A stretch of 64,000 bases of DNA, from the NCBI RefSeq assembly GCF_012974865.1, contig NZ_CP043633.1:682001-746000 (forward strand), given 5' to 3'. The position numbers and the translations under genes were made by a program. Of this stretch, positions 1 to 64,000 are shown piece by piece; position 1 is the stretch's first letter; the number at the start of each line of letters is the position of its first letter. The notes beneath the pieces are model-generated. The model was given only the letters and a program-made list of their open reading frames with translations, was not told the origin of the DNA and ran no database searches. This stretch comes from Nonlabens sp. Ci31 (lineage in GTDB: Bacteria > Bacteroidota > Bacteroidia > Flavobacteriales > Flavobacteriaceae).

Positions 1-769
1 CTAAACCATTGATCTGGCATATCGCTCCCACTACTTCCTCGGTAATTCCTGGAAATAGTTTTAAAACAACCACGCGATCCACAAGATCAGGTCGGTATCG
101 CATGCGGTTGGAATCCGGTACAGGTGTTTTTTCTTGTTTCGCTTTCGCGAAAGCGGGATCATCAACCTGCCATTTCCACAATAAACTTTTATCAATATTT
201 AAATTCACCCCACTAATCGCTAGTGGTGGGTAATTAGGCGAACTAAAGGCTTCAAAATGCTCAGCATTCATCTTTGCCGTTCTATTAGCCCGATACAATT
301 GGTATTCAAAATAAATACAAACCTCCTTAATGATCGGCCCGTCCTGATCCTGCTCTACCGCAAGTTGCAAGCTAGTGATCAAATTCTCCTTGGCATCGGT
401 ACGTAAATCACCTATAGGCAATTGGGAACCGGTAAGTATAATGGGCTTGGTAAGATTCTCAAACATAAAACTGAGCGTGCTACCCGTATAAGACATGGTG
501 TCACTACCATGAAGCACCACAAAGCCGTGGTAATCATCATAATTCTTATTGATGACATCACCTAGTTTGCGCCATTCTTCTAGGTTCATGTCTGAAGAAT
601 CTATAGGATCGTCAAAAGAAAAGGTATCTATCTCACAATCCAGCTGTTTTATTTCGGGAATATGAACAAGCAACTTTGAAAAGTCAAAAGCTCTTAAAGC
701 TTTGGTCTCCGGGTCTTTCATCATACCGATAGTTCCACCGGTATAAATCAATAGTATTTTAGGCTTCAT
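1..769 (-). CDS. ansA: Type I (cytoplasmic-type) L-asparaginase, 3' end outside window
   Basis: Hydrolyses L-asparagine to aspartate and ammonia. Reading on the minus strand from the ATG at 767-769 gives a start MKPKILLIYTGGTIGMMKDP with the catalytic-threonine motif TGGTIG. VLHGSDTMSYTGS follows, with the second-site Thr-Asp-type motif (HGSDT), and then KPIILTGSQLP. No signal peptide is present, which fits the cytoplasmic type I family. The frame stays open to base 1, so about 256 codons are present and the C-terminus is missing. The ATG lies 11 bases inside the end of the acyltransferase gene upstream, so the two are translationally coupled. An in-frame copy of the CGCTTTCGCGAAAGCG palindrome at 140-155 adds the residues AFAKA after WQVDDP. 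Confidence 0.9.
   Translation of the reverse strand, partial: MKPKILLIYTGGTIGMMKDPETKALRAFDFSKLLVHIPEIKQLDCEIDTFSFDDPIDSSDMNLEEWRKLGDVINKNYDDYHGFVVLHGSDTMSYTGSTLSFMFENLTKPIILTGSQLPIGDLRTDAKENLITSLQLAVEQDQDGPIIKEVCIYFEYQLYRANRTAKMNAEHFEAFSSPNYPPLAISGVNLNIDKSLLWKWQVDDPAFAKAKQEKTPVPDSNRMRYRPDLVDRVVVLKLFPGITEEVVGAICQINGL
140..155. repeat. Dispersed palindrome CGCTTTCGCGAAAGCG, exact copy
   Basis: This is an exact 16-bp palindrome inside the asparaginase gene. On the coding (minus) strand it is read as A-F-A-K-A between WQVDDP and KQEK. The flanks do not extend the palindrome. Confidence 0.9.
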
Positions 770-1889
770 TAGTGACTGCCAGTTTTTCTTTGTTCAACAC
801 GGGTCGTGCATACATGTTTAAGAAGCTTTCTACTGCCTTACGGTCTTCTACATTAACACGTAAACGCAACCTGCGTTCAAACTGCTGCATGTCGTGGTCT
901 GAATAATGCGTTTTGTATTTAGAACTGTTTGTCAGTAAATCATGAGCTACATAATTAGTAGGCCAAAGCTGGTAATTGGTCTGTATTTCTCTATCCAGAT
1001 GCTGTACAATGCGTTGCAACACTTGATTGGTACTTTGCTCTTCAAGAGCTTCTATATGAAAGGGCTTTGCCGCGTGGATATGGATGTGCTTTTTCTGACC
1101 TAAGGCTCCTTTTAAAATACTATTAAAATCTTCATTTTCAGATTTGATGTATTCTTCGTCGGCTTCTTTAGCAAGTAGTTCTGGCACTTTTAAAATATCA
1201 GTCGGATCGTACTCGTAAGAAATCGACACCGGGACAATACGCAAATTGTTCAAATAACTCTCTAAACCTTCTTTGCCAGCCGCGAGAGCGATCATTTTAA
1301 GCACGCCTTGTTCGGTGATATCGTTACCATCTTTAGTACGGCCTTGACGTTGCGCTACCCATACACTTCTATTGTCTTCGTGAATTAAGGAGTTGATATA
1401 CTCGCTGAGTTTCTTGCTACTCATTAAAATTTCCCTAGGGCTAACTCCTCTTTTTACTATAAAATTACGAGTAAGACGGCTTAGTGCGTTTACAAAAGGA
1501 CGCTGTACCAGGTTATCTCCTATAGCGCTTGCTGTTCGTATCAGACCTTTATTAAAAAGGGTGAGGTTGATCAAAGAAGTATCCAGAACAATGTCTCTAT
1601 GATTTGAAATATAGAGGTAGCTCTTTTTAGGATCTAACTGATCAAAACCCGAAGTAGTAAGTCCTGCACTAGATTCTGTTAGCACGGTCTCAACCGTTCT
1701 ACAAATCACATCACGCTGAAAATCATTGATAGATTTACAAGAGAGTATGATCTTTTTTGCCTCTTCGTAGTCCATGTCTTTAAACGTGTACTGGAAAAGT
1801 GATTTTATCATGGGGTGACGCACTGCGCTCTGAAGCGCAATTTGTACTTCAGCGTCATTAAAAAACCGTATGTCGTCGTATCTATTCAA
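759..1889 (-). CDS. 1-acylglycerol-3-phosphate acyltransferase-like (PlsC-type) protein
   Basis: A probable acyl-CoA/acyl-ACP-dependent acyltransferase of membrane lipid synthesis, 376 aa, longer than classical PlsC (about 240 aa). The acyltransferase block begins near residue 95 with SNHRDIVLDTS. The usual block I is HX4D; here the spacing from His to the last Asp is one residue longer (H-RDIVL-D), with an Asp also two residues after the His. A later VWVAQRQGRTKDG resembles the family's glycerophosphate-binding block. No clear signal peptide or membrane helix is seen. The gene sits between tatD (38 bases upstream) and ansA (11-base overlap), all on the minus strand. The lipid substrate cannot be told from sequence; phosphatidic acid or an amino-acid lipid are both possible. 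Confidence 0.75.
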   Translation of the reverse strand: MNRYDDIRFFNDAEVQIALQSAVRHPMIKSLFQYTFKDMDYEEAKKIILSCKSINDFQRDVICRTVETVLTESSAGLTTSGFDQLDPKKSYLYISNHRDIVLDTSLINLTLFNKGLIRTASAIGDNLVQRPFVNALSRLTRNFIVKRGVSPREILMSSKKLSEYINSLIHEDNRSVWVAQRQGRTKDGNDITEQGVLKMIALAAGKEGLESYLNNLRIVPVSISYEYDPTDILKVPELLAKEADEEYIKSENEDFNSILKGALGQKKHIHIHAAKPFHIEALEEQSTNQVLQRIVQHLDREIQTNYQLWPTNYVAHDLLTNSSKYKTHYSDHDMQQFERRLRLRVNVEDRKAVESFLNMYARPVLNKEKLAVTNEA

Positions 1890-1927
1890 ATCTTTGGGCT
1901 ATAAAAACAAATGTAATGATCTCCTTT

Positions 1928-2695
1928 TTATATACCGAAGACTTGGCGCGAATTTAAAGTTGTGATTTCTGCAATTTCTTTAAACTCTTTGTTATAAATC
2001 AGAGCTAGCTTCTCTGCTACTTGAATTAAATAGGCACTTTCATTGCGTTTGCCGCGGTAAGGGGCTGGCGCGAGATAAGGGGCATCTGTTTCTATTACAA
2101 TTTCAGAAAGCGGAATTTGATGGAGAAACTGATCTATTTTACCGTTCTTAAAAGTAACCACCCCACCTATTCCTAATTTCATTTTTAAGTCTACAGCGCG
2201 TTGTGCTTGTTCTAAATCACCAGTAAAACAATGAAAAATGCCATGAAGTGCCGTTCCTTTATAATCGTCTAGGACTTCAAAGACTTCGTCAAAAGCCTCC
2301 CGACAGTGAATGGCAATAGGCAGTTTCTTATCGATAGACCACTGGATTTGCGTATGAAAAGCTTCTTGTTGTTGCGATTGAAAACTCTTATCCCAATACA
2401 GATCCATCCCTATTTCGCCCACTGCTATATAAGGCTCCTTTTCTAGCATTTCTGAAACATGAGCCAGCTCTTCTTTGTAGTTTTCCTTCACATGTGTCGG
2501 GTGTAAACCACACATTAAATGAACTTGAGTTGGATATTTTTTTTTAAGACTCAGCATCGCATCTGTATAACTCGCATCTATGGCTGGTACAAAAAAACGT
2601 TCTACTCCAGCATCAAGAGCTCGTTGCATCATCGCCTCTTGGTCCTCATCAAAAGCCTCACTGTATAAATGGGTATGTGTATCTGTCAAAATCAT
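1928..2695 (-). CDS. TatD family metal-dependent hydrolase
   Basis: A TIM-barrel hydrolase of the TatD family, whose members act as DNA 3'-5' exonucleases or deoxyribonucleases. Metal-site motifs are visible in order: TDTHTHLY near the N-terminus, GEIGMDLYW, IHCREAFDE, GIFHCFTGD and IETDAPYLAP near the end. The frame can be extended upstream to 2797, but that extension is Lys-rich and unlike the family. The ATG at 2693-2695, which places the HxH motif about seven residues in, is chosen; it gives 255 aa, the usual length. It is the first gene of the minus-strand run tatD-acyltransferase-ansA. Confidence 0.9.
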   Translation of the reverse strand: MILTDTHTHLYSEAFDEDQEAMMQRALDAGVERFFVPAIDASYTDAMLSLKKKYPTQVHLMCGLHPTHVKENYKEELAHVSEMLEKEPYIAVGEIGMDLYWDKSFQSQQQEAFHTQIQWSIDKKLPIAIHCREAFDEVFEVLDDYKGTALHGIFHCFTGDLEQAQRAVDLKMKLGIGGVVTFKNGKIDQFLHQIPLSEIVIETDAPYLAPAPYRGKRNESAYLIQVAEKLALIYNKEFKEIAEITTLNSRQVFGI

Positions 2696-2847
2696 AAGGC
2701 AAAAATAAGGATTGCTATAGGCATGCTTTGCCTTTTTTAGAAGAAGTTTGCGCTGCAGTTGTTTTGCTTTCTTTTTTTTAAAAGAAGTGCATACCACAGT
2801 TGTTGACCTAAGAAAGCTCCATTATATTTACCTCTTAAACCTATTTC

Positions 2848-3288
2848 ATGGCATCGCTTAAAAAATTACTTCTATCCCAAGGCTATATAGCGCACCAACT
2901 CAGAGTGGCATCAAAAAGTGGTCATCTAGTTACCAAAGCATCCATAAATGGTCATCTGGGAAGGTTTATTATAGACACAGGTGCCAGTGCTACTTGCGTA
3001 AATCAAGCCATGTATAAAGAATTTCAACTAGAAACAGAATTTATGGACCGACAAATAGGTACAGCTAGTGGTTCTCTAAGACCACGTATTTCTCATCACA
3101 ATACCTTAGAATTAAGTGATTGGTCAGATGAAGATGTCACCTTATTAAGTATGGATATGAGCTTTATCAATACCGCCCTTAAAACAGAAGGAATGCGTTC
3201 TATACAAGGATTATTAGGAGCCGACTTCTTGATCGCTGCAAAAGCAATTATAGATTACAAAGGCAAAAAGATGTATTTAAAGCCATAA
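2848..3288 (+). CDS. Retropepsin-like aspartic protease (clan AA)
   Basis: A small 146-aa protein with the single-domain pepsin-like motif IIDTGASATC at residues 41-50 (catalytic D43-T44-G45). A later hydrophobic-Gly segment, GLLGADFL, matches the second half of retropepsin-type folds. Members of this family act as homodimers. No signal peptide or membrane segment is obvious, so it may be cytoplasmic. It is transcribed alone, divergently from tatD, and ends directly at a strong bidirectional hairpin. The substrate is unknown. Confidence 0.8.
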   Translation: MASLKKLLLSQGYIAHQLRVASKSGHLVTKASINGHLGRFIIDTGASATCVNQAMYKEFQLETEFMDRQIGTASGSLRPRISHHNTLELSDWSDEDVTLLSMDMSFINTALKTEGMRSIQGLLGADFLIAAKAIIDYKGKKMYLKP

Positions 3289-3323
3289 AAAAAGCCTTGA
3301 TAGTGATATCAAGGCTTTTTTTT
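3287..3323. terminator. Bidirectional rho-independent terminator
   Basis: A perfect hairpin with arms AAAGCCTTGATA and TATCAAGGCTTT around a GTGA loop is flanked by A-run and T-run. It lies between two convergent genes (protease + and lipoprotein -) and starts inside the protease stop codon. Confidence 0.9.
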
Positions 3324-3337
3324 AAATGAGGTTGTCA

Positions 3338-4171
3338 TCAATAGGAAACACTAAAGGTTCCGTTGGTGATATCAAAATTATTGGGTGGACCGGTCACAAA
3401 GTTAAAAGTTCCAGAAACCGTATTTGCTGCAGGGTCTGCTGTTAAAATTTCTAAAGTACCCGTTACCGAGATGGCACTAGCACCACCGCTAGTCGTATAA
3501 GTAGCTGTATAATCGCCACTTGAAGCAAATGGGTAGGAACCAGGAGTTATCGCACCTGGAAAACTTAATGTTATTGCCGCTGAGCTATTAGCACCACTTA
3601 CTAAAATAGTTCCAAAAGAATCCACACCAGCTACCGTTTGAGGGTTGAGAGCAACACCATCCACATTTGCATTAAAGCTGTCTGTAGTAGACCCACCGCC
3701 GCCTGTACCTAATGCTCCACCAAATGGCACTTGAAAAATAATACCTCTTCTCATATAGAGAGAGTCTGCATTATTTGCTAAGTAACTCACAAAACTAAAA
3801 GTTCCCGTAACCCCACTTTGAGCGTTTACAGAAGTAAGACGTACTTCTCCGTTTCCGTTTCCTAGGTTAGAAGAGAAACTCTCAGAACCGTTAAAGGTAT
3901 AAATAGCCTCACTTTGAGAACCTGCATCTAATCTATACGTGCCTACACCATCACCGTCAAGGTTAAACTCCAATGTTTCTAGAGGATTTTGTCCAACTAC
4001 CCTAAGTGTTCCATCTGCATTTACCGTAGCGCTCATTTGGGAGGACTTAAAAAATTCTCCATTGCGTACCGCTTGGATCGCAGGTGTATTATCTTCTTCT
4101 AAATTTTCAGAACAAGATCCAAAAGAGATGACAGCAAGAGCTATCAACAAGTATTTACTAATCAGTTTCAT
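3338..4171 (-). CDS. Predicted lipoprotein of unknown function
   Basis: The start at 4169-4171 gives MKLISKYLLIALAVISFGSC, a lipoprotein signal peptide with the lipidated Cys at residue 20. An upstream in-frame ATG at 4258 would bury this signal and is rejected. The mature 257-aa part is rich in Ser, Thr, Gly and Asn and looks all-beta. It contains SFNANVDGVAL in its second half, a pattern seen in flavobacterial lipoproteins with a repeated beta domain. It is probably anchored to the outer membrane or periplasmic face. No enzymatic motif was found. Confidence 0.75.
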   Translation of the reverse strand: MKLISKYLLIALAVISFGSCSENLEEDNTPAIQAVRNGEFFKSSQMSATVNADGTLRVVGQNPLETLEFNLDGDGVGTYRLDAGSQSEAIYTFNGSESFSSNLGNGNGEVRLTSVNAQSGVTGTFSFVSYLANNADSLYMRRGIIFQVPFGGALGTGGGGSTTDSFNANVDGVALNPQTVAGVDSFGTILVSGANSSAAITLSFPGAITPGSYPFASSGDYTATYTTSGGASAISVTGTLEILTADPAANTVSGTFNFVTGPPNNFDITNGTFSVSY

Positions 4172-4298
4172 AGAATAAAATATGTGTTGCAACAAATGTA
4201 AATAAAATATAAAGATATGATGTATATTATTAAATAAATGATATTTTTGCAAACTCAAATTAATAATCAGGGTCGGGCACCCATAAACTTTAATAGTT

Positions 4299-4802
4299 AT
4301 GCCAGTAAAAATTAGATTACAAAGACACGGTAAAAAAGGAAAACCATTTTATTGGATCGTTGCAGCTGATGCACGTTCAAAAAGAGATGGTAAATACCTT
4401 GAAAAATTAGGCACTTACAACCCTAACACCAACCCAGCAACAGTAAATCTAGATGTAGATGGTACTGTAACTTGGTTAGAAAATGGTGCACAACCTACAG
4501 ACACAGCGCGTAACTTATTGAGCTACAAAGGTGTGATGATGAAGAAACACCTTAAAGGTGGTGTTCTTAAAGGTGCATTTACAGAAGAGCAAGCTGAGGA
4601 GAAATTCACGGCATGGCTATCTGAAAAAGAAGGTACGATCTCTGGTAAGGCATCAGGTCTTCAAGCAGATGCTGACGCAATGGCTGCAAAAGCTCTAGAA
4701 GCTGAAAAAGCAGTAAATGAAGCTCGTATCGCAGCAAATACTCCAGAAGTAGTTGAAGAACCAGCTGCTGTAGGTGATGATGCAACAGAAGAAGAAGAGT
4801 AA
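4299..4802 (+). CDS. rpsP: 30S ribosomal protein S16
   Basis: A structural protein of the small ribosomal subunit. The start [20 protein letters not shown] is the canonical S16 N-terminus. The conserved S16 core covers about residues 1-80. It is followed by an Ala/Glu-rich tail to residue 167, as in other Bacteroidota, roughly double the length of the E. coli protein. It is followed 11 bases later by rimM, the usual S16-RimM partnership in 30S assembly. A TATTTTTG box at 4242-4249 could be its -7 element, but no matching -33 TTG was seen. Confidence 0.97.
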
Positions 4803-4813
4803 AAAACAAGGCC

Positions 4814-5341
4814 ATGCGTAAAGAAAAATGTTTTTACGTTGGTACTGTAGTTAATAAATTTAGCTTTAAAGGGGAGTTACTAGTTAAACTAGACACAGAC
4901 GAACCAGAGCTTTTTACAGAAATGGAATCAGTTTTTATCGAGATCGGTAAAAACTTGGTTCCATTTTTTATTGAATCTAGTCAGCTGCACAAATCACTCC
5001 TTCTTAGAATAAAAATAGAAGATATAGATGACGAAGCTGCGGCAGACGCAATGATGAAGAGAGATCTTTATCTACCTCTTTCTTTTCTTCCTGCACTAGA
5101 AGGGAATAAATTTTACTTCCATGAAGTCATCAATTATAAGATGATAGATACCAATCATGGCGATATAGGCACCATTACAGGTATCAACGATATGACTACT
5201 CAAGCACTTTTTGTAGTAGATCACAACGGAGATGAAATTCTGATTCCGGTCAATGATCATTTTATTGATCAATTAGACCGAGAAAACAAGACCATTACTG
5301 TTACCACACCAGACGGGTTGATAGACCTGTATCTTTCTTAA
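4814..5341 (+). CDS. rimM: Ribosome maturation factor RimM
   Basis: A 30S-assembly factor that binds S19 and helps mature the 16S rRNA head domain. The protein is 175 aa, the family's usual length. The N-terminal beta-barrel begins CFYVGTVVNKFSFKGELLVK. A PRC-barrel domain from about residue 95 includes YKMIDTNHGDIGTITGI and DEILIPVNDHFI. It lies in the same operon as rpsP and trmN6, with short gaps (11 and 22 bases). Confidence 0.95.
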   Translation: MRKEKCFYVGTVVNKFSFKGELLVKLDTDEPELFTEMESVFIEIGKNLVPFFIESSQLHKSLLLRIKIEDIDDEAAADAMMKRDLYLPLSFLPALEGNKFYFHEVINYKMIDTNHGDIGTITGINDMTTQALFVVDHNGDEILIPVNDHFIDQLDRENKTITVTTPDGLIDLYLS

Positions 5342-5363
5342 GCGGTATAAATTACTTTTTATC

Positions 5364-6125
5364 ATGAGCCTATTCAAATTCAAAGAATTTACCATAGCTC
5401 AAGACCGCTGTGCTCAAAAAATAGGCACTGATGCTGTTTTATTGGGCGCTTGGGTAAGAACTTCTCAAGAACCCAGAACCATCCTTGATGTAGGAAGTGG
5501 TACCGGAGTTATTTCTTTGATGCTCGCACAAAGGTTTCCCAACTCCCATATAGAAGCTGTGGAAATAGATGTAGATGCCTACGAGCAAGCAACAGAAAAC
5601 TTTGAAAACAGTCCATGGGGCAATCGCTTATTTTGTTTTCATGCTGCCTTCCAAGAGTTTTATGAAGAGGTAGAAGAACGTTACGATCTCATTGTGAGTA
5701 ACCCACCATTTTATGATGCCGTCAGTGTCAAGAATACAGAACAGATCGAGGACAAACGCCAGCAAGCTAGATTTGATGACGCCTTGGCTTTTGAAGAACT
5801 GGTTTATGGTGTTTATCAATTGCTGGAAAGCGATGGGACTTTTGCCTGCATTATTCCTAAAGATAGAGAAAAGCGTTTTCTAGAAATAACGTCTCATTTT
5901 CAGTTAGAACCCGTGCGCACGACATACGTTAAAGGCACGGAAGACAGTAAAGTAAAAAGGTGCTTGATGGAATTTCGCTTTCGAGCCATGCCTGCCGGCA
6001 GGCAGAAAAGCGTGAAAAACAACTCTGCTATTCCTAAAATAGAAACGCTCGTCATTGAAAAATCAAGACACGATTATACAGAAGTTTATATAGGTCTTAC
6101 AAAAGACTTTTACTTGAAAATGTAG
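5364..6125 (+). CDS. trmN6: tRNA1(Val) A37 N6-methyltransferase-like protein (TrmN6/YfiC family)
   Basis: An AdoMet-dependent N6-adenine methyltransferase. It has the AdoMet-binding loop LDVGSGTG at residues 41-48 and the N6-adenine catalytic motif NPPF at 113-116. The N-terminus FKFKEFTIAQDRCAQKIGTD is typical of the family. Near the C-terminus (residues 209-214) a short insertion, MPAGRQ, comes from the palindrome CCTGCCGGCAGG. It falls in a variable loop after the phrase LMEFRFRA and probably does not disturb the fold. It is the last gene of rpsP-rimM-trmN6. The exact tRNA target is inferred from family. Confidence 0.85.
   Translation: MSLFKFKEFTIAQDRCAQKIGTDAVLLGAWVRTSQEPRTILDVGSGTGVISLMLAQRFPNSHIEAVEIDVDAYEQATENFENSPWGNRLFCFHAAFQEFYEEVEERYDLIVSNPPFYDAVSVKNTEQIEDKRQQARFDDALAFEELVYGVYQLLESDGTFACIIPKDREKRFLEITSHFQLEPVRTTYVKGTEDSKVKRCLMEFRFRAMPAGRQKSVKNNSAIPKIETLVIEKSRHDYTEVYIGLTKDFYLKM
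5976..6012. repeat. Composite palindrome: PAGRQ element flanked by CGCTTT/AAAGCG
   Basis: The palindrome CCTGCCGGCAGG (5991-6002) sits between CGCTTTCG (5976-5983) and GAAAAGCG (6005-6012). The outer halves resemble the two halves of the window's dispersed palindrome. The whole stays in frame in trmN6. Confidence 0.7.
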
Positions 6126-6206
6126 ATTTTACGTCATCTCGTAAAGATTTGTAGAATAGCATTATTACGATACTTAGAAAAACAACTCGCAATCGATTGA
6201 AAGATT

Positions 6207-6247
6207 AAAAATAATTAGGCCAGATTCCTTAAGAATCAATTATTTTT
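6207..6247. terminator. Possible terminator hairpin after trmN6
   Basis: Outer arms AAAAATAATT and AATTATTTTT enclose an inner GATTC/GAATC pair. The stem is A+T-rich and ends in a T-run, 81 bases after the trmN6 stop. It is the only terminator-like structure between trmN6 and the acyl-CoA dehydrogenase. Confidence 0.45.
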
Positions 6248-6317
6248 ACGACCAAATTACTCTAATAACAAAACCTTTAAATTTTGTATTTTTAGTTTTG
6301 TATTTAACATTTAAAGA

Positions 6318-7502
6318 ATGAAACCAGATTTATTTGAAGCACCAGATTATTATAACCTGGACGACCTTTTAACTGAAGAACATAAAATGATACGCGATGC
6401 TGCCCGTGCATGGGTAAAACGTGACGTATCCCCTATTATAGAACAAGCAGCGCAAGATGCAAAATTCCCTAAGAGCATTATCCCAGGCCTAGCTTCCATC
6501 GGAGCTTTTGGCCCGTATATTCCTGAGGAATACGGTGGTGCTGGACTGGATCATATTTCTTACGGATTGATCATGCAAGAAATAGAACGTGGAGATAGCG
6601 GTGTAAGATCTACGGCTTCTGTACAATCTTCTCTAGTCATGTACCCGATATGGAAATACGGTAGTGAAGAGCAACGCATGAAATTCTTACCTAAACTTGC
6701 TAGCGGTGAGTTTATGGGATCCTTCGGTCTTACAGAGCCTGATCATGGTTCTAATCCGTCTGGAATGATCACTAATTTCAAAGATGCTGGAGATGGAGAA
6801 AACGTTATTCTTAACGGCGCAAAATTGTGGATATCTAACAGTCCGTTTTGTGATGTAGCTGTTGTATGGGCAAAAAATGAAGAAGGACGCATACATGGGA
6901 TTATTGTGGAGCGTGGTATGGAAGGATTTACAACTCCAGAAACTCACAACAAATGGTCACTGAGAGCCAGCGCTACCGGTGAGTTGATTTTTCAAGATGT
7001 CAAAGTACCTAAAAGCAATATTTTACCTAACAAATCTGGATTAGGAGCACCCTTAGGTTGTTTGGATTCTGCTCGTTTTGGTATTGCTTGGGGAGCCATA
7101 GGAGCTGCCATGGATTGTTATGATACGGCATTGCGTTATGCAAAGCAACGCATCCAATTCGGTAAACCAATTGCTGCTTTTCAATTACAACAAAAGAAAC
7201 TAGCTGAGATGATTACCGAAATTACAAAGGCGCAGTTACTTGCTTTCCGTTTGGGACAATTAAAAAATGAAGGTCGTGCAACATCGGCACAGATCTCTAT
7301 GGCAAAACGTAACAATGTAGAAATGGCCATTAATATCGCTCGTGAAGCGAGACAGATTTTAGGCGGTATGGGAATTACTGGAGAATACAGTATCATGCGC
7401 CACATGATGAATCTTGAAAGTGTGATTACTTATGAAGGTACTCACGATATTCATTTATTGATTACTGGACTAGATATTACTGGTGAGAACGCTTTTAAGT
7501 AG
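6318..7502 (+). CDS. Acyl-CoA dehydrogenase, glutaryl-CoA dehydrogenase-like
   Basis: A flavin-dependent acyl-CoA dehydrogenase of 394 aa. The FAD/substrate signature GSFGLTEPDHGSNPSGM and the phrase WISNSPFCDVAVVWAK are both close to glutaryl-CoA dehydrogenase. So are LRASATGE, RFGIAWGAIGAA and the C-terminal YEGTHDIHLLITG, which carries the catalytic-base Glu. It would oxidise and decarboxylate glutaryl-CoA to crotonyl-CoA in lysine/tryptophan breakdown, feeding electrons to ETF. It stands alone between two hairpins. A TAGTTTTG box at 6293-6300 may be its -7 promoter element. Assignment to the broader acyl-CoA dehydrogenase family is certain; the glutaryl substrate is likely. Confidence 0.88.
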   Translation: MKPDLFEAPDYYNLDDLLTEEHKMIRDAARAWVKRDVSPIIEQAAQDAKFPKSIIPGLASIGAFGPYIPEEYGGAGLDHISYGLIMQEIERGDSGVRSTASVQSSLVMYPIWKYGSEEQRMKFLPKLASGEFMGSFGLTEPDHGSNPSGMITNFKDAGDGENVILNGAKLWISNSPFCDVAVVWAKNEEGRIHGIIVERGMEGFTTPETHNKWSLRASATGELIFQDVKVPKSNILPNKSGLGAPLGCLDSARFGIAWGAIGAAMDCYDTALRYAKQRIQFGKPIAAFQLQQKKLAEMITEITKAQLLAFRLGQLKNEGRATSAQISMAKRNNVEMAINIAREARQILGGMGITGEYSIMRHMMNLESVITYEGTHDIHLLITGLDITGENAFK

Positions 7503-7527
7503 CATTTATTAAAAAGGCATCCTATTT

Positions 7528-7564
7528 AAAGGCTTAGAAATTTTATATTTCTAAGCCTTTTTTT
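7528..7564 (+). terminator. Rho-independent terminator
   Basis: Arms AAAGGCTTAGAAA and TTTCTAAGCCTTT enclose a short A/T loop and are followed by a T-run, 25 bases after the acyl-CoA dehydrogenase stop. Confidence 0.9.
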
Positions 7565-7582
7565 AATTTCTAAACACCAATT

Positions 7583-8129
7583 ATGAAAAACCTATGCTAT
7601 ACCTTACTCCTACTTTCTTCCATTTCATCTTTTGCCCAAAACGACTCTATCCTTAATTTTCAAGACGAAACTATTTATAGGATCAATATCCTACTACCCG
7701 GACTGGAAATAGAAAAAGACGTTTACAAAGATTTTTCTGTGGTTGGAAATCTAGGCCTATTTCCAGGTTATTATAAAAACAACAATCTGTTTAGTAATAG
7801 TGAGGAAGGATTCTTTTTCATCCCTTTCATAGATTTACAAGTCAGATATTACACTAATTTTAATCGCAGAATTGAAAAAGGAAAAACAATTGTTAAGAAT
7901 ACTGGTAATTTTGTAGCTTTAAAATTTACCAATTATTTCGGAACAGCAACAGACCATCGCAGTACAGAATCCGTAAGAATTGCAGGCATGGCTTACGATA
8001 TTCAACGCACTTACTGGGATCACTGGCATCTTAATTTTGAAAGTGGTCTTATGGCAAATTTTAGATGCTGACAGAAATGATACTACCGTATTACCTTGGA
8101 TTTCTTTTCAAATTGGATATACTTTTTAA
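7583..8129 (+). pseudogene. Small outer-membrane beta-barrel-like protein, frameshifted near its 3' end
   Basis: The start MKNLCYTLLLLSSISSFAQN is a signal peptide with a cut after FA. The body alternates aromatic and polar residues as in a small outer-membrane barrel. Frame 1 stops at 8071 after the phrase GLMANFRC. The next frame continues LDADRNDTTVLPWISFQIGY and ends in Thr-Phe-stop at 8127-8129, the aromatic-ending C-terminal strand expected of such a barrel. Removing one T from the TTTT run at 8059-8062 joins the two into one protein of about 181 aa. The lesion is therefore a one-base homopolymer expansion, either real or a sequencing error. Function is unknown. Confidence 0.65.
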
Positions 8130-8222
8130 CTCGCTTTTGAAAATGGAATAGACATCACTCAAAAAAAGAGTTAATCATTTATTAATTCCGTTTTTTAAAG
8201 TGAAAACTACAAAGCCAGTCTT

Positions 8223-8230
8223 TATTTTTG
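8223..8230 (+). promoter_or_regulatory. Possible -7 promoter element (TATTTTTG)
   Basis: It matches the Bacteroidota TAnnTTTG box, 11 bases before the DUF3050 start codon. No -33 TTG was found at the right spacing. Confidence 0.35.
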
Positions 8231-8241
8231 CGGTATAATAA

Positions 8242-9033
8242 ATGACCATGAACGAGAATAGCATATCCATCCATATCAGCGACGTACGCAAACGATTATT
8301 GCATCATGAACTCTACTCTCAAATAAAAACGGACCAAGACCTAAGGACTTTTATGTCTTCTCATGTCTATGCTGTTTGGGACTTTATGTCGCTCTTAAAA
8401 GCCTTACAAAATTCACTTACCTGCACCTCTACCCCATGGATGCCCAAAGGAAATCCAGACCTGAGATACCTCATCAATGAGATCGTACTCGCTGAAGAAA
8501 CAGATAGGGATCAACATGGCAACAGGTTGAGCCATTATGAAATGTACCTCAATGCCATGAATGCCGCAGGAGTTTCTACGGACAAAGCCCAAAATAATAT
8601 TACAGCATTATCTCAGTCCAATCAAATCCTGGAAGAAATTGACTGCTCCACATTAGCTTCACATATCAAACAGTTCTTGACATCCACCTTTACCATCATT
8701 AACAGAGGAAAAGATCACGAGATTGCAGCCGCTTTTACTTATGGTAGAGAAGACTTGATTCCTGAAATGTTTACAGAGATTCTTAGCGGATTAGCAACAA
8801 CAAAAATAGAAACTGATCTGGAACCGATTACCTACTATTTTGAAAGACATATTGAATTAGACGGCGATGAGCACGGACCTATGTCACATAAAATGGTGGC
8901 CTTGCTCTGTGGAGATGATGAGGTAAAATGGCAAGAAGCAGCTCAAGTTTCTAAAGAGGCCCTAGAGTCTAGAATTACATTATTTGACGGTATCTTAAAA
9001 CAAATCAATTCGTCAGCATTAGAATTGGTTTAA
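8242..9033 (+). CDS. DUF3050 domain-containing protein
   Basis: A 263-aa soluble protein matching the DUF3050 family, which has a heme-oxygenase-like helical fold. Visible hallmarks are SHVYAVWDFMSLLKALQ (residues about 40-55), TCTSTPWMP, and the acidic/His-rich phrase EIVLAEETDRDQHGNRLSHYEMYL. A second stretch, YYFERHIELDGDEHGPMS, supplies further potential metal-binding His/Glu residues. These could form a di-iron or similar site, but that is inference. The start at 8242 is used; a second ATG at 8248 is equally possible. Monocistronic, ending at a strong hairpin. Confidence 0.85.
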   Translation: MTMNENSISIHISDVRKRLLHHELYSQIKTDQDLRTFMSSHVYAVWDFMSLLKALQNSLTCTSTPWMPKGNPDLRYLINEIVLAEETDRDQHGNRLSHYEMYLNAMNAAGVSTDKAQNNITALSQSNQILEEIDCSTLASHIKQFLTSTFTIINRGKDHEIAAAFTYGREDLIPEMFTEILSGLATTKIETDLEPITYYFERHIELDGDEHGPMSHKMVALLCGDDEVKWQEAAQVSKEALESRITLFDGILKQINSSALELV

Positions 9034-9040
9034 CTCCAAA

Positions 9041-9074
9041 TACAAAAGCCGATTCTTATGAATCGGCTTTTGTA
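9041..9074. terminator. Bidirectional terminator
   Basis: Perfect 15-bp arms (TACAAAAGCCGATTC and its complement) enclose a TTAT loop between the convergent DUF3050 gene and the NifU-like gene. Confidence 0.88.
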
Positions 9075-9092
9075 TCTTTATATAGTCCACTA

Positions 9093-9374
9093 TTACAGCT
9101 CTATAGGATCTCTGTTATCTTCTTCTAAAGTTTCCCCTGAAATATCTATGACGGTTTCAATTTGCGGCGCGTGTTTTTTGATGGTGAGTTCCACACCAGA
9201 TTTAAGGGTCATTTGATTGACATGACAACCTACACAAGTACCTAGTAAACGAACTTTTACAAACTTATCTTGCTCTATAGAAACCAGTTCTATATCTCCT
9301 TTATCTCTTTGTAAAAAAGGTCTGATCTCTTGTAATCCTGCTTCTATCGCCGCTGTCAGCTCTGCTCCAGTCAT
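9093..9374 (-). CDS. NifU C-terminal-domain Fe-S scaffold protein
   Basis: A 93-aa protein consisting of a single Nfu domain that binds and transfers an Fe-S cluster. The ligand motif CVGC is at residues 47-50 within LGTCVGCHVNQMTLKSG. It is followed by GVELTIKKHAPQIETV, the typical end of the fold. It lies 2 bases downstream of the Mrp-family Fe-S carrier, so the two form one operon and probably work together in Fe-S protein maturation. Confidence 0.93.
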   Translation of the reverse strand: MTGAELTAAIEAGLQEIRPFLQRDKGDIELVSIEQDKFVKVRLLGTCVGCHVNQMTLKSGVELTIKKHAPQIETVIDISGETLEEDNRDPIEL

Positions 9375-9376
9375 AA

Positions 9377-10519
9377 TTATTTTTTATTTACAGCACTACA
9401 CCCTGCCATAGTTGTAATTTTAATTGCTTGTGTAGGTGGCAAGGCATCGTTTCTACGCACCGTTTCTGAAACTACTTTTTTAGTGATTTCAATAAATGCT
9501 TTTTCTATGTCTGTTCCCTCCTGCATCGCTGCTGGTCGCCCTGCATCTCCAGCTTCCCTTATTGATTGTATCAATGGCAATTCACCTAAAAATGGAATGT
9601 CTAAATCTTCAGCGAGATTTCTCGCCCCGTCTTTACCAAAAATATGGTACTTATTTTCTGGTAATTCTGGCGGTGAGAAATAAGCCATGTTCTCAATGAT
9701 TCCTAAAACAGGAACATTGATACTTTCTTGTTGGAACATCGCTACTCCTTTACGCGCATCAGCCAGTGCCACCGTTTGAGGTGTAGAAACTACTACCGCA
9801 CCCGTTAAAGGCAAGGACTGCATAATACTTAAGTGAATATCTCCTGTTCCTGGTGGCAAGTCAACAACTAAAAAGTCAAGCTCTCCCCAAGCCGCATCAA
9901 AAATCATTTGATTCAATGCTTTTGATGCCATAGGACCTCGCCATACAACTGCCTGATCTGGTTGTGTAAAGAAACCTATAGAAAGTATTTTTACTCCATA
10001 ACTTTCGACTGGCTTCATCTTTGATTTACCATCGACATTTACAGACAGCGGTTTTTCATTAACGATATCAAACATGATAGTAGAACTTGGACCGTAAATA
10101 TCTGCATCCAGAAGACCTACTTTAAAACCCATTTTTGCAAGAGTTACCGCAATATTTGCTGTAACAGTAGATTTACCTACCCCACCTTTACCAGATGCTA
10201 CTGCAATAATATTATCAATACCTGGAATCGCTTTTCCTTTGATCTCTGGTTTCTTATCGGCCGTTTCTGGCGCTTCTACTTTAAGGTTCACCTTGATCTG
10301 TGCTTTTGCATACACTTCTTTATGAATCGCCTGTAAGATGGAAACCTCTGTTTTTTTCTTTGCTTGTAGACTATGGTTATTGATCGTTACATCCACTACT
10401 ACCTCATCTCCAAAAACAAGTACATTTTTAATCGCACCGCTTTCTACCATGTTTTTTCCTTCACCTGGAACCGAAATGGTTTCCAATGCTTTAAAAACGT
10501 CTTTCTTTTCTATTTTCAT
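9377..10519 (-). CDS. Mrp/NBP35-family ATP-binding Fe-S carrier
   Basis: A P-loop ATPase of the Mrp/ApbC family that carries Fe-S clusters to target enzymes. An N-terminal MIP18/DUF59-type domain covers residues 1-80. It is followed by a linker and the deviant Walker A, SGKGGVGKST, at residues 109-118. DADIYGPS, VDLPPGTGDIHLS and GIIENMAYF are further family hallmarks. Mrp proteins usually carry a CxxC near the C-terminus; here the region after GIIENMAYFSPPE lacks it, and the only late Cys is in MAGCSAVNKK. The cluster-binding mode may therefore differ. Co-transcribed with the NifU-like gene. Confidence 0.93.
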   Translation of the reverse strand: MKIEKKDVFKALETISVPGEGKNMVESGAIKNVLVFGDEVVVDVTINNHSLQAKKKTEVSILQAIHKEVYAKAQIKVNLKVEAPETADKKPEIKGKAIPGIDNIIAVASGKGGVGKSTVTANIAVTLAKMGFKVGLLDADIYGPSSTIMFDIVNEKPLSVNVDGKSKMKPVESYGVKILSIGFFTQPDQAVVWRGPMASKALNQMIFDAAWGELDFLVVDLPPGTGDIHLSIMQSLPLTGAVVVSTPQTVALADARKGVAMFQQESINVPVLGIIENMAYFSPPELPENKYHIFGKDGARNLAEDLDIPFLGELPLIQSIREAGDAGRPAAMQEGTDIEKAFIEITKKVVSETVRRNDALPPTQAIKITTMAGCSAVNKK

Positions 10520-10850
10520 TTTGAATTTTAGAGTATTATTCTATTGATCATTTAAAGTATCCCTTGTGATTCGTTACTATCCAGCCAGTAGTTCTATATC
10601 ACAATACAATCGCGCTCCTCAGCACGTAGATTGCTTTTCTATTCCATTTGGACTTGATATCACTGTAATTATTTCAAGCGTATTTTTAACTAATAAATAA
10701 TGTTACAAAGGTACTACTCAGAGTTCGTAATTAAAAATCATTCTAAATAAAAGGAATAGATAATCATTATACCACTTTAACCCCGTGTCGATTGCGACAT
10801 CCATTTCTGTATTGAAATAAACGAATAGCTTCAATACGATCTTTTATTAT
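10520..10850. other. Intergenic region upstream of the Mrp gene
   Basis: This 331-base stretch has no convincing coding region. It holds a minus-strand TACCTTTG box (10706-10713) that fits the -7 element for the Mrp-NifU operon, but no -33 TTG is visible. A small TGTCG-ATTG-CGACA hairpin lies at 10786-10799, downstream of the Gre gene. Nothing else is recognised. Confidence 0.4.
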
Positions 10851-11363
10851 TTAAGTACCGCTTCCGTATTGGATGTCTTCTATGCGTAACGGCCTATTCT
10901 CGTGTCCTAATTTGAAGTCTACGGTATCTCCTACTTTTGCGCCTATGACCGCTCGAGCGATAGGCGTAGTAAAAGCTATTTTACCCTGAGCTACATTTGC
11001 TTCATCTACTCCTGTAATGGTCAGCACCTGATGTGTCTTTAGCTCTAAATTTTTAACCTTTACAGTGGCGCCAAAACGTATTTCATCTTGCGGCTGCTCT
11101 TCTAAAAGAATGGGACGAGCAGAATTCATTCGCTCTTTGAGTAATTTTATCTTTCCAAGAACTAGCGTTTGTTCGCGTCTTCTTTCCTTCTCATCTTCTA
11201 CCGCTATTCCTGCAAAATCTTTTTCTAAGCTATTTAGTTCTTCTCTTAATTGGTTCATGCCGCTGGGCGTGACATAATTAATCACGTTATCAGGCAATAC
11301 TGCTCGCTGCGGTATAACTACTGGCTCTTCTTGATCTCCTTCTCTTACAAAACCTCTACTCAT
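10851..11363 (-). CDS. GreA/GreB-family transcription elongation factor
   Basis: A 170-aa protein expected to bind the RNA polymerase secondary channel and rescue backtracked complexes. The N-terminal coiled-coil begins after about 30 residues at YVTPSGMNQLREELNSLEKD and is rich in Glu/Lys. The C-terminal FKBP-like domain includes FGATVKVKNLE, VGAKVGDTVDF and a hydrophobic end. An N-terminal extension of about 30 residues precedes the usual start. The coding region overlaps the DUF2237 gene by 8 bases, so the two are coupled. Confidence 0.87.
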   Translation of the reverse strand: MSRGFVREGDQEEPVVIPQRAVLPDNVINYVTPSGMNQLREELNSLEKDFAGIAVEDEKERRREQTLVLGKIKLLKERMNSARPILLEEQPQDEIRFGATVKVKNLELKTHQVLTITGVDEANVAQGKIAFTTPIARAVIGAKVGDTVDFKLGHENRPLRIEDIQYGSGT

Positions 11364-11742
11364 CTACCTTGTATTTCTTCAACATTTCTAGAGTCGTATA
11401 CTCTAGCGCTTTGTCATCTGTAGAAGCAAGTGCAACCTTTGGAGCAACACCAGCTTTTTCAGCTTCTAACCATCTTAAAATGCACAAGCACCACTTATCT
11501 CCCGCCTTTAAACCCGGAAACTGGTAAGCAGGAATAGCTCGGGTAAGGTCATTCCCTTTTGATTTTGTGTACGCTAGAAATTCCTCGGTCATGACTGCAC
11601 AAACCACGTGAGTGCCTTGATCTTCATTTGCTGTACGACAAAAACCATCCCTCCAATAACCAGTCATAGGATCATTGCAGCAAGATTCTAATGCCGTGCC
11701 AAGCACGTTTAAAGCAGTGGATTTTTCAGTAGTTTGTGACAT
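11356..11742 (-). CDS. DUF2237 family protein
   Basis: A small protein of unknown role with all DUF2237 hallmarks: NVLGTALESCCNDPMTGYWR, a CAVMTEEFLAYTKSKGNDL block, and PGLKAGDKWCLCILRWLEA. Several conserved Cys residues (CC, CR, VCAV, WCLC) suggest metal or redox binding, but that is inference. The start MSQTTEKS at 11742 gives 128 aa, the family's usual size. A longer form from 11790 would add a short hydrophobic leader, which is atypical for this family. The gene precedes and overlaps the Gre factor by 8 bases. Confidence 0.85.
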   Translation of the reverse strand: MSQTTEKSTALNVLGTALESCCNDPMTGYWRDGFCRTANEDQGTHVVCAVMTEEFLAYTKSKGNDLTRAIPAYQFPGLKAGDKWCLCILRWLEAEKAGVAPKVALASTDDKALEYTTLEMLKKYKVDE

Positions 11743-11896
11743 AGTATAAAGCGGAATTGAAAATAGGAGTAGGAATAAATAGTTCGACATTATTCTGTTT
11801 TTAGTTGAGTCTCTGTTACTGGTTAAAAATAACAGCTATCTTTCTTAAAACGAACCGCTACTCCTTTAGACGATATCGTGCCGTCGTGGTTAACTA

Positions 11897-13297
11897 TTAA
11901 TTAAACCGTTCTTTTATCCAGCTTGCTATAAGTTGCAAGGTTGCTGGATCAAAGGTTTCTTCTATCTGCTCGTATTCTAAGCCACTGCCAGTTGTTGCAT
12001 TTTGAAATAAATGGTTCAGACCTGGTAATGTTTTTAAAGTTACCTCTTTGTTTCCCGCTTTCGCGAAAGCGGATTTCATACCAGATAAGTTGATTTCAGG
12101 GATTACTTGATAATCTAACGAACCATTAATCGCCAAAACTGGACAACTTACTTTTTCCAAATTAGTAGCAGGATCATAAGTTAAAAAGAAACGCATCCAG
12201 CTACCAGCAAATTGCTTGCTTACCTCTGTTATATAGGATTCAGAATATTTAGCCTGTAAGGCATCTGGTGCTTTAGTTGCTGCAGCGGTCATCATTATTT
12301 TAAGTTCTTGCTGAAGGTCTTCGTTTGTAGCATTTTTAGAAACTATAATCTTCTGAAATACTTGATCCATTAAGTTTATTTCAAAATTCACCTCCTTTTC
12401 TGGTGCACCTTTAAGCTCGGCTCCTTTTCTCATTTGTGGTAAGAGGACTTGATCACCTCGTAAACCTGGTCCTGCAAGTGAGACAAAGAACGCTACCTCC
12501 TTTTTATTGTTTGCAATTACTATAGGAGCAATCAAACCACCTTCACTATGTCCTATAAGTCCTATTTGTTTTTTATTGATATCCTTACGAGTATTGAGAT
12601 AGTTCACCGCAGCTTCTACGTCAGTAGCAAAGTCAGCACTAGTGGCATCTTTATGTATTCCCTCAGATTGCGCCACACCACGATCATCATACCTCAACAC
12701 GGCTATTCCGTTTCTGGTTAAATAGTCGGCAAGCACTAAAAAGGGTTTGTGGCCTACTATTTCTTCATTTCTATCTTGAGGTCCAGAGCCAGAAATCAAA
12801 ATCGCCACCGGCGGATTCTTTACCTCGCTAGGCAAGGTTAATGTTCCTGCTAATTTGATGTTGTTTGCTTTTGCATTGGTAAATAAGACTTCTTCCACCT
12901 TATAAGGAAAAGGGGCTTTAGGTTCTTGAGGCCTGTTGGGTTTTACTTCTTCATAGGCTTTCTTCTCTAAATTCAGCTCTCCAGAAAAGCTTCCTTGGGT
13001 AAAAGTTCCCATTACTTTATCACCCTTTAACTCGCCTGCATATTTAATTTTATACGCATTGAGAATTAAAGTAATTTTATTTCCTTGTACCGTTGTGGTG
13101 TCCATCGGAAGAAAACTTTTAGACTGCATGGGACTTTGCATGTTTGCGGTATACACACCATCCGTATTGGAGATTTCAAACACGAGTGGCATGCCTTGAA
13201 TTCCTCCTGTCCAAGAACCTTCAAATTCTTGTGCGTTTGATACTAGGGAACTTAGTAGAACTATGATCCAAAAAGTGATGTGGAGTGTTGTTTTCAT
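11897..13297 (-). CDS. Secreted alpha/beta hydrolase
   Basis: A 466-aa exported serine hydrolase. Residues 1-22 form a signal peptide ending SNAQ. An N-terminal beta domain of about 110 residues (EGSWTGGIQGMPL and following) precedes the alpha/beta-hydrolase core. The core shows ISGSGPQDRNEE, LRYDDRGVAQS and the nucleophile elbow GHSEGG, with a C-terminal PGLNHLF holding the catalytic His. Homologues are annotated as S9-like peptidases or esterases; the substrate cannot be decided. A palindrome copy at 12056-12071 adds AFAKA in a surface-like segment (KSAFAKAGNKEV). Confidence 0.88.
   Translation of the reverse strand: MKTTLHITFWIIVLLSSLVSNAQEFEGSWTGGIQGMPLVFEISNTDGVYTANMQSPMQSKSFLPMDTTTVQGNKITLILNAYKIKYAGELKGDKVMGTFTQGSFSGELNLEKKAYEEVKPNRPQEPKAPFPYKVEEVLFTNAKANNIKLAGTLTLPSEVKNPPVAILISGSGPQDRNEEIVGHKPFLVLADYLTRNGIAVLRYDDRGVAQSEGIHKDATSADFATDVEAAVNYLNTRKDINKKQIGLIGHSEGGLIAPIVIANNKKEVAFFVSLAGPGLRGDQVLLPQMRKGAELKGAPEKEVNFEINLMDQVFQKIIVSKNATNEDLQQELKIMMTAAATKAPDALQAKYSESYITEVSKQFAGSWMRFFLTYDPATNLEKVSCPVLAINGSLDYQVIPEINLSGMKSAFAKAGNKEVTLKTLPGLNHLFQNATTGSGLEYEQIEETFDPATLQLIASWIKERFN
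12056..12071. repeat. Dispersed palindrome CGCTTTCGCGAAAGCG, exact copy
   Basis: An exact copy inside the alpha/beta hydrolase gene, extended by one base pair on each side (CC...GG). It is read as S-A-F-A-K-A-G on the coding strand. Confidence 0.9.
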
Positions 13298-13405
13298 GAG
13301 TTCAATTAATAAATTTAGTTCAAAATTAGACCCTAAAGATAGGTGTTTAAAGGATAATTTAATAAATGGTAAACAAGAAATGGTAAACAGTTAAGCATGA
13401 TAAGA

Positions 13406-13440
13406 TATAAAAAGAAATCCCAGTCATAGCTGACTGGGAT
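13406..13440 (-). terminator. Rho-independent terminator of the T9SS cargo gene
   Basis: On the minus strand, arms ATCCCAGTCA and TGACTGGGAT form a 10-bp stem around GCTA, followed by TTTCTTTTTAT. It lies just past the stop codon of the large minus-strand gene. Confidence 0.85.
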
Positions 13441-13707
13441 ATTTAAACATCATAAAATAAGATTCCCTAAAAATTATTTCACAATGAGTTGAGATACAAA
13501 TTTTGAATCGCCTTTCTCAATCTGTAGTAAGTATATACCAGTTGCTAAGGCTTCCGTGTTCACCTGGTATTCTCCTATTTCAGAAGTAGTATAACTGTTT
13601 ACTTTCTGACCCAATGAATTGTATAAAGTTACCGACTTTACTCCTGCTTGATTTGCAAAATTGATAAAAAATTCAGTTCCTACAACTGGATTAGGGTATA
13701 TGGCTAT

Positions 13708-13723
13708 CGCTTCTGCGAAAGCG
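13708..13723. repeat. Degenerate copy of the dispersed palindrome
   Basis: CGCTTCTGCGAAAGCG differs from the consensus at two adjacent bases. On the coding strand it gives A-F-A-E-A just before the T9SS sorting domain, at the linker where copies would be tolerated. Confidence 0.7.
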
Positions 13724-16700
13724 AGATCATCACCAACACTTAAGGTAACATCTTCAAATAGTACTTCAAATCTATTTGCTGCTATGCTTAATGCATCGCT
13801 AGGATCAACACTATAACTATAAACCGTGTTTTGATTGTTATCCAAATCAGTAAGTGTGTTGGTATAATTATCCTTTAAAATAGCTTGTTTTGCCATAAAA
13901 CCTACTGGAGCAAATTCTAAGGTGTAATTTTGCTGTCTGTAATTGTTTAATTCTAGGGGTAGTAGTTCCCCATGTTGTGGAATACCTCTACTTTCTACAC
14001 TTAAAATAGAACCATCAGTATGCAATCGTCCCAAATTTTCATCTAGATTGCTAAATTTAATCGCATCATTAGTATCCACTCCATTATTAGCAGCGTTTTC
14101 AAACCTTACTAACATTCCATCTATGGAACCCGATCCTTGTGCAAATTGACTGGTCTCGTATAAAGAGATCTTTAACTCGCCTTGAGGCACTACTGCTATA
14201 CTCGTTGGTGGTGGTGTTATGGCATTAGAAGGTCTAGATAAAACAAAACTAGCTGCTGAAACTCCAGAGGCTACCATAAAGGCAGACTGTCCCGGCTGTA
14301 AAAATCCTGCTTCGTCATAATCAGAATTTGCTGGAGTTGCTCCTATCATTTGATTGAGCTGCCTTCCATACGTACGGTAAGCGCCACGAGTATTTGCCAT
14401 AGGATCCCAAACAAAATAGAAACTAGATTTTACGGCATTGATATTAGTCGCGGCAAGATTAAATAATTTATTGAGCTCGTTTCCTAAAGGTAATTTGCTT
14501 TGATATGGATTACCTACTATTATAAAATTACCGTCTGTTGAAGCTATACTAGGCAACGTATAATTTACGTTTAATAATTGCCCTTTGGTTCTTAAAGTTG
14601 TGGAACCACTACTTAGGTTAGATGTGAGGTCTATATTACGATCTCCTCTTATCAATAATCTTGCATACTGACCAGCCACAAGAACATCTGTTGCATCATT
14701 AGTACCTGATGGAGGGCTAAACGTCTGGTTGATGTTATCCCAACCGAACATAGAAGGATTATTTGATCCTGTAACATCAAAACCATTTGCACCATTATTT
14801 CCAGTAATATGCGTACCATAACCTACTGGTAAATTACCATTTTCTTGCCAATTCTCATAAATGCTAGTGGTAGTAGTCACTGGCGAACTTACAAACCTAA
14901 AAGCTCTACGGTCTTTGTAGTATTGCTCAACAGTCAAGTCACCTATTACTGTAAGTTGCGATCCATCGATAAGTGCGGTTCTAGTTGCTGTACTACCTAA
15001 AGTGACGCTAGCTCCTGTGATATTAAGAACTGATGTACTTGCGGTGTCATCATTAAAGATAGACTCGTTGATTCTATAAGTTCCTGTAATACTTAGAGTT
15101 GCATTTGCTAGGTCTAAGACACCTATGTTAGCATTTGCAATGTCCCAAGTATTTGCAGCGGTCTGTCCATAAGCGATCCATCTAGAATTACTGGCTTCCA
15201 GAGTTCCTAATGCGTTTATATTGTTATCGATCAACACCTCCACATTTGCACCCAAAGTAAGTGTAGCTCCTGTTTCTATTGTCAGGTTGTTTGCTCTAAA
15301 ATTGCTCGGAATAGTCACGTCTTCTCTTATGATCACATTATCATCAAAATTTGCTAGGTCGCCCGCATGGCTTGGATCATTAGGTGTCCAAGCGCCACTT
15401 TCATATACATACGTTTTCGTAACATTCACGGTACGTGTTACCTCTGTGGCAGCATTGCTATTTACATCGGTAAAATTATAAGTGATCGTATAACTTCCTG
15501 CAGTATTTACATCTACCACATCACCCGCTACAACAGCAGTTAAAACAGTTGCGTCACAATTATCTGTAATAGTAGTTCCTGAATCTATAAAAGGAACTCC
15601 TAAAATAGCTTCTTCTACCGCATTACCGTTAAGGGTAATTACTGGTGCGATTGCATCTACCACAGTAACTAATAAAGGAGCTGTAGTAGAATTACCAGCA
15701 GCATCTGTTACTGTCACTAATGGTTGACTAATAAGTTTATAGGACAAGGTTGCCGCAGGATAACCATTAGGTAAGCTTGTTCCTGATAATGTAGGATAAA
15801 CTATAGGTGTTGTTGCAGCAACATCAAATTGAGAACTACCCATAATGAACAAGCCATTAGACGTATTATTGCTAATATTACTTCGATTAAAAGATACATT
15901 AACAGTGTTGCTATTGCGATCTTGCGAATTAAAACCATGAGCTGCAATCGTATATTCACCAGCTGGGATAACTATAGGTGTAGGTAATGCTTTGAATAGA
16001 TAGCCTTGGATTATATCACCGTCATTCTGACCGATAGTAAGCTCTGCAATGTTTACTCTAGTCCCACTTTGATTTTGCAATAACGCAACCGTAAAAACTC
16101 CTGCTGACTGTCTACCATTTATACCGTCATCAAAAACTCCTAATTTATCAATTGTTACAGGTTCTGTAAGTGTAAAATTACCACCTACCGTTCCGGCCCA
16201 ATCTTGATTACCAGAAAAATCACCATCAGCAGGTATGCTAGCATGCAGCTGTACAGAGATAGAAGGCGCATCTGCAACGTACAAGAAAGTACCTCCAGCA
16301 AAGAAATCGCTATTTTGAGATGTGTTACCAGGATACTGATCTACACCTGCATTAAATCGTATACCCATGCTGAAAATACTATTTCCTGAATCTCTAGAAT
16401 AGGTAATTGGTAGTCCACCGCTAAGTGCTGGATTACTATTACCATTTTTATCATTGTCAGAAAAACCATAAGCGACCACCATGTAATTACCATTAGGTAA
16501 CACTAATGGAGTGGCTAAAGGCTTAAATCTATATCCATTTTTTAACACTTCATCACTGCCACCAGTAAATACCATATTAGTTCCAGGTATTTTTGTTTGT
16601 GTGCTTTTATCATAAATATCAATGTAAATAGGTCCTATTATCCCATCATCATTATCATCAAAAACTCCTAATTGAGTAATAGTAAGGTTTTGTCCTGCTA

Positions 16701-17465
16701 AAACGGTTAAATCTTCACCTAGCGTACCGCCGTAATTTTGATTACCAGCAAATACCTGTGAGAACTGGTGTACTTGATTTTCTGTCGCTAATAGACCTAG
16801 CTGACTACAATCAAAACTAGCTGGACTAAAACTATAGGTCAAGTTTGCGGCATCGGTACAATTATCTGTGGCAGCTGTGGTTAACATACCAGCATTTAAT
16901 GAGATCCCTGCATTTACGGTAATGCTTTGGGTAGAAATTACTGGACCTGCTGTATCTAATGTAATGATTTGATCTTGTGTTGTCGTATTATTTGCAGCGT
17001 CTGTGTAACTCCATGTAATGGTAGTGTCTGTTGTAATAGGAAAGACAGCATTTGTAGTAGCCGTTATTGCTCCATCACAAACATCGCTTGCCGTAGGAAT
17101 AGTCAGATCAGTTAATTGAACCGTACTCGTACAATTTGAAAAGTCAGTAAGTACAAGAGTATCTGGTACTGGAGCAACTGTATCTCCTACATTTATAGAT
17201 AAACTAGAAGCTTCACCAAGTGTTGCACCACCTTCACCTCTTGCATAATAAGTGGTGTTTGCGCTTACTGTTGCGGTATAAGAATAACTAGTCGTTCCAG
17301 CTACTAATGGAATAGTTGCAATAGCAATGGGCATGCATACACTAGGGTCTGTATCATAAATTTTTAATTCTGTGTGATCATTTATTAACAGCTCTATGTT
17401 AAAAATAATAGCATCACCAGCAGCACATACATAATCAGTTGCTGCACTAATCTCAGCCTCTGCCA

Positions 17466-18640
17466 CCAACTTAAAAACGCGTGCATGGCCAGCAGAAGCA
17501 CTTCCATTTCCGATGTTAGTTATCGCTCCTATTATAAGGGTAGCTCCATCACCGCTTAAGCTTACAGAAAAACCTGAATAATCACCTGCCGCCTCACCAT
17601 CAATATCTGCACCTAGTTGTTGCCAGCTATTGTTTACATAACTATAAATCCTTACATGACCAGAATCAAGTCCATTCTCATCATTATATATCGCACCAAT
17701 TGCCACAATACTTCCATCACTACTTAAACTTACAGGATAACCTGAACTATCTGTTGCCGCCTCACCATCAATATCTGCACCTAGTTGTTGCCAGCTATTG
17801 TTTACAAAATTATAGATCCTTACATGACCAGAGTCACTTCCATTCCCATCATTATATATCGCACCTATAGCTACTATAGTCCCATCACTACTTAAACTTA
17901 CGGATTCTCCTGAATAATCACCTGCCGCCTCACCATCAATATCTGCACCTAGTTGTTGCCAGCTATTGTTTACATAACTATAAATCCTTACATGACCAGA
18001 ATCAAGTCCATTCACATCATTATATGGCGCACCTATAGCAACTGTAAGTCCATCACTACTTAAACTTACGGATTTTCCTGAAAAATCACTTCCCGCCTCG
18101 CCATCAATATCTGTGCCTAGTTGTTGCCAGTTATTGCTTGCGTAACTATAAACTCTTACATGACCAGAATCAAGTCCATTCTACTCGTTATATGCCGCAC
18201 CAATTGCCACAATACTTCCATCCCTACTTAAACTTACGGATTCTCCTGAATAATCACTTCCCGCTTCGCCATCAATATCTGCAGCTAGTTTTTGCCAGCT
18301 ACTGTTTACATAACTATAAATCCTTACATGACCAGAATCAAGTCCATTCCCATCATTATATGGCGCACCTATAGCAACTATAGTCCCATCACTACTTAAA
18401 CTTACGGATTGTCCTGAATAATCACCTGCCGCCTCACCATCAATATCTGCACCTAGTTGTTGCCAGCTATTGTTTACATAACTATAAATCCTTACATGAC
18501 CAGAATCACTTCCATTCTCATCATTATATGGCGCACCTATAGCAACTGTAAGTCCATCAGCACTTGTACTAACAGAAAAACCAGAGTAGTCAATAGACGC
18601 TTCACCATCTAAATCGATACCTAGTTGCCTCCAGGTTTGT
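17466..18640 (-). repeat. Seven tandem 168-bp coding repeats
   Basis: The conserved CTAG in the W-Q-Q-L-G segment recurs at 17613, 17781, 17949, 18117, 18285, 18453 and 18621, exactly every 168 bases with no indel. Each unit encodes 56 residues. Several units are nearly identical in DNA, so recombination, gene conversion or mis-assembly between them is easy. Confidence 0.93.
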
Positions 18641-18827
18641 GAATGACTTAAAGCGCTTGATAATAGAATGCTCATAAAGAGAAAAATCCTTGCTGCATTA
18701 TTTGTAAAATATTTCATAAATTTAATTTGCTGTTCTTGTAATAAAGTAAATAGATTTTTTGATAAGACATTATGTATATCATAAATCAATTTGGAACTAA
18801 ATTAGTGGTTCCACCTATTTAATTTAA

Positions 18828-18865
18828 AAAAATGTCGTGAATGGCGGTAAAAATGTCGTGAATGG
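18828..18865. promoter_or_regulatory. Direct repeat, possible activator binding site
   Basis: AAAAATGTCGTGAATGG occurs at 18828-18844 and again at 18849-18865, a 21-base period (two helical turns). It lies 110-150 bases upstream of the T9SS cargo start. The spacing is like sites bound by dimeric response regulators such as LytTR types; the protein is unknown. Confidence 0.45.
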
Positions 18866-19092
18866 ACTTTTTTAGGTGTGTTTAAACGGGAAAAAGTGAA
18901 TTCGTTATTTTTAATCCTTTCATAATCTTTGAAAATTCGTTTGGAGAAGAACGTGGACATAGGAAGAATCAAATGGCTATGCTTTACATTTTTGAATGAT
19001 TACGGTCTATGAACTATAATAGTGTATAGATGGCTAGAATTAGAATTTGTTATAGTTTCTGTCATAAACAATTGTAAAAAAGCTCTTTATAG

Positions 19093-19121
19093 TTGGGACT
19101 CTTACCCTATAGGGTTCCCAA
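19093..19121. other. Intergenic hairpin
   Basis: TTGGGA and TCCCAA flank the perfect 12-base palindrome ACCCTATAGGGT. No T-run follows closely, so it is not a standard terminator. It lies downstream of trxA (minus strand), between its stop and the region upstream of the T9SS gene. Confidence 0.4.
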
Positions 19122-19196
19122 ACAGAAGCAAAAATTTATGTGTTAGAAATGTAGAAAGATGGACTGATGAATAGGTTAAGGTAACATATAATAAAA

Positions 19197-19493
19197 TTAT
19201 GACACCTTCTCAAGCTGAGCTTTCAATTCGTGAAGTGGTTGCACACCGGCACCTTTCCAGACTTGTTTGCCGTTTTTAAAAATCAGGAATGCAGGCACCC
19301 CTCGTATGGAGAATTTTGTAGCGAGCGCTTTGTTTTTGTCCACGTCTATTTTAAGAATACGCACCTCATCACCCAAGTCCTCTTTTAATTTTTCCAAAAC
19401 TGGCATCATGGTCTGACAAGGACCGCACCAAGTGGCAAAAAAGTCTATTAATACAGGAGTATCGCTATTCGTAAGTTCTTTAAAGCTGGACAT
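19197..19493 (-). CDS. trxA: Thioredoxin
   Basis: A 98-aa cytoplasmic disulfide reductase of classical thioredoxin size. The active site WCGPC has Cys at residues 23 and 26, preceded by DFFATW. The cis-Pro loop RGVPAFLIF and the following G-KQVWKGAG are typical. No signal peptide is present. A well-formed promoter (TTTG-N21-TATCTTTG) lies about 50 bases upstream, giving a leader of roughly 40 bases. Confidence 0.95.
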   Translation of the reverse strand: MSSFKELTNSDTPVLIDFFATWCGPCQTMMPVLEKLKEDLGDEVRILKIDVDKNKALATKFSIRGVPAFLIFKNGKQVWKGAGVQPLHELKAQLEKVS

Positions 19494-19885
19494 GAGATGA
19501 ATTGAAATCGAATTTTAATTGGAACTCGACATATTTATCTTTCAAAGATAGCTTTCTGTAAAAGTTTAAATCAAAATCTAAACTTAAATTTAAGATAGGC
19601 TCCATAAATTTTAAGGTTCAAATGCCATTATATTCTCGGTAAGCTATTACAAGATCAAAAATACAAGTTTAAATAAAGTTGATGAGCAAACTGTAAAACA
19701 GCTTTGTTCTCTCACACTTTAGGTTTGAAAAACAAAACCATTAATCAAAAGATTTAAATCTAAATTTAAAAAGTCGAGCGCATCTGCGATGCGTTTGTAT
19801 TTAAGCAAGGCATTTACAATGCGATTTATACAGCTTACTTGGATCTTAGAGAATCTCAAAAGTAAATGAAACCTATACCTTATAA
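19494..19885. other. Intergenic region between trxA and manA
   Basis: This 392-base, very A+T-rich stretch has no coding sign. It contains the trxA promoter near its left end. Repeated short motifs of the form AAATCTAAATTTAAA and a small CGCATC-TGC-GATGCG hairpin near 19780 lie downstream of manA. Nothing else is recognised. Confidence 0.4.
19543..19575 (-). promoter_or_regulatory. Promoter of trxA (TTTG-N21-TATCTTTG)
   Basis: On the minus strand TTTG (19575-19572) is followed after 21 bases by TATCTTTG (19550-19543), a full match to the Bacteroidota -33/-7 consensus. Transcription would begin near 19537. Confidence 0.6.
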
Positions 19886-20857
19886 TTACAAATAAATCTC
19901 AATAAGCTGAGTAGATGTGGCCTGAAATAACACCTTGCCTATTCCTGCTGGCAGTAAAAGACATTCTCCTTTATTGATCGAGTAAGACTCGTTTTCATAA
20001 AGCAAAAAAGCACTTCCTTTCACACACATATATATGATAAACGAATTGATTTGAGAAAGATCTCGTTCTTGCTCTCCTTTTATCTTTAAAAAATTAGTTT
20101 TAAAATAAGGAGAGTTGATCAACTCATTCGCTTGATTTTTTTTCCTATGGTAGTCCGTTTTGTATTTATCGTGTAGTTTAAAGTCAATGGCCTCCATTGC
20201 CATTTCTGTATGAAGCTCTCTTGTTTTTCCTGTTTTTAGATCTTTGCGGTCGTAATCATAAATGCGGTACGTAACATCTGAAGATTGCTGGATTTCAGCA
20301 AGCACGACTCCAGCACCTATCGCATGAACTCTTCCTGTAGGAATGTAAAAAGCGTCTCCTGCTTTTACTGGAAATTCATTTAAAACTTCGGTAATGGTAT
20401 TGTTTTCTAGGTGTTTTTGATAAGAATATTTATCTAATTGTTCCTTAAAACCTACAGTAATCACGGCATCTTCATAAGATGGCATGATGTACCACATCTC
20501 ATTTTTACCAAAGGAATTGTGCCGTTCTTTAGCAAGCGCATCACTAGGATGTACTTGAATAGACAGCGGTTTTTTTGCATCTATGAATTTGATGAGTAAG
20601 GGAAATTCCCCACCGTATTGATGAAAAACTGCTGCTCCTAGAAAATCGGCTTTATATAATTCTATAAGCTCATTGATTGTTTTTCCTTTGTACAATCCTT
20701 GCTTCACTAGAGTTTCACTTCCAGGTACTGCGCTTATTTCCCAAGACTCCCCAATGGATTCTTGATCGTAATTTTTATTAAAATCTGTTTTCAGCTTTTC
20801 TCCACCCCAAATACGATAGTGAAAAACAGGCTCGAATTTCAAAGGATACACTTTCAT
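19886..20857 (-). CDS. manA: Mannose-6-phosphate isomerase, class I
   Basis: A zinc enzyme that interconverts mannose-6-phosphate and fructose-6-phosphate, linking glycolysis to GDP-mannose and surface polysaccharides. The start MKVYPLKFEPVFHYRIWGGE at 20857 fits the family; an in-frame ATG ten codons upstream is rejected because the extension is not conserved-looking. Zinc-ligand segments are LSIQVHPSD, NEMWYI and the later GRVHAIGAG. At 323 aa it matches the short bacterial class I enzymes. It stands alone. Confidence 0.92.
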   Translation of the reverse strand: MKVYPLKFEPVFHYRIWGGEKLKTDFNKNYDQESIGESWEISAVPGSETLVKQGLYKGKTINELIELYKADFLGAAVFHQYGGEFPLLIKFIDAKKPLSIQVHPSDALAKERHNSFGKNEMWYIMPSYEDAVITVGFKEQLDKYSYQKHLENNTITEVLNEFPVKAGDAFYIPTGRVHAIGAGVVLAEIQQSSDVTYRIYDYDRKDLKTGKTRELHTEMAMEAIDFKLHDKYKTDYHRKKNQANELINSPYFKTNFLKIKGEQERDLSQINSFIIYMCVKGSAFLLYENESYSINKGECLLLPAGIGKVLFQATSTQLIEIYL

Positions 20858-21081
20858 TAATGACTTCGTAACTGAATGAACTCGCAATTTAAGATAACCA
20901 CACCTAAATAGCTATTTTCACCTTCAAATTAAAGTTTTGAAAGTCAAAAAGATCCAGTTCACCTTAGTTGGACCGCTGGGGTGGCATCAATTATCCAGCA
21001 GTAGATATGCTGCGAGTAAGGTATAAACTTATATTAAAAAATAGAAAGCGAAATCATCATAATCCCTATCTTTACTGAGCT

Positions 21082-22881
21082 ATGGAATTACCACCTTTAG
21101 AGGTTCAGATCAAAACCTTGCCGCTTTCTCCAGGAGTCTATTTGTATTTTAACAAAAAAGACCAGTTGCTCTATGTGGGAAAAGCAAAAATGCTCAAAAA
21201 ACGAGTTTCGTCTTATTTTACAAAAAGCCACGACAGTTTCCGTATCAAAACGATGGTAAAAAATATCCATCGTATTGAACATATAGTGGTAGATACAGAA
21301 ACAGACGCTCTTTTATTAGAAAATAGCTTGATAAAAAGTCGCAATCCGCGGTACAATATCATGCTGCGAGATGATAAAACATATCCTTGGCTGGTAATTA
21401 AAAAAGAACGCTTCCCACGGGTTTTTCTAACTCGTAAAATGATCAAAGATGGCAGTGAATATTACGGCCCTTACACCAGTGTTAGAACAGTAAGAACTTT
21501 GCTGGAATTAGTAAAAACGCTTTACCCAATACGCACGTGTAATTACGATTTACAACAAGACAAGATCAATGAGGGCAAGTTTAAATTATGCCTAGAATAC
21601 CATATAGGTAATTGTAAAGGTCCTTGTACTGGATTGCAACATGAAGTAGAATACAACCGCAGTATAGAAGCTATAAGAGGAATTGTAAAAGGAGATTTTA
21701 AAGAAGCCGTTTCCTATTTTACCGAGTTGATGCAAGCACATGCCGTAAATATGGAGTTTGAAGAAGCACAGCAATTAAAAGAGAAACTAGAAATTCTTAC
21801 GAGATACCAAGCCAAGTCTACCGTAGTCAACCCTAATATTTCTAACGTGGATATCTTTACAATAGTAAGTGATGAAGCTGCTGGTTATGTGAATTATATT
21901 CAAATCAATCATGGCGCAATCACACGCTCGCATACCATGGAGCTTAAAAAACAACTGGATGAAGATGATAAACAATTGCTAGAATTAGCCATTGTAGAAT
22001 TGCGCAACAGATTTGATTCTCAATCAACAGAGATTTACACCCAGTTTGAGGTAGAAGTAGGAGAAAATCTTAAAGTAACCGTGCCTAAACTAGGGGACAA
22101 AAAAAGAGTGGTTGATTTATCAGAGCGCAATGCCAAATTCTTTAGACAGGAACAGTTCAAAACTATTAAAATTGTAGATCCAGACCGACATACCAATAGG
22201 CTTATGATCCAGATGAAAGCCGACTTACATCTGGATGAAGAACCGAGACATCTAGAGTGTTTTGACAATTCTAATATTCAAGGAACTAACCCCGTTGCGG
22301 CATGTGTAGTGTTTAAAAACGGTAAACCCAGTAAAAAAGATTACCGAAATTTCAATATAAAAACAGTGGAAGGACCAGATGACTTTGCCAGTATGGAAGA
22401 GGTGGTTTACAGAAGGTACCGCAGGTTGCTAGAAGAAGACCAGCCCTTACCTCAACTGATTATTGTTGATGGTGGAAAAGGACAACTTTCCAGTGGTGTT
22501 ACTGCCTTAGAACGACTGGGATTAAGAGGTAAAATACCTATAATAGGAATTGCAAAAAGACTGGAAGAGCTTTTTTATCCCAACGATCCTGTACCTTTAT
22601 ACCTAGATAAACGTTCGGAAACCTTAAAAGTCATTCAGCAAATGCGTAATGAAGCGCACCGTTTCGGAATCACGCACCACAGAAATAAACGCAGCAAACA
22701 AGCTATTGAAACCGAACTTGACGAGATTCCTGGAGTAGGAGAAAAGACAGTGGTAGATTTGCTCAAACACTTTAGAAGCGTTAAACGAGTTAAGATAGCA
22801 ACAAAAAAAGAGCTGGCTGAAATTGTAGGAGTTTCTAAAGCTCAAAAAATTATAGATTTTTATAAAGATGAAGAAGAGTAG
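21082..22881 (+). CDS. uvrC: UvrABC system protein C (excinuclease subunit)
   Basis: The nuclease subunit of nucleotide excision repair, 599 aa. In order: an N-terminal GIY-YIG domain (SPGVYLYFNKKDQLLYVGKA) making the 3' cut, and a Cys-rich segment around LCLEYHIGNCKGPC. Then comes a UVR domain near residue 205, an RNase H-like endonuclease (ECFDNSNIQGTNPVA and VDGGKGQLSSG) making the 5' cut, and a helix-hairpin-helix (EIPGVGEKTVVDLL). Length and all domains are complete. It overlaps the patatin-type gene downstream by 14 bases. Confidence 0.97.
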   Translation: MELPPLEVQIKTLPLSPGVYLYFNKKDQLLYVGKAKMLKKRVSSYFTKSHDSFRIKTMVKNIHRIEHIVVDTETDALLLENSLIKSRNPRYNIMLRDDKTYPWLVIKKERFPRVFLTRKMIKDGSEYYGPYTSVRTVRTLLELVKTLYPIRTCNYDLQQDKINEGKFKLCLEYHIGNCKGPCTGLQHEVEYNRSIEAIRGIVKGDFKEAVSYFTELMQAHAVNMEFEEAQQLKEKLEILTRYQAKSTVVNPNISNVDIFTIVSDEAAGYVNYIQINHGAITRSHTMELKKQLDEDDKQLLELAIVELRNRFDSQSTEIYTQFEVEVGENLKVTVPKLGDKKRVVDLSERNAKFFRQEQFKTIKIVDPDRHTNRLMIQMKADLHLDEEPRHLECFDNSNIQGTNPVAACVVFKNGKPSKKDYRNFNIKTVEGPDDFASMEEVVYRRYRRLLEEDQPLPQLIIVDGGKGQLSSGVTALERLGLRGKIPIIGIAKRLEELFYPNDPVPLYLDKRSETLKVIQQMRNEAHRFGITHHRNKRSKQAIETELDEIPGVGEKTVVDLLKHFRSVKRVKIATKKELAEIVGVSKAQKIIDFYKDEEE

Positions 22882-25162
22882 GGTCCTTTTGTTTTTTATG
22901 GTTTTTGCTTTTTGTTGTTTCGCTTTCGCGAAAGCGCAACAACAAAAGACTATCCAGTTGCAAAACAGCACGAAAGCAGACCACTTACAAACGCAGGAAA
23001 GCAAACCTACCTCTAGACCTAAAATCGGACTGGTCCTTTCTGGTGGTGGAGCAAAAGGACTGGCTCATATAGGAACTTTGAAAATCATTGATTCGCTCGG
23101 AATAAAAGTCGACTACGTGGCAGGAACAAGCATGGGGGCGATCGTAGGATCTCTTTATGCCTCTGGATATACTGGTAAACAAATCGATTCTATTTTTAAT
23201 ATCATTGATTTTGACAAAATCATTTCTGACGATATACCCCGTAATTCAAAAACCTATTATGAACGCAGAAGCAATGAACGCTATGCGGTAACTTTGCCTT
23301 TTAAAGATTTTAAAGTACTGCTTCCCTCCTCCTTGAGTAAAGGGCAAAATATCTATGACCTACTTTCTAGATTACTTGCTCATGTTAAAGACATAGACGA
23401 TTTTAGCAAACTACCCATTCCTTTTTTATGTATAGCTACAGACATTACTACTGGTGAAGAAGTAGTACTGGATAGCGGTTATTTACCAAAAGCTGTAAAT
23501 GCAAGCGGTGCGTTACCTTCTCTATTTGCACCCGTAGATATAGACGGTCAACTGCTTATAGATGGAGGGGTAACCGATAATTATCCTATCGATAAATTAA
23601 AAGAACGCGGCATGGACCTCATTATAGGTGTAGATGTGCAGGAAGATTTAAAGTCGCTACAAGAATTACGTGGCGCACTAGATATCCTATCGCAGATCAA
23701 TAACTTCCGTACGATTAACGATATGAAGGTGAAAGCTCCAAAAACAGATGTCTACATCGCTCCTGATATAGCAGCCTATACGGTAGTCTCTTTTGACCAA
23801 GGTCGCGAGATTATTCAAAAAGGAGAAGAAGCGGCCAGAGAACATGCAGACCAACTTAAAAGCCTGGTCTTTGACAACTATTCCAGACCAGAATTAATAG
23901 TAAAAACTGCTGACAGTATTTATCTCAACGAGATCAATGTAAAGGGAAATAAGAATTATACCAGAGCTTTTATTGTAGGCAGGTTTAAGGTAAAAACACC
24001 TGGTATGGTGGCTTATAAAGATTTGAGCAGCGGTATCAACAATTTGCAGGCAACCGATAATTTTGCTAAAATCAATTATGAAATCATCACAGACGATGAT
24101 GGCTCCATATTAGAAATAGATTTAGTTGAAAGCGATGCGCGTAATTATTTACGACTGGGACTACACTATGATGAACTGTTGCGCAGTGCAGCACTTATCA
24201 ATCTAGCTCGCAAAAATGTATTTTTTGATAACGATATTATATCAGCTGACGCGATCATAGGAGATAATCTTAGGTACAATTTTGATTATTATATCGATAA
24301 AGGCCGTTACTGGTCCATAGGCTTGCACAGTGAATTTATAAATTTTGAACAAAATGTAAATGCCGCGTTTGTAGAGGATGTCATTGACATTACATCACTA
24401 AGTGTCAATAGCCTTAGAATAAAATATAGAGACTGGACACAACAAGCCTTTTTACAGACGAGAATTAATAAATCGGTGAATTTTGTTGCAGGAATTGAAG
24501 TAAAATCACTTCATATTTTTACAGAAACATTGAGCACTGGAGACCCTACTAACGACACAACCGATTTCTCAAACGGGAGTATGGGAAGTTTTTATGGTAA
24601 AGTACTGGTAGACTCTTATGACAATGCGCTTTTCCCTTCTTCTGGATGGAAAATAGAAAGTGATTTTCACTTATATGCCTTCAATACCGAATTTGGAGAA
24701 CGGTTTAAAGAATTCTCTATGGCACAAGTAGAAGTTGGTCATGCCCAGAGGTTTGGTAATTTTACGATACGGGGAAATGCACATCTAGGTATTACCGTGG
24801 GTGATACAGATAATTCTTCTATGGACTTTTTCTTAGGAGGGTATGGCTCCCGCAGAATCAATAATCTAATTCCGTTTTATGGATATGATTTTATAAGTAT
24901 GAGCGGTGGCTCCCTAATTAAGGTGCTTTTTGAAGCAGATTATGAAGTGTTCAAAAAAAATCATGTTGTATTCAGCGCTAATTTTGCAAGCACACAAGAC
25001 AATTTATTTGAACAACGCGACTGGTTCAGCAATGCAAGATATACTGGTTATGCCGTAGGTTATGGTATAGAAACCTTTTTAGGTCCGTTAGAATTAAAAT
25101 ACAGCTTCTCTCCCCAACAGAAAGACGGACAGGTATTTGTGAATATCGGTTTTAAATTTTGA
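22868..25162 (+). CDS. Patatin-like phospholipase with POTRA/BamA-type barrel
   Basis: A 764-aa exported protein that combines a lipase with an outer-membrane barrel, like the PlpD (type Vd) class. Residues 1-23 are a signal peptide. The patatin domain has the oxyanion loop LSGGGAKG near 58-65, the nucleophile GTSMG at 86-90 (Ser88) and the catalytic-Asp motif DGGV at 232-235. A POTRA-like segment covers about 345-420, followed by a beta-barrel to an end in F-K-F. It presumably acts on phospholipids at the cell surface. The palindrome copy at 22921-22936 encodes AFAKA at the end of the signal peptide, forming its A-K-A cleavage site. Confidence 0.9.
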   Translation: MKKSRVLLFFMVFAFCCFAFAKAQQQKTIQLQNSTKADHLQTQESKPTSRPKIGLVLSGGGAKGLAHIGTLKIIDSLGIKVDYVAGTSMGAIVGSLYASGYTGKQIDSIFNIIDFDKIISDDIPRNSKTYYERRSNERYAVTLPFKDFKVLLPSSLSKGQNIYDLLSRLLAHVKDIDDFSKLPIPFLCIATDITTGEEVVLDSGYLPKAVNASGALPSLFAPVDIDGQLLIDGGVTDNYPIDKLKERGMDLIIGVDVQEDLKSLQELRGALDILSQINNFRTINDMKVKAPKTDVYIAPDIAAYTVVSFDQGREIIQKGEEAAREHADQLKSLVFDNYSRPELIVKTADSIYLNEINVKGNKNYTRAFIVGRFKVKTPGMVAYKDLSSGINNLQATDNFAKINYEIITDDDGSILEIDLVESDARNYLRLGLHYDELLRSAALINLARKNVFFDNDIISADAIIGDNLRYNFDYYIDKGRYWSIGLHSEFINFEQNVNAAFVEDVIDITSLSVNSLRIKYRDWTQQAFLQTRINKSVNFVAGIEVKSLHIFTETLSTGDPTNDTTDFSNGSMGSFYGKVLVDSYDNALFPSSGWKIESDFHLYAFNTEFGERFKEFSMAQVEVGHAQRFGNFTIRGNAHLGITVGDTDNSSMDFFLGGYGSRRINNLIPFYGYDFISMSGGSLIKVLFEADYEVFKKNHVVFSANFASTQDNLFEQRDWFSNARYTGYAVGYGIETFLGPLELKYSFSPQQKDGQVFVNIGFKF
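22910..22947. repeat. Dispersed palindrome with long arms, inside a signal peptide
   Basis: The exact core CGCTTTCGCGAAAGCG (22921-22936) is flanked by one mismatch and then ten further paired bases on each side (TTTTTGTTGT.../...ACAACAAAAA-type arms). Total length is 38 bases. It encodes the end of the patatin protein's signal peptide. Confidence 0.85.
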
Positions 25163-25347
25163 TCAAATCACTTTCTGCTTTTTTTAAATCTATGCTGTAC
25201 CCGCTCTAGTGTTGCTAAAAAAAGCGAAATTAATATGGTGTGGAACATAAAATCAACGCATTCCGAATATAAAAAAATTAAATAATAGCATTTAATCATG
25301 GAATGGTCTAAAGAATTTCCGAAATTTGAGAGATTTAATTTCTAGCT

Positions 25348-26505
25348 ATGCCTTTTTACCATAAACTGGGTAAAATACCACCCAAAAGACACACGCAATT
25401 TAGAAAACCCGATGGTTCTCTTTATTCAGAACAACTTTTTGGAACCATAGGTTTTGACGGGATGTCCACAAATTCTTACCATATGTACCGACCTACTATG
25501 GTTAAAGAAATTAAAAATCAATACAGTGTCAAACCAGAAATAGCACTGAAAAATCATCTTAAATCTTACCGTCTAAAAGGTTTTCAAATACAACCCGAGG
25601 CCGACTATCTAGAAAGCCGTAAAACCGTTTTGATGAATAGTGACGTAGCTATTATTCTTGCTGCACCACAAGAATCTACTCAGGATTATTTCTATAAAAA
25701 TAGCGACGCAGACGAATTGCTTTTTGTCCACAGAGGAACAGGAACACTGCGTACTCATTTAGGAAATTTAGATTTTAAATACGGAGATTACCTATTGATA
25801 CCGCGGGGTATTATTTATAAAATTGATTTTGACACCGCTGATAATAGACTTTTTATTGTTGAAAGTAGACGCCCTATTTATACTCCTAAACGCTATAGAA
25901 ATTGGTTTGGCCAATTGTTAGAACATGCCCCTTTTTGTGAGCGAGACTTGAGAAGACCAGAAACTCTAGAAACACATGACGAAAAAGGGGAGTTTTTAAT
26001 AAAAGTAAAAAAGCAAGACGATATTTTTGACATGGTCTATGCTTCACACCCTTTTGACGTTGTAGGATACGACGGCTACAATTTCCCGTATGCTTTTTCT
26101 ATTCATGACTTTGAACCTATAACAGGACGCATTCACCAGCCGCCGCCAGTGCATCAAACTTTTGAAACAGACGCTTTTGTGGTTTGTAGTTTTGTACCCC
26201 GATTATACGATTACCACCCCAATAGTATTCCTGCACCTTATAATCATAGCAATATCGATAGTGATGAAGTGCTTTATTATGTAGATGGAGATTTTATGAG
26301 TCGCAATGATATTGAGGCAGGACATATCAGTTTGCATCCTGCTGGAATACCTCATGGACCACACCCAGGAACTGTTGAAAAAAGTATCGGAAAAACAAAG
26401 ACCGAAGAACTCGCCGTTATGGTAGATACTTTTAAACCTTTAATGGTTACTAAAGAAGGATTAGAAATTGCAGACGACAGTTATCACAAAAGCTGGTTGG
26501 ATTAA
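25348..26505 (+). CDS. hmgA: Homogentisate 1,2-dioxygenase
   Basis: An Fe(II) ring-cleaving enzyme of tyrosine/phenylalanine breakdown that converts homogentisate to maleylacetoacetate. The 385-aa protein is cupin-like. Family hallmarks are FGTIGFDGMSTNSYH, YGDYLLIPRG, PPPVHQTFETDAFVVCSF and the metal-binding stretch HPAGIPHGPHPG. hppD, which makes homogentisate, follows in the same direction after the CCC-motif gene. No fumarylacetoacetase is in the window. Confidence 0.95.
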   Translation: MPFYHKLGKIPPKRHTQFRKPDGSLYSEQLFGTIGFDGMSTNSYHMYRPTMVKEIKNQYSVKPEIALKNHLKSYRLKGFQIQPEADYLESRKTVLMNSDVAIILAAPQESTQDYFYKNSDADELLFVHRGTGTLRTHLGNLDFKYGDYLLIPRGIIYKIDFDTADNRLFIVESRRPIYTPKRYRNWFGQLLEHAPFCERDLRRPETLETHDEKGEFLIKVKKQDDIFDMVYASHPFDVVGYDGYNFPYAFSIHDFEPITGRIHQPPPVHQTFETDAFVVCSFVPRLYDYHPNSIPAPYNHSNIDSDEVLYYVDGDFMSRNDIEAGHISLHPAGIPHGPHPGTVEKSIGKTKTEELAVMVDTFKPLMVTKEGLEIADDSYHKSWLD

Positions 26506-26526
26506 TTTAATATTTTAAAAATAACA

Positions 26527-27111
26527 TTGGAAAATAACAACCCTAATTATTCTAATTCATCGGAGCAGTCTAATAATTATGGACAACAGCAGCAGCAATA
26601 CCAAAACCAAGGGAATTACCAATTTCCCCATCAAGGAGAAAAATTGCCTGCAGATAATATAGCGATGATTTTAGCGATCATATCTACCGTATTATTTATG
26701 TTATGTTGTTGCTTTGGAGGTTATTATTTTGCTTTTGTTTTGAGTACCATAGGCTTTGTAATTGCCCATAAAAGCATTAAAAAGTATGAAGGAAACCCAA
26801 ATAATTTTTCTCAAAAAACATACAAATCCGTATACAATGCAAAAGTTTTTAATTTAGTAATGGCCATCGTAAGCTTTATTACGATAATTTTAAGCTTTAC
26901 TCCCTTATTTCAAAGTACTTTAACAATGGGAGATAAAGAATGGAATAATTATTACGAAAATAATACTTGGAATTCTGAAGAAACAGAAGCCTCTAAGACC
27001 GAGGAGGAACGGAAGTACGATGATGATAATGAACCAGATACATTGGAAACAAAAACTGATTCCGCCTTACCAATAGAAGAGGTAATCACTGAAGAAACTT
27101 CTCAAAAATAA
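26527..27111 (+). CDS. CCC-motif membrane protein
   Basis: A 194-aa membrane protein recognised by the motif MLCCCFGGYYFAF in the first transmembrane hairpin, as in the family named CCC-motif membrane proteins. The start is a TTG at 26527. The N-terminal 40 residues are rich in Asn, Gln and Tyr. Two hydrophobic stretches (about 47-80, with the CCC, and 108-128) are followed by an acidic tail. Function is unknown. It sits 21 bases after hmgA and before hppD, so it is co-transcribed with tyrosine catabolism, although no functional link is proven. Confidence 0.8.
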   Translation: MENNNPNYSNSSEQSNNYGQQQQQYQNQGNYQFPHQGEKLPADNIAMILAIISTVLFMLCCCFGGYYFAFVLSTIGFVIAHKSIKKYEGNPNNFSQKTYKSVYNAKVFNLVMAIVSFITIILSFTPLFQSTLTMGDKEWNNYYENNTWNSEETEASKTEEERKYDDDNEPDTLETKTDSALPIEEVITEETSQK

Positions 27112-27225
27112 AAAATTATGATTTTTAAAAGTATAGATATAACAACTCACTTAAGAGCCATGTGGTAGTAAAGATTTCTTTTACTACTACTAGAACCCTT
27201 TATTTATTCCATTAAAAAATACAAT

Positions 27226-28389
27226 ATGCCAGCAGATATCAAAAACCTAAAAGACCTACAAAACACCGAGTATTCCCTTAAGAAGCTTTTTAAAGAAGCC
27301 GAAGATTTTCTTCCCCTTCTGGGAACTGATTATATAGAGCTGTATGTAGGTAATGCCAAACAAAGTGCTCATTTTTATAAAACTGCTTTTGGCTTTCAAT
27401 CTGAAGCTTATGCCGGTTTGGAAACGGGACTTAAAGACCGAGTTTCTTATGTCTTAAAACAAGGTAAAATTAGACTAGTTCTTACTACGCCTCTAGTAAA
27501 AGATGGAGAACTCAACAAGCACATCAACGTTCACGGTGATGGAGTAAAAGTAGTTGCCCTTTGGGTAGAAGATGCTCGAAAAGCATTTGAAGAAACTACT
27601 AAAAGAGGGGCAAAGCCTTACCTCGAGCCTACCGTAGAAGAAGACGAGCATGGTGAAGTTGTAACATCTGGGATCTATACCTATGGAGAAACCGTTCACC
27701 TGTTTATAGAACGTAAAAACTACAAGGGAATATTCCTCCCTGGATATAAAAAATGGGAATCTCATTACAACCCAGAACCAGTTGGCCTTAAATTTATAGA
27801 CCATATAGTAGGAAATGTAGGATGGGATGAAATGAATACCTGGTGTAAATTCTATGGAGAAGTTATGGGCTTTGCACAAATCATCTCCTTTGCAGACGAT
27901 GATATTGCGACAGAGTACACTGCCTTGATGAGCAAAGTGATGAGCAACGGGAACGGTAGAGTGAAGTTCCCCATCAATGAACCAGCCAAAGGACAGAAGA
28001 AATCACAAATTGAAGAATACCTAGATTTTTATAATGGCCCTGGGGTACAACATATTGCCGTTGCTACCGATGATATTGTAGCTACCGTAAGCGCAATGAG
28101 AGATAGAGGTGTAGAGTTTCTTTATGTACCAGAAGAATACTACGACGATCTTATAGAACGTGTAGGTGAAATAGACGAGGATGTTGAAGTGTTGAAAAAA
28201 CACGGTATTCTTATAGACAGAGATGAAGAAGGCTATTTACTACAATTATTTACAAAGACTGTTGTCGACCGCCCGACTATGTTTATCGAAGTTATACAGC
28301 GCAAAGGAGCACAATCTTTTGGAGTAGGAAACTTTAAAGCACTGTTTGAAGCAATAGAAAGAGAACAAGCTTTACGAGGTACTTTGTAA
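27226..28389 (+). CDS. hppD: 4-hydroxyphenylpyruvate dioxygenase
   Basis: An Fe(II) enzyme that converts 4-hydroxyphenylpyruvate to homogentisate, the substrate of HmgA. The 387-aa protein has two VOC-fold halves. The N-terminal half begins at DYIELYVGNAKQSAHFYKTA. The metal ligands are expected in KFIDHIVGNV (His), VQHIAVATDDI (His) and MFIEVIQRKG (Glu), all in the C-terminal half. Length matches the family. It lies 114 bases after the CCC-motif gene. Confidence 0.95.
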   Translation: MPADIKNLKDLQNTEYSLKKLFKEAEDFLPLLGTDYIELYVGNAKQSAHFYKTAFGFQSEAYAGLETGLKDRVSYVLKQGKIRLVLTTPLVKDGELNKHINVHGDGVKVVALWVEDARKAFEETTKRGAKPYLEPTVEEDEHGEVVTSGIYTYGETVHLFIERKNYKGIFLPGYKKWESHYNPEPVGLKFIDHIVGNVGWDEMNTWCKFYGEVMGFAQIISFADDDIATEYTALMSKVMSNGNGRVKFPINEPAKGQKKSQIEEYLDFYNGPGVQHIAVATDDIVATVSAMRDRGVEFLYVPEEYYDDLIERVGEIDEDVEVLKKHGILIDRDEEGYLLQLFTKTVVDRPTMFIEVIQRKGAQSFGVGNFKALFEAIEREQALRGTL

Positions 28390-28390
28390 T

Positions 28391-28420
28391 AAAATGATAG
28401 TTAGTTAGTTATCATTTTGG
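28391..28420 (+). terminator. Possible terminator after hppD
   Basis: Arms AAAATGATA and TATCATTTT enclose a GTTAGTTAGT-type loop just past the hppD stop. The A+T-rich stem and short T-run make it weak. Confidence 0.4.
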
Positions 28421-28475
28421 AATAGACTTTGCAATAGAAGGTGGTGGGACTAATTCACGATCAACTCTTATAAAT

Positions 28476-29279
28476 ATGAAAAAGATTATTTTTTTAATGA
28501 TAGCTGTTTTTGTAACAACTACAGCTTTTACTCCAGGTACGTTATCGACAGGCGCTGCAGAGCAGCTGGCCTTTGAAGATGGTGAGTGGTTTAAATTCAG
28601 AATTCACTACGGTGTATTTAATGCCAGCTATGCTGAACTCCAAGTGAATAAAGCAAGACTTAAAGGTAAGCCTGTTTATCATATTAAAGGAAAAGGGAAA
28701 TCTACTGGATTACTGCACCTCTTCTTTAAAGTAGATGATAATTATGAAACTTATATAGATCGTGAAACGGTAAAACCATATCGTTTTATACGTGAAATAG
28801 ACGAAGGTGGACACACTAAGCATATACAAATAGATTTTGATCATGAAGCCGGCACCGCTTTAGTGAACGATAAGAAGAATAAAGAAAAAACTGTGGTAAA
28901 AATTGAGCCCTCTACTCAAGATATGATCAGTGCTTTTTATCATCTAAGAAATATGGTAGACATTGAAACGCTTCAGTTAGGAGATGAATTCACTTTACCT
29001 ATGTTTTTTGACAAAGAGAATTTCGAATTTAAATTGAAGTATTTAGGTGAAGAAGTCGTAAAAACAAAGTTTGGCAAAGTCGCTTCCCTGAAGTTTAGAC
29101 CTTATGTACAATCAGGTCGCGTCTTTAAAGAAGAAGAAAGTCTTACCGTGTGGATCTCAAAAGATGCTAATAAAATACCCTTGAGAATAAACGCAAAACT
29201 TGCTGTAGGCTCCCTGACTGCCGACCTCGAATCCTTTAAAGGACTGAAGCATTCTTTCCAGATTATAGCAGATAACTAG
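28476..29279 (+). CDS. DUF3108 domain-containing protein
   Basis: A 267-aa exported protein with an N-terminal signal peptide (MKKIIFLMIAVFVTTTAFTP). The remainder matches the DUF3108 family: FKFRIHYGVFNASYAELQV at the start of the fold, KGKGKSTGLLHLFFKVDDNY, and SLKFRPYVQSGRVF near the end. The predicted structure is a periplasmic beta-rich, lipid-carrier-like fold. The role is unknown. It precedes the tryptophan-dioxygenase-family gene by 125 bases in the same direction. Confidence 0.85.
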   Translation: MKKIIFLMIAVFVTTTAFTPGTLSTGAAEQLAFEDGEWFKFRIHYGVFNASYAELQVNKARLKGKPVYHIKGKGKSTGLLHLFFKVDDNYETYIDRETVKPYRFIREIDEGGHTKHIQIDFDHEAGTALVNDKKNKEKTVVKIEPSTQDMISAFYHLRNMVDIETLQLGDEFTLPMFFDKENFEFKLKYLGEEVVKTKFGKVASLKFRPYVQSGRVFKEEESLTVWISKDANKIPLRINAKLAVGSLTADLESFKGLKHSFQIIADN

Positions 29280-29404
29280 CCCTTTTAAGGCCTTAATAAT
29301 AAAGAAAATAAGTCCTGATCGTATTTAGGTTAAATATAGTTAAGACTATGGCCTTAAGAATTGATAGAACCCGCTAGGTTCACTACTTTTGCCAGTCATT
29401 CTAA

Positions 29405-30382
29405 ATGAACAACATGTCCGAAGAAATCAGCCCAGAAATTGCCCAGCGCATTAAATTGCTCGAGGATAAGTTTAAAAATTCTGGTCAAGACATGCTATCT
29501 TACTTAGACGGACTGCTTTATGACACCTATGCCACTTACTGGGATTATATAAGATTAGACACCTTACTAAGTCTTCAAGTAACGTCTACAGAGTTTCCTG
29601 ACGAGATGATATTTATAAGTTATCATCAGATCACAGAATTGTATTTCAAGTTGATCATTCATGAACAAATGCAAATCATAGAAAGCAAACCGCTTACAGC
29701 TACATTCTTTAAAGAAAAAATAATACGTATCAACAGGTATTATACCGTATTGATCAACTCCTTTGAAGTGATGATTCAAGGAATGGAACGCGACCAATTT
29801 CTTAAATTTAGAATGTCTTTACTTCCTGCAAGTGGCTTCCAGAGTGCTCAGTTTAGAATGATAGAGTTCTATAGCAGTGATTTAGTTAATTTAGTTCATC
29901 CCTCTGTTAGGTCTCGCTTTCGCGAAAGCGGAAAAAACCACACACAACTAGAATTATTTGAAAATATCTACTGGAAAAAAGGAGGTATCGATAGGCATAC
30001 TGGAGAAAAAACGCTCACACTAAAACAGTTTGAAAAGCGTTACACTCCTAGACTTTTAAGAATTGCAAAAGAAGTAGAACACACCAACTTAAATCAACGC
30101 TACTTAGCACTACCAAAAGAAGAACAAACACAAGAGCTTCAGGATGCATTGCGCGTATTAGACCAAAATGCAAACATCAATTGGTTGCTCATGCATATGG
30201 GAGCTGCACATAGGTATTTACGCAAAGAAGGAAAAGCAGTAAAAGCAACTGGAGGAACTAACTGGAAGGAATTTCTACCACCTAGTTTTCAAAAAATCTC
30301 ATTTTTTCCATCGCTATGGACGCAAGAAGAGCACGATAACTGGGGAAAACAGTGGGTAGATCACTTATTAAACACAAAATAA
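29405..30382 (+). CDS. Tryptophan 2,3-dioxygenase family protein
   Basis: A 325-aa all-helical heme protein of the TDO family, whose members open the indole ring of tryptophan to N-formylkynurenine. Key phrases are DTLLSLQ, FPDEMIFISYHQITELYFKL (His of YHQ fits the catalytic His) and AAHRYLRKEG, which supplies a later His. KATGGTNWKEFLP is the substrate-loop region. It is longer than typical bacterial TDO (about 280 aa). An insertion from the palindrome (RFRESGKNHTQ) at 29915-29930 falls mid-protein. It is immediately followed, with no gap, by the M23 peptidase gene. No kynureninase is present. Confidence 0.82.
   Translation: MNNMSEEISPEIAQRIKLLEDKFKNSGQDMLSYLDGLLYDTYATYWDYIRLDTLLSLQVTSTEFPDEMIFISYHQITELYFKLIIHEQMQIIESKPLTATFFKEKIIRINRYYTVLINSFEVMIQGMERDQFLKFRMSLLPASGFQSAQFRMIEFYSSDLVNLVHPSVRSRFRESGKNHTQLELFENIYWKKGGIDRHTGEKTLTLKQFEKRYTPRLLRIAKEVEHTNLNQRYLALPKEEQTQELQDALRVLDQNANINWLLMHMGAAHRYLRKEGKAVKATGGTNWKEFLPPSFQKISFFPSLWTQEEHDNWGKQWVDHLLNTK
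29915..29930. repeat. Dispersed palindrome CGCTTTCGCGAAAGCG, exact copy
   Basis: An exact copy in the tryptophan-dioxygenase-family gene. It is read in the alternative frame as S-R-F-R-E-S-G rather than AFAKA. Confidence 0.9.
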
Positions 30383-31636
30383 ATGATGAATAAATATTTC
30401 ATCGCTGGTATAGCACTGGCATTGAGCTTTACGGCTTGTAAAGAAAATACTGGAGAATCTGTAATAGAGATCGTTAAAATCACACCTAAGATTGTGAAGC
30501 CTTTAATGAAATATGGTTTTGACCTCAATGAATATGAGATCATTGCAGACACGGTTAAAAATGGAGCGACGTTCAATGATTTAATCGTCCATCATATTGT
30601 CAAAGGACAAAGTGCTTACCAAACAGCAAATAGGCTCAATGAAATCTACGATTTACGTAGAATACAAGCTGGAAAACCCTTTAAAATCTTAAAAAGAAAA
30701 GACAGCCTTCATACTCCAGAAGCCTTTATTTACGAGCTTAGCAAAATGGATTATGTAGTGGTGAAATTTAACGACACCATAGCTGCTTATATAGATAAAC
30801 ATCCCATTTCTTTCAAAAGAAAAACAGCGAGTGGTACCATCAAATCGACATTATCGGAAGCAATGCAGGATGAAGGTCTAGGTATAAGTGCTATCTATGA
30901 ACTCTCTGACATCTACAGATGGTCCATAGATTTCTTTAAACTTCAAAAAGGAGATCGTTTTAAAATGATTTACAAGGAGCGCTACATTAACGACTCTATT
31001 TACGCAGGTATAGAATCAATAGAAGCTGCCGTTTTTGAAACTGATCAAACACCGTTCTATGCCTTTGATTATACCACAGATACAGTGACTCAAATGAGCG
31101 ATTACTATGATGAAAAAGGTAAGACACTACGAAGTTTTTTCCTTAAAGCTCCCGTGAACTATTCCAGAATTTCATCCCGATTTACAAAAAGAAGATTTCA
31201 TCCAGTTCAAAAAAGATGGAAAGCACACAAAGGAACCGATTATGCCGCGGGCTATGGAACTCCTATAGTTGCCACTGCAAATGGAACGGTCACAAAGTCC
31301 AGCTATACTGGCGGTAACGGTAATTACGTAAAAATAAAACACAGCAGTACCTACTCTACTCAATACCTTCACATGACGAAGCGTAAAGTAAAAGTGGGCC
31401 AGCGTGTAAAACAAGGTCAGATCATAGGAACAGTAGGAAGCACAGGACTCGCTACTGGACCTCATGTTTGTTATAGATTTTGGGTCAATGGAAGACAAGT
31501 AGATCCCTACAAACAAAACTTACCTAGCGCAGAACCCTTACCTCAAGCAAAAATGGAGGAATACCTTCAGTTTGTCGCTCCATTAAAAGTAGAAATAGAT
31601 CAATTACCTTTCAAAGAAAGCAACCCTATTCTTTAA
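30383..31636 (+). CDS. M23-family peptidoglycan peptidase, lipoprotein
   Basis: A LytM/NlpD-type zinc metallopeptidase of 417 aa. The N-terminus MMNKYFIAGIALALSFTAC is a lipoprotein signal with the lipidated Cys at residue 19. Two LysM-like or helical regions precede the catalytic M23 domain. Catalytic hallmarks are AHKGTDYAAGYGTPIVA (His and Asp ligands), TQYLHMTKRKVKVG (the HxH-like H) and GLATGPHVCYRFW. It probably cuts or regulates cutting of cell-wall cross-links at the outer envelope. The ATG directly follows the previous stop codon, so it is in one operon with the dioxygenase. Confidence 0.9.
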   Translation: MMNKYFIAGIALALSFTACKENTGESVIEIVKITPKIVKPLMKYGFDLNEYEIIADTVKNGATFNDLIVHHIVKGQSAYQTANRLNEIYDLRRIQAGKPFKILKRKDSLHTPEAFIYELSKMDYVVVKFNDTIAAYIDKHPISFKRKTASGTIKSTLSEAMQDEGLGISAIYELSDIYRWSIDFFKLQKGDRFKMIYKERYINDSIYAGIESIEAAVFETDQTPFYAFDYTTDTVTQMSDYYDEKGKTLRSFFLKAPVNYSRISSRFTKRRFHPVQKRWKAHKGTDYAAGYGTPIVATANGTVTKSSYTGGNGNYVKIKHSSTYSTQYLHMTKRKVKVGQRVKQGQIIGTVGSTGLATGPHVCYRFWVNGRQVDPYKQNLPSAEPLPQAKMEEYLQFVAPLKVEIDQLPFKESNPIL

Positions 31637-31693
31637 ACTAGTTCCTTACCACCAACTTTATTACTCATAGATCTTTTTAGAATTCCTTGTATC

Positions 31694-33325
31694 ATGAAAA
31701 ACATCAACCCTACTTCTACTGCGGCATGGAAAGCGCTAGCAGATCATTACAAAACAGCAAAAAACTTTAACCTCAAAGAAGCCTTTCAAAACAATCCTGA
31801 TCGTGCAAAAGAGCTGACCATACAAGACGGAGATTTTTATTTAGACCTTTCTAAAAATTTGATTCTTAAGGAAACACAAGAGAAATTAGTAGACCTCGCT
31901 AACCAATGTCATCTTACAGAAGCTATTGATTCTTATTTTAATGCTGAGAAAATAAATGTGACAGAAAATCGTGCCGTTTTACATACCGCATTAAGAACCC
32001 ATGACACTAACTCTAAAGTAGGAGAAAAAGTAACCGCAGCAATTGCCAGCAAAAAGAAAATGTTTGCTTTTGTAGATGCCGTAAATAAGGGAGAGATTAC
32101 TGCTGCAAATGGAAAGAAATTTGATACCGTTGTAAATATAGGAATAGGTGGTAGCGATCTAGGACCTGAGATGATCTATGAAGCCATGCAAGCTTATAAA
32201 AATGATCTTATCCTTCATTTTGTCTCTAACGTAGAAGGAGATCATGTGGAGGAAACCTTAAAAAAGATCCAGCCCGAAACAACATTATTCGTTATCGTTT
32301 CTAAGTCTTTTGGAACGCAAGAAACGCTTACTAACTCAACAACCATTAGAAATTGGTTTACTGATAAAGTAGGAGCATCGGCAGTAGCAAAGCATTTTAT
32401 TGCGGTAAGTAGCAATGTACAACGAGCCGTAGATTTTGGAATTGATCAAGAAAATATTTTCCCTATGTTTGATTGGGTAGGTGGCCGTTTTTCTTTGTGG
32501 AGTACCGTAGGGATGTCTGTTGCCTTAGGAATAGGTTCTAAAAATTTTCAGAGCTTGCTTGATGGTGCTCATGATATGGACATCCATTTCAGGAATACCT
32601 CTTTTGATAAAAACATTCCAGTTCAGTTAGCTTTAATTACTATATGGTACAACAACTTTTTTAAAGCGCAAAGTGAAGCTGTAATACCCTACACTCAATA
32701 CCTTCATAGACTTCCAGCTTATTTACAGCAAGCCATAATGGAAAGCAACGGTAAAAGTGTGGACCGCAATGGAAATCACGTGAATTATGAAACTGGGAAC
32801 ATCGTTTGGGGGGAACCAGGTACCAACTCACAACATGCCTTTTTTCAATTGATACATCAAGGAACTAAATTGATTCCTGCTCAATTTATCGCTTTCGCGA
32901 AAACGAAATACAACCACCCAGACCATCAAAACAAGCTTATGGCAAATTTCTTTGCACAAACAGAAGCTTTAATGAATGGAAAAACAAGTCAAGAAGCAGC
33001 CCAAGATTTAGCTTCCTCAGGAAAACCACAAACTGAAATTGACCAACTGGTTCCTTTCAAAGTCTTTGAAGGAAATAAACCTACGACTACCATATTAATA
33101 GACGAGCTTACACCGCAAAGTATAGGTAAGCTGGTGGCTATGTATGAACACAAAATATTTGTCGAAGGAGTGATCTGGAACATATACAGTTATGATCAGT
33201 GGGGAGTAGAATTAGGAAAGGTCTTAGCCGATGCTATTCTAACCGACATTGAAAACTCCAAATCTGACGGCCATGACGCCAGCACAAGCGCTCTTTTACA
33301 AAAGTTTTTTGCTCTAAATAATTAA
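31694..33325 (+). CDS. pgi: Glucose-6-phosphate isomerase
   Basis: The glycolytic isomerase that interconverts glucose-6-phosphate and fructose-6-phosphate. At 543 aa it is full length. Hallmarks are VNIGIGGSDLGPEM, SKSFGTQETLTNS, FDWVGGRFSLWSTVG, the catalytic-site region GTNSQHAFFQLIHQGT, and the C-terminal NIYSYDQWGVELGK. A degenerate palindrome copy at 32890-32905 (IAFAKTKY) lies in a surface segment. It sits between the M23 gene and the TonB receptor, with a separate upstream gap of 57 bases. Confidence 0.97.
   Translation: MKNINPTSTAAWKALADHYKTAKNFNLKEAFQNNPDRAKELTIQDGDFYLDLSKNLILKETQEKLVDLANQCHLTEAIDSYFNAEKINVTENRAVLHTALRTHDTNSKVGEKVTAAIASKKKMFAFVDAVNKGEITAANGKKFDTVVNIGIGGSDLGPEMIYEAMQAYKNDLILHFVSNVEGDHVEETLKKIQPETTLFVIVSKSFGTQETLTNSTTIRNWFTDKVGASAVAKHFIAVSSNVQRAVDFGIDQENIFPMFDWVGGRFSLWSTVGMSVALGIGSKNFQSLLDGAHDMDIHFRNTSFDKNIPVQLALITIWYNNFFKAQSEAVIPYTQYLHRLPAYLQQAIMESNGKSVDRNGNHVNYETGNIVWGEPGTNSQHAFFQLIHQGTKLIPAQFIAFAKTKYNHPDHQNKLMANFFAQTEALMNGKTSQEAAQDLASSGKPQTEIDQLVPFKVFEGNKPTTTILIDELTPQSIGKLVAMYEHKIFVEGVIWNIYSYDQWGVELGKVLADAILTDIENSKSDGHDASTSALLQKFFALNN
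32890..32905. repeat. Dispersed palindrome, one mismatch
   Basis: CGCTTTCGCGAAAACG differs from the consensus at one base. It is read as A-F-A-K-T within pgi. Confidence 0.8.
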
Positions 33326-33386
33326 ATTTCTCTTTTTCAGTTAATTAACGTTAACAAGCTGTTCACTTCTTAATGTTAGCTTAATA

Positions 33387-33415
33387 TTGGTTTGCTGATT
33401 TTACATGTATTTTTG
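33387..33415 (+). promoter_or_regulatory. Promoter of the TonB-dependent receptor (TTG-N18-TATTTTTG)
   Basis: TTG at 33387-33389 and TATTTTTG at 33408-33415 are separated by 18 bases. The transcript would start near 33422, about 20 bases before the start codon. Confidence 0.6.
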
Positions 33416-33441
33416 CAGCATCAAACTAAACTTATTCTGAA

Positions 33442-36400
33442 ATGAACAGAACATTACACACTTTATTTGCAATCGGGCTTTTCTTAAGCTGCATCGCAGT
33501 TAGTGCGCAGGTTACTACCTCAAGCATTAACGGTCGTATCATGGAGAACATAGATACTGCCCAAGAACCTCTTTTAGGAGCAACCATTGTCGCAGTACAT
33601 GGTCCTACAGGAACAAACTACGCTACTTCTACGGACATAGAAGGTTATTACCGTATTTCAAACATGCGTGTAGGTGGACCTTACACGATTAGTATTACTT
33701 ACGTAGGTAAGAGAGAAGAAAAATTAGAAAACATCTTCCTTCAATTAGGGGAGTCTGAAAGAATCAGTATCACTTTGACAGATGAATCTAATGCTCTTGA
33801 CACTATCGTTATTAATGCAGTAAGAGATGGAATATTTGATTCTGGTAAAACGGGGACAGAAACTAACATTTCTGAACGTGAACTCAATACCATGCCTTCT
33901 GTAACTAGAGGATTAGGTGATTTCTTAAGAAAAACTCCTCAAGCTCAAGTTTCTGAAGGTGGAGCGATCTCTATTGCAGGTCAAAACAACCGTTACAATT
34001 CTATCTTTATTGATGGGGCGGTAAACAATGACGTTTTTGGACTTGCAGGTTCTGGTACTAACGGTGGCCAGATAGGTGTGAATCCTATCTCCATTGATGC
34101 GATTGAATCGATTCAAGTTAACGTTGCTCCATTTGATGTAAGACAATCTGGTTTTACAGGTGGTGCTATCAACGCTATTACCCGTTCTGGTACTAATGAA
34201 GTAAAAGGAAGTGCTTATTTCTATACACGTAATCAAGATCTTGCTGGAAAAACACCAGTAGGTATCAGTGAAGATAACCGTGAGAAATTAGATGACTTTA
34301 CTGCAAACCTTTATGGTGTGCGCGTAGGAGGACCTATCATTGAGGACAAATTGTTCTTCTTTGTAAATGCAGAGATTCAAAGAGAACAAGAGCCTAGACC
34401 ATTTGAATCTGATATCTATAACGGAGACAGCAGTATTGCCGAAATCAATACGCTAAGAGACAACATCATCAACACATTCGGTTACAATCCTGGTGGGTAT
34501 GAAAACACTATTACAGAACTAAATAGTGAAAAGTTCACTGTCAAATTAGACTATAATCTTGATGACAAGAACACCATTACTGCAAAGCATAATTATGTAA
34601 AAGGTGAATCTATATCTCCTAGCCAAAGCAATAACAGAAACATCAACTTTGCTAACGCTGGTATATTTTTCCCATCCGAAACGAACTTCTCTACCATAGA
34701 ATGGAACACTACTAATGGTAGAAACCTATCTAACAATTTCATCGTTAGTTACACTTCTGTAAATGACAACCGTGATCCACTAGGAAATCCTTTCCCAAGA
34801 GTGCAGATCAACGATGGTGATGGTCGCATCACTTTTGGTTCTGAAGCATTCTCAACTGCTAACATATTGGAACAAAACATCTTTACAGTTACCAATAATT
34901 TTGAGGTTTCTAAAGGAGCTCACAACATGACTTTCGGAGGTAACTTTGAGAATTATAACATCAGAAACGTATTTGTAAGACAAAATTATGGTCAGTACAC
35001 CTTTAATTCACTTGCAGACTTCAATACGTATTTTGACAATGATGCAACCAACGATGCTCTTGCAGATTCTTATTTTCATTCTTATTCTTTAGTAGATCCA
35101 GCTGGAACTTCTGGAGATGCCATTCAAAATGCAGCTGCTGAATTTCAATATTCTCAATTAGGACTTTACGCTCAAGATCAATGGAGTATCGCTGATAACT
35201 TTAAATTAACTTATGGTGTGCGTTTTGATGTTCCTTTCTTTGAAAGTGGAGCAGTAAATGATGACTTTAATAACAGAACCGTTGGACTGCTTGAAGCAGA
35301 AGGTTATGATTTAGAAGGTGCAAGAGTAGGTAAGAAAATTAAGAGTCAGATACATGTTTCTCCGCGTGCTGGTTTTAACTGGGACGTAACTGGTGACAGA
35401 ACTACTCAAATACGTGGTGGTTTAGGAATCTTTACTTCTAGAATTCCTCTAGTATGGCCAGGTGGTGCTTATAATAACAACGGATTAAGTGTAGGTGAGG
35501 CTAATGCATTTGATAGCCAAACTTTTGTAGCTGATCCTTTTAACCAACCTTTGAATGGCGCTCCTGCTCCAGGTAGTGGTGCTGTAGGAGGACAAATTGA
35601 CATCTTTGCTCCAGATTTCAAGTTGCCTCAAGTAATGAAGTACAACATCGGTATTGATCAAAAAACTGATATTTGGGGATTAATCGTAAGTGCAGACTTT
35701 TTGTACAACGAGACCATCAACAACATTTTTTATCAAAACTTAAACCTTACTCCATCAACAGAATCTTTAAACAATGCTGATGGACGTCCGTTCTATGATC
35801 GCCGTGACGAAGTAGATGACACCTATTCAAGAGTTATTTTAGGAACTAATACTAGCGAAGGATGGTCATACAACGGTACTTTTAGTATCAGTAAGCCTTT
35901 TGAAAATGGTTTTGGAGGTCAGGTTTCTTACTCTTATGGACAAGGAAAATCTATCTTTGAAGGTACTTCTTCACAAAACAGTTCTCAATGGAGAGGTGTA
36001 GCAACTGTTAATGGTAAAAATACTGCTGGAATAGGTAATTCTGAATTTGCCTTTGGACACAGAGTATCTGCTAACGCTTCATATGAAATAAAATGGAATG
36101 AGAATATCAGAACTACATTTGGTATGTTCTATAATGGACAGCAAGGTGGTACGATCAACTATATTTATCAAGGAAGAGATCTCTTAAATGATGACTCTAA
36201 TGATAATGCATTGTTCTATATCCCAAGAGATCAAAGTGAAATCAACTTGGTAGAGAACAACGGTATCTCTGCAGCAGATCAGTGGGCAGCTCTTGATGCT
36301 TACATAGACAGTAACGACTATTTAAGTGAGCGTCGTGGTGAATATGCAGAACGTAACGGAGATCGTGGACCATGGAATCACATTGTTGATTTAAAAGTTC

Positions 36401-36672
36401 TTCAAGATTTCAGCTTGAACTTTAACGATAAGGAACACACTTTCCAACTTTCTCTAGACATCTTTAACTTCTTCAACTTCTTGAACAAAGATTGGGGTGA
36501 GCAAAGATTTATTAGTTCTAACGTAGGTATTGTAGAAGTAGAAAGAAATGGAGTTGATCCAGAATTCTCTTTCAACCCTAACTTTGCGGAAGGACTTGAG
36601 ATAATTGATGACGCAGGAACTCGTTCTTCCAGATGGCAAATGCAAGTAGGTCTTAGATATATCTTTAACTAA
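33442..36672 (+). CDS. TonB-dependent receptor, Oar-like
   Basis: A 1076-aa outer-membrane receptor. The signal peptide ends SAQ near residue 22. A carboxypeptidase-regulatory-like beta-sandwich (SINGRIMENIDTAQEPLLGA onwards) covers about 25-105. A plug domain follows, with RGLGDFLRKTPQAQVSEGGA and SIFIDGAVNNDVFGLAG. The rest is a large beta-barrel that ends LRYIFN. The overall plan and phrases such as NTITAKHNYVKG fit the Oar-like group. It takes up or exports a substrate that cannot be named from sequence. No SusD-like partner follows. It has a clear upstream promoter and a downstream terminator, so it is monocistronic. Confidence 0.92.
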   Translation: MNRTLHTLFAIGLFLSCIAVSAQVTTSSINGRIMENIDTAQEPLLGATIVAVHGPTGTNYATSTDIEGYYRISNMRVGGPYTISITYVGKREEKLENIFLQLGESERISITLTDESNALDTIVINAVRDGIFDSGKTGTETNISERELNTMPSVTRGLGDFLRKTPQAQVSEGGAISIAGQNNRYNSIFIDGAVNNDVFGLAGSGTNGGQIGVNPISIDAIESIQVNVAPFDVRQSGFTGGAINAITRSGTNEVKGSAYFYTRNQDLAGKTPVGISEDNREKLDDFTANLYGVRVGGPIIEDKLFFFVNAEIQREQEPRPFESDIYNGDSSIAEINTLRDNIINTFGYNPGGYENTITELNSEKFTVKLDYNLDDKNTITAKHNYVKGESISPSQSNNRNINFANAGIFFPSETNFSTIEWNTTNGRNLSNNFIVSYTSVNDNRDPLGNPFPRVQINDGDGRITFGSEAFSTANILEQNIFTVTNNFEVSKGAHNMTFGGNFENYNIRNVFVRQNYGQYTFNSLADFNTYFDNDATNDALADSYFHSYSLVDPAGTSGDAIQNAAAEFQYSQLGLYAQDQWSIADNFKLTYGVRFDVPFFESGAVNDDFNNRTVGLLEAEGYDLEGARVGKKIKSQIHVSPRAGFNWDVTGDRTTQIRGGLGIFTSRIPLVWPGGAYNNNGLSVGEANAFDSQTFVADPFNQPLNGAPAPGSGAVGGQIDIFAPDFKLPQVMKYNIGIDQKTDIWGLIVSADFLYNETINNIFYQNLNLTPSTESLNNADGRPFYDRRDEVDDTYSRVILGTNTSEGWSYNGTFSISKPFENGFGGQVSYSYGQGKSIFEGTSSQNSSQWRGVATVNGKNTAGIGNSEFAFGHRVSANASYEIKWNENIRTTFGMFYNGQQGGTINYIYQGRDLLNDDSNDNALFYIPRDQSEINLVENNGISAADQWAALDAYIDSNDYLSERRGEYAERNGDRGPWNHIVDLKVLQDFSLNFNDKEHTFQLSLDIFNFFNFLNKDWGEQRFISSNVGIVEVERNGVDPEFSFNPNFAEGLEIIDDAGTRSSRWQMQVGLRYIFN

Positions 36673-36695
36673 GAGTTACTTTCAACATAATTTCA

Positions 36696-36732
36696 AGAAC
36701 CCTACTCAAAACGAGTAGGGTTCTTTGTTTTT
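36696..36732 (+). terminator. Rho-independent terminator
   Basis: Arms AGAACCCTACTC and GAGTAGGGTTCT enclose AAAAC and are followed by TTGTTTTT, 23 bases after the TonB receptor stop. Confidence 0.92.
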
Positions 36733-36762
36733 AAAGTATTTTTGAACCAAATATTTTTCATT

Positions 36763-37197
36763 ATGTATAGCATTTTAAAATCGGCTCACTCTGGATGGGC
36801 TTACCTTCTTTTACTGGTTCTAGCCATAGCTACCATCAACGCTATAATAGGTTATTTTGGTAAGAAAGAATTTGGGAACACAGATTTCAGTCTAGCACTG
36901 GTTGGACTCATCGTAACACATATTCAGTTATTAATAGGCTTGGCACTTTGGGCGCTTTCTCCATACTCTAGCATGTTATTCAATGACACCTCCACAGTAA
37001 TGAGCACACCAGAAATAAGATTGCTAGCCTTAGAGCATCCTTTGATGATGATCATAGCAGTAGCATTACTTACGGTTGGTTATTCCAAACACAAGAAGAA
37101 AATCGTTAGTAATGGCAAATTCAAAATGCTTGCTATTTTTTATACCCTCGCATTTCTAGTCGTCCTTTCTAGGTTGCCATGGAATCAGTGGTTATAA
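36763..37197 (+). CDS. Four-helix membrane protein, cytochrome b-like
   Basis: A 144-aa integral membrane protein starting MYSILKSAHSGWAYLLLLVL at 36763. A TTG seven codons upstream is rejected. Four hydrophobic segments are visible (about 11-32, 42-66, 91-108, 118-135). Histidines near the membrane faces (SAHSGW, THIQLL, LEHPLMM) could bind heme, as in cytochrome b-type proteins of similar layout, but no definite family was recognised. It follows the TonB receptor's terminator closely, so its promoter overlaps that region. Confidence 0.6.
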   Translation: MYSILKSAHSGWAYLLLLVLAIATINAIIGYFGKKEFGNTDFSLALVGLIVTHIQLLIGLALWALSPYSSMLFNDTSTVMSTPEIRLLALEHPLMMIIAVALLTVGYSKHKKKIVSNGKFKMLAIFYTLAFLVVLSRLPWNQWL

Positions 37198-37518
37198 AAT
37201 GTTTTCATACTGCTGTCTATTTTTTTCTTAGAATGTTGATCCTAACGCAGCTGCATGCGAAAGCTTAACAAACACAAACGCCTCGGTCATTCATTTGATC
37301 GAGGCATTTTGTTATAAGATCTTGGAAATAAAACTGTTGAAACTTGTATTTAAATGGCTGTAGTATAGTTTAGCGTTACTACAAATTAGAATTGGCTACT
37401 ATGTATTAAAAAATAGTTGTCCTTACCTAAATCACTTTACTTTTGGGATGGGCTAGGAATGGGTTTTCAATCATAAAATTAAATTATAATCCCAGTAATA
37501 AACTACAGCTTTTTAAAA
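37198..37518. other. Intergenic region with one terminator
   Basis: These 321 bases lie between the convergent membrane protein gene and the TrmH-type gene. The left part holds a hairpin terminator (37280-37311). A half-site GCGAAAGCT at 37257-37265 is reminiscent of the dispersed palindrome. The right 200 bases are A+T-rich with no coding sign. Confidence 0.4.
37280..37311 (+). terminator. Rho-independent terminator
   Basis: Stem GCCTCG/CGAGGC, extended by TCA/TGA with one G-T pair, is followed by ATTTTGTT. It lies 83 bases after the membrane protein stop. Confidence 0.75.
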
Positions 37519-38070
37519 CTATTCTTCGCCGCCATTAACGGAGAGCTGATTGGTGATCTCATACAAGCATATAGCCAAACTGTGTATGACGTTCATACTA
37601 GAATTTACACCAAACATAGGTATAGATACCGTATGATCTGCTGCATCTATATGTTCAATTCCGCTTCTTTCACTACCCAAAAGCAACACAATTTTCTGAT
37701 ACTTTTTGAATTCGAAATCTTGAATACGCATGCTTTTATCAGTAATTTCTAGTCCAATAATCGCATGACCTTCTTGTTTTAATTTATGTATGATTGAGGC
37801 AAAATCTGCATAGGTATCGTGTTCTATTTGATGAATCGTATTTCTTGCTGTTTTCCTAACGATTTTATTTTCAACAGCAGGTGAGTTTTCATGAAAATAT
37901 ATTTTTTCAACTCCCAAACTTTCAGAAATACGAAAACACATCCCTATATTTTCAGGAGTTCTAATGGCATCACAAACAATAGTAATGGGGAATTGCTTTT
38001 GATTGTTTTTTATGTCGTAATGGGTGAGTTGTTTCAATATTTTAGTTTTGATTACTTGCTGCTGCTGCAA
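37519..38070 (-). CDS. TrmH/SpoU-family RNA 2'-O-methyltransferase
   Basis: A 183-aa SPOUT methyltransferase expected to modify a ribose 2'-OH in tRNA or rRNA. The three conserved motifs are present: CDAIRTPENIGMCFRISESL (motif 1), LLLGSERSGIEH (motif 2) and SIPMFGVNSSMNVIHSLAIC (motif 3). No N-terminal substrate-binding domain is present, so it is the minimal form. It overlaps the end of mfd by 29 bases if the first ATG is used. The target nucleotide is unknown. Confidence 0.85.
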   Translation of the reverse strand: MQQQQVIKTKILKQLTHYDIKNNQKQFPITIVCDAIRTPENIGMCFRISESLGVEKIYFHENSPAVENKIVRKTARNTIHQIEHDTYADFASIIHKLKQEGHAIIGLEITDKSMRIQDFEFKKYQKIVLLLGSERSGIEHIDAADHTVSIPMFGVNSSMNVIHSLAICLYEITNQLSVNGGEE

Positions 38071-41000
38071 CCGGCATAATCGTGTTCAGTATATCGTAAA
38101 CTCGATCTACCGTTCGTACATTTTCTACCGTAAGCAGCAATCGCAATCCTGAACGCGTTTGTTTTTCTTTCATCCTTAAAATCTTAGGATTGGTCTGCAC
38201 CGCTTTTAAGACTCTAGAAAAGGATTCACTTTGATAGAAACCGCTTTGTTGATCAGAGATAAAGTATCCTATAAACTTGCCTTCTTTCATCACAATCTTT
38301 TCTAATCCCAATCGAGTAGCCACCCATTTGATTCTTACACTAGTCAGTAAATTCTCTGCTTCTTCCGGAAGTTCCCCAAATCGGTCTATAAGCTCTTTCT
38401 TATAAGTGTCTAAAGCTTTTTCATCTTCCACCTCGTTGAGCTTAGAATACAAAGACAAACGCTCTGTAATGGAGTTGATATAATCATCTGGAAAGAGCAA
38501 TTCAAAATCAGAATCTACAGTGACCTCAGTAACGTGTTTCTTCTCTTTATCATTGGTCTCATAAAGATCAGCAAACTCATTTTCTTTTAATTCTGTGATG
38601 GCTTCGCTCAATATTTTTTGATAGGTATCAAAGCCTATTTCGTTGATGAAACCACTTTGCTCACCACCTAAAATATCTCCAGAGCCTCTTATTTCAAGAT
38701 CCTTCATAGCAATATTAAACCCACTGCCCAGATCTGAGAACATTTCTAATGCTTGAATACGTTTTCTAGCATCCTCAGTCATCACATCATAAGGAGGTGT
38801 AATAAAGTAACAAAATGCTTTCTTATTACTGCGACCTACACGACCACGCATCTGGTGCAAGTCTGAAAGTCCAAAATTATTAGCATTGTTGATGAAAATC
38901 GTGTTGGCGTTAGGAACATCTAAACCACTTTCAATAATCGTAGTAGAAACCAGCACATCAAACTCTCCATTGATAAAGGCAAGCATCAGGTTTTCTAGTT
39001 TCTTTCCTTCCATCTGTCCGTGACCGATACCTATTTTTGCATCGGGAACAGAACGCTGTATCATTCCAGCGACTTCTTTGATATTCTCAATACGGTTGTG
39101 AACAAAGAATACTTGTCCTCCACGAGAAATCTCATAACTGATCGCATCTCGTATGATTTCTTCACTAAAACGCACCACATTGGTCTCTACCGGATGTCGG
39201 TTAGGTGGCGGTGTTTTAATCACACTTAAATCACGTGCCGCCATTAAAGAAAACTGTAAAGTTCTAGGTATAGGTGTGGCCGTCAATGTAAGCGTATCTA
39301 TATTTTCTTTAAGTGTTTTGAGCTTGTCCTTCACCGCAACACCAAATTTCTGTTCTTCATCAATAATTAGCAGTCCTAGGTCTTTAAAAACAATAGATTT
39401 ACTCACCAATTGATGCGTGCCGATAACGATATCAATAGAGCCATTTTCTAGCCCTTCCAAGACTCCTTTACGTTCTTTAGCAGTTCTAAATCGATTTAAA
39501 TAATCCACTTTTACAGGAAGATCTACAAGGCGTTCATTAAATGTTTTTGCATGTTGAAATGCAAGGATAGTAGTTGGAACAAGCACGGCCACTTGCTTGC
39601 CATTAACGGCCGCCTTAAAAGCTGCTCTTATGGCCACTTCTGTTTTTCCAAAGCCTACATCACCACACACAAGTCGGTCCATAGGACGGTCGCTCTCCAT
39701 GTCTTTCTTTACATCATCCGTCACACTGCTTTGATCTGGAGTGTCTTCATAGATAAAGCTAGCTTCCAGCTCATTTTGTAAATACCCATCTGGCGCATAT
39801 TGAAATCCTTTTTGTGCACGACGTTTGGCATATAATTTAATCAGGTCAAAGGCGATTTGCTTAACTCTCGTCTTGGTTTTAGCCTTTAATTTTTTCCATG
39901 CTGGACTGCCTAACTTATATACCTTCGGGGGCTTGCCATCCTTACTGCTATATCTGGTGATTTTGTGTAAAGAATGTATAGAAACATATAAGATATCACG
40001 CTCCCCATAAATCAGCTTGATCGCTTCTTGCTTTTTACCGTTCACATCTATCTTTTGTAATCCGCCAAACTTCCCGATCCCGTGGTCAATATGTGTTACG
40101 TAATCTCCTATGACTAATACGTTGAGTTCCTTTAAGGTGATCGCCTGCTTTTTTGCATAACCGTTCTTTAAATGAAACTTGTGGTACCGATCAAATATTT
40201 GGTGATCAGTATAACAAACCATTCGCAAATCATGACTTATAAAACCTCGATACAGAGGCATCACGAATGTTTCATACTGCACCTCAGCTTTCATATCGTC
40301 AAAGATGTCATGAAAACGTTTGGCTTGCTGCTCGCTACTGCAAAAAAGGTAATTTTTATATCCGGCTGACTCGTTTTCCTTTAAATTTTCAATCAGTAAA
40401 TCAAACTGCTTGTTAAAACTAGGCTGCGGTGATGTGTTATAAACTACTACCCCACTTGAGGTAGTAAATACGATATGATTGTATTGCTTAAGCTGTGTTT
40501 TGATCAACTTGCTATCACTGAAAATTTCGTGAGGTGTCAACTGCCTTACTTCTCCTTGCAACTCATTATATGCCTGTTCCGCTTTCGCAAAAAGCGAATC
40601 CACACGACTGTATAACAAATCCATATTCATCGAGAAAACCACCGTATTATTAGAAAGGTATTTTAAAAAGCTCTCCCGAGTTTCTTCAGACTGCTTATTC
40701 TCCACATTAGGAATAATGGAGATTTTTTTTGTTTGCTCTTTTGAGAGTTGTGTTTCCACATCAAATACGCGTATAGAATCGATCTCATTTCCAAAAAACT
40801 CGATGCGATAAGGTTCGTCATTCGAAAAAGAAAACACATCTAGAATTCCACCGCGTAGAGAAAACTCTCCAGGTTCTGTTACAAAATCAACTCGCTTGAA
40901 TTTATACTCAAACAACACCTCATTAGCAAACTCAATAGATATTTGATCACCTACCGCAATTTTAAGCGTGTTTTTATCTAACTCCTTACGGGTAACTACT

Positions 41001-41392
41001 TTTTCAAAAAGCGCGTCTGGATAAGTAACAATCACTGCTGGTTTTTTGCGTGAGTTGATACGGTTAAGCACCTCAGCGCGCAAGAGTACGTTTGCATTGT
41101 CTGTTTCTTCTACTTGGTAAGGTCGCCGGTAACTTCCAGGATAGAACAGTACGTTTTGTTCGCCAACCATCTTTTCTAGGTCGTTCAAATAAAATGCAGC
41201 TTCTTCCTTGTCGTTGCAGATCAACATAAAAGGCTTGTCAGCATCCTTGAAAACAGTTTTAAGAACAATAGAAATGGAACTCCCGTTGAGCCCGCTTATC
41301 GTTGACAATCCTTGAGACTGTGCTGCGATTTGCCTCAAGCTTTGCGTTGGTGCAGCTTGTGAAAATTGGTTTTGAATAGTAGTAAAACTCAT
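38042..41392 (-). CDS. mfd: Transcription-repair-coupling factor Mfd
   Basis: The 1116-aa ATP-dependent translocase that displaces stalled RNA polymerase and recruits UvrA. An N-terminal UvrB-like region is followed by the RNA polymerase-interacting domain (VIGDYVTHIDHGIGKF). The helicase core has Walker A GDVGFGKTEVA and the box DEEQKFGV. LTLTATPIPRTL and GRVGRSNKKAFCYF are further helicase motifs. The C-terminal TRCF domain ends before NQN. A degenerate palindrome (40580-40596) encodes LFAKAE in the N-terminal part. It is complete, and the TrmH-type gene follows with overlap. Confidence 0.97.
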   Translation of the reverse strand: MSFTTIQNQFSQAAPTQSLRQIAAQSQGLSTISGLNGSSISIVLKTVFKDADKPFMLICNDKEEAAFYLNDLEKMVGEQNVLFYPGSYRRPYQVEETDNANVLLRAEVLNRINSRKKPAVIVTYPDALFEKVVTRKELDKNTLKIAVGDQISIEFANEVLFEYKFKRVDFVTEPGEFSLRGGILDVFSFSNDEPYRIEFFGNEIDSIRVFDVETQLSKEQTKKISIIPNVENKQSEETRESFLKYLSNNTVVFSMNMDLLYSRVDSLFAKAEQAYNELQGEVRQLTPHEIFSDSKLIKTQLKQYNHIVFTTSSGVVVYNTSPQPSFNKQFDLLIENLKENESAGYKNYLFCSSEQQAKRFHDIFDDMKAEVQYETFVMPLYRGFISHDLRMVCYTDHQIFDRYHKFHLKNGYAKKQAITLKELNVLVIGDYVTHIDHGIGKFGGLQKIDVNGKKQEAIKLIYGERDILYVSIHSLHKITRYSSKDGKPPKVYKLGSPAWKKLKAKTKTRVKQIAFDLIKLYAKRRAQKGFQYAPDGYLQNELEASFIYEDTPDQSSVTDDVKKDMESDRPMDRLVCGDVGFGKTEVAIRAAFKAAVNGKQVAVLVPTTILAFQHAKTFNERLVDLPVKVDYLNRFRTAKERKGVLEGLENGSIDIVIGTHQLVSKSIVFKDLGLLIIDEEQKFGVAVKDKLKTLKENIDTLTLTATPIPRTLQFSLMAARDLSVIKTPPPNRHPVETNVVRFSEEIIRDAISYEISRGGQVFFVHNRIENIKEVAGMIQRSVPDAKIGIGHGQMEGKKLENLMLAFINGEFDVLVSTTIIESGLDVPNANTIFINNANNFGLSDLHQMRGRVGRSNKKAFCYFITPPYDVMTEDARKRIQALEMFSDLGSGFNIAMKDLEIRGSGDILGGEQSGFINEIGFDTYQKILSEAITELKENEFADLYETNDKEKKHVTEVTVDSDFELLFPDDYINSITERLSLYSKLNEVEDEKALDTYKKELIDRFGELPEEAENLLTSVRIKWVATRLGLEKIVMKEGKFIGYFISDQQSGFYQSESFSRVLKAVQTNPKILRMKEKQTRSGLRLLLTVENVRTVDRVYDILNTIMPVAAAASNQN
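40580..40596. repeat. Degenerate dispersed palindrome
   Basis: CGCTTTCGCAAAAAGCG is one base longer than the consensus core. On the coding strand of mfd it gives L-F-A-K-A-E. Confidence 0.7.
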
Positions 41393-41402
41393 AATAGGAT
41401 CG

Positions 41403-41410
41403 CAAAGATA
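41403..41410 (-). promoter_or_regulatory. Possible -7 element of mfd (TATCTTTG)
   Basis: It matches TAnnTTTG on the minus strand, 11 bases before the start codon, so the leader would be very short. No -33 TTG was found. Confidence 0.35.
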
Positions 41411-41523
41411 CGTTCTAGTTAAAGTTTATATAGAATATTGAGATTTCTTTAATAGAAGTTGCATTTACTTGTACAAAGCCCCACTAAAAAAGAAGTGTCG
41501 CTGATTAAAAAGAAGAAAATAAT

Positions 41524-42369
41524 CTAGCCGTTAGCTGCTCTCCATTCCAGAAATTTCTTAAATGGATTGCTTTTGCCATTTATAGATCCGTGAATTCCTG
41601 ATTGTATAAATAAAGCGATAGCAAGACCTAACGAAGTATAGGCGATCAACTGTGCACTAGATGCATCCAATATTGTTTCTGATTGAAAGCGAACGAAAAT
41701 AGCAACAAGCGCCCAAACACCCACCATTGCAAATTCGCGCATGCTACGCTTCCATATCATTAGCGAATTAATCACAAAAGCGATAAAAATCATTAGGATG
41801 GTGACTATGACTTGAGTATCCAAGGCAATTTCATAGGTTCCATTTAACCAAGCAGCAATATTTGCAATAGTTGCCACACTTATCCAACCTGAATACAAAC
41901 ACAAAGGCCACCAGACTAATGCAATAATAGGAAATGGAGCATCCCAAATTTCCATATCCAACTGACGCACGCACATTAACAAGCAGAATAAGATTCCCAG
42001 CATCATCACTACAGAAGCGGCAATGTGCTCATCCAACCATAAGGCAACCCATAAACCACAAAAAATATTTGCAGCAAGAAACCAAGGGCTTGTGGTTAGT
42101 ATAAAATCAGTTTTATAATTTTTCTTTTCTGCCTGATGCTTTTTAGAAAAGGAAACGTAAACTCCATAGAGTCCAAAAATCGTTAACATCAAGAAAATAA
42201 CCCCCCAAATAGAGAAAGCATAAGAAGCTGGGGTAAAGAGATTATCGTACTCGGCACTTAGCTCCCCCACGCTTTTACCATTGTAATTTCCTGTGTTAGC
42301 ATATCCATTCCACGCAATAAGAATGATGACGCTTAATAAATTTAAAATGGAAGTAAGTTTTCTAGACAT
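41524..42369 (-). CDS. TspO/MBR-like tryptophan-rich membrane protein
   Basis: A 281-aa polytopic membrane protein related to the tryptophan-rich sensory/translocator proteins. The N-terminus includes FTPASYAFSIWGVIFLMLTI, characteristic of the longer TspO-related group. Several Trp-rich helices follow (for example VWWPLCLYSGWISVATIAN). About eight membrane segments are apparent, more than the five of classical TspO. Porphyrin or small-molecule binding is known for the core family; here the ligand is unknown. Confidence 0.78.
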   Translation of the reverse strand: MSRKLTSILNLLSVIILIAWNGYANTGNYNGKSVGELSAEYDNLFTPASYAFSIWGVIFLMLTIFGLYGVYVSFSKKHQAEKKNYKTDFILTTSPWFLAANIFCGLWVALWLDEHIAASVVMMLGILFCLLMCVRQLDMEIWDAPFPIIALVWWPLCLYSGWISVATIANIAAWLNGTYEIALDTQVIVTILMIFIAFVINSLMIWKRSMREFAMVGVWALVAIFVRFQSETILDASSAQLIAYTSLGLAIALFIQSGIHGSINGKSNPFKKFLEWRAANG

Positions 42370-42517
42370 GTTCTAAAGATAGGTAGTCTTTTGACAAGGT
42401 TAAAGACATCCGCTTAATTTTTCTGAAGTTTTATAGTCTAAAGATCTGATATGAATGACAAATTCATATCCAAAAGTGTAGCCTGGAATGAATAATTGCC
42501 ATTTTTCAATTTCAATT

Positions 42518-43153
42518 TCAGTGAAGTTCCACCACTTCATCATCTGCTATGACAAAAATTCTATTTCCTTTTTTAGGTGGTAATGAGTAGGTTCCCGTAA
42601 AATCTCCAAAAGCAGGCAATATCATCCCGTGTTCTGTACAAAAAAAACAGGAAAGTTTTATTTTTTGCCTTCCTATTCCCTGTAGTTTTACTGATGGATG
42701 TACATGACCAGCAATGTTATACTTCCCTTGTATTTCTTCTGGATGATGTGTCAGAAATAAGTCTCCCATATGGAGCACATCGTAAGTTTTCATTCCCAAC
42801 TGCTCAAAAGAGTCTCTAGAAATAACATCATGGTTTCCCATAACCAGCGCAATTTCTATTTCTTGAGAGCGCATCCACTGTTCAAAGAAATGCCATTCTG
42901 TATTTTTATAAGAATGAAATAAATCTCCTAAAAACCACAATCTAGAAGGCTGGAATTCTTCTATGATTTGGTTGAGTTTATCGTATTCCTGATCGTCTGC
43001 CTGAGAAGGGACGGCCATACCGTGCTTTCTAAAATGTGCACTCTTCCCTAAGTGAACATCAGCGAGGAGAATCACATCTTGCTCTTCCCAATAACACGCA
43101 CCACTGCGATGCAATTGAAAGGTTTGATCTTGAAGTGTTACTTTTAATGCCAT
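42518..43153 (-). CDS. pdeM: Ligase-associated DNA-repair endonuclease PdeM-like
   Basis: A 211-aa metallophosphoesterase. The four metal-binding motifs are ordered as expected: LLADVHLGK, LWFLGDLFHS, VMGNHDV and the distal HHPEEI/AGHVHPSV. The overall length and sequence match PdeM, usually found with an ATP-dependent ligase, an Lhr-type helicase and an exonuclease. None of these partners lies in this window, so the gene is here an orphan. A GATATGAAT/ATTCATATC hairpin (42448-42470) lies downstream but lacks a T-run. Confidence 0.88.
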   Translation of the reverse strand: MALKVTLQDQTFQLHRSGACYWEEQDVILLADVHLGKSAHFRKHGMAVPSQADDQEYDKLNQIIEEFQPSRLWFLGDLFHSYKNTEWHFFEQWMRSQEIEIALVMGNHDVISRDSFEQLGMKTYDVLHMGDLFLTHHPEEIQGKYNIAGHVHPSVKLQGIGRQKIKLSCFFCTEHGMILPAFGDFTGTYSLPPKKGNRIFVIADDEVVELH

Positions 43154-43291
43154 TTTCTAAGCTGATTGTGAATGCTAATAAGTTATTTATCTCTTTACAG
43201 ATGGATGAGTACTACGCTTTTTATTTCTGTTGAAATAGAAGTTTATCAGGAGTTCGCTCAGGGCGAAAACAAGAGTAGCAACAAGACCTTT

Positions 43292-45694
43292 CTAAAAAAC
43301 ATATCGTAACGAGAGAATAAGATTGCGTCCAGCGGCAGCAATTCCCGAAGAATAGGTACGGTAACGTTGATCTGTTATGTTTTCTAAAATTGCCGTAGCC
43401 GTTAAACCCTTGTTGATTTTGTAACTGGATCTCAAATTCATGGTGTACCATCGCGGCGAGTAAGGGTTTCCATTCTTGTCCAACGCATATAAATAAGGGC
43501 GAGATTGCTGGCTAGGTGCCAAGTCATTGAATTCAAACTGACCGTTAAACATAACAAAAGCGTCCAATTGTAATCGATCATTTTGATACACCATGTGCGC
43601 ATCACCAAAACTAGGGGACACATGGCGCACTGCCACTTTAGAACCATCAAGTTCCTTTTGCTCCCCATTGAGCCAGTTGTAATGGCCGTAGATGCGCACC
43701 TGGTCATTAATCTCGTATTGTGCCCCTATTTCTACGCCATAAACAATGCTGCTTTCGGCATTTTGTATGGCTTGTACCTGACTTAATTCTCCTTGATACA
43801 AAATCATGTCCTCACCGTTGAGTTGGTAATTTCTAGGAACTAAAGCATCTTTTAAATAAGTATAGTAACCCGAAATGTCAAAAGTGAATTTATCATTGAT
43901 GCGTTTTTTAACCCCTAACTCTGAGTTATAAGAATACTCTGATTCTAGATCTGGATTAGGAATAATCACGGTTCCTGGGCTAGGGTCAAAGATCTTACCT
44001 ATATCATCCACATTAGGTGCTCTAAAAGCCGTACTGAAATTAGCTCTCAACTCCCAGGTTTTCTCTAGAAGATATGTGGCCCCAAGCGCACCCGTTAATG
44101 CACCAGTACTCAATTGTGCCTCCTCAAAAGGGAAGTCGTAAAATTGGTCGTCAAATCGAGCATCTAGCCATATGTGATTGTACCTCAACCCTGACTGCAC
44201 GACAAGCTTGGAATCTACTCTCCATTGGTAATTTGCATATGCTGCTAGTGATCTCCAGGAGGAACCATCGGGATACCTGCTCGGCGCAGCTCCCCGTTGC
44301 TCTGTATCAATATCAAATACGCTACCTATAGAGCCTACGCGATTGTGAATAAATTCTGTGCCGTAAAACAACACATTATTCTCTCTGTTGCGCCTTTCAA
44401 AATCAACAGAAGTTGTCCATACATCAACTTGCTCTTTGGTCTGAAACAGCTCTGAATCTTGAAAAGAGCGGTTGTTGCGGCTTTCTTGAAACTGCTGATA
44501 TGCTTGAGAGAATATAGCTTTATCGTACCATTTTCCATCACCTCTATGTGTAGCTTTGGCATTTACCATCAACCATTTTTGAGGGCCGTAATACCATTGT
44601 GCACTACGGGGATTTCCATTATCTCTATATCTGGTCAGCACATCGTATCTAGAGAAGTTACCTGTAGCTGTATAAATCAATCCCATATCAACTTCCCAAC
44701 GTTGATTAGGTTGGTAACTGAATTTTTGTAATAAATTTATTTGATCGTAAGCTGTAGGAATTTGTTTTTCTGGATCTCCATTAGCTATAAGCACATCTTG
44801 TACGTTAATTCTATCTACATACTGATTTCTAAGGTATTCATCTGGTCCATGAGAACCCATCTTCAAATCTCCAAAAGAATTCATGCTGATACTGGTTACA
44901 GCAGCAAACTTCTCTGTACCATAATTAAAATCTAAATGCGCTGTGTTTTCATTATTGGCAGCAGCATATCTTAGAACTGCATTCCCAGAAAACAAAGTAG
45001 AATCTGAGGCAAATTGAGGTTTTTTTGTGTAAAAATTCATTACCCCACCTATCGCATCGCTACCATAAACAACGCTTCCTGGACCTAAAATAACCTCCGT
45101 ATGATCAATACTTAAAGGGTCAATAGAAATGACATTCTGAAGATTCCCGCCTCTAAAAATAGCATTGTTCATGCGCACTCCGTCCACTGTAATCAATAAT
45201 CTGTTAGTTGAAAATCCTCTTATTAAGGGACTTCCGCCGCCTTGTTGTGATTTTTGAACATAAACTTGTCCTGACTGTTGTAATAAGTCTGCGCTGGTCT
45301 GTGGGTTACTAAACAGCACCTCTTCTGCACTTTGAGAGATGATCTTTTGAGGAATATCTTGTTTGCGTTGTTCAAACTTAGATGCAGAAATAACGATAGG
45401 GTTTATTTTTTCTGATCTAGGGGTCATCAGGATTTGCTCGCCCCTACTTTTTATATCTCTTTTATCAATAACATAGGTTTCAAAAGCCATACTTTGAAAA
45501 TAGATACGGTCAAATTTTGAAAACATATCTAAGGAAACTTGCCCCTCAAAATCAGAGATAGCACTAACACTTTTGTCTTTATTATAAACAGCTACAGAAG
45601 CTAACTTCTCCTGAGTGACTTTATTTAAAATCGTAACCGTTTGTGCTGTGCTAAAAAAGCCTAAAAAAACAAACAAGATAGGTGCTAATTTCAA
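43292..45694 (-). CDS. TonB-dependent receptor, hemoglobin/transferrin-type
   Basis: An 800-aa outer-membrane receptor. After a signal peptide ending STAQ, a short carboxypeptidase-like domain (residues about 20-90) precedes the plug. The plug phrase GGSPLIRGFSTNRLLITVDG is followed by RMNNAIFRGGNLQNVISIDP and GPGSVVYGSDAIGG, all typical of the hemoglobin/heme receptor group. The barrel ends in LRYVF. The likely role is uptake of heme or iron carriers, though the ligand is inferred. Its start overlaps the recO stop by 4 bases (ATGA), placing it last in a porZ-recO-receptor operon. Confidence 0.92.
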   Translation of the reverse strand: MKLAPILFVFLGFFSTAQTVTILNKVTQEKLASVAVYNKDKSVSAISDFEGQVSLDMFSKFDRIYFQSMAFETYVIDKRDIKSRGEQILMTPRSEKINPIVISASKFEQRKQDIPQKIISQSAEEVLFSNPQTSADLLQQSGQVYVQKSQQGGGSPLIRGFSTNRLLITVDGVRMNNAIFRGGNLQNVISIDPLSIDHTEVILGPGSVVYGSDAIGGVMNFYTKKPQFASDSTLFSGNAVLRYAAANNENTAHLDFNYGTEKFAAVTSISMNSFGDLKMGSHGPDEYLRNQYVDRINVQDVLIANGDPEKQIPTAYDQINLLQKFSYQPNQRWEVDMGLIYTATGNFSRYDVLTRYRDNGNPRSAQWYYGPQKWLMVNAKATHRGDGKWYDKAIFSQAYQQFQESRNNRSFQDSELFQTKEQVDVWTTSVDFERRNRENNVLFYGTEFIHNRVGSIGSVFDIDTEQRGAAPSRYPDGSSWRSLAAYANYQWRVDSKLVVQSGLRYNHIWLDARFDDQFYDFPFEEAQLSTGALTGALGATYLLEKTWELRANFSTAFRAPNVDDIGKIFDPSPGTVIIPNPDLESEYSYNSELGVKKRINDKFTFDISGYYTYLKDALVPRNYQLNGEDMILYQGELSQVQAIQNAESSIVYGVEIGAQYEINDQVRIYGHYNWLNGEQKELDGSKVAVRHVSPSFGDAHMVYQNDRLQLDAFVMFNGQFEFNDLAPSQQSRPYLYALDKNGNPYSPRWYTMNLRSSYKINKGLTATAILENITDQRYRTYSSGIAAAGRNLILSLRYVF

Positions 45695-46413
45695 TGGTCG
45701 AAAAGTTGCTTTAAAATTGATAACGAATGGGGTTTTTTAAAAGTTTGCAAATGTATCTGAAAATACGCAATGACCAAATTTAATAGGCCATTACGCTGTT
45801 CTCGATTCATTTTTATTTTATGTAGGTTATCAAAGTTCGTGCCTATGAAGGTTTTTAATTGCTCACTTTCCACATCAGTTAAGTGATGTGGTTGTAACCC
45901 GTTTTCATCAAAATTCCCATTCAACATATTAAAGTAGGTAGCATCTGAAGTGGTCACATCTGGTTGAAAGCCTAAAAAAAAGGTCATATCCAGTAATATT
46001 TTAATGGAAAAGTTTGCTACATGTTCCGACTGGTCTAAGTATTGAAAAACAGATGAAAGGTATTCAAATAGCTCTTCATCAGGCTGTTGCTCTGTAAGAA
46101 GTTGGGACAGTACTTCAGAAAAAAACAGAGTCATACTGCTTTTTACAATATCGTTATGCATGTTTTGGTAAGGAAAGATAACCCGTGCCTCTTTGATATA
46201 TTCCAGCGTTCCTTTTCCTTTATGCTGAGTTTCTATTTCTAGTTGGGTCAACGGCTGGAAAAAGGAACTGCGCAATTTCCCTTTTCTAGATTTACGGATT
46301 CCTTTAAGAATAAAGGATTGCGTACCTAATTCTCTAGTATATAATCTTGCAATAAGGTCTGACTCGCTGTACTTTATAGCAGATAATACTATTGCTGGTG
46401 TTTTTACAAGCAT
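45691..46413 (-). CDS. recO: DNA repair protein RecO
   Basis: Recombination mediator that works with RecF and RecR to load RecA on single-stranded DNA. The 240-aa protein begins with the OB-fold phrase TPAIVLSAIKYSESDLIARL and GTQSFILKGIRKSRKGK. The helical C-terminal domain lacks the four-Cys zinc knuckle of some RecO proteins, as in many Bacteroidota. It directly abuts porZ (0-base gap) and overlaps the TonB receptor start. Confidence 0.93.
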   Translation of the reverse strand: MLVKTPAIVLSAIKYSESDLIARLYTRELGTQSFILKGIRKSRKGKLRSSFFQPLTQLEIETQHKGKGTLEYIKEARVIFPYQNMHNDIVKSSMTLFFSEVLSQLLTEQQPDEELFEYLSSVFQYLDQSEHVANFSIKILLDMTFFLGFQPDVTTSDATYFNMLNGNFDENGLQPHHLTDVESEQLKTFIGTNFDNLHKIKMNREQRNGLLNLVIAYFQIHLQTFKKPHSLSILKQLFDH

Positions 46414-48699
46414 TTATCTAACAATCATCAATTTAGAAACAGTAGTTTCTATATTATCCCTAGTAGAAATAAACAAAAAATATACTCCAGAAGCTACTTT
46501 ATTCCCAGAAAAGCTCCGGGTATCCCAAGGAATGCTTCCTCCTTGTGAAACGGCTTCATAAACAAGGTTTCCTTCTATATCTGTAATTTTTACACGAGCC
46601 CTATCAGTTAATCCGTCGATAGTAACATTACCATCAAAGCCTGGACGTACCGGGTTAGGAAAAGCTCTTACATTTTCTAAATCTTCTTGTGGTTTACTGG
46701 ATCGTTCTCCTTGAAAGGCGACAATACCTTTATCGGTCGCAAAGTAAATTTTGCCAGTCGACTCATCAATAGCTATATCGTTTACAGAATTTGTAGGCAG
46801 CGGTGAATTATCTGTTGTGAATTGAAAAAGAGTTTCTCTACCAGAAGGAGAGAATAAAAAGGCACCAGAACTAGCAGTTGCTACCCATTTGTTATTATTT
46901 CCATCTATTTCGATATCTAGGACAGCCTCATCTGCTAGCAACTCGCGCGGTATTCCGTTAGTGTCTTCTATTATTATAGATCTTGCATCACTAGGATTTT
47001 CTGAAAACATACTGTTGGGATTAAAAAGAACTCTTAACCCCTGATTAGATCCTATCCATAGTTGTCCGTTTAAATCTAATCGCAAGGTGGTTACATAACT
47101 ATTTACTAAGTTCCCTAAACCTACGTCGTCAATAAGATTTGCAAACTGATTTGTAGCAGGATCAAATCCTACAAGACCATTTGCAATGGTACCGAAAAAA
47201 ATAGTCCCGTTATTATTTGCTACTATTCTAGTTATTCCTTGATCAATAGCAATACTAGCGACTTCTTCACTCACATCAAAACTGGTCCATTGTCCAGAAG
47301 GAGTTCTTCTATTGAGAGCATTATCCACTTTATTTGCCAGACTCCATAAGTTCCCTTGATTGTCAAAAACACTATTGGAAATTCTTACAAAGTCAATTGC
47401 CGGAGGAAGAATACTTTCTAACGTGCTGTTGTTGATCCCGTATAAAGTAGTTGCCACTCCATCAGTAAACTCTAACAATCCATCATGCATAGAGTTGAGG
47501 TATACCTCATCAGTATTATCTGGGTTTATTGTAATCGTAGAAATACTGGCGATATTTAAAACATCGGGAGCTTCAAAATTAGTCCAACCTTCCTCTACTA
47601 CTAAATGACTCACTCCTAATCGTTCTAATGGGAATGGATTGTACAACTCATCGTAATCTCCATAGGCCACCCATAACTCATCTGGGGAAGCTGCTATAGA
47701 AAATGCTCTGTTTCTAGTAGGCCCATCTGCTACAATAAATTCAAAGTCGGTCTGGTCTTGAATATTTACTCTAATCATCCCCGCAGTTTCGGTTCCTATG
47801 AACAGATCATTACCTAAACTAATCGCTTGAGTGAAATTATAATTGAGACCTCCTAAGGTTGTTAAACTCAGTATCTCGACAAAATTAGTATCAAAGACCT
47901 GTATGGCATTAGGTGTGGCTACTGTAAAAAATACATCGCTTGAATGCGCATCTATCGCTACCGCATTTAAAGTAGTTGTCGTAGGTTGAAAATTAGCCGT
48001 TCCCATCTGAAAAACCTGCCTGGAGAGAGAAAGTCCATATAGCTGAGAATTAAAGCTAGTGACTTCACTAAATAAGGAACCATTGATCTCACTCCAGTTC
48101 ATAAAATCAATTAAAAACGGGTCAATAATACTCGCTCTTCTAATCCCTGAGCTTCTCGTGGCAGCATAAAGAAAGTCTTGGTAAATCTCTATGGATAAGA
48201 TTTCAATTTGCCCACCATTGTCGCCTATAAAGTAAGTGTCGTCAAATTCTAATCGGTCTAAATTATAAATCGCAATCCCAAAGTCTGTAGCAATATAAAT
48301 AAGGTCCCCACTTTCCTTAAACTCATTGATTCTTTTATCATCTGGAGGGATGACTTGTTTGTCTTTTATAGCCACTACGTCTATTACTTCTCCATCTTGA
48401 TCGATTATTTGAAGCAAACCGTTTTCATAACCTATCACCAATACCGATTTATCTTCACTATAATGGATCTGACTTATCTCATCTCCACTAAGGCCATTCA
48501 CTGTTGTTAAGGTGGTAAATGTTCTCGAACTGAGATCGTATATAAAGACGGCATTTTCACTGGCAGCATAAACTGATGTTGCCGATTCCTCAATATCTAC
48601 AATAGTAGTAAACGAGAAAAGACCTTCCCAAGAATTTGAAAAATCTTGAGCAACGGTGAAGTTGCAAACCAATAAAACAATAAGGACAATTTTTTTCAT
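46414..48699 (-). CDS. porZ: T9SS protein PorZ
   Basis: A 761-aa surface protein of the type IX secretion attachment complex, which delivers A-LPS to secreted cargo. The signal peptide ends TVAQ. It is followed by two beta-propeller regions (SWEGLFSFTTIVDIEES; YAASENAVFIYDLS; NGQLWIGSNQGLRVLFNP) and a C-terminal T9SS sorting-type domain (VRAFPNPVRPGFDGNVTIDG, ending SKLMIVR). Adjacency to recO is the usual flavobacterial arrangement. A TATTTTTG box at 48742-48749 may be its -7 element. Confidence 0.9.
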   Translation of the reverse strand: MKKIVLIVLLVCNFTVAQDFSNSWEGLFSFTTIVDIEESATSVYAASENAVFIYDLSSRTFTTLTTVNGLSGDEISQIHYSEDKSVLVIGYENGLLQIIDQDGEVIDVVAIKDKQVIPPDDKRINEFKESGDLIYIATDFGIAIYNLDRLEFDDTYFIGDNGGQIEILSIEIYQDFLYAATRSSGIRRASIIDPFLIDFMNWSEINGSLFSEVTSFNSQLYGLSLSRQVFQMGTANFQPTTTTLNAVAIDAHSSDVFFTVATPNAIQVFDTNFVEILSLTTLGGLNYNFTQAISLGNDLFIGTETAGMIRVNIQDQTDFEFIVADGPTRNRAFSIAASPDELWVAYGDYDELYNPFPLERLGVSHLVVEEGWTNFEAPDVLNIASISTITINPDNTDEVYLNSMHDGLLEFTDGVATTLYGINNSTLESILPPAIDFVRISNSVFDNQGNLWSLANKVDNALNRRTPSGQWTSFDVSEEVASIAIDQGITRIVANNNGTIFFGTIANGLVGFDPATNQFANLIDDVGLGNLVNSYVTTLRLDLNGQLWIGSNQGLRVLFNPNSMFSENPSDARSIIIEDTNGIPRELLADEAVLDIEIDGNNNKWVATASSGAFLFSPSGRETLFQFTTDNSPLPTNSVNDIAIDESTGKIYFATDKGIVAFQGERSSKPQEDLENVRAFPNPVRPGFDGNVTIDGLTDRARVKITDIEGNLVYEAVSQGGSIPWDTRSFSGNKVASGVYFLFISTRDNIETTVSKLMIVR

Positions 48700-48741
48700 A
48701 CACCTATAACGTACCCATCTTTAGTATATGATGAATACGCA

Positions 48742-48749
48742 CAAAAATA
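48742..48749 (-). promoter_or_regulatory. Possible -7 element of porZ (TATTTTTG)
   Basis: It matches TAnnTTTG on the minus strand, about 43 bases before the start codon of porZ. No -33 TTG was found at a proper distance. Confidence 0.35.
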
Positions 48750-48770
48750 AACTTAATTTAAGGCATTAAA

Positions 48771-48797
48771 AAACCTCTGTAGCTTTTACAGAGGTTT
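48771..48797 (-). terminator. Terminator of gdhA
   Basis: Arms AAACCTCTGTA and TACAGAGGTTT enclose a 5-base loop. On the minus strand it is followed by a T-run, 100 bases past the gdhA stop. Confidence 0.85.
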
Positions 48798-48812
48798 GTA
48801 TTGTTTTTAATT

Positions 48813-48822
48813 GCGCTTTCGC
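48813..48822. repeat. Half-site of the dispersed palindrome
   Basis: GCGCTTTCGC lies between the gdhA stop and its terminator; the second arm is missing. It may be a decayed copy. Confidence 0.5.
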
Positions 48823-48896
48823 ACTGAATCAAATTCTGCTTGAACTTCTATTTCCTTAAGAAAACAGAAAGCAAAAGCTATATCAATCTTGTAGTA

Positions 48897-50240
48897 CTAC
48901 ACAATTCCTTGTGCCAGCATAGCGTCTGCAACTTTAACGAAACCCGCAATGTTTGCTCCTTTCACATAGTCTACAAATCCATCCTTATCACTTCCGTAGG
49001 TTACACAAGCTTCGTGAATATCGTTCATGATGCTGTGAAGTTTATTGTCTACCTCTTCAGCACTCCAGCTGTAACGCATAGAGTTTTGAGACATTTCAAG
49101 GCCAGAAGTAGCAACACCACCAGCGTTAGAGGCCTTTCCAGGTGAGAATAAAATTTTCTTTTCTAAGAAATATTCGATCGCTTCTGGAGTACATGGCATG
49201 TTAGCTCCCTCACCTACACAAATACATCCATTAGAAACAAGTGTTTTTGCCTCTTCTTCATTAAGCTCATTTTGAGTAGCACATGGCAATGCGATATCAC
49301 ATTTTACAGACCAAGGGCGTTCCCCTTCATGATAGGTAGCATTTGGATACGTATCTATATACTCAGAAATACGACCACGCTTGTTATTTTTAAGATCCAT
49401 TATAAACGCTAGTTTATCTGCATCGATACCGTCTTTATCGTAAATATAACCACCAGAATCTGACATGGTAACTACTTTACCTCCCATTTGAAGGATTTTC
49501 TCTGCAGCATATTGTGCTACATTTCCAGATCCAGAAATCACAACGGTTTTTGCTTTTACGCTCTCACCACGTGTCTTCAACATGTTTTCGGCAAAATAAA
49601 CATTACCGTAACCTGTTGCTTCTGGACGTACTAATGAACCTCCATAAGAACGTCCTTTACCGGTAAGAATACCTGTAAATTCATTTCTCAATTTTTTATA
49701 ATAACCAAAAAGATAGCCTATCTCACGTCCTCCTACACCTATGTCACCTGCTGGAACATCAGTATCAGCACCGATAACACGTTGAAGCTCTACCATAAAG
49801 GACTGACAAAAACGCATCACTTCACGGTCTGACTTTCCCTTAGGGTTAAAATCAGCACCACCTTTTCCACCACCTAAGGGCAATGTGGTCAGGCTATTTT
49901 TAAACACTTGCTCAAAAGCAAGAAATTTAAGAATACTCAAATTCACAGAAGGGTGAAATCTCAATCCACCTTTATAGGGACCTATAGCACTATTCATCTG
50001 AATGCGATAACCTCGGTTTACCTGCACTTCCCCACTATCATCTGTCCATGGCACACGGAACATGGTTACACGTTCTGGCTCTGCCATACGTTCTAGCAGT
50101 TTATCGCTAGCGTATTTGGGATTATTCTCGATAAAAGGTATAACGGCTTCAGCCACCTCAGCTACTGCCTGGATGAATTCTGGTTCGTTAGGGTTCTTAC
50201 TTTTTATCAAATCGATAAAATCTTGGATGTTTTTTTCCAT
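48897..50240 (-). CDS. gdhA: Glutamate dehydrogenase (NADP-type, hexameric)
   Basis: Converts 2-oxoglutarate and ammonia to glutamate. The 447-aa protein has the catalytic-Lys region LPLGGGKGGADFNPKG (Lys126). PAGDIGVGGREIGYLFG, VVISGSGNVAQYAAEKI and SNAGGVATSGLEMSQNS are further hallmarks of the family. The coenzyme preference (NADP) is inferred from length and type. A -7 box (50285-50292) and a 12-bp palindrome (50263-50274) lie just upstream. Confidence 0.95.
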   Translation of the reverse strand: MEKNIQDFIDLIKSKNPNEPEFIQAVAEVAEAVIPFIENNPKYASDKLLERMAEPERVTMFRVPWTDDSGEVQVNRGYRIQMNSAIGPYKGGLRFHPSVNLSILKFLAFEQVFKNSLTTLPLGGGKGGADFNPKGKSDREVMRFCQSFMVELQRVIGADTDVPAGDIGVGGREIGYLFGYYKKLRNEFTGILTGKGRSYGGSLVRPEATGYGNVYFAENMLKTRGESVKAKTVVISGSGNVAQYAAEKILQMGGKVVTMSDSGGYIYDKDGIDADKLAFIMDLKNNKRGRISEYIDTYPNATYHEGERPWSVKCDIALPCATQNELNEEEAKTLVSNGCICVGEGANMPCTPEAIEYFLEKKILFSPGKASNAGGVATSGLEMSQNSMRYSWSAEEVDNKLHSIMNDIHEACVTYGSDKDGFVDYVKGANIAGFVKVADAMLAQGIV

Positions 50241-50262
50241 TATCTTTAATTTTTTCCTTTAA

Positions 50263-50274
50263 GAAAACGTTTTC
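50263..50274. promoter_or_regulatory. Palindromic operator-like site upstream of gdhA
   Basis: GAAAACGTTTTC is a perfect 12-base palindrome located 23-34 bases before the gdhA start, just downstream of the predicted transcription start. Its shape resembles sites of LacI-type regulators, but the regulator is unknown. Confidence 0.5.
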
Positions 50275-50284
50275 GTTCGTGGTG

Positions 50285-50292
50285 CAAATATA
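50285..50292 (-). promoter_or_regulatory. Probable -7 element of gdhA (TATATTTG)
   Basis: A TAnnTTTG match on the minus strand, 45 bases before the start. No -33 TTG was recognised at 17-21 bases. Confidence 0.5.
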
Positions 50293-50421
50293 ATATTATA
50301 GCGTATTGAATGGTTTTTTTTACCAATATATTTACAGTTATAACCTTAGCTTTAACAGACCATGTTGCGGTAAAATTTGCAGTTCATCTAATGCTAAAGG
50401 TATTATGCCTAAAGTTTAATG

Positions 50422-50450
50422 TTTGTATGAACTACATTTTGTTATATTTG
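50422..50450 (+). promoter_or_regulatory. Promoter of the THC0290_0291-type gene (TTTG-N17-TATATTTG)
   Basis: TTTG at 50422-50425 and TATATTTG at 50443-50450, with 17 bases between, give a full Bacteroidota promoter. The start codon is 26 bases further on. Confidence 0.65.
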
Positions 50451-50475
50451 TCGCTAGCATAAAGTCTTTTTATTA

Positions 50476-51249
50476 ATGATGCACTCACATAAATATATTG
50501 CTACAGTCTTGCTATTCTTTGCAATAGTAACAGTTAGTAATGCACAATTAGGTTTTTCTCACGAACTAGGTTTTATCACTGGCCCAGTGGCTTTTCAAAG
50601 CGACTATGGGGAGCGCTACGATTTTAATACGAACAAAGGAAACGTAGGAATAGGTGTTGGAATAGTGCACTACATCAACTTTGCATATCGTGCAGATTGT
50701 GATTGTTATAGTGCTGATACCTACTGGAATGACCACTTTAAAATACGAAGTGAGATTGCTTATCATGAAACTACTCTAAATCATTTAGGTCCTGAATCAG
50801 AAAAATTATCACTAGGCGGTTTACAACTTAGGTCCATGGAAGGTAAAGCAAAAGTGTTTGAAGCTGGCGCACAGATCGAATGGTACCCACTGAGTATAAG
50901 AGATTTTCAATCAGGACAACCTAAAATTGCTCCTTACTTGGGATTCGGAGCTCGCTATGTAAATTACAGACCTGAAGCCACAAGCACTTTAGGACCTTTA
51001 GGAAACCCAATAACTACATTCCCTACTTTTATAGATCGTATAGACACCTCACAAGGAAGTGCTATAGCCATAACAGGGGATATAGGTTTTAGATATAAAG
51101 TAGGCCCTTTAAGTGACCTCTTGATTTCTTCTAAGTGGCACTATTATGTCGACAGCAACTATGTAGATGGATTGAGTCCTAACAATGTTAATAACAGAGC
51201 AAACGACTGGATATGGTGGTTTAACGTGGGGTATATTTTCTATTTATAA
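50476..51249 (+). CDS. Outer-membrane barrel-like protein, THC0290_0291 type
   Basis: A 257-aa exported protein of unknown function. The signal peptide ends SNAQ. The mature part begins LGFSHELGFITGPVAFQSDY and contains HYINFAYRADCDCYSADTYW, with a CDC that recalls the conserved family signature. Its pattern of alternating beta residues and aromatic C-terminus (YIFYL) fits an outer-membrane barrel. It is monocistronic, with its own promoter and terminator. A second ATG directly follows the first. Confidence 0.8.
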   Translation: MMHSHKYIATVLLFFAIVTVSNAQLGFSHELGFITGPVAFQSDYGERYDFNTNKGNVGIGVGIVHYINFAYRADCDCYSADTYWNDHFKIRSEIAYHETTLNHLGPESEKLSLGGLQLRSMEGKAKVFEAGAQIEWYPLSIRDFQSGQPKIAPYLGFGARYVNYRPEATSTLGPLGNPITTFPTFIDRIDTSQGSAIAITGDIGFRYKVGPLSDLLISSKWHYYVDSNYVDGLSPNNVNNRANDWIWWFNVGYIFYL

Positions 51250-51270
51250 AACCACTTGATAACTTATTAC

Positions 51271-51305
51271 AAAAAGGGCCATTGAATTTCAATAGCCCTT
51301 TTTTT
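51271..51305. terminator. Bidirectional terminator
   Basis: Arms AAAAAGGGC...ATTGA and TCAAT...GCCCTTTTT form a stem with one internal mismatch. It ends inside the stop codon of the convergent ATL gene. Confidence 0.88.
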
Positions 51306-51642
51306 ATTCCTGTATCCCTAATTCTTCTAGTGGATCCCAAAAGTTTTCTTTAAAATTTTTGATTTGATCTTGTTCAATAATAAGACCTTCACTTTCTAAT
51401 AACTGTTGCATCAGATGAGTTCCAGAGAAATGATGCTTTCCCGTAAGAACCCCATTGCGGTTTACAACTCTGTGAGCCGGCACTTCAGAGTCATTATGCG
51501 ACGCGTTCATAGCATAACCTACAGTTCTACTGCTTCGAGGTGTACCGAGAACTTTTGCAATAGCCCCATAACTGGTGACTCGACCATAAGGAATTTGCTT
51601 GACCACTTCATATACTCTTAGATAAAAGTCCTTAGTACTCAT
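51304..51642 (-). CDS. MGMT-family alkyltransferase-like protein (ATL)
   Basis: A 112-aa DNA-binding domain homologous to O6-alkylguanine-DNA alkyltransferase. The active-site motif is PAHRV at residues 55-59; the catalytic Cys of PCHRV is replaced by Ala56. This is the hallmark of ATL proteins, which bind O6-alkylguanine and hand lesions to nucleotide excision repair instead of removing the alkyl group. Other helix-turn-helix phrases (IPYGRVTSYGAIAKVLG) are intact. It is the last gene of the trmB-LysE-ATL run, overlapping the LysE gene by 4 bases. uvrC and mfd elsewhere in the window supply possible partners. Confidence 0.9.
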   Translation of the reverse strand: MSTKDFYLRVYEVVKQIPYGRVTSYGAIAKVLGTPRSSRTVGYAMNASHNDSEVPAHRVVNRNGVLTGKHHFSGTHLMQQLLESEGLIIEQDQIKNFKENFWDPLEELGIQE

Positions 51643-52265
51643 CCGTATATTCTAAAGATCGTAAATATGGCTATCAATAAGGTGAGTCCCCCCAAGATGT
51701 AGTTAACCTTGCGGGCAAAAGTATTGCTGTCAAAAGCAAATTTCTTTACATATTTTATATAGGCCAGTAGCATTAAAAACGTACCACAAGAAGCTCCTAT
51801 TATAAACAAATGCGCGGTTGGGTAAGTGAAGACAAACAATCCTTTTCCCGCAAGAAAGGAACTGAATCCTATATAAAACGGAATCGGAAAAATATTTAAC
51901 ACAGATAAGATAATTCCCTGAGCAAATAATTTAGTAGCAGACCTATTGATCTGCTTTACCACTGGAGTTCCAGAATCAAGAGCAGCCCTAATAAAAAAGA
52001 AAATGGAAAGACCAACAAAAGCAATTACAGCAAACTGTTCTAAGAGCAATAGGGTTTCTGGATTAGCATTCAATAATTTAGAAAAAAAAACACCTATATA
52101 AACTTGCCCTACCACCACAAAGGAAGCGCCTAAAGCAAATATTACAGCCGCTTTTCTGTTTTGTTTGACACTTATTTTAGCTGCTGTAAGGTTTAATAAT
52201 CCGGGAGGGATAACCCCTACAAACCCGATTACAAGACCAAAAAACAAGTGTAATAATCCTACCAT
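51639..52265 (-). CDS. LysE-family amino acid exporter
   Basis: A 208-aa membrane protein of the LysE/RhtB type that exports amino acids or similar small molecules. Six hydrophobic segments are apparent. The N-terminal phrase LVIGFVGVIPPGLLNLTAAK is characteristic. It overlaps trmB by one base and the ATL gene by 4 bases, so the three genes are tightly coupled. The substrate is not predictable. Confidence 0.85.
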   Translation of the reverse strand: MVGLLHLFFGLVIGFVGVIPPGLLNLTAAKISVKQNRKAAVIFALGASFVVVGQVYIGVFFSKLLNANPETLLLLEQFAVIAFVGLSIFFFIRAALDSGTPVVKQINRSATKLFAQGIILSVLNIFPIPFYIGFSSFLAGKGLFVFTYPTAHLFIIGASCGTFLMLLAYIKYVKKFAFDSNTFARKVNYILGGLTLLIAIFTIFRIYG

Positions 52266-52933
52266 TACTTCAATTTAAACTTGATATAAGTAATTGCTTT
52301 TCCTGTCTCTAAATATTGTTTTTCATAAAAGGTTTGAGTTCCTGTTACTTCTTCTGGAGACTCTGTATTAGAATAAATATCATGATGAGCATACAGGATT
52401 TCCTCCCCTCTTGCTTGTAATAATCCTAAGGTGTAACCGTGCATGAACTCAGAGTCTGTTTTGAGGTTCATAACACCATCAGGTTGTAAGATGTGTTTGT
52501 ATTTGGATAGAAAATCAGGGTTGGTCATCCTGTGCTTAGTGCGTTTATACTTGATTTGAGGATCTGGAAATGTGATCCATATTTCTTGTATTTCCGCTTT
52601 CGCGAAAACGAAATCTACCAACTCAATCTGAGTTCTCATAAAGGCAACGTTATCGAGCCCTTCTTCTAGAGCCGTTTTTGCTCCACGCCAGAAACGCGCA
52701 CCTTTAATGTCAATACCTATAAAATTACGGTCGGGGTATTTACGGGCTAACGCAACAGTATACTCCCCTTTACCACAACCCAACTCAAGAGTTATAGGGA
52801 GATTATTTCCAAAAAACTCATTCCATTTTCCCTGATGTTTAAAACCAGAGACCACCTCCTCCCGAGAGGGCTGAATGACATTTTTGAATGTTTCGTTTTC
52901 GTTAAATCGTTTGAGTTTATTCTTACTTCCCAA
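52265..52933 (-). CDS. trmB: tRNA (guanine-N7-)-methyltransferase
   Basis: Methylates N7 of G46 in the variable loop of tRNA. The 222-aa protein has the AdoMet-binding loop LELGCGKGEYTVAL and the following NFIGIDIKGARFW. The characteristic IWITFPDPQIKYKRTKHRM, with the conserved Asp and the Lys/His residues, follows. A near-exact palindrome copy (52595-52610) encodes FVFAKAE just before that motif. It is first in the trmB-LysE-ATL run. Confidence 0.95.
   Translation of the reverse strand: MGSKNKLKRFNENETFKNVIQPSREEVVSGFKHQGKWNEFFGNNLPITLELGCGKGEYTVALARKYPDRNFIGIDIKGARFWRGAKTALEEGLDNVAFMRTQIELVDFVFAKAEIQEIWITFPDPQIKYKRTKHRMTNPDFLSKYKHILQPDGVMNLKTDSEFMHGYTLGLLQARGEEILYAHHDIYSNTESPEEVTGTQTFYEKQYLETGKAITYIKFKLK
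52595..52610. repeat. Dispersed palindrome, one mismatch
   Basis: CGCTTTCGCGAAAACG, the same variant as in pgi. On the coding strand of trmB it reads V-F-A-K-A-E. Confidence 0.8.
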
Positions 52934-53002
52934 TACAATTATTTAAAGGTTAATTAATACCTACAAATATACCTGATTACAAAGTCATTGTATATTTACT
53001 CC

Positions 53003-54112
53003 ATGCAAAAATCCAAAAACATTTTGGTTGCCCCGCTAAACTGGGGGTTAGGTCACGCCACTAGGTGTATTCCTATTATAAATGCAATTATTAAAAAGGG
53101 TAACCGACCTATTATCGCTAGTGATGGACTAGCACTAGCGCTACTTAAAAAAGAATATCCAAGACAAACCTTTATAGAGCTTCCTTCTTATGACATAGAA
53201 TATGCCAAAGAAGGGCAAAATTTAAAGCTCAAAATGCTTAAGGACTCCCCTAAAATATGGATGGCTATACGCAATGAGCAACAGATGCTTCAAGAAATCA
53301 TTCTTAAACATAATATTTCAGGAATCATCTCTGACAATAGGCTGGGACTTTATAGCAACCTCGTACCTTCTGTAATTATAACACATCAATTACAAGTATT
53401 ATCTGGCACCACCACATGGTTGAGTACGCAATTGCACTTGCATTATATAAAAAAATACGACTACTGTTGGATTCCTGATGTAGATGGACCAGACAACCTA
53501 TCTGGCAAACTTTCCTATAACGACGATTTTGAAATTGAAAAAGTGTATCTAGGACCTCTTTCTAGATTTAAGAATACTGGTAATTACCAAAAAAAATACG
53601 ATCTAATGGTATTGCTATCTGGCCCAGAGCCTCAAAGAGGTATTCTAGAGAAAAAATTGCTTGCTGAGCTCAAAACATATGAGGGAGAGGTGTTATTTAT
53701 AGCCGGTAAAGTAGAGAAGGAACAAAAGGTAGAGAAAAAAGGACGCCTTACTTACTACAACTATCTTTCTACAGATGGATTACAGAAAGCACTAGATCGT
53801 TCTGAAATGGTATTGAGTAGAAGTGGTTATACGACTATTATGGACCTACAAAAAATGGGTAAAAAAGCATTTTTCATTCCTACTCCAGGCCAATTTGAAC
53901 AAGAATACCTCGCCGAATTATTAGATCAAAAAGGAATTGTTCCCTGCGCTACTCAAGAAGAATTTCACATACAAATGCTATCTCGCGTGGAGCACTATAA
54001 AGGGTTGGGAAGTATTCAGTCTTCTTCAAGGTCGCTGTCTTCGGTATTAGAAGAAACTTTTTCTAGCGTAAATGAAAATTCAGACCCTATCCCTAACTCA
54101 CTATCTACATAA
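53003..54112 (+). CDS. Glycosyltransferase with UDP-glycosyltransferase-like (GT28-type) fold
   Basis: A 369-aa protein that probably transfers a sugar to a lipid or glycan. The N-terminal nucleotide-sugar fold starts MQKSKNILVAPLNWGLGHAT, where LNWGLGHATR is the glycine-rich loop of this family. A later segment VLLSGPEPQRGILEKKL and the terminal SEMVLSRSGYTTIMDLQKMG, with PTPGQFEQEYLAEL, fit the GT28 C-terminal half. The start ATG at 53003 is preferred over a TTG at 52988. The last 97 bases overlap the convergent histidine kinase gene. Confidence 0.8.
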   Translation: MQKSKNILVAPLNWGLGHATRCIPIINAIIKKGNRPIIASDGLALALLKKEYPRQTFIELPSYDIEYAKEGQNLKLKMLKDSPKIWMAIRNEQQMLQEIILKHNISGIISDNRLGLYSNLVPSVIITHQLQVLSGTTTWLSTQLHLHYIKKYDYCWIPDVDGPDNLSGKLSYNDDFEIEKVYLGPLSRFKNTGNYQKKYDLMVLLSGPEPQRGILEKKLLAELKTYEGEVLFIAGKVEKEQKVEKKGRLTYYNYLSTDGLQKALDRSEMVLSRSGYTTIMDLQKMGKKAFFIPTPGQFEQEYLAELLDQKGIVPCATQEEFHIQMLSRVEHYKGLGSIQSSSRSLSSVLEETFSSVNENSDPIPNSLST

Positions 54113-55104
54113 ATACGCTCTCCATGTGCTTCCACAATATGTTTAACGATCGCAAGCCCTAATCCAGAGCCTCCTTCTTTACGCGATCCAGTTCTATCGA
54201 CTCTAAAGAACCGTTCAAATAACCTAGGAATAAACTCTGGTTTAATTCCTTCACCATTATCGGTTACCCTTAAAATTACTTTATTGTTGATGAGGTCTTC
54301 CACTGCTACTTCGGTGGTTCCATTTTGTTTTCCGTATTTAATGGAATTTACAATGAGATTTGAAATTACTTGAAGTATTCTTTCTTGGTCTGCATGGACC
54401 ATAATAGGTTGATCGTATTTCATATCAAAGACTAAAGAAATGTTTTTCTTTGCTGCCTTCATTTCAAACTGATCAAAAACCTGCTTTATCAAGGTAATGA
54501 TGTCAAAGTTTTCCTTATCCAGACTCATATCACCCACTTCTAGTCTGGTAATCATATCCATATCCCTTACAATATACGTAAGTCGCTCCACGCCTTTTTG
54601 AGCTCGTTCCAGGTATTTCTTCCGAATGGCTTTATCTTTATGCGCGCCATCTATAAGTGTGTCTATATAACCTTGTACTGTAAACAAAGGTGTCTTCAAT
54701 TCATGAGATATATTACCTAAGAATTCCTTCCTGTAGTTTTCTCGTATTTGAAGAGTTTCGATTTCGATCTTTTTATTTCGGGCAAATCGTTCTACTTGCT
54801 CCTTCAGTGTGCGCATGTCTGTCGCAATCTCGCGATCCGTAAAATTACTAGATTCTAGAAGTGAAACATCTTCATAAATACGTTTGATACGACGGTAAAT
54901 AAATCGCTGCACTCGGTATTGAATAATCACAAAACACAGAATAAAACTTGCTATGGTCGTCCCTAAAAGTACAGGAACAGGGAATTGCACCCCATCAATA
55001 AAGGTGATCAAGAATAAAATTAAAAATAAGAAGGCTGTAATGTAGATCGATGATCTAATTGCAAATCGGTAACTTTTTCTTTGTGATGTCGTATTATTTG
55101 ACAT
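54016..55104 (-). CDS. Sensor histidine kinase, PhoR-like
   Basis: A 362-aa two-component sensor. Two transmembrane helices (residues about 20-36 and 44-62) with a very short extracytoplasmic loop precede the kinase. The H-box GNISHELKTPL holds His134. The ATPase region includes N-box NLIVNSIKYGK, G1 VTDNGEGIK and RFFRVDRTGSRKEGGSGLGL. It overlaps the response regulator gene upstream by 11 bases and is its cognate partner. The small loop suggests an internal or membrane signal. Its 3' end overlaps the convergent glycosyltransferase by 97 bases. Confidence 0.9.
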   Translation of the reverse strand: MSNNTTSQRKSYRFAIRSSIYITAFLFLILFLITFIDGVQFPVPVLLGTTIASFILCFVIIQYRVQRFIYRRIKRIYEDVSLLESSNFTDREIATDMRTLKEQVERFARNKKIEIETLQIRENYRKEFLGNISHELKTPLFTVQGYIDTLIDGAHKDKAIRKKYLERAQKGVERLTYIVRDMDMITRLEVGDMSLDKENFDIITLIKQVFDQFEMKAAKKNISLVFDMKYDQPIMVHADQERILQVISNLIVNSIKYGKQNGTTEVAVEDLINNKVILRVTDNGEGIKPEFIPRLFERFFRVDRTGSRKEGGSGLGLAIVKHIVEAHGERIYVDSELGIGSEFSFTLEKVSSNTEDSDLEED

Positions 55105-55792
55105 ACTTATAACCTACCCCTTTGACCGTTTTAAAACTATCATCACCTAGTTTCTCCCGCAGCTTTCTAATATGAACATCTATAGTACGCCCACCTACAA
55201 TGACTTCGTTACCCCATACTATATCGAGAATTTCTTCTCGTTTAAAAACCTTACCTGGCTTTGTAGTGAGTAATGAAAGTAATTCAAATTCTTTGCGAGG
55301 CAAGATCATTTCTTCTTTCTTGTAGACTATTTTGTATTGATCACGATCGATGATAAGATCACCTAATTTTACAATATTTGAGCTTGCTGCAGCAGCACTT
55401 TCTCTACGTCTTAAGAGTGATTTCACTTTAGAAACTAAAACACGTGGCTTTACGGGTTTAGTAATATAATCGTCTGCTCCTGCATCAAAACCTGCAATCA
55501 TAGAGTAATCTTCTCCTCTAGCAGTGAGAAAAGTAATCACAGTACCGTCCAGCTCGGGTAGTTTACGCATTTTCTCGCAAGCTTCGATTCCGTCCATAAC
55601 TGGCATCATCACATCTAAGATAATGAGGTCTGGCTTTTTCTTTTTTGCTTTTTTGAGGGCTTCTTCACCATTCTCTGCCGTATAGACTTGATACCCTTCG
55701 TTTTTCAGATTGTATGCTACTATTTCTAGAATATCCGGCTCATCATCTACTAATAGAATTTTGGCTTTAGCGTCTTTCATTTCTTCTTTCAT
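55094..55792 (-). CDS. Response regulator, OmpR/PhoB-like
   Basis: A 232-aa DNA-binding regulator. The receiver domain has acidic pocket VDDEPD, phosphoacceptor Asp60 in LIILDVMMP and the later DDYITKP. The winged-helix domain ends VRKLREKLGDDSFKTVKGVG-type (IDVHIRKLREKLG, GVGYKYVK). It is transcribed just before its kinase. A second in-frame ATG four codons later is equally possible as a start. The regulated genes are unknown. Confidence 0.93.
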   Translation of the reverse strand: MKEEMKDAKAKILLVDDEPDILEIVAYNLKNEGYQVYTAENGEEALKKAKKKKPDLIILDVMMPVMDGIEACEKMRKLPELDGTVITFLTARGEDYSMIAGFDAGADDYITKPVKPRVLVSKVKSLLRRRESAAAASSNIVKLGDLIIDRDQYKIVYKKEEMILPRKEFELLSLLTTKPGKVFKREEILDIVWGNEVIVGGRTIDVHIRKLREKLGDDSFKTVKGVGYKYVK

Positions 55793-55895
55793 ATGCTTAG
55801 AAGGCTAAATTAATAAGATAGTTGCGCAATGATTTTAAATTCATGTTAGCTTTAGGTTAACTCCGTGTTTTAAAAGATGGAAGTTATGAAAATAA

Positions 55896-55933
55896 TTTAT
55901 GTATTCTGCTTTCGCGAAAGCGGAATACATAAA
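55896..55933. repeat. Dispersed palindrome with long arms, intergenic copy
   Basis: TTTATGTATTC and GAATACATAAA flank the core (55907-55922, one base off consensus) with a single mismatched pair between arm and core. Total length is 38 bases. The rest of the arm is unrelated to other copies. Confidence 0.85.
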
Positions 55934-56219
55934 ACTTTAAAAACAAAGCATAAAAACGTGGTTGTCAAATAGTTTTCTATAGCTATAAGCCTACTGTAAA
56001 AACTGATGACCCGTGGAGTACACTTTAGGAAAACCCTACATTCCTAAAAAATGTAACAAATTTATTTCCGTAATAGATACGGAGCGTTTTATCAACGCAA
56101 ATAATGATGTCATGCCCCGTAATGGTAGAGGAACATCTAGCTTTGCCATAGATTTTGGTTAACCTGACTTTAGATGTTGATAGCAACGGCCAGATAACAG
56201 TTAGTGATGCTTTTTTATT

Positions 56220-56227
56220 TACTTTTG
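56220..56227 (+). promoter_or_regulatory. Possible -7 element (TACTTTTG)
   Basis: It matches TAnnTTTG 15 bases before the GTG start of the LuxE/PaaK-like gene. A TTA, not TTG, lies near -33. It supports the GTG over the upstream ATG as start. Confidence 0.4.
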
Positions 56228-56242
56228 TCTCAAATTCTAGTT

Positions 56243-57214
56243 GTGAAATTTCCCGTTTTTGATATACATTCCAGTGAAGCATTTGAAAGAATCGCTTTGG
56301 AAATTTATCGTTATCAATTACGAGAAAACCCTGTTTATCATCAGTACTGTCACCTCATCAATAAAACTGAAGCTTCTCGTCTAGAAGAGATCCCCTTTAT
56401 ACCCATACAGTTTTTCAAATCGCATACCGTGGTAAGCGATAAACGACCAGTCCAAATCACTTTTACCAGCAGTGGCACCACAGGCAGTATTGTCTCAAAA
56501 CATCATGTTACCGATCTACATGTCTATAATCAAAGTTTAGATCATAGTTTTATAGAAACCTACGGCGATAGTAAAGACTATGTAATTCTTGCCCTTTTGC
56601 CTCATTATTTAGATCGCAGCGGCTCTTCTCTAGTTCACATGGCACAACGATGGATAACTGATTCTACAAGATCAGAAAGTGGCTTTTACCTCAACAACTT
56701 AGAAGAACTTGCTAAAGTTTTAAAAAGCTTTGAAAAAACCAATCAAAAAATAATTCTAATAGGAGTCACCTTTGCTCTTTTACAACTTGCTGAAGAACAT
56801 TCCATGCCTTTAAAGAATGTCATCATTATAGAAACTGGCGGAATGAAAGGGATGCGCAAAGAGATTGTAAAACCAGAGCTCCACAACACACTTAGAACAG
56901 CATTTCCTAACGCTAGTATTCAAAGCGAATACGGAATGACCGAATTACTTTCACAAGCCTATGCTAGTGATGGTATCAACTTCACGACGCCGCCATGGAT
57001 GAAAGTAAGTACAAGAGACACTAACGATCCTCTATCAGCAATAGATGACGGCAAAACTGGCGGACTCAATATTATTGATCTTGCGAACTATAATTCTTGC
57101 TCGTTCATTGCAACGCAGGACTTAGGGAAGAGTTTTGAAGATGGCAGTTTTCAAGTTCTTGGAAGATTCGACCATTCTGATATCAGAGGTTGCAATTTGA
57201 TGGCGGTGGATTGA
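56243..57214 (+). CDS. LuxE/PaaK-family acyl-protein synthetase-like enzyme
   Basis: A 323-aa protein resembling LuxE and phenylacetate-CoA ligase-type adenylating enzymes, which activate a carboxylic acid. Key phrases are EEIPFIPIQFFKSH, TFTSSGTTGSIVSKHH (phosphate-binding Ser/Thr-rich loop), LLPHYLDRSGSSLVHM and the adenylate region QSEYGMTELLSQAYA. The GTG at 56243 starts MKFPVFDIHSSEAF, which is better than the hydrophobic extension from an ATG at 56204. No LuxC/LuxD partners are adjacent. The acid substrate is unknown. Confidence 0.75.
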   Translation: MKFPVFDIHSSEAFERIALEIYRYQLRENPVYHQYCHLINKTEASRLEEIPFIPIQFFKSHTVVSDKRPVQITFTSSGTTGSIVSKHHVTDLHVYNQSLDHSFIETYGDSKDYVILALLPHYLDRSGSSLVHMAQRWITDSTRSESGFYLNNLEELAKVLKSFEKTNQKIILIGVTFALLQLAEEHSMPLKNVIIIETGGMKGMRKEIVKPELHNTLRTAFPNASIQSEYGMTELLSQAYASDGINFTTPPWMKVSTRDTNDPLSAIDDGKTGGLNIIDLANYNSCSFIATQDLGKSFEDGSFQVLGRFDHSDIRGCNLMAVD

Positions 57215-57332
57215 GAATTAGTTAAAAACACTCCTTCATTTATTAGAATCTGAGGTCCTTTAAAGTAATTAGGTACTTAGTTGAATCATCAAAAAAGCTT
57301 GGTAGTTATTTAGTTATTTAAACTTAATAATT

Positions 57333-57776
57333 ATGAAAATAAGTAATGTGAAACTATTTAAATATATGTTATTTATGATTATAGCTTTCACTGGCTGTAG
57401 TAGTAATGATGTAATAGAAACCGATTCATAAGACGGTAAAGAGACTATAATAGCAACATGGAAGTTGATTCAAAGTTACTCTAACCCAACTACTGCTAAT
57501 GGATGGAGTGATGTGACAGATGGTTTTGAAATCACAGTTACAAATAGCAATACTTATATCTCCTCACCATTTAAAGAATGTACTAATGGAGCAATCACCG
57601 TATATTCTGAAGAAATAGAATTCAATTATCGCTGCTTTAATTTTACCGCAGGTTATGAATCTCCTAATGGTGTTTTCAAATACTCTTATAGTTTTATTGA
57701 TGGACTTTTAGAATTAAGGCCTTTAAATTTTTCTTGCTTTGAAGGTTGTAAATCTAGGTTTACTATAGTAGAATAA
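57333..57776 (+). pseudogene. Small lipoprotein interrupted by an in-frame TAA
   Basis: The start MKISNVKLFKYMLFMIIAFT gives a lipoprotein signal with the lipidated Cys at residue 22 (TGC). The frame meets TAA at 57429-57431 (codon 33, after ETDS). It continues open in the same frame through DGKETIIATWKLIQSYSNP to a stop at 57774-57776. The WKLI phrase is usual in lipocalin-like lipoproteins. Joined, the protein would be about 147 aa with six later Cys. Without read-through only a 32-aa peptide is made. Confidence 0.65.
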
Positions 57777-57824
57777 GTTATGCTCCATCATCTCCATTAG
57801 TAAAATACTAATTGTACTAATTGG

Positions 57825-57864
57825 TTTTTGACAAGGGGAGACTTAAGTCTCCCCTTGTCAAAAA
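57825..57864. terminator. Bidirectional terminator, 40-base perfect palindrome
   Basis: TTTTTGACAAGGGGAGACTT and its exact complement form a perfect palindrome with no mismatches and no separate loop, ending in A/T-runs. It lies between the lipoprotein pseudogene and tyrS, which are convergent. Confidence 0.88.
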
Positions 57865-57886
57865 CATGAAATACTTAAACAAAAAC

Positions 57887-59185
57887 TTACTTTAAAACCA
57901 CCAAAAAGTAATTCTTCTTACCGCGTTGCAACAAGATCATATTACCAGCAATCACATCTTCTTCAGTAATCATCTTGTCTTCGGTAATCTTATTTTTATT
58001 GACACTTAGACTGTTTTCTTTAAGTGCTCTACGTACTTCGCCGTTAGAAGGTAAAAAACCTGTAGTTTCATTCATAAAGCTAACGATGTCCACTCCATTT
58101 GCAATAGAAGATCTTTCAATTTCTACCTGCGGCACGCCATCAAAAATTTCTAATAAAGTCGCTTGATCCATTTTACCCCATTGCTCTGGAGTTACCTTTT
58201 TGGAAAAGAGAATTCCAGAAGCTTCTACAGCAGTTTCATAAGCTTCTTTACCGTGAACCATAGTGGTCACCTCTTCAGCAAGGCGTTTTTGTAGCACTCT
58301 ATAACCAGGATCTTTTTGATGTTCTTCAATTAAAGCTTCACAGGTTTCTTGATCTAAGAAAGTGAAGATCTTGATCCAGTTGACAGCATCATCATCTGTT
58401 GCTGTGATCCAAAATTGGTAAAATTTATAAACGCTAGTTTTATCTGCATCCAGCCAAATGTTTCCACCTTCCGTTTTACCAAATTTTGTTCCATCGGCTT
58501 TTGTTACCAGAGGAGTTGTAATTGCATAAGCTTTACCTCTCGCCTTGCGACGTATCAATTCTGTTCCTGTGGTTATATTTCCCCATTGGTCAGAACCTCC
58601 TATTTGTAATTTACAAGCTTCCTTTTCATAAAGATGTAAGTAATCATAGCCTTGAAATAACTGGTAGGTAAATTCTGTAAAACTCATTCCGTCGCCTTCT
58701 CCAGACACACGTTTTTTTACAGACTCTTTTGCCATCATGTAATTAACGGTAATATGCTTACCGATATCGCGAGCAAAATCAATAAGGCTAAAGTCCTTCA
58801 TCCAGTCGTAATTATTGACCAACTTTGCACGTGTAGCTTCTTCACCAGCCTCAAAATCTATAAATCTAGCGATCACACTTTTTACTCCTGCGATATTTTT
58901 ATCGAGAATATCTTGGGTCAGCAAGTTACGCTCAGCACTTTTACCACTAGGATCCCCTATCATACCAGTTGCTCCACCTACAAGCGCAATAGGTCTGTGA
59001 CCCGCACGTTGTAAATGCATGAGTAATATGATCTGTACAAGACTTCCTATGTGAAGGGAGTCTGCCGTTGGATCAAAACCTATATAACCAGAAACAACTT
59101 CACTTTGAAGCATTTCTTCCGTATCTGGCATGATATCATGTATCATCCCGCGCCATTTTAATTCTTGTACAAAGTTGTAAGCCAT
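57887..59185 (-). CDS. tyrS: Tyrosyl-tRNA synthetase
   Basis: Charges tRNA(Tyr). The 432-aa class I synthetase has the HIGH-type motif [11 protein letters not shown] and [20 protein letters not shown] in the tyrosine-binding region. [14 protein letters not shown], the KMSKS-like KFGKTEGGN and a C-terminal S4 domain ([20 protein letters not shown]) follow. A TATATTTG box 20 bases before the start is the likely promoter -7 element. It is monocistronic, ending near the palindromic terminator. Confidence 0.97.
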
Positions 59186-59204
59186 AATTGAAGTTTTACG
59201 GCTG

Positions 59205-59212
59205 CAAATATA
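59205..59212 (-). promoter_or_regulatory. Possible -7 element of tyrS (TATATTTG)
   Basis: It matches TAnnTTTG on the minus strand. It shares the extended context TATATTTGCA with the gdhA box. No -33 TTG was found. Confidence 0.4.
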
Positions 59213-59268
59213 TGTGGTTTGGCTGTTTTTAAAGGTTTTTTAAGCCTTGTATTGTTTATTTTTACACT

Positions 59269-60267
59269 ATGATTTTAATCACAGGAGCAACAGGATTAGT
59301 AGGGGGACATTTGTTATACCGCTTTCGCGAAAGCGGAAAAAATATCATTGCTACCTATCGTGATATGAAAAGCTTAGATAAAACTCGGGAGATCTTTGAA
59401 TCTTATGAAAAAGGTGCCGGTGCCCTAGTAGATACTTTTCAATGGAAACAGTCCGATATTCTAGAAACACCAAGCCTAGAAATGGCAATGCAAAATGTTA
59501 CAACGGTTTATCATTGTGCCGCTGCGATAGATCATCTTCCTTTTGAGGAAATGAAAAATATCAACATGCGCGGTACAGAAAATATGATAAATGTAGCTCT
59601 CGCTCTAGGCGTTAAGAAATTTTGCCATGTAAGCAGTATAGCAGCACTAGGCGAAGCTATAGGCAATAGACCGGTAAATGAGGACGATTTTTTCAATCTA
59701 GACGGACTGAATACCAATTATGCGATCACTAAATTTGGCGCAGAAATGGAAGCCTGGCGAGGAACCCAAGAAGACCTGGATGTTATCATCGTTAACCCAG
59801 GTGTTATCATAGGAGAAGGAAACTGGAAAAGTGGCTCTGGTCAACTGATCAGTAAAATGGCCTCTGGAAATAAATTTTATACCAAGGGCAGTAGCGGTTT
59901 TATAGATGTGCGAGATGTCACACGAGCCATGCAATACCTTACAGAAAGCGAACTTAAAAATGACCGGTATATTCTCGTTGCAGAAAACAAAACCTATCGC
60001 GAGGTTTTAGATCAAATTGCTTTAAGCTTACAGAAATCTAAGCCCAATATTCAACTCAAAAGCGGTTTTTTAAAATTCATTTATTACCTGCTTAAAGTTC
60101 CTAATTTATTAGGTTTTACACCTAGATTAAGTATGGCAAAAGTGCAGTCTATGACATCAAAAACTAAGTATTCTAATGCTAAAATTAAATCAGTATTGAA
60201 CTTTGAGTTGACACCTGTACAGAAAACTATTGATCGAGTTGCTACTTTTTATAGGCAGAGGAACTAA
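59269..60267 (+). CDS. NAD-dependent epimerase/dehydratase (extended SDR)
   Basis: A 332-aa Rossmann-fold oxidoreductase. The nucleotide-binding loop is GATGLVGG at residues 5-12. The phrase CHVSSIAALGE and the later LNTNYAITKFGAE carry the catalytic Tyr-x-x-x-Lys. The palindrome copy at 59320-59335 encodes YRFRESG directly after the binding loop, in the first helix, so the insertion is ancient or neutral. It acts on an unknown sugar-nucleotide or sterol-like substrate. It converges with the DUF4296 gene with only one base between. Confidence 0.88.
   Translation: MILITGATGLVGGHLLYRFRESGKNIIATYRDMKSLDKTREIFESYEKGAGALVDTFQWKQSDILETPSLEMAMQNVTTVYHCAAAIDHLPFEEMKNINMRGTENMINVALALGVKKFCHVSSIAALGEAIGNRPVNEDDFFNLDGLNTNYAITKFGAEMEAWRGTQEDLDVIIVNPGVIIGEGNWKSGSGQLISKMASGNKFYTKGSSGFIDVRDVTRAMQYLTESELKNDRYILVAENKTYREVLDQIALSLQKSKPNIQLKSGFLKFIYYLLKVPNLLGFTPRLSMAKVQSMTSKTKYSNAKIKSVLNFELTPVQKTIDRVATFYRQRN
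59320..59335. repeat. Dispersed palindrome CGCTTTCGCGAAAGCG, exact copy
   Basis: An exact copy, extended by one paired base on each side, in the epimerase gene. It is read Y-R-F-R-E-S-G. Confidence 0.9.
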
Positions 60268-60268
60268 T

Positions 60269-60706
60269 TTAAAGTTCTTCGTCAGGATCTGATTTCTCAA
60301 GTTCTTTGCCGGGATCCTTAGGTGTGTTGTTAGAAACACGCCTCTGCTCCTCTTTATTAATTATTTCTTGTCTTGCGTTTAAAGAATCCTGTAGTGATTT
60401 AAAGTTTTCTTGAACCTCATCCATGATCAACAGATACTCTTCTACTCGGTCTGTGTAATAATTCAAATTCTCTTGAAAAGTAATGCTGTCCATATCATAC
60501 TTCTCATACAAAAAAGAACTGGGCTGTATACCAGTTTTAAGATAAGCCCCTTTATTAGAAGAAATAGCTCCCTCGACCAGGTATAAATCTGTTATTAACG
60601 CAGCCATTTTGTCTTTAGAAAAAAAAATTTTTGGTTCAGGAGATTTCTCCACATCAGAACATGATATTGTAAAAAGCACTAAAATTACTGCTATTATTTT
60701 ATTCAT
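60269..60706 (-). CDS. DUF4296 lipoprotein
   Basis: A 145-aa lipoprotein with signal MNKIIAVILVLFTISC (lipidated Cys16). The rest matches DUF4296: KMAALITDLYLVEGAIS, then FLYEKYDMDSITFQENLNYY and a helical region, ending in a charged tail rich in Glu/Asp/Lys. The role is unknown. It overlaps pyrC by 4 bases and is the last gene of the operon that begins with the mannosyltransferase-like gene. Confidence 0.88.
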   Translation of the reverse strand: MNKIIAVILVLFTISCSDVEKSPEPKIFFSKDKMAALITDLYLVEGAISSNKGAYLKTGIQPSSFLYEKYDMDSITFQENLNYYTDRVEEYLLIMDEVQENFKSLQDSLNARQEIINKEEQRRVSNNTPKDPGKELEKSDPDEEL

Positions 60707-62043
60707 CTTACAAATGATAGTTCCTGAGCATTTTTATTTTTAGATACTTTAAAATTCTTATAAGCCAGTTCTCCATTTACAAAAGTTTGCATAATGCGAC
60801 TTTTAAAGGTAACTCCTTCAAATGGTGACCAGCCACATTTTGCTAGCACATTTTCTTTAGTAACGGTCCAGGGGTTATTGGTATCTACAACAACAAGGTC
60901 TGCCTTATAGCCTACTCTTATATAACCTCTTTTTTCTATATCAAACAATAAGGCTGGGTTGTGACACATTTTCTCTACTACTTTCTCCATAGTGATTTTT
61001 TCATCGTGGACAAATTGTAACATCGCGGGTAACGCATGCTGGACTAAAGGCCCACCGCTAGGACAAGAAGTATAAGGGTTTGATTTCTCTTCTAGTGTAT
61101 GTGGCGCGTGATCTGTTGCGATGACATCTATGCGGTCATCAAGAAGTGCTTCCCATAATTGTTCTCGATCAGCAGCTGTTTTCACTGCAGGATTCCACTT
61201 GATAAACTTTCCTTTTGTCGCATAATCTTCATCACTGAACCACAAGTGATGTATACAGACTTCTGAAGTAATTTGTTTATCCACGATAGCTTGCTTGTTA
61301 GAGAACAGGGCTGTTTCCTTGCCTGTTGACAAATGGAATACGTGTATTCTAGCACCAGTTTCCCTTGCTAATTCTATAGCTCCACTACTGCTTATATAAC
61401 AGGCGTCTTCATCTCTTATAACGGGATGTTGATCCATAGGGATATCATCTCCATACTTTTCAAAGGCTTTTTTAAAGTTTGCAGTGATAGTAGCCTCATC
61501 TTCACAATGAAGAGCGATGCGCAGTTTTACATTCGAAAAAATCTCCCTTAACACTTCTTTATCATCTACAAGCATGTTACCTGTTGAGGAGCCTAAGAAA
61601 AGTTTTAATGCGGGTACTCTAGAGGTGTCTACTTTTAAAATCTCTTTTAGATTATCATTTGTACCACCGAACATGAAGGCATAATTTGCATGACTATCTC
61701 GCTGAGCGATTGCCATTTTACTTTCCCATTCCTCAATAGTTGTGGTCTGGGGGTTTGTATTAGGCATCTCCATAAATGTCGTGATTCCACCAGCGACTGC
61801 GGCAGCACTTTCTGTTGCAATAGTTGCTTTATGAGTAAGGCCTGGCTCTCTAAAATGTACTTGATCATCAATAACCCCAGGTAATAAATAATTCCCCTCT
61901 ATGTCAATGATTACCGTATCTGCATTTTTAGCACTGATGCTTTCTGCAATTTCAATAATTGTATCCCCTTCTATATAAACATCGCCTTGCTTTGTTACAC
62001 CATCGGTAACAATCTTTGCATTTTTAATTAAAGTTTTTTTCAT
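60703..62043 (-). CDS. pyrC: Dihydroorotase (Bacteroidota-type)
   Basis: A zinc amidohydrolase of pyrimidine synthesis that closes carbamoyl-aspartate to dihydroorotate; 446 aa. The metal-binding start is DDQVHFREPGLTHKAT: the usual HxH is Q61-V-H63. This Gln form is common in Bacteroidota dihydroorotases. Other hallmarks are TTFMEMPNTNPQT, RIALHCEDEA, HVFHLSTGKE and IATDHAPHTLEEK, which supplies the catalytic Asp. It lies between the glycosyltransferase (4-base overlap) and the DUF4296 gene. Confidence 0.92.
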   Translation of the reverse strand: MKKTLIKNAKIVTDGVTKQGDVYIEGDTIIEIAESISAKNADTVIIDIEGNYLLPGVIDDQVHFREPGLTHKATIATESAAAVAGGITTFMEMPNTNPQTTTIEEWESKMAIAQRDSHANYAFMFGGTNDNLKEILKVDTSRVPALKLFLGSSTGNMLVDDKEVLREIFSNVKLRIALHCEDEATITANFKKAFEKYGDDIPMDQHPVIRDEDACYISSSGAIELARETGARIHVFHLSTGKETALFSNKQAIVDKQITSEVCIHHLWFSDEDYATKGKFIKWNPAVKTAADREQLWEALLDDRIDVIATDHAPHTLEEKSNPYTSCPSGGPLVQHALPAMLQFVHDEKITMEKVVEKMCHNPALLFDIEKRGYIRVGYKADLVVVDTNNPWTVTKENVLAKCGWSPFEGVTFKSRIMQTFVNGELAYKNFKVSKNKNAQELSFVR

Positions 62044-62771
62044 ATCTCTAGTTTCCCTATCAAACTTTTCATTTTCATAATCATTACTCCCAATACAGCT
62101 TCACTTATGATGCTACTGCTCATCTTAGACTGTCCCCTAGACCTATCTGTAAAGATAACGGGGAGCTCTACAATTTTTGCTTTCAATAAAAATGCTTTAA
62201 ACTTCATTTCTATTTGAAACGCATAGCCCACAAATTTAATCTTATCTAAATTAAATTTTCTTAAAAGAGAGGCTCGATAACAAACAAATCCAGCAGTAGT
62301 ATCGTGAATATTCATTCTTGTTATCAATCTTACGTATTTTGAGGCAAAATAAGATAACAAGACTCGTGACATAGGCCAGTTCACTACATTTACTCCTTTT
62401 ACATACCTACTTCCTATGGCGAGGTCGGCGCCTTTTTTTGAACAAACTTCGTATAGATAAGGCAAGTCGTTAGGGTCGTGTGAGAAATCTGCATCCATCT
62501 CAAAAATATATTCGTAGTCCCTTTTTAAAGCCCATTTAAATCCGTGAATGTAAGCAGTTCCTAGTCCTTGTTTACCTTCGCGCTCTTCTATAAATAATCG
62601 GTCAGGGTATTGCTTTAAATTATTTCTCACCACTTGAGCAGTACCATCTGGGGAGGAATCGTCCACAATAAGCAGGTGTAAGTGTTGATTTTGATTTAAA
62701 ACAGCATCTACCATCAATTGGATATTCTCCAACTCATTAAATGTAGGAATAATAATTAGCGTATTTTTCAT
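62040..62771 (-). CDS. Polyprenol-phosphate mannose synthase-like glycosyltransferase (GT2)
   Basis: A 243-aa soluble GT2 enzyme of the dolichol-phosphate-mannose-synthase type, expected to transfer mannose to a polyprenyl phosphate. Motifs include IIIPTFNELENIQLMVDAVL, LLIVDDSSPDGTAQVV, EMDADFSHDPNDLPYL and a final FTDRSRGQSKMSSSII. There is no C-terminal membrane domain, unlike larger forms. It is the first gene of the operon with pyrC and DUF4296. Manganese and polyprenol use are inferred from family. Confidence 0.88.
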   Translation of the reverse strand: MKNTLIIIPTFNELENIQLMVDAVLNQNQHLHLLIVDDSSPDGTAQVVRNNLKQYPDRLFIEEREGKQGLGTAYIHGFKWALKRDYEYIFEMDADFSHDPNDLPYLYEVCSKKGADLAIGSRYVKGVNVVNWPMSRVLLSYFASKYVRLITRMNIHDTTAGFVCYRASLLRKFNLDKIKFVGYAFQIEMKFKAFLLKAKIVELPVIFTDRSRGQSKMSSSIISEAVLGVMIMKMKSLIGKLEI

Positions 62772-62848
62772 AATCAGCGGCTAAAATAAACAATAAATCA
62801 ACCAGCTTTGTGAACGTTTGTTAAATCATATTATTTTTACCATCTTAA

Positions 62849-63499
62849 ATGCATATAGAACTACGACATATGGAGCTCAACGACTGGATCAGCATCACCT
62901 TATTATTTTGTGTGTTGATTCTCGCTGTTGCGAGATGGTTTTCTAAGTTTCATATTACTGATTTATTAAGCTGTTACTTTAAAGACCGATTTATTAAACT
63001 TTCTAGGAATGGAGAAGAGGGTTCTTCCGTATTAATTACAGGTAATGTGGTCGTATACACCATCAACATAGCCTTATTTATATATGTATTTTATCAAAAG
63101 GAGAAACAACTTCCGATAGAAATTAACGGCTTTTTACTAAGCTTGACATTCCTATCTGTTTTTTTTCTCACCCAACATTTTATTGGAAAGCTTATCGCAA
63201 CCCTTTGCAATTTTGAGCAATTATTAATTATCGTTGATCACCACAGGAATATTTATAGAGCAATGTTTGCTTACCCCCTACTTATTATAAACTGCATTAT
63301 TATTTATCTGTGCGATATGAATGAAACGGCTCTACTCACCTCCCTGATTATCATTGGATTTGTTCTTTTTGTATACCATTTGATATTAATATATACATAC
63401 CGAAGCCTTCTATTCTCTGCTCATTTGTATTTTATTTTGTACCTTTGCGCGCTTGAAATCACGCCCTATCTACTTTTATATAAGTATTTTATGTTGTGA
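62849..63499 (+). CDS. DUF4271 membrane protein
   Basis: A 216-aa polytopic membrane protein with about six hydrophobic segments. It starts MHIELRHMELNDWISITLLF, where an in-frame ATG at 62870 is an alternative start. Sequence and gene order (directly before hemD) match the DUF4271 family. Function is unknown. It is transcribed divergently from the mannosyltransferase-like operon. Confidence 0.85.
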   Translation: MHIELRHMELNDWISITLLFCVLILAVARWFSKFHITDLLSCYFKDRFIKLSRNGEEGSSVLITGNVVVYTINIALFIYVFYQKEKQLPIEINGFLLSLTFLSVFFLTQHFIGKLIATLCNFEQLLIIVDHHRNIYRAMFAYPLLIINCIIIYLCDMNETALLTSLIIIGFVLFVYHLILIYTYRSLLFSAHLYFILYLCALEITPYLLLYKYFML

Positions 63500-63526
63500 A
63501 AACTTGACTCTAATAGAAAAACATAT

Positions 63527-64000
63527 ATGAAAGTGAAAACAATTTTAGTTTCCCAACCTGAACCTAAAATGGAAAATTCACCATATCAAAATTTGGTGGA
63601 CAGGACAAAAGTGAGAATCGATTTTCGTTCCTTCATACATGTTGAGGGAGCTTCGGCAAAAGAGGTACGTGAACAAAAAATTGATCTGTCTAAGTTTACT
63701 GCTATTGTTTTAACAAGCCGTAACGCGGTGGATCATTTCTTTAGAGTATCTGAAGAGATGCGCTTTAAAATTCCGGATTCTTTAAAATATTTTTGTCAAA
63801 GTGAGGCTGTTGCTTATTATTTACAGAAATATGTAGTATACCGAAAGCGTAAAATTTATGTAGGAAAAAGAACTTTTCCAGAGTTATGTCCTCTTATAAA
63901 GAAGCATAAAAGCGAGATCTTTTTAGTCCCTAGTTCTGATAAGCTAGGAGATTCTACTCCAACAGAATTGGATAAACTAGGAGTAGATTGGACGAGTGGT
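63527..64000 (+). CDS. hemD: Uroporphyrinogen-III synthase, 3' end outside window
   Basis: A heme-pathway enzyme that cyclises hydroxymethylbilane. The reading frame starts MKVKTILVSQPEPKMENSPY at 63527 and stays open to the window edge, 158 codons. Phrases such as TAIVLTSRNAVDHFFRV (bilane-binding half) and IFLVPSSDKLGDSTPTEL match the family. It follows DUF4271 by 27 bases, a linkage common in Bacteroidota. Confidence 0.88.
   Translation, partial: MKVKTILVSQPEPKMENSPYQNLVDRTKVRIDFRSFIHVEGASAKEVREQKIDLSKFTAIVLTSRNAVDHFFRVSEEMRFKIPDSLKYFCQSEAVAYYLQKYVVYRKRKIYVGKRTFPELCPLIKKHKSEIFLVPSSDKLGDSTPTELDKLGVDWTSG

Follow-up and report, generated by a model that had tools for sequence, protein, structure and literature searches.

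The genome of Nonlabens sp. Ci31 (G000) carries 355 exact copies of the 16-bp perfect palindrome CGCTTTCGCGAAAGCG in 3.74 Mb. The palindrome is the core of a longer, two-fold symmetric element of ~46-66 bp, in which it is flanked by two arms. This element is lineage-restricted, strongly conserved and present in 138-737 copies per genome, and close pairs are avoided. Hundreds of copies with matching flanks look like a signal read by a protein, perhaps a tag of own-kind DNA. We tentatively propose that the element may be a symmetric self-DNA address with even placement, which a dimeric protein would read in three genera of Flavobacteriaceae, which would decide what DNA a cell takes up, retains or organises as its own, and which some phages and mobile islands have acquired. 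As a genome-wide recognition sequence, it would then be the first palindrome of such length.

The dispersed palindrome was first noticed in a window of 64 kb (the whole stretch of DNA analysed) from this genome, and the present analysis confirms that it is real and larger in extent than first described. All five copies reported as exact were recovered, and most are shared with the aligned genomes G002, G006 or G009. The copy at 140..155 lies in a minus-strand frame that is open for 264 codons and continues beyond the edge of the window (exact in G009 and G006), that at 12056..12071 in an alpha/beta hydrolase gene, read as SAFAKAG (exact in G009, absent in G006), and that at 22921..22936 near the 5' end of a patatin-like gene (22868-25162), read as AFAKA (exact in G009 and G006, two mismatches in G002). 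The remaining two are both read as RFRES, at 29915..29930 in a tryptophan 2,3-dioxygenase-like (TDO) gene (exact in G009, G006 and G002) and at 59320..59335 in an epimerase-like gene (exact in G009 and G006). The three near-exact copies differ from the palindrome by one mismatch each: 32890..32905 in pgi (AFAKT; the same in G009, exact in G002 and G006), 52595..52610 in a trmB-like (Methyltransf_4) gene (VFAKA; exact in G009 and G006) and 55907..55922, which has complementary flanks. The degenerate copy at 13708..13723 has two mismatches and reads AFAEA in a gene (13474-18015) with a secretion-tail domain; the other, at 40580..40596 in mfd (LFAKA), is the palindrome with one extra A and one change, and three relatives have CGCTTTCGCGAAAAGCG there. 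The half-site at 48813..48822 aligns with a full site in G002 and G006. Within a methyltransferase gene (5364-6125), the interrupted copy at 5976..6012 is split by an insert of ~21 bp with CCTGCCGGCAGG; the site is intact in G009 and G002 and has one mismatch in G006. As reported, 10 of the 12 copies lie in open frames, the exceptions being 48813 and 55907, which are outside ORFs of at least 120 aa. The copies were also rightly judged improbable by chance: 9 matches with at most 2 mismatches were found in the window against 0.02 expected, and none of 100 shuffles reached 9. The preliminary description of mostly AFAKA and two RFRES readings fits the window, but in a wider sample 85 coding sites from six genomes comprised 49 AFAKA, 21 RFRES and 15 LSRK; 64 of 149 sites lay outside any ORF of at least 130 aa.

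A genome-wide count, which the preliminary description had proposed, gave the 355 copies cited above and 0 for the reversed pattern. The palindrome is present in all 23 Nonlabens genomes examined (180-737 copies each) and in all 18 genomes of a second genus, apparently Dokdonia (138-711 copies each). In a survey of Flavobacteriaceae (n = 397 genomes), 6 genomes had more than 100 copies and 391 had at most 13. Motif-rich genera are only three among those sampled, with a density of about one site per 4-10 kb. In a 464-kb sample of G000 (20 stretches and the window), 46, 22, 7, 3 and 9 matches were found at 0, 1, 2, 3 and 4 mismatches, respectively. Four rearranged control palindromes had zero copies at 0-2 mismatches in this sample, and two close variants had copies only at two mismatches, in numbers equal to the motif's own copies. 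A further word, AGAATATTCT, was over-represented in named Flavobacteriaceae loci; it lies mostly at similar offsets from pgi and probably reflects conserved codons.

The arms extend over 15-25 bp on either side of the core; on each strand, the 5' arm is poor in C and rich in T and G. This holds on average across sites and on both strands; at site 22921 the T/G-rich, C-poor 5' arm spans 22896..22920 and the mirrored A/C-rich, G-poor 3' arm spans 22937..22961 (both plus strand). T is favoured at -3, -9 and -12 and G at -14, and C is scarce between -3 and -24, with -21 as the exception. The bias is present at silent codon positions, too. Local composition was discarded as its cause, as 616 other 10-bp palindromes had no flank asymmetry. 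Next to the core, lineage dialects were observed (TYY in Nonlabens, KTA in G274). In four Nonlabens genomes the core holds ~30-32 bits and the arms 6-12 bits, compared to ~12 bits needed to locate the sites in their own genome; in G274 the values are 27, 3 and 12 bits (sites were picked at up to 3 mismatches, which biases core bits upwards). A surplus of this kind would be anticipated where a cell has to distinguish its own DNA from that of others. The inner TCGCGA occurred outside sites about as expected in four larger samples (74/62, 14/15, 48/45 and 22/23, observed/expected) and at 10/5 and 12/7 in two small ones.

Sites rarely lie close together. In G000, 1% of intervals were shorter than 0.2 of the median, compared to 13% in simulation (99 intervals, from the first 100 of 355 sites). 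The coefficient of variation of spacing was 0.67 (simulated 0.99) in G000 and 0.46 (simulated 0.95) in G004 (26 intervals), and none of 5000 simulations gave values as low. In G481 none of 99 intervals was below 800 bp, a limit chosen with the interval list in view, where 15% was expected (first 100 of 704 sites). Due to long gaps, the coefficient was not below random in G002, G016 and G481. Positions are conserved as well. Within alignments of at least 300 columns, exact sites were kept at the aligned place or at most 25 bp from it in 6 of 7 cases from G006 to G002, 4 of 5 from G000 to G006, 6 of 8 from G009 to G006 and 3 of 6 from G002 to G009, while only ~4% of aligned 16-mers are identical.

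The best mechanism we can offer, to which we give somewhat less than an even chance, is that of a palindromic DNA-uptake sequence. A dimeric protein would read the element as double-stranded DNA, and the element would mark DNA of the cell's own kind during natural transformation. Site-bearing DNA would be taken up and recombined more often, and this bias would let sites build up in all DNA that resides in the chromosome. Once a fragment has one site, another would bring no benefit, so that close pairs would be avoided, and DNA not living in the chromosome, e.g. that of virulent phages, would have no sites. The over-representation in the own genome and lineage is in line with this mechanism, and competence genes are present: the ComEC family was found in 18/18 motif genomes and DUF5689 in 13/13, where in G000 the DUF5689 gene adjoins a CarboxypepD_reg gene. 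A Riemerella study describes two proteins with DUF5689 and CarboxypepD_reg domains as essential for transformation (PMC8459023), a likeness at the level of domains. R. columbina prefers its own DNA according to another report, which leaves the uptake sequence open (PMC7965970).

Eighteen viral records held 62 sites (at most 1 mismatch) in 424 kb; these records were found through holding a site and chosen by the look of the flanks, and several are near-copies. No site, even with 3 mismatches allowed, was present in the 35.7 kb of either P12024S or P12024L, two mutually related phages that were isolated on Nonlabens and appear virulent from their gene lists. One viral contig had no relatives in a DNA search. 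Against an uptake function, the uptake genes and their neighbourhood are alike in motif-rich and motif-poor genera and hence do not account for the confinement of the motif to three genera. Of the motif-poor genomes tested, nearly all had these competence genes as well (G051 gave neither ComEC nor DUF5689 hits). A competence receptor peculiar to the motif genera was considered and rejected: DUF5689 proteins have 446-512 aa in 26 of 27 rows (728 aa in G144), their neighbours are similar in motif-rich and motif-poor genera, and the DUF5689 tree does not unite the motif rows in one clade. Moreover, known uptake sequences are one-sided, non-palindromic words, whereas the motif is a perfect palindrome with symmetric arms. 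The uptake sequences of Haemophilus and Neisseria are also denser than one site per ~4-10 kb, and we know of no palindromic one. An uptake function, if true, would make the element the first palindromic uptake sequence known to us and an entry point to the uptake route that has been proposed for the Flavobacteriaceae.

Alternatively, the palindrome may be a chromosome-organising site, bound by a dimeric clade-specific nucleoid or membrane-tethering protein with one site per several kb, like Noc, SlmA and MatP sites in principle. We consider this rather unlikely, although the perfect dyad with arms, the avoidance of close pairs, the conserved positions and the presence of sites in island and viral DNA, some of it chromosome-resident, would all fit. 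Evidence against such a role comes from the 94-kb stretch of G002 without a site and from a motif that is rich in only three sampled genera. Site density showed no trend along the first 1.0 Mb of G000 (0-0.5 Mb, 49 sites; 0.5-1.006 Mb, 51 sites), beside parS at 1.09 Mb; the remainder of the chromosome was sampled only. Nor do the motif genomes have a ParB-family paralogue of their own. One ParB_N protein of ~300 aa was found in 18/18 motif genomes, and extra hits occurred only in G018 (2) and G019 (1), all of ~600 aa and of the same kind as in motif-poor G038 and G042. The normal parS is kept; it is exact in 11/11 Nonlabens genomes searched and within 1 mismatch in Dokdonia (at 2 mismatches a reversed control also gives 0-4 hits). 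Neither a dedicated paralogue nor a re-targeted ParB with loss of canonical parS was thus observed. Re-targeting, hinted at by lower ParB_N scores in motif genera, was rejected because canonical parS is kept and ParB is unchanged; ComEC scores are also lower on average in these genera, so that the scores look like general divergence. A ParB/parS explanation is therefore disfavoured. Among the families looked at, which include ParB_N, ComEC, DUF5689 and PDDEXK_1, no site-reading protein was found. To our knowledge, little is known about nucleoid factors of Bacteroidota, and a chromosome-organising role would make the palindrome a new kind of site in this group. In motif-poor genera, copies are often clustered at recurring distances, and one cluster is a metal-efflux island; whether an uptake sequence or an organising site, the motif marks recent DNA exchange.

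A two-way Chi-like site appears improbable. Here, a helicase-nuclease of the AddAB/RecBCD type, or a protein acting on it, would be switched from either side, with RecA loading on the T/G-rich strand 5' of the palindrome. RecA prefers GT, which fits the T/G-rich 5' flank on each strand, and a spacing of 4-10 kb resembles that of Chi. A PDDEXK_1 protein of ~900 aa, AddB-like by size, was found in 33/33 genomes, but this nuclease also occurs in motif-poor genera. Known Chi sites are short words of 5-8 nt, asymmetric, oriented and read as single strand, whereas the motif is a palindrome. Lone half-sites CGCTTTCG outside full sites are few as well: 9 (3.4 expected) in G000, 3 (1.4) in G004, 1 (0.2) in G006 and 0 in G002, G274 and G258.

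A hairpin element, such as a transcription terminator or mRNA stem, is very improbable. Two sites have complementary flanks, and where the distance between an intergenic site and the 3' end of an adjacent gene was measured, it was at most 50 bp in 27 of 56 cases. However, mirrored flank positions pair no more than composition predicts, indicating that no hairpin is kept, and 75 of 138 Nonlabens sites lie within genes. The intergenic ones (14 convergent, 28 tandem, 12 divergent) follow intergenic length. Selection for a hairpin was rejected for lack of excess pairing.

The preliminary description had offered a mobile element or a protein-binding signal. The dyad, the symmetric flanks at silent sites, the conserved positions and the spacing favour the latter. 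A clean insertion relative to orthologues, the comparison suggested there, was not seen in any of three genes aligned with relatives outside the genus. The printed region of pgi is gapless in 38/38 rows (36 outside the genus) and residues alone differ; a glycine found in 34 of these 36 rows is alanine where the motif sits. A phage terminase gene is gapless relative to a Winogradskyella relative. In TDO, a loop is 3 residues longer and carries substitutions, with no 16-bp insert (two of the fifteen rows, L031 and L070, are not TDO). Copies in these genes arose by substitution or small indels. A mobile, insertion-type palindrome (RPE-like or MITE-like) spreading by transposition is hence hardly credible: its high copy number and the different short palindrome CCTGCCGGCAGG, which interrupts one motif copy and apparently a second and so shows that short palindromes do insert in this genome, speak for it, but short intervals are avoided and the arms follow a consensus rather than being target sequence.

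Searches of the openly licensed PMC literature yielded no genome-wide recognition sequence of such sort for Bacteroidota, which is weak evidence of absence, and nothing on the motif itself; a paper with TTTCGCGAAA, which deals with words absent from genomes, is unrelated. New here are the arms beyond 16 bp, close-pair avoidance, orthologous conservation, the origin by substitution or small indels in the genes examined, carriage by some viral contigs and a metal-efflux island but not by two apparently virulent phages, and the lack of flank pairing beyond composition.

Among known systems, the motif shares with the USS of Pasteurellaceae and the DUS of Neisseriaceae hundreds of near-exact copies in and between genes, which are spaced more evenly than by chance, as well as helper positions in the flanks, dialects between lineages and competence genes. 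It differs from them in its perfect palindrome with a 16-bp core and two symmetric arms, its lower density and other uptake machinery, and its uptake role is putative. ParS and Noc sites, too, are palindromes of 16 bp that contain TTTC/GAAA and are recognised by a dimer; their registers differ from that of the motif, and here canonical parS persists together with an ordinary ParB. Chi is similar in its few-kb spacing and GT-rich DNA on the 5' side, while the motif is palindromic, without orientation and comprises 16 bp plus arms. HIP1 of cyanobacteria (GCGATCGC, 8 bp) is likewise a palindrome repeated many times in the genes and spacers of a single lineage, although much denser; GCGATCGC did not rank in the top ten of over-represented 8-bp palindromes, the inner TCGCGA of the 16-bp motif with arms is about as expected outside sites in the four larger samples, and a HIP1 relationship is disfavoured, as is a mobile element. 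Rickettsia palindromic elements also lie in frame inside unrelated genes, whereas the motif is far shorter, has conserved arms and was not cleanly inserted in the three genes examined.

The preliminary description of a dispersed palindrome was borne out on the scale of the whole genome. Nonlabens sp. Ci31 (G000; 3.74 Mb, one contig) contains 355 exact copies of the 16-bp palindrome and none of the reversed pattern. All 22 other genomes examined from the genus carry 180-737 copies. Among 397 genomes of the family, more than 100 copies were found in six: four of the Nonlabens genus, G258 from another genus (153 copies) and G274 from a second motif-rich genus, probably Dokdonia (630 copies). The other 391 contain 0-13 copies, and in the same order but outside the family, none of 47 genomes has a copy. 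The PGI of G274 is 80% identical to a Dokdonia PGI and clusters with two Dokdonia sequences with full support; these two Dokdonia loci (17.6 kb each) carry 4 and 2 exact copies. Throughout the genus of G274, 138-711 copies were counted (18/18 genomes).

The twelve copies first reported for the window were all recovered. Five are exact and four have one or two mismatches, compared to 0.02 expected. Of the other three, 40580 contains an additional base, 48813 is half a site and 5976-6012 is interrupted. At least two relatives have a whole site, or a single-mismatch one, at the places aligned to 48813 and 5976, and the extra base at 40580 is common to three relatives. The copy at 5976-6012 is interrupted by a second short palindrome, CCTGCCGGCAGG. 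This was found four times in 464 kb of G000 (window 5976-6012; L162 773 and 1067; L164 8319) and not in the sampled stretches of G009 and G002, two other Nonlabens genomes. At L164 8319 it apparently also interrupts a degenerate 16-bp palindrome, which makes two of its four copies.

The element extends past 16 bp. For the initial 35 sites, each strand is rich in G/T over ~5-30 bp on the 5' side and rich in A/C on the 3' side, a bias that is weak past 60 bp and absent by 200 bp. The half-site consensus from 136 sites of five Nonlabens genomes, a partly non-independent set since stretches of G009, G006 and G002 include orthologues of window sites, has G at -14, T at -12, -9 and -3 and a pyrimidine at -2/-1. 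The C frequency in this set is 1-13% between -3 and -24, with the exception of -21 (21%). At third codon positions of 49 sites in the AFAKA frame, upstream C was absent at -3, -9, -12 and -15 and occurred 3, 4 and 16 times at -6, -18 and -21, respectively; downstream G occurred in 0/49 at +3, 2/49 at +6 and 1/49 at +9. The preference therefore acts on DNA. As a control, 616 further 10-bp palindromes from this genome had symmetric flanks of background composition. The arms of one-mismatch copies (n = 23) are the same as around exact copies. The degree of pairing between mirrored flank positions does not exceed the prediction from composition; each arm follows the consensus independently, like a protein-binding site and unlike a stem.

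Exact copies outnumber one-mismatch copies in G002 (33:4), G006 (16:1), G004 (35:9), G274 (13:4), G009 (8:2) and G000 (46:22), and the last ratio suggests that this lineage is losing sites. Information in the core amounts to 27-32 bits, a figure biased upwards by choosing sites with at most three mismatches, and in the arms to 3-12 bits, compared to ~12 bits required to distinguish the sites within their own genome. Counting exact sites within alignments of at least 300 columns, in comparisons that have genomes in common, 6/7, 4/5, 6/8 and 3/6 were retained at the aligned position or no more than 25 bp from it, against a background of ~4% identical 16-mers, and 5/5 between G000 and G009 against 25%.

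Spacing was computed from the first listed sites only. The CV of the intervals in G000 (n = 99) and G004 (n = 26) was below every one of 5000 random placements. G002 and G016 (32 intervals each) showed a deficit of short intervals (P ~0.01); their CV was not lower because of long gaps. In G481, 0/99 intervals were shorter than 800 bp (15% expected), the CV not being significant. Away from stretch ends, 54 of 129 Nonlabens sites (42%) lie outside called genes, compared to a non-genic share of 16% of the sequence. One 94-kb stretch of G002 (C1:131,677-225,871; L184-L188) is without a site. Over the 98 kb retrieved, its GC content is 33.4%; its twelve ORFs exceeding 700 codons, the longest of 4944 codons, all lie on the same strand. 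The low GC and the long one-strand ORFs indicate that this stretch is probably a recent arrival.

The possibility that the palindrome spreads by clean insertion was not upheld: in three genes compared with relatives from outside the genus, substitution or small indels created the sites. The printed region of PGI is gapless, and 36 outside-genus rows read FIG (34), FIC (1) or FIL (1), where both rows of the genus read FIAFAK. A phage-contig terminase shows no gaps when aligned to that of Winogradskyella phage Peternella, which is without the site. In TDO, a loop is three residues longer and further residues are changed. A tryptophan 2,3-dioxygenase-like gene lies in a run with homogentisate dioxygenase-like, glyoxalase/HPPD-like and DUF3108 genes (window 25348-30382).

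Sites also occur on mobile DNA. Another 42 genomes of the family carry 1-13 copies each, and among the places listed, distances of 933, ~2446-2481 and 3460 bp recur. In G155, from a motif-poor genus, they lie within a metal-efflux island with an ACR_tran pump, an outer membrane efflux gene, a multicopper oxidase, a P-type ATPase and an RteC gene (L207-L209, G155 and G146). G146 and G033 (L189-L191) have ORFs matching in size and spacing, the annotation coming from G155 only. We regard this site-bearing island in motif-poor genera as a trace of gene flow. In 424 kb from eighteen viral records, 62 copies with no more than one mismatch were counted. Two of these records gave informative gene matches: one encodes an integrase, and the other a terminase sharing 54.5% identity with its counterpart in Peternella, a phage that has a transposase. 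The phages P12024S and P12024L, isolated on Nonlabens, contain no copy with up to three mismatches allowed; we read both as virulent, as their gene lists name no integrase.

That the extended element exists and is kept is well supported; its purpose we infer. The dyad and the arms argue for a dimeric protein that would read the element on double-stranded DNA. A DNA-uptake tag is our tentative preference, held to be somewhat short of probable. It is favoured by the information excess, by the way copies avoid lying near one another, by the altered residue in PGI and by the difference between resident and non-resident DNA. Uptake genes of the Riemerella type, which are present, also speak for it. 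Putative uptake genes with DUF5689 and CarboxypepD_reg domains lie beside a divergent, nuclease-like Exo_endo_phos_3 gene at L275 8674-14198 (G000:C1 ~1,464,674-1,470,198), and by BLAST groups this trio is kept together in 9/9 genomes for which the DUF5689 region was retrieved. A TonB-plug/CarboxypepD_reg beta-barrel gene, which by BLAST is a relative of the gene neighbouring DUF5689, directly follows pgi in the window (33442-36672) and holds the same position in G274, G258, G029 and G028.

A chromosome-organising site would account for many of the same facts as the uptake tag. ParB was tested as the reader and is disfavoured. A parS-like pair is present in G000:C1 at 1,090,577 and 1,092,470, 1.9 kb apart, with a similar pair in 11/11 Nonlabens genomes searched; it probably marks the origin region. 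Many of the facts cited for the uptake tag would likewise be explained by a two-way Chi-like site. RecA prefers T/G-rich DNA, and the T/G-rich 5' arms of the element are as expected for RecA loading from either side.
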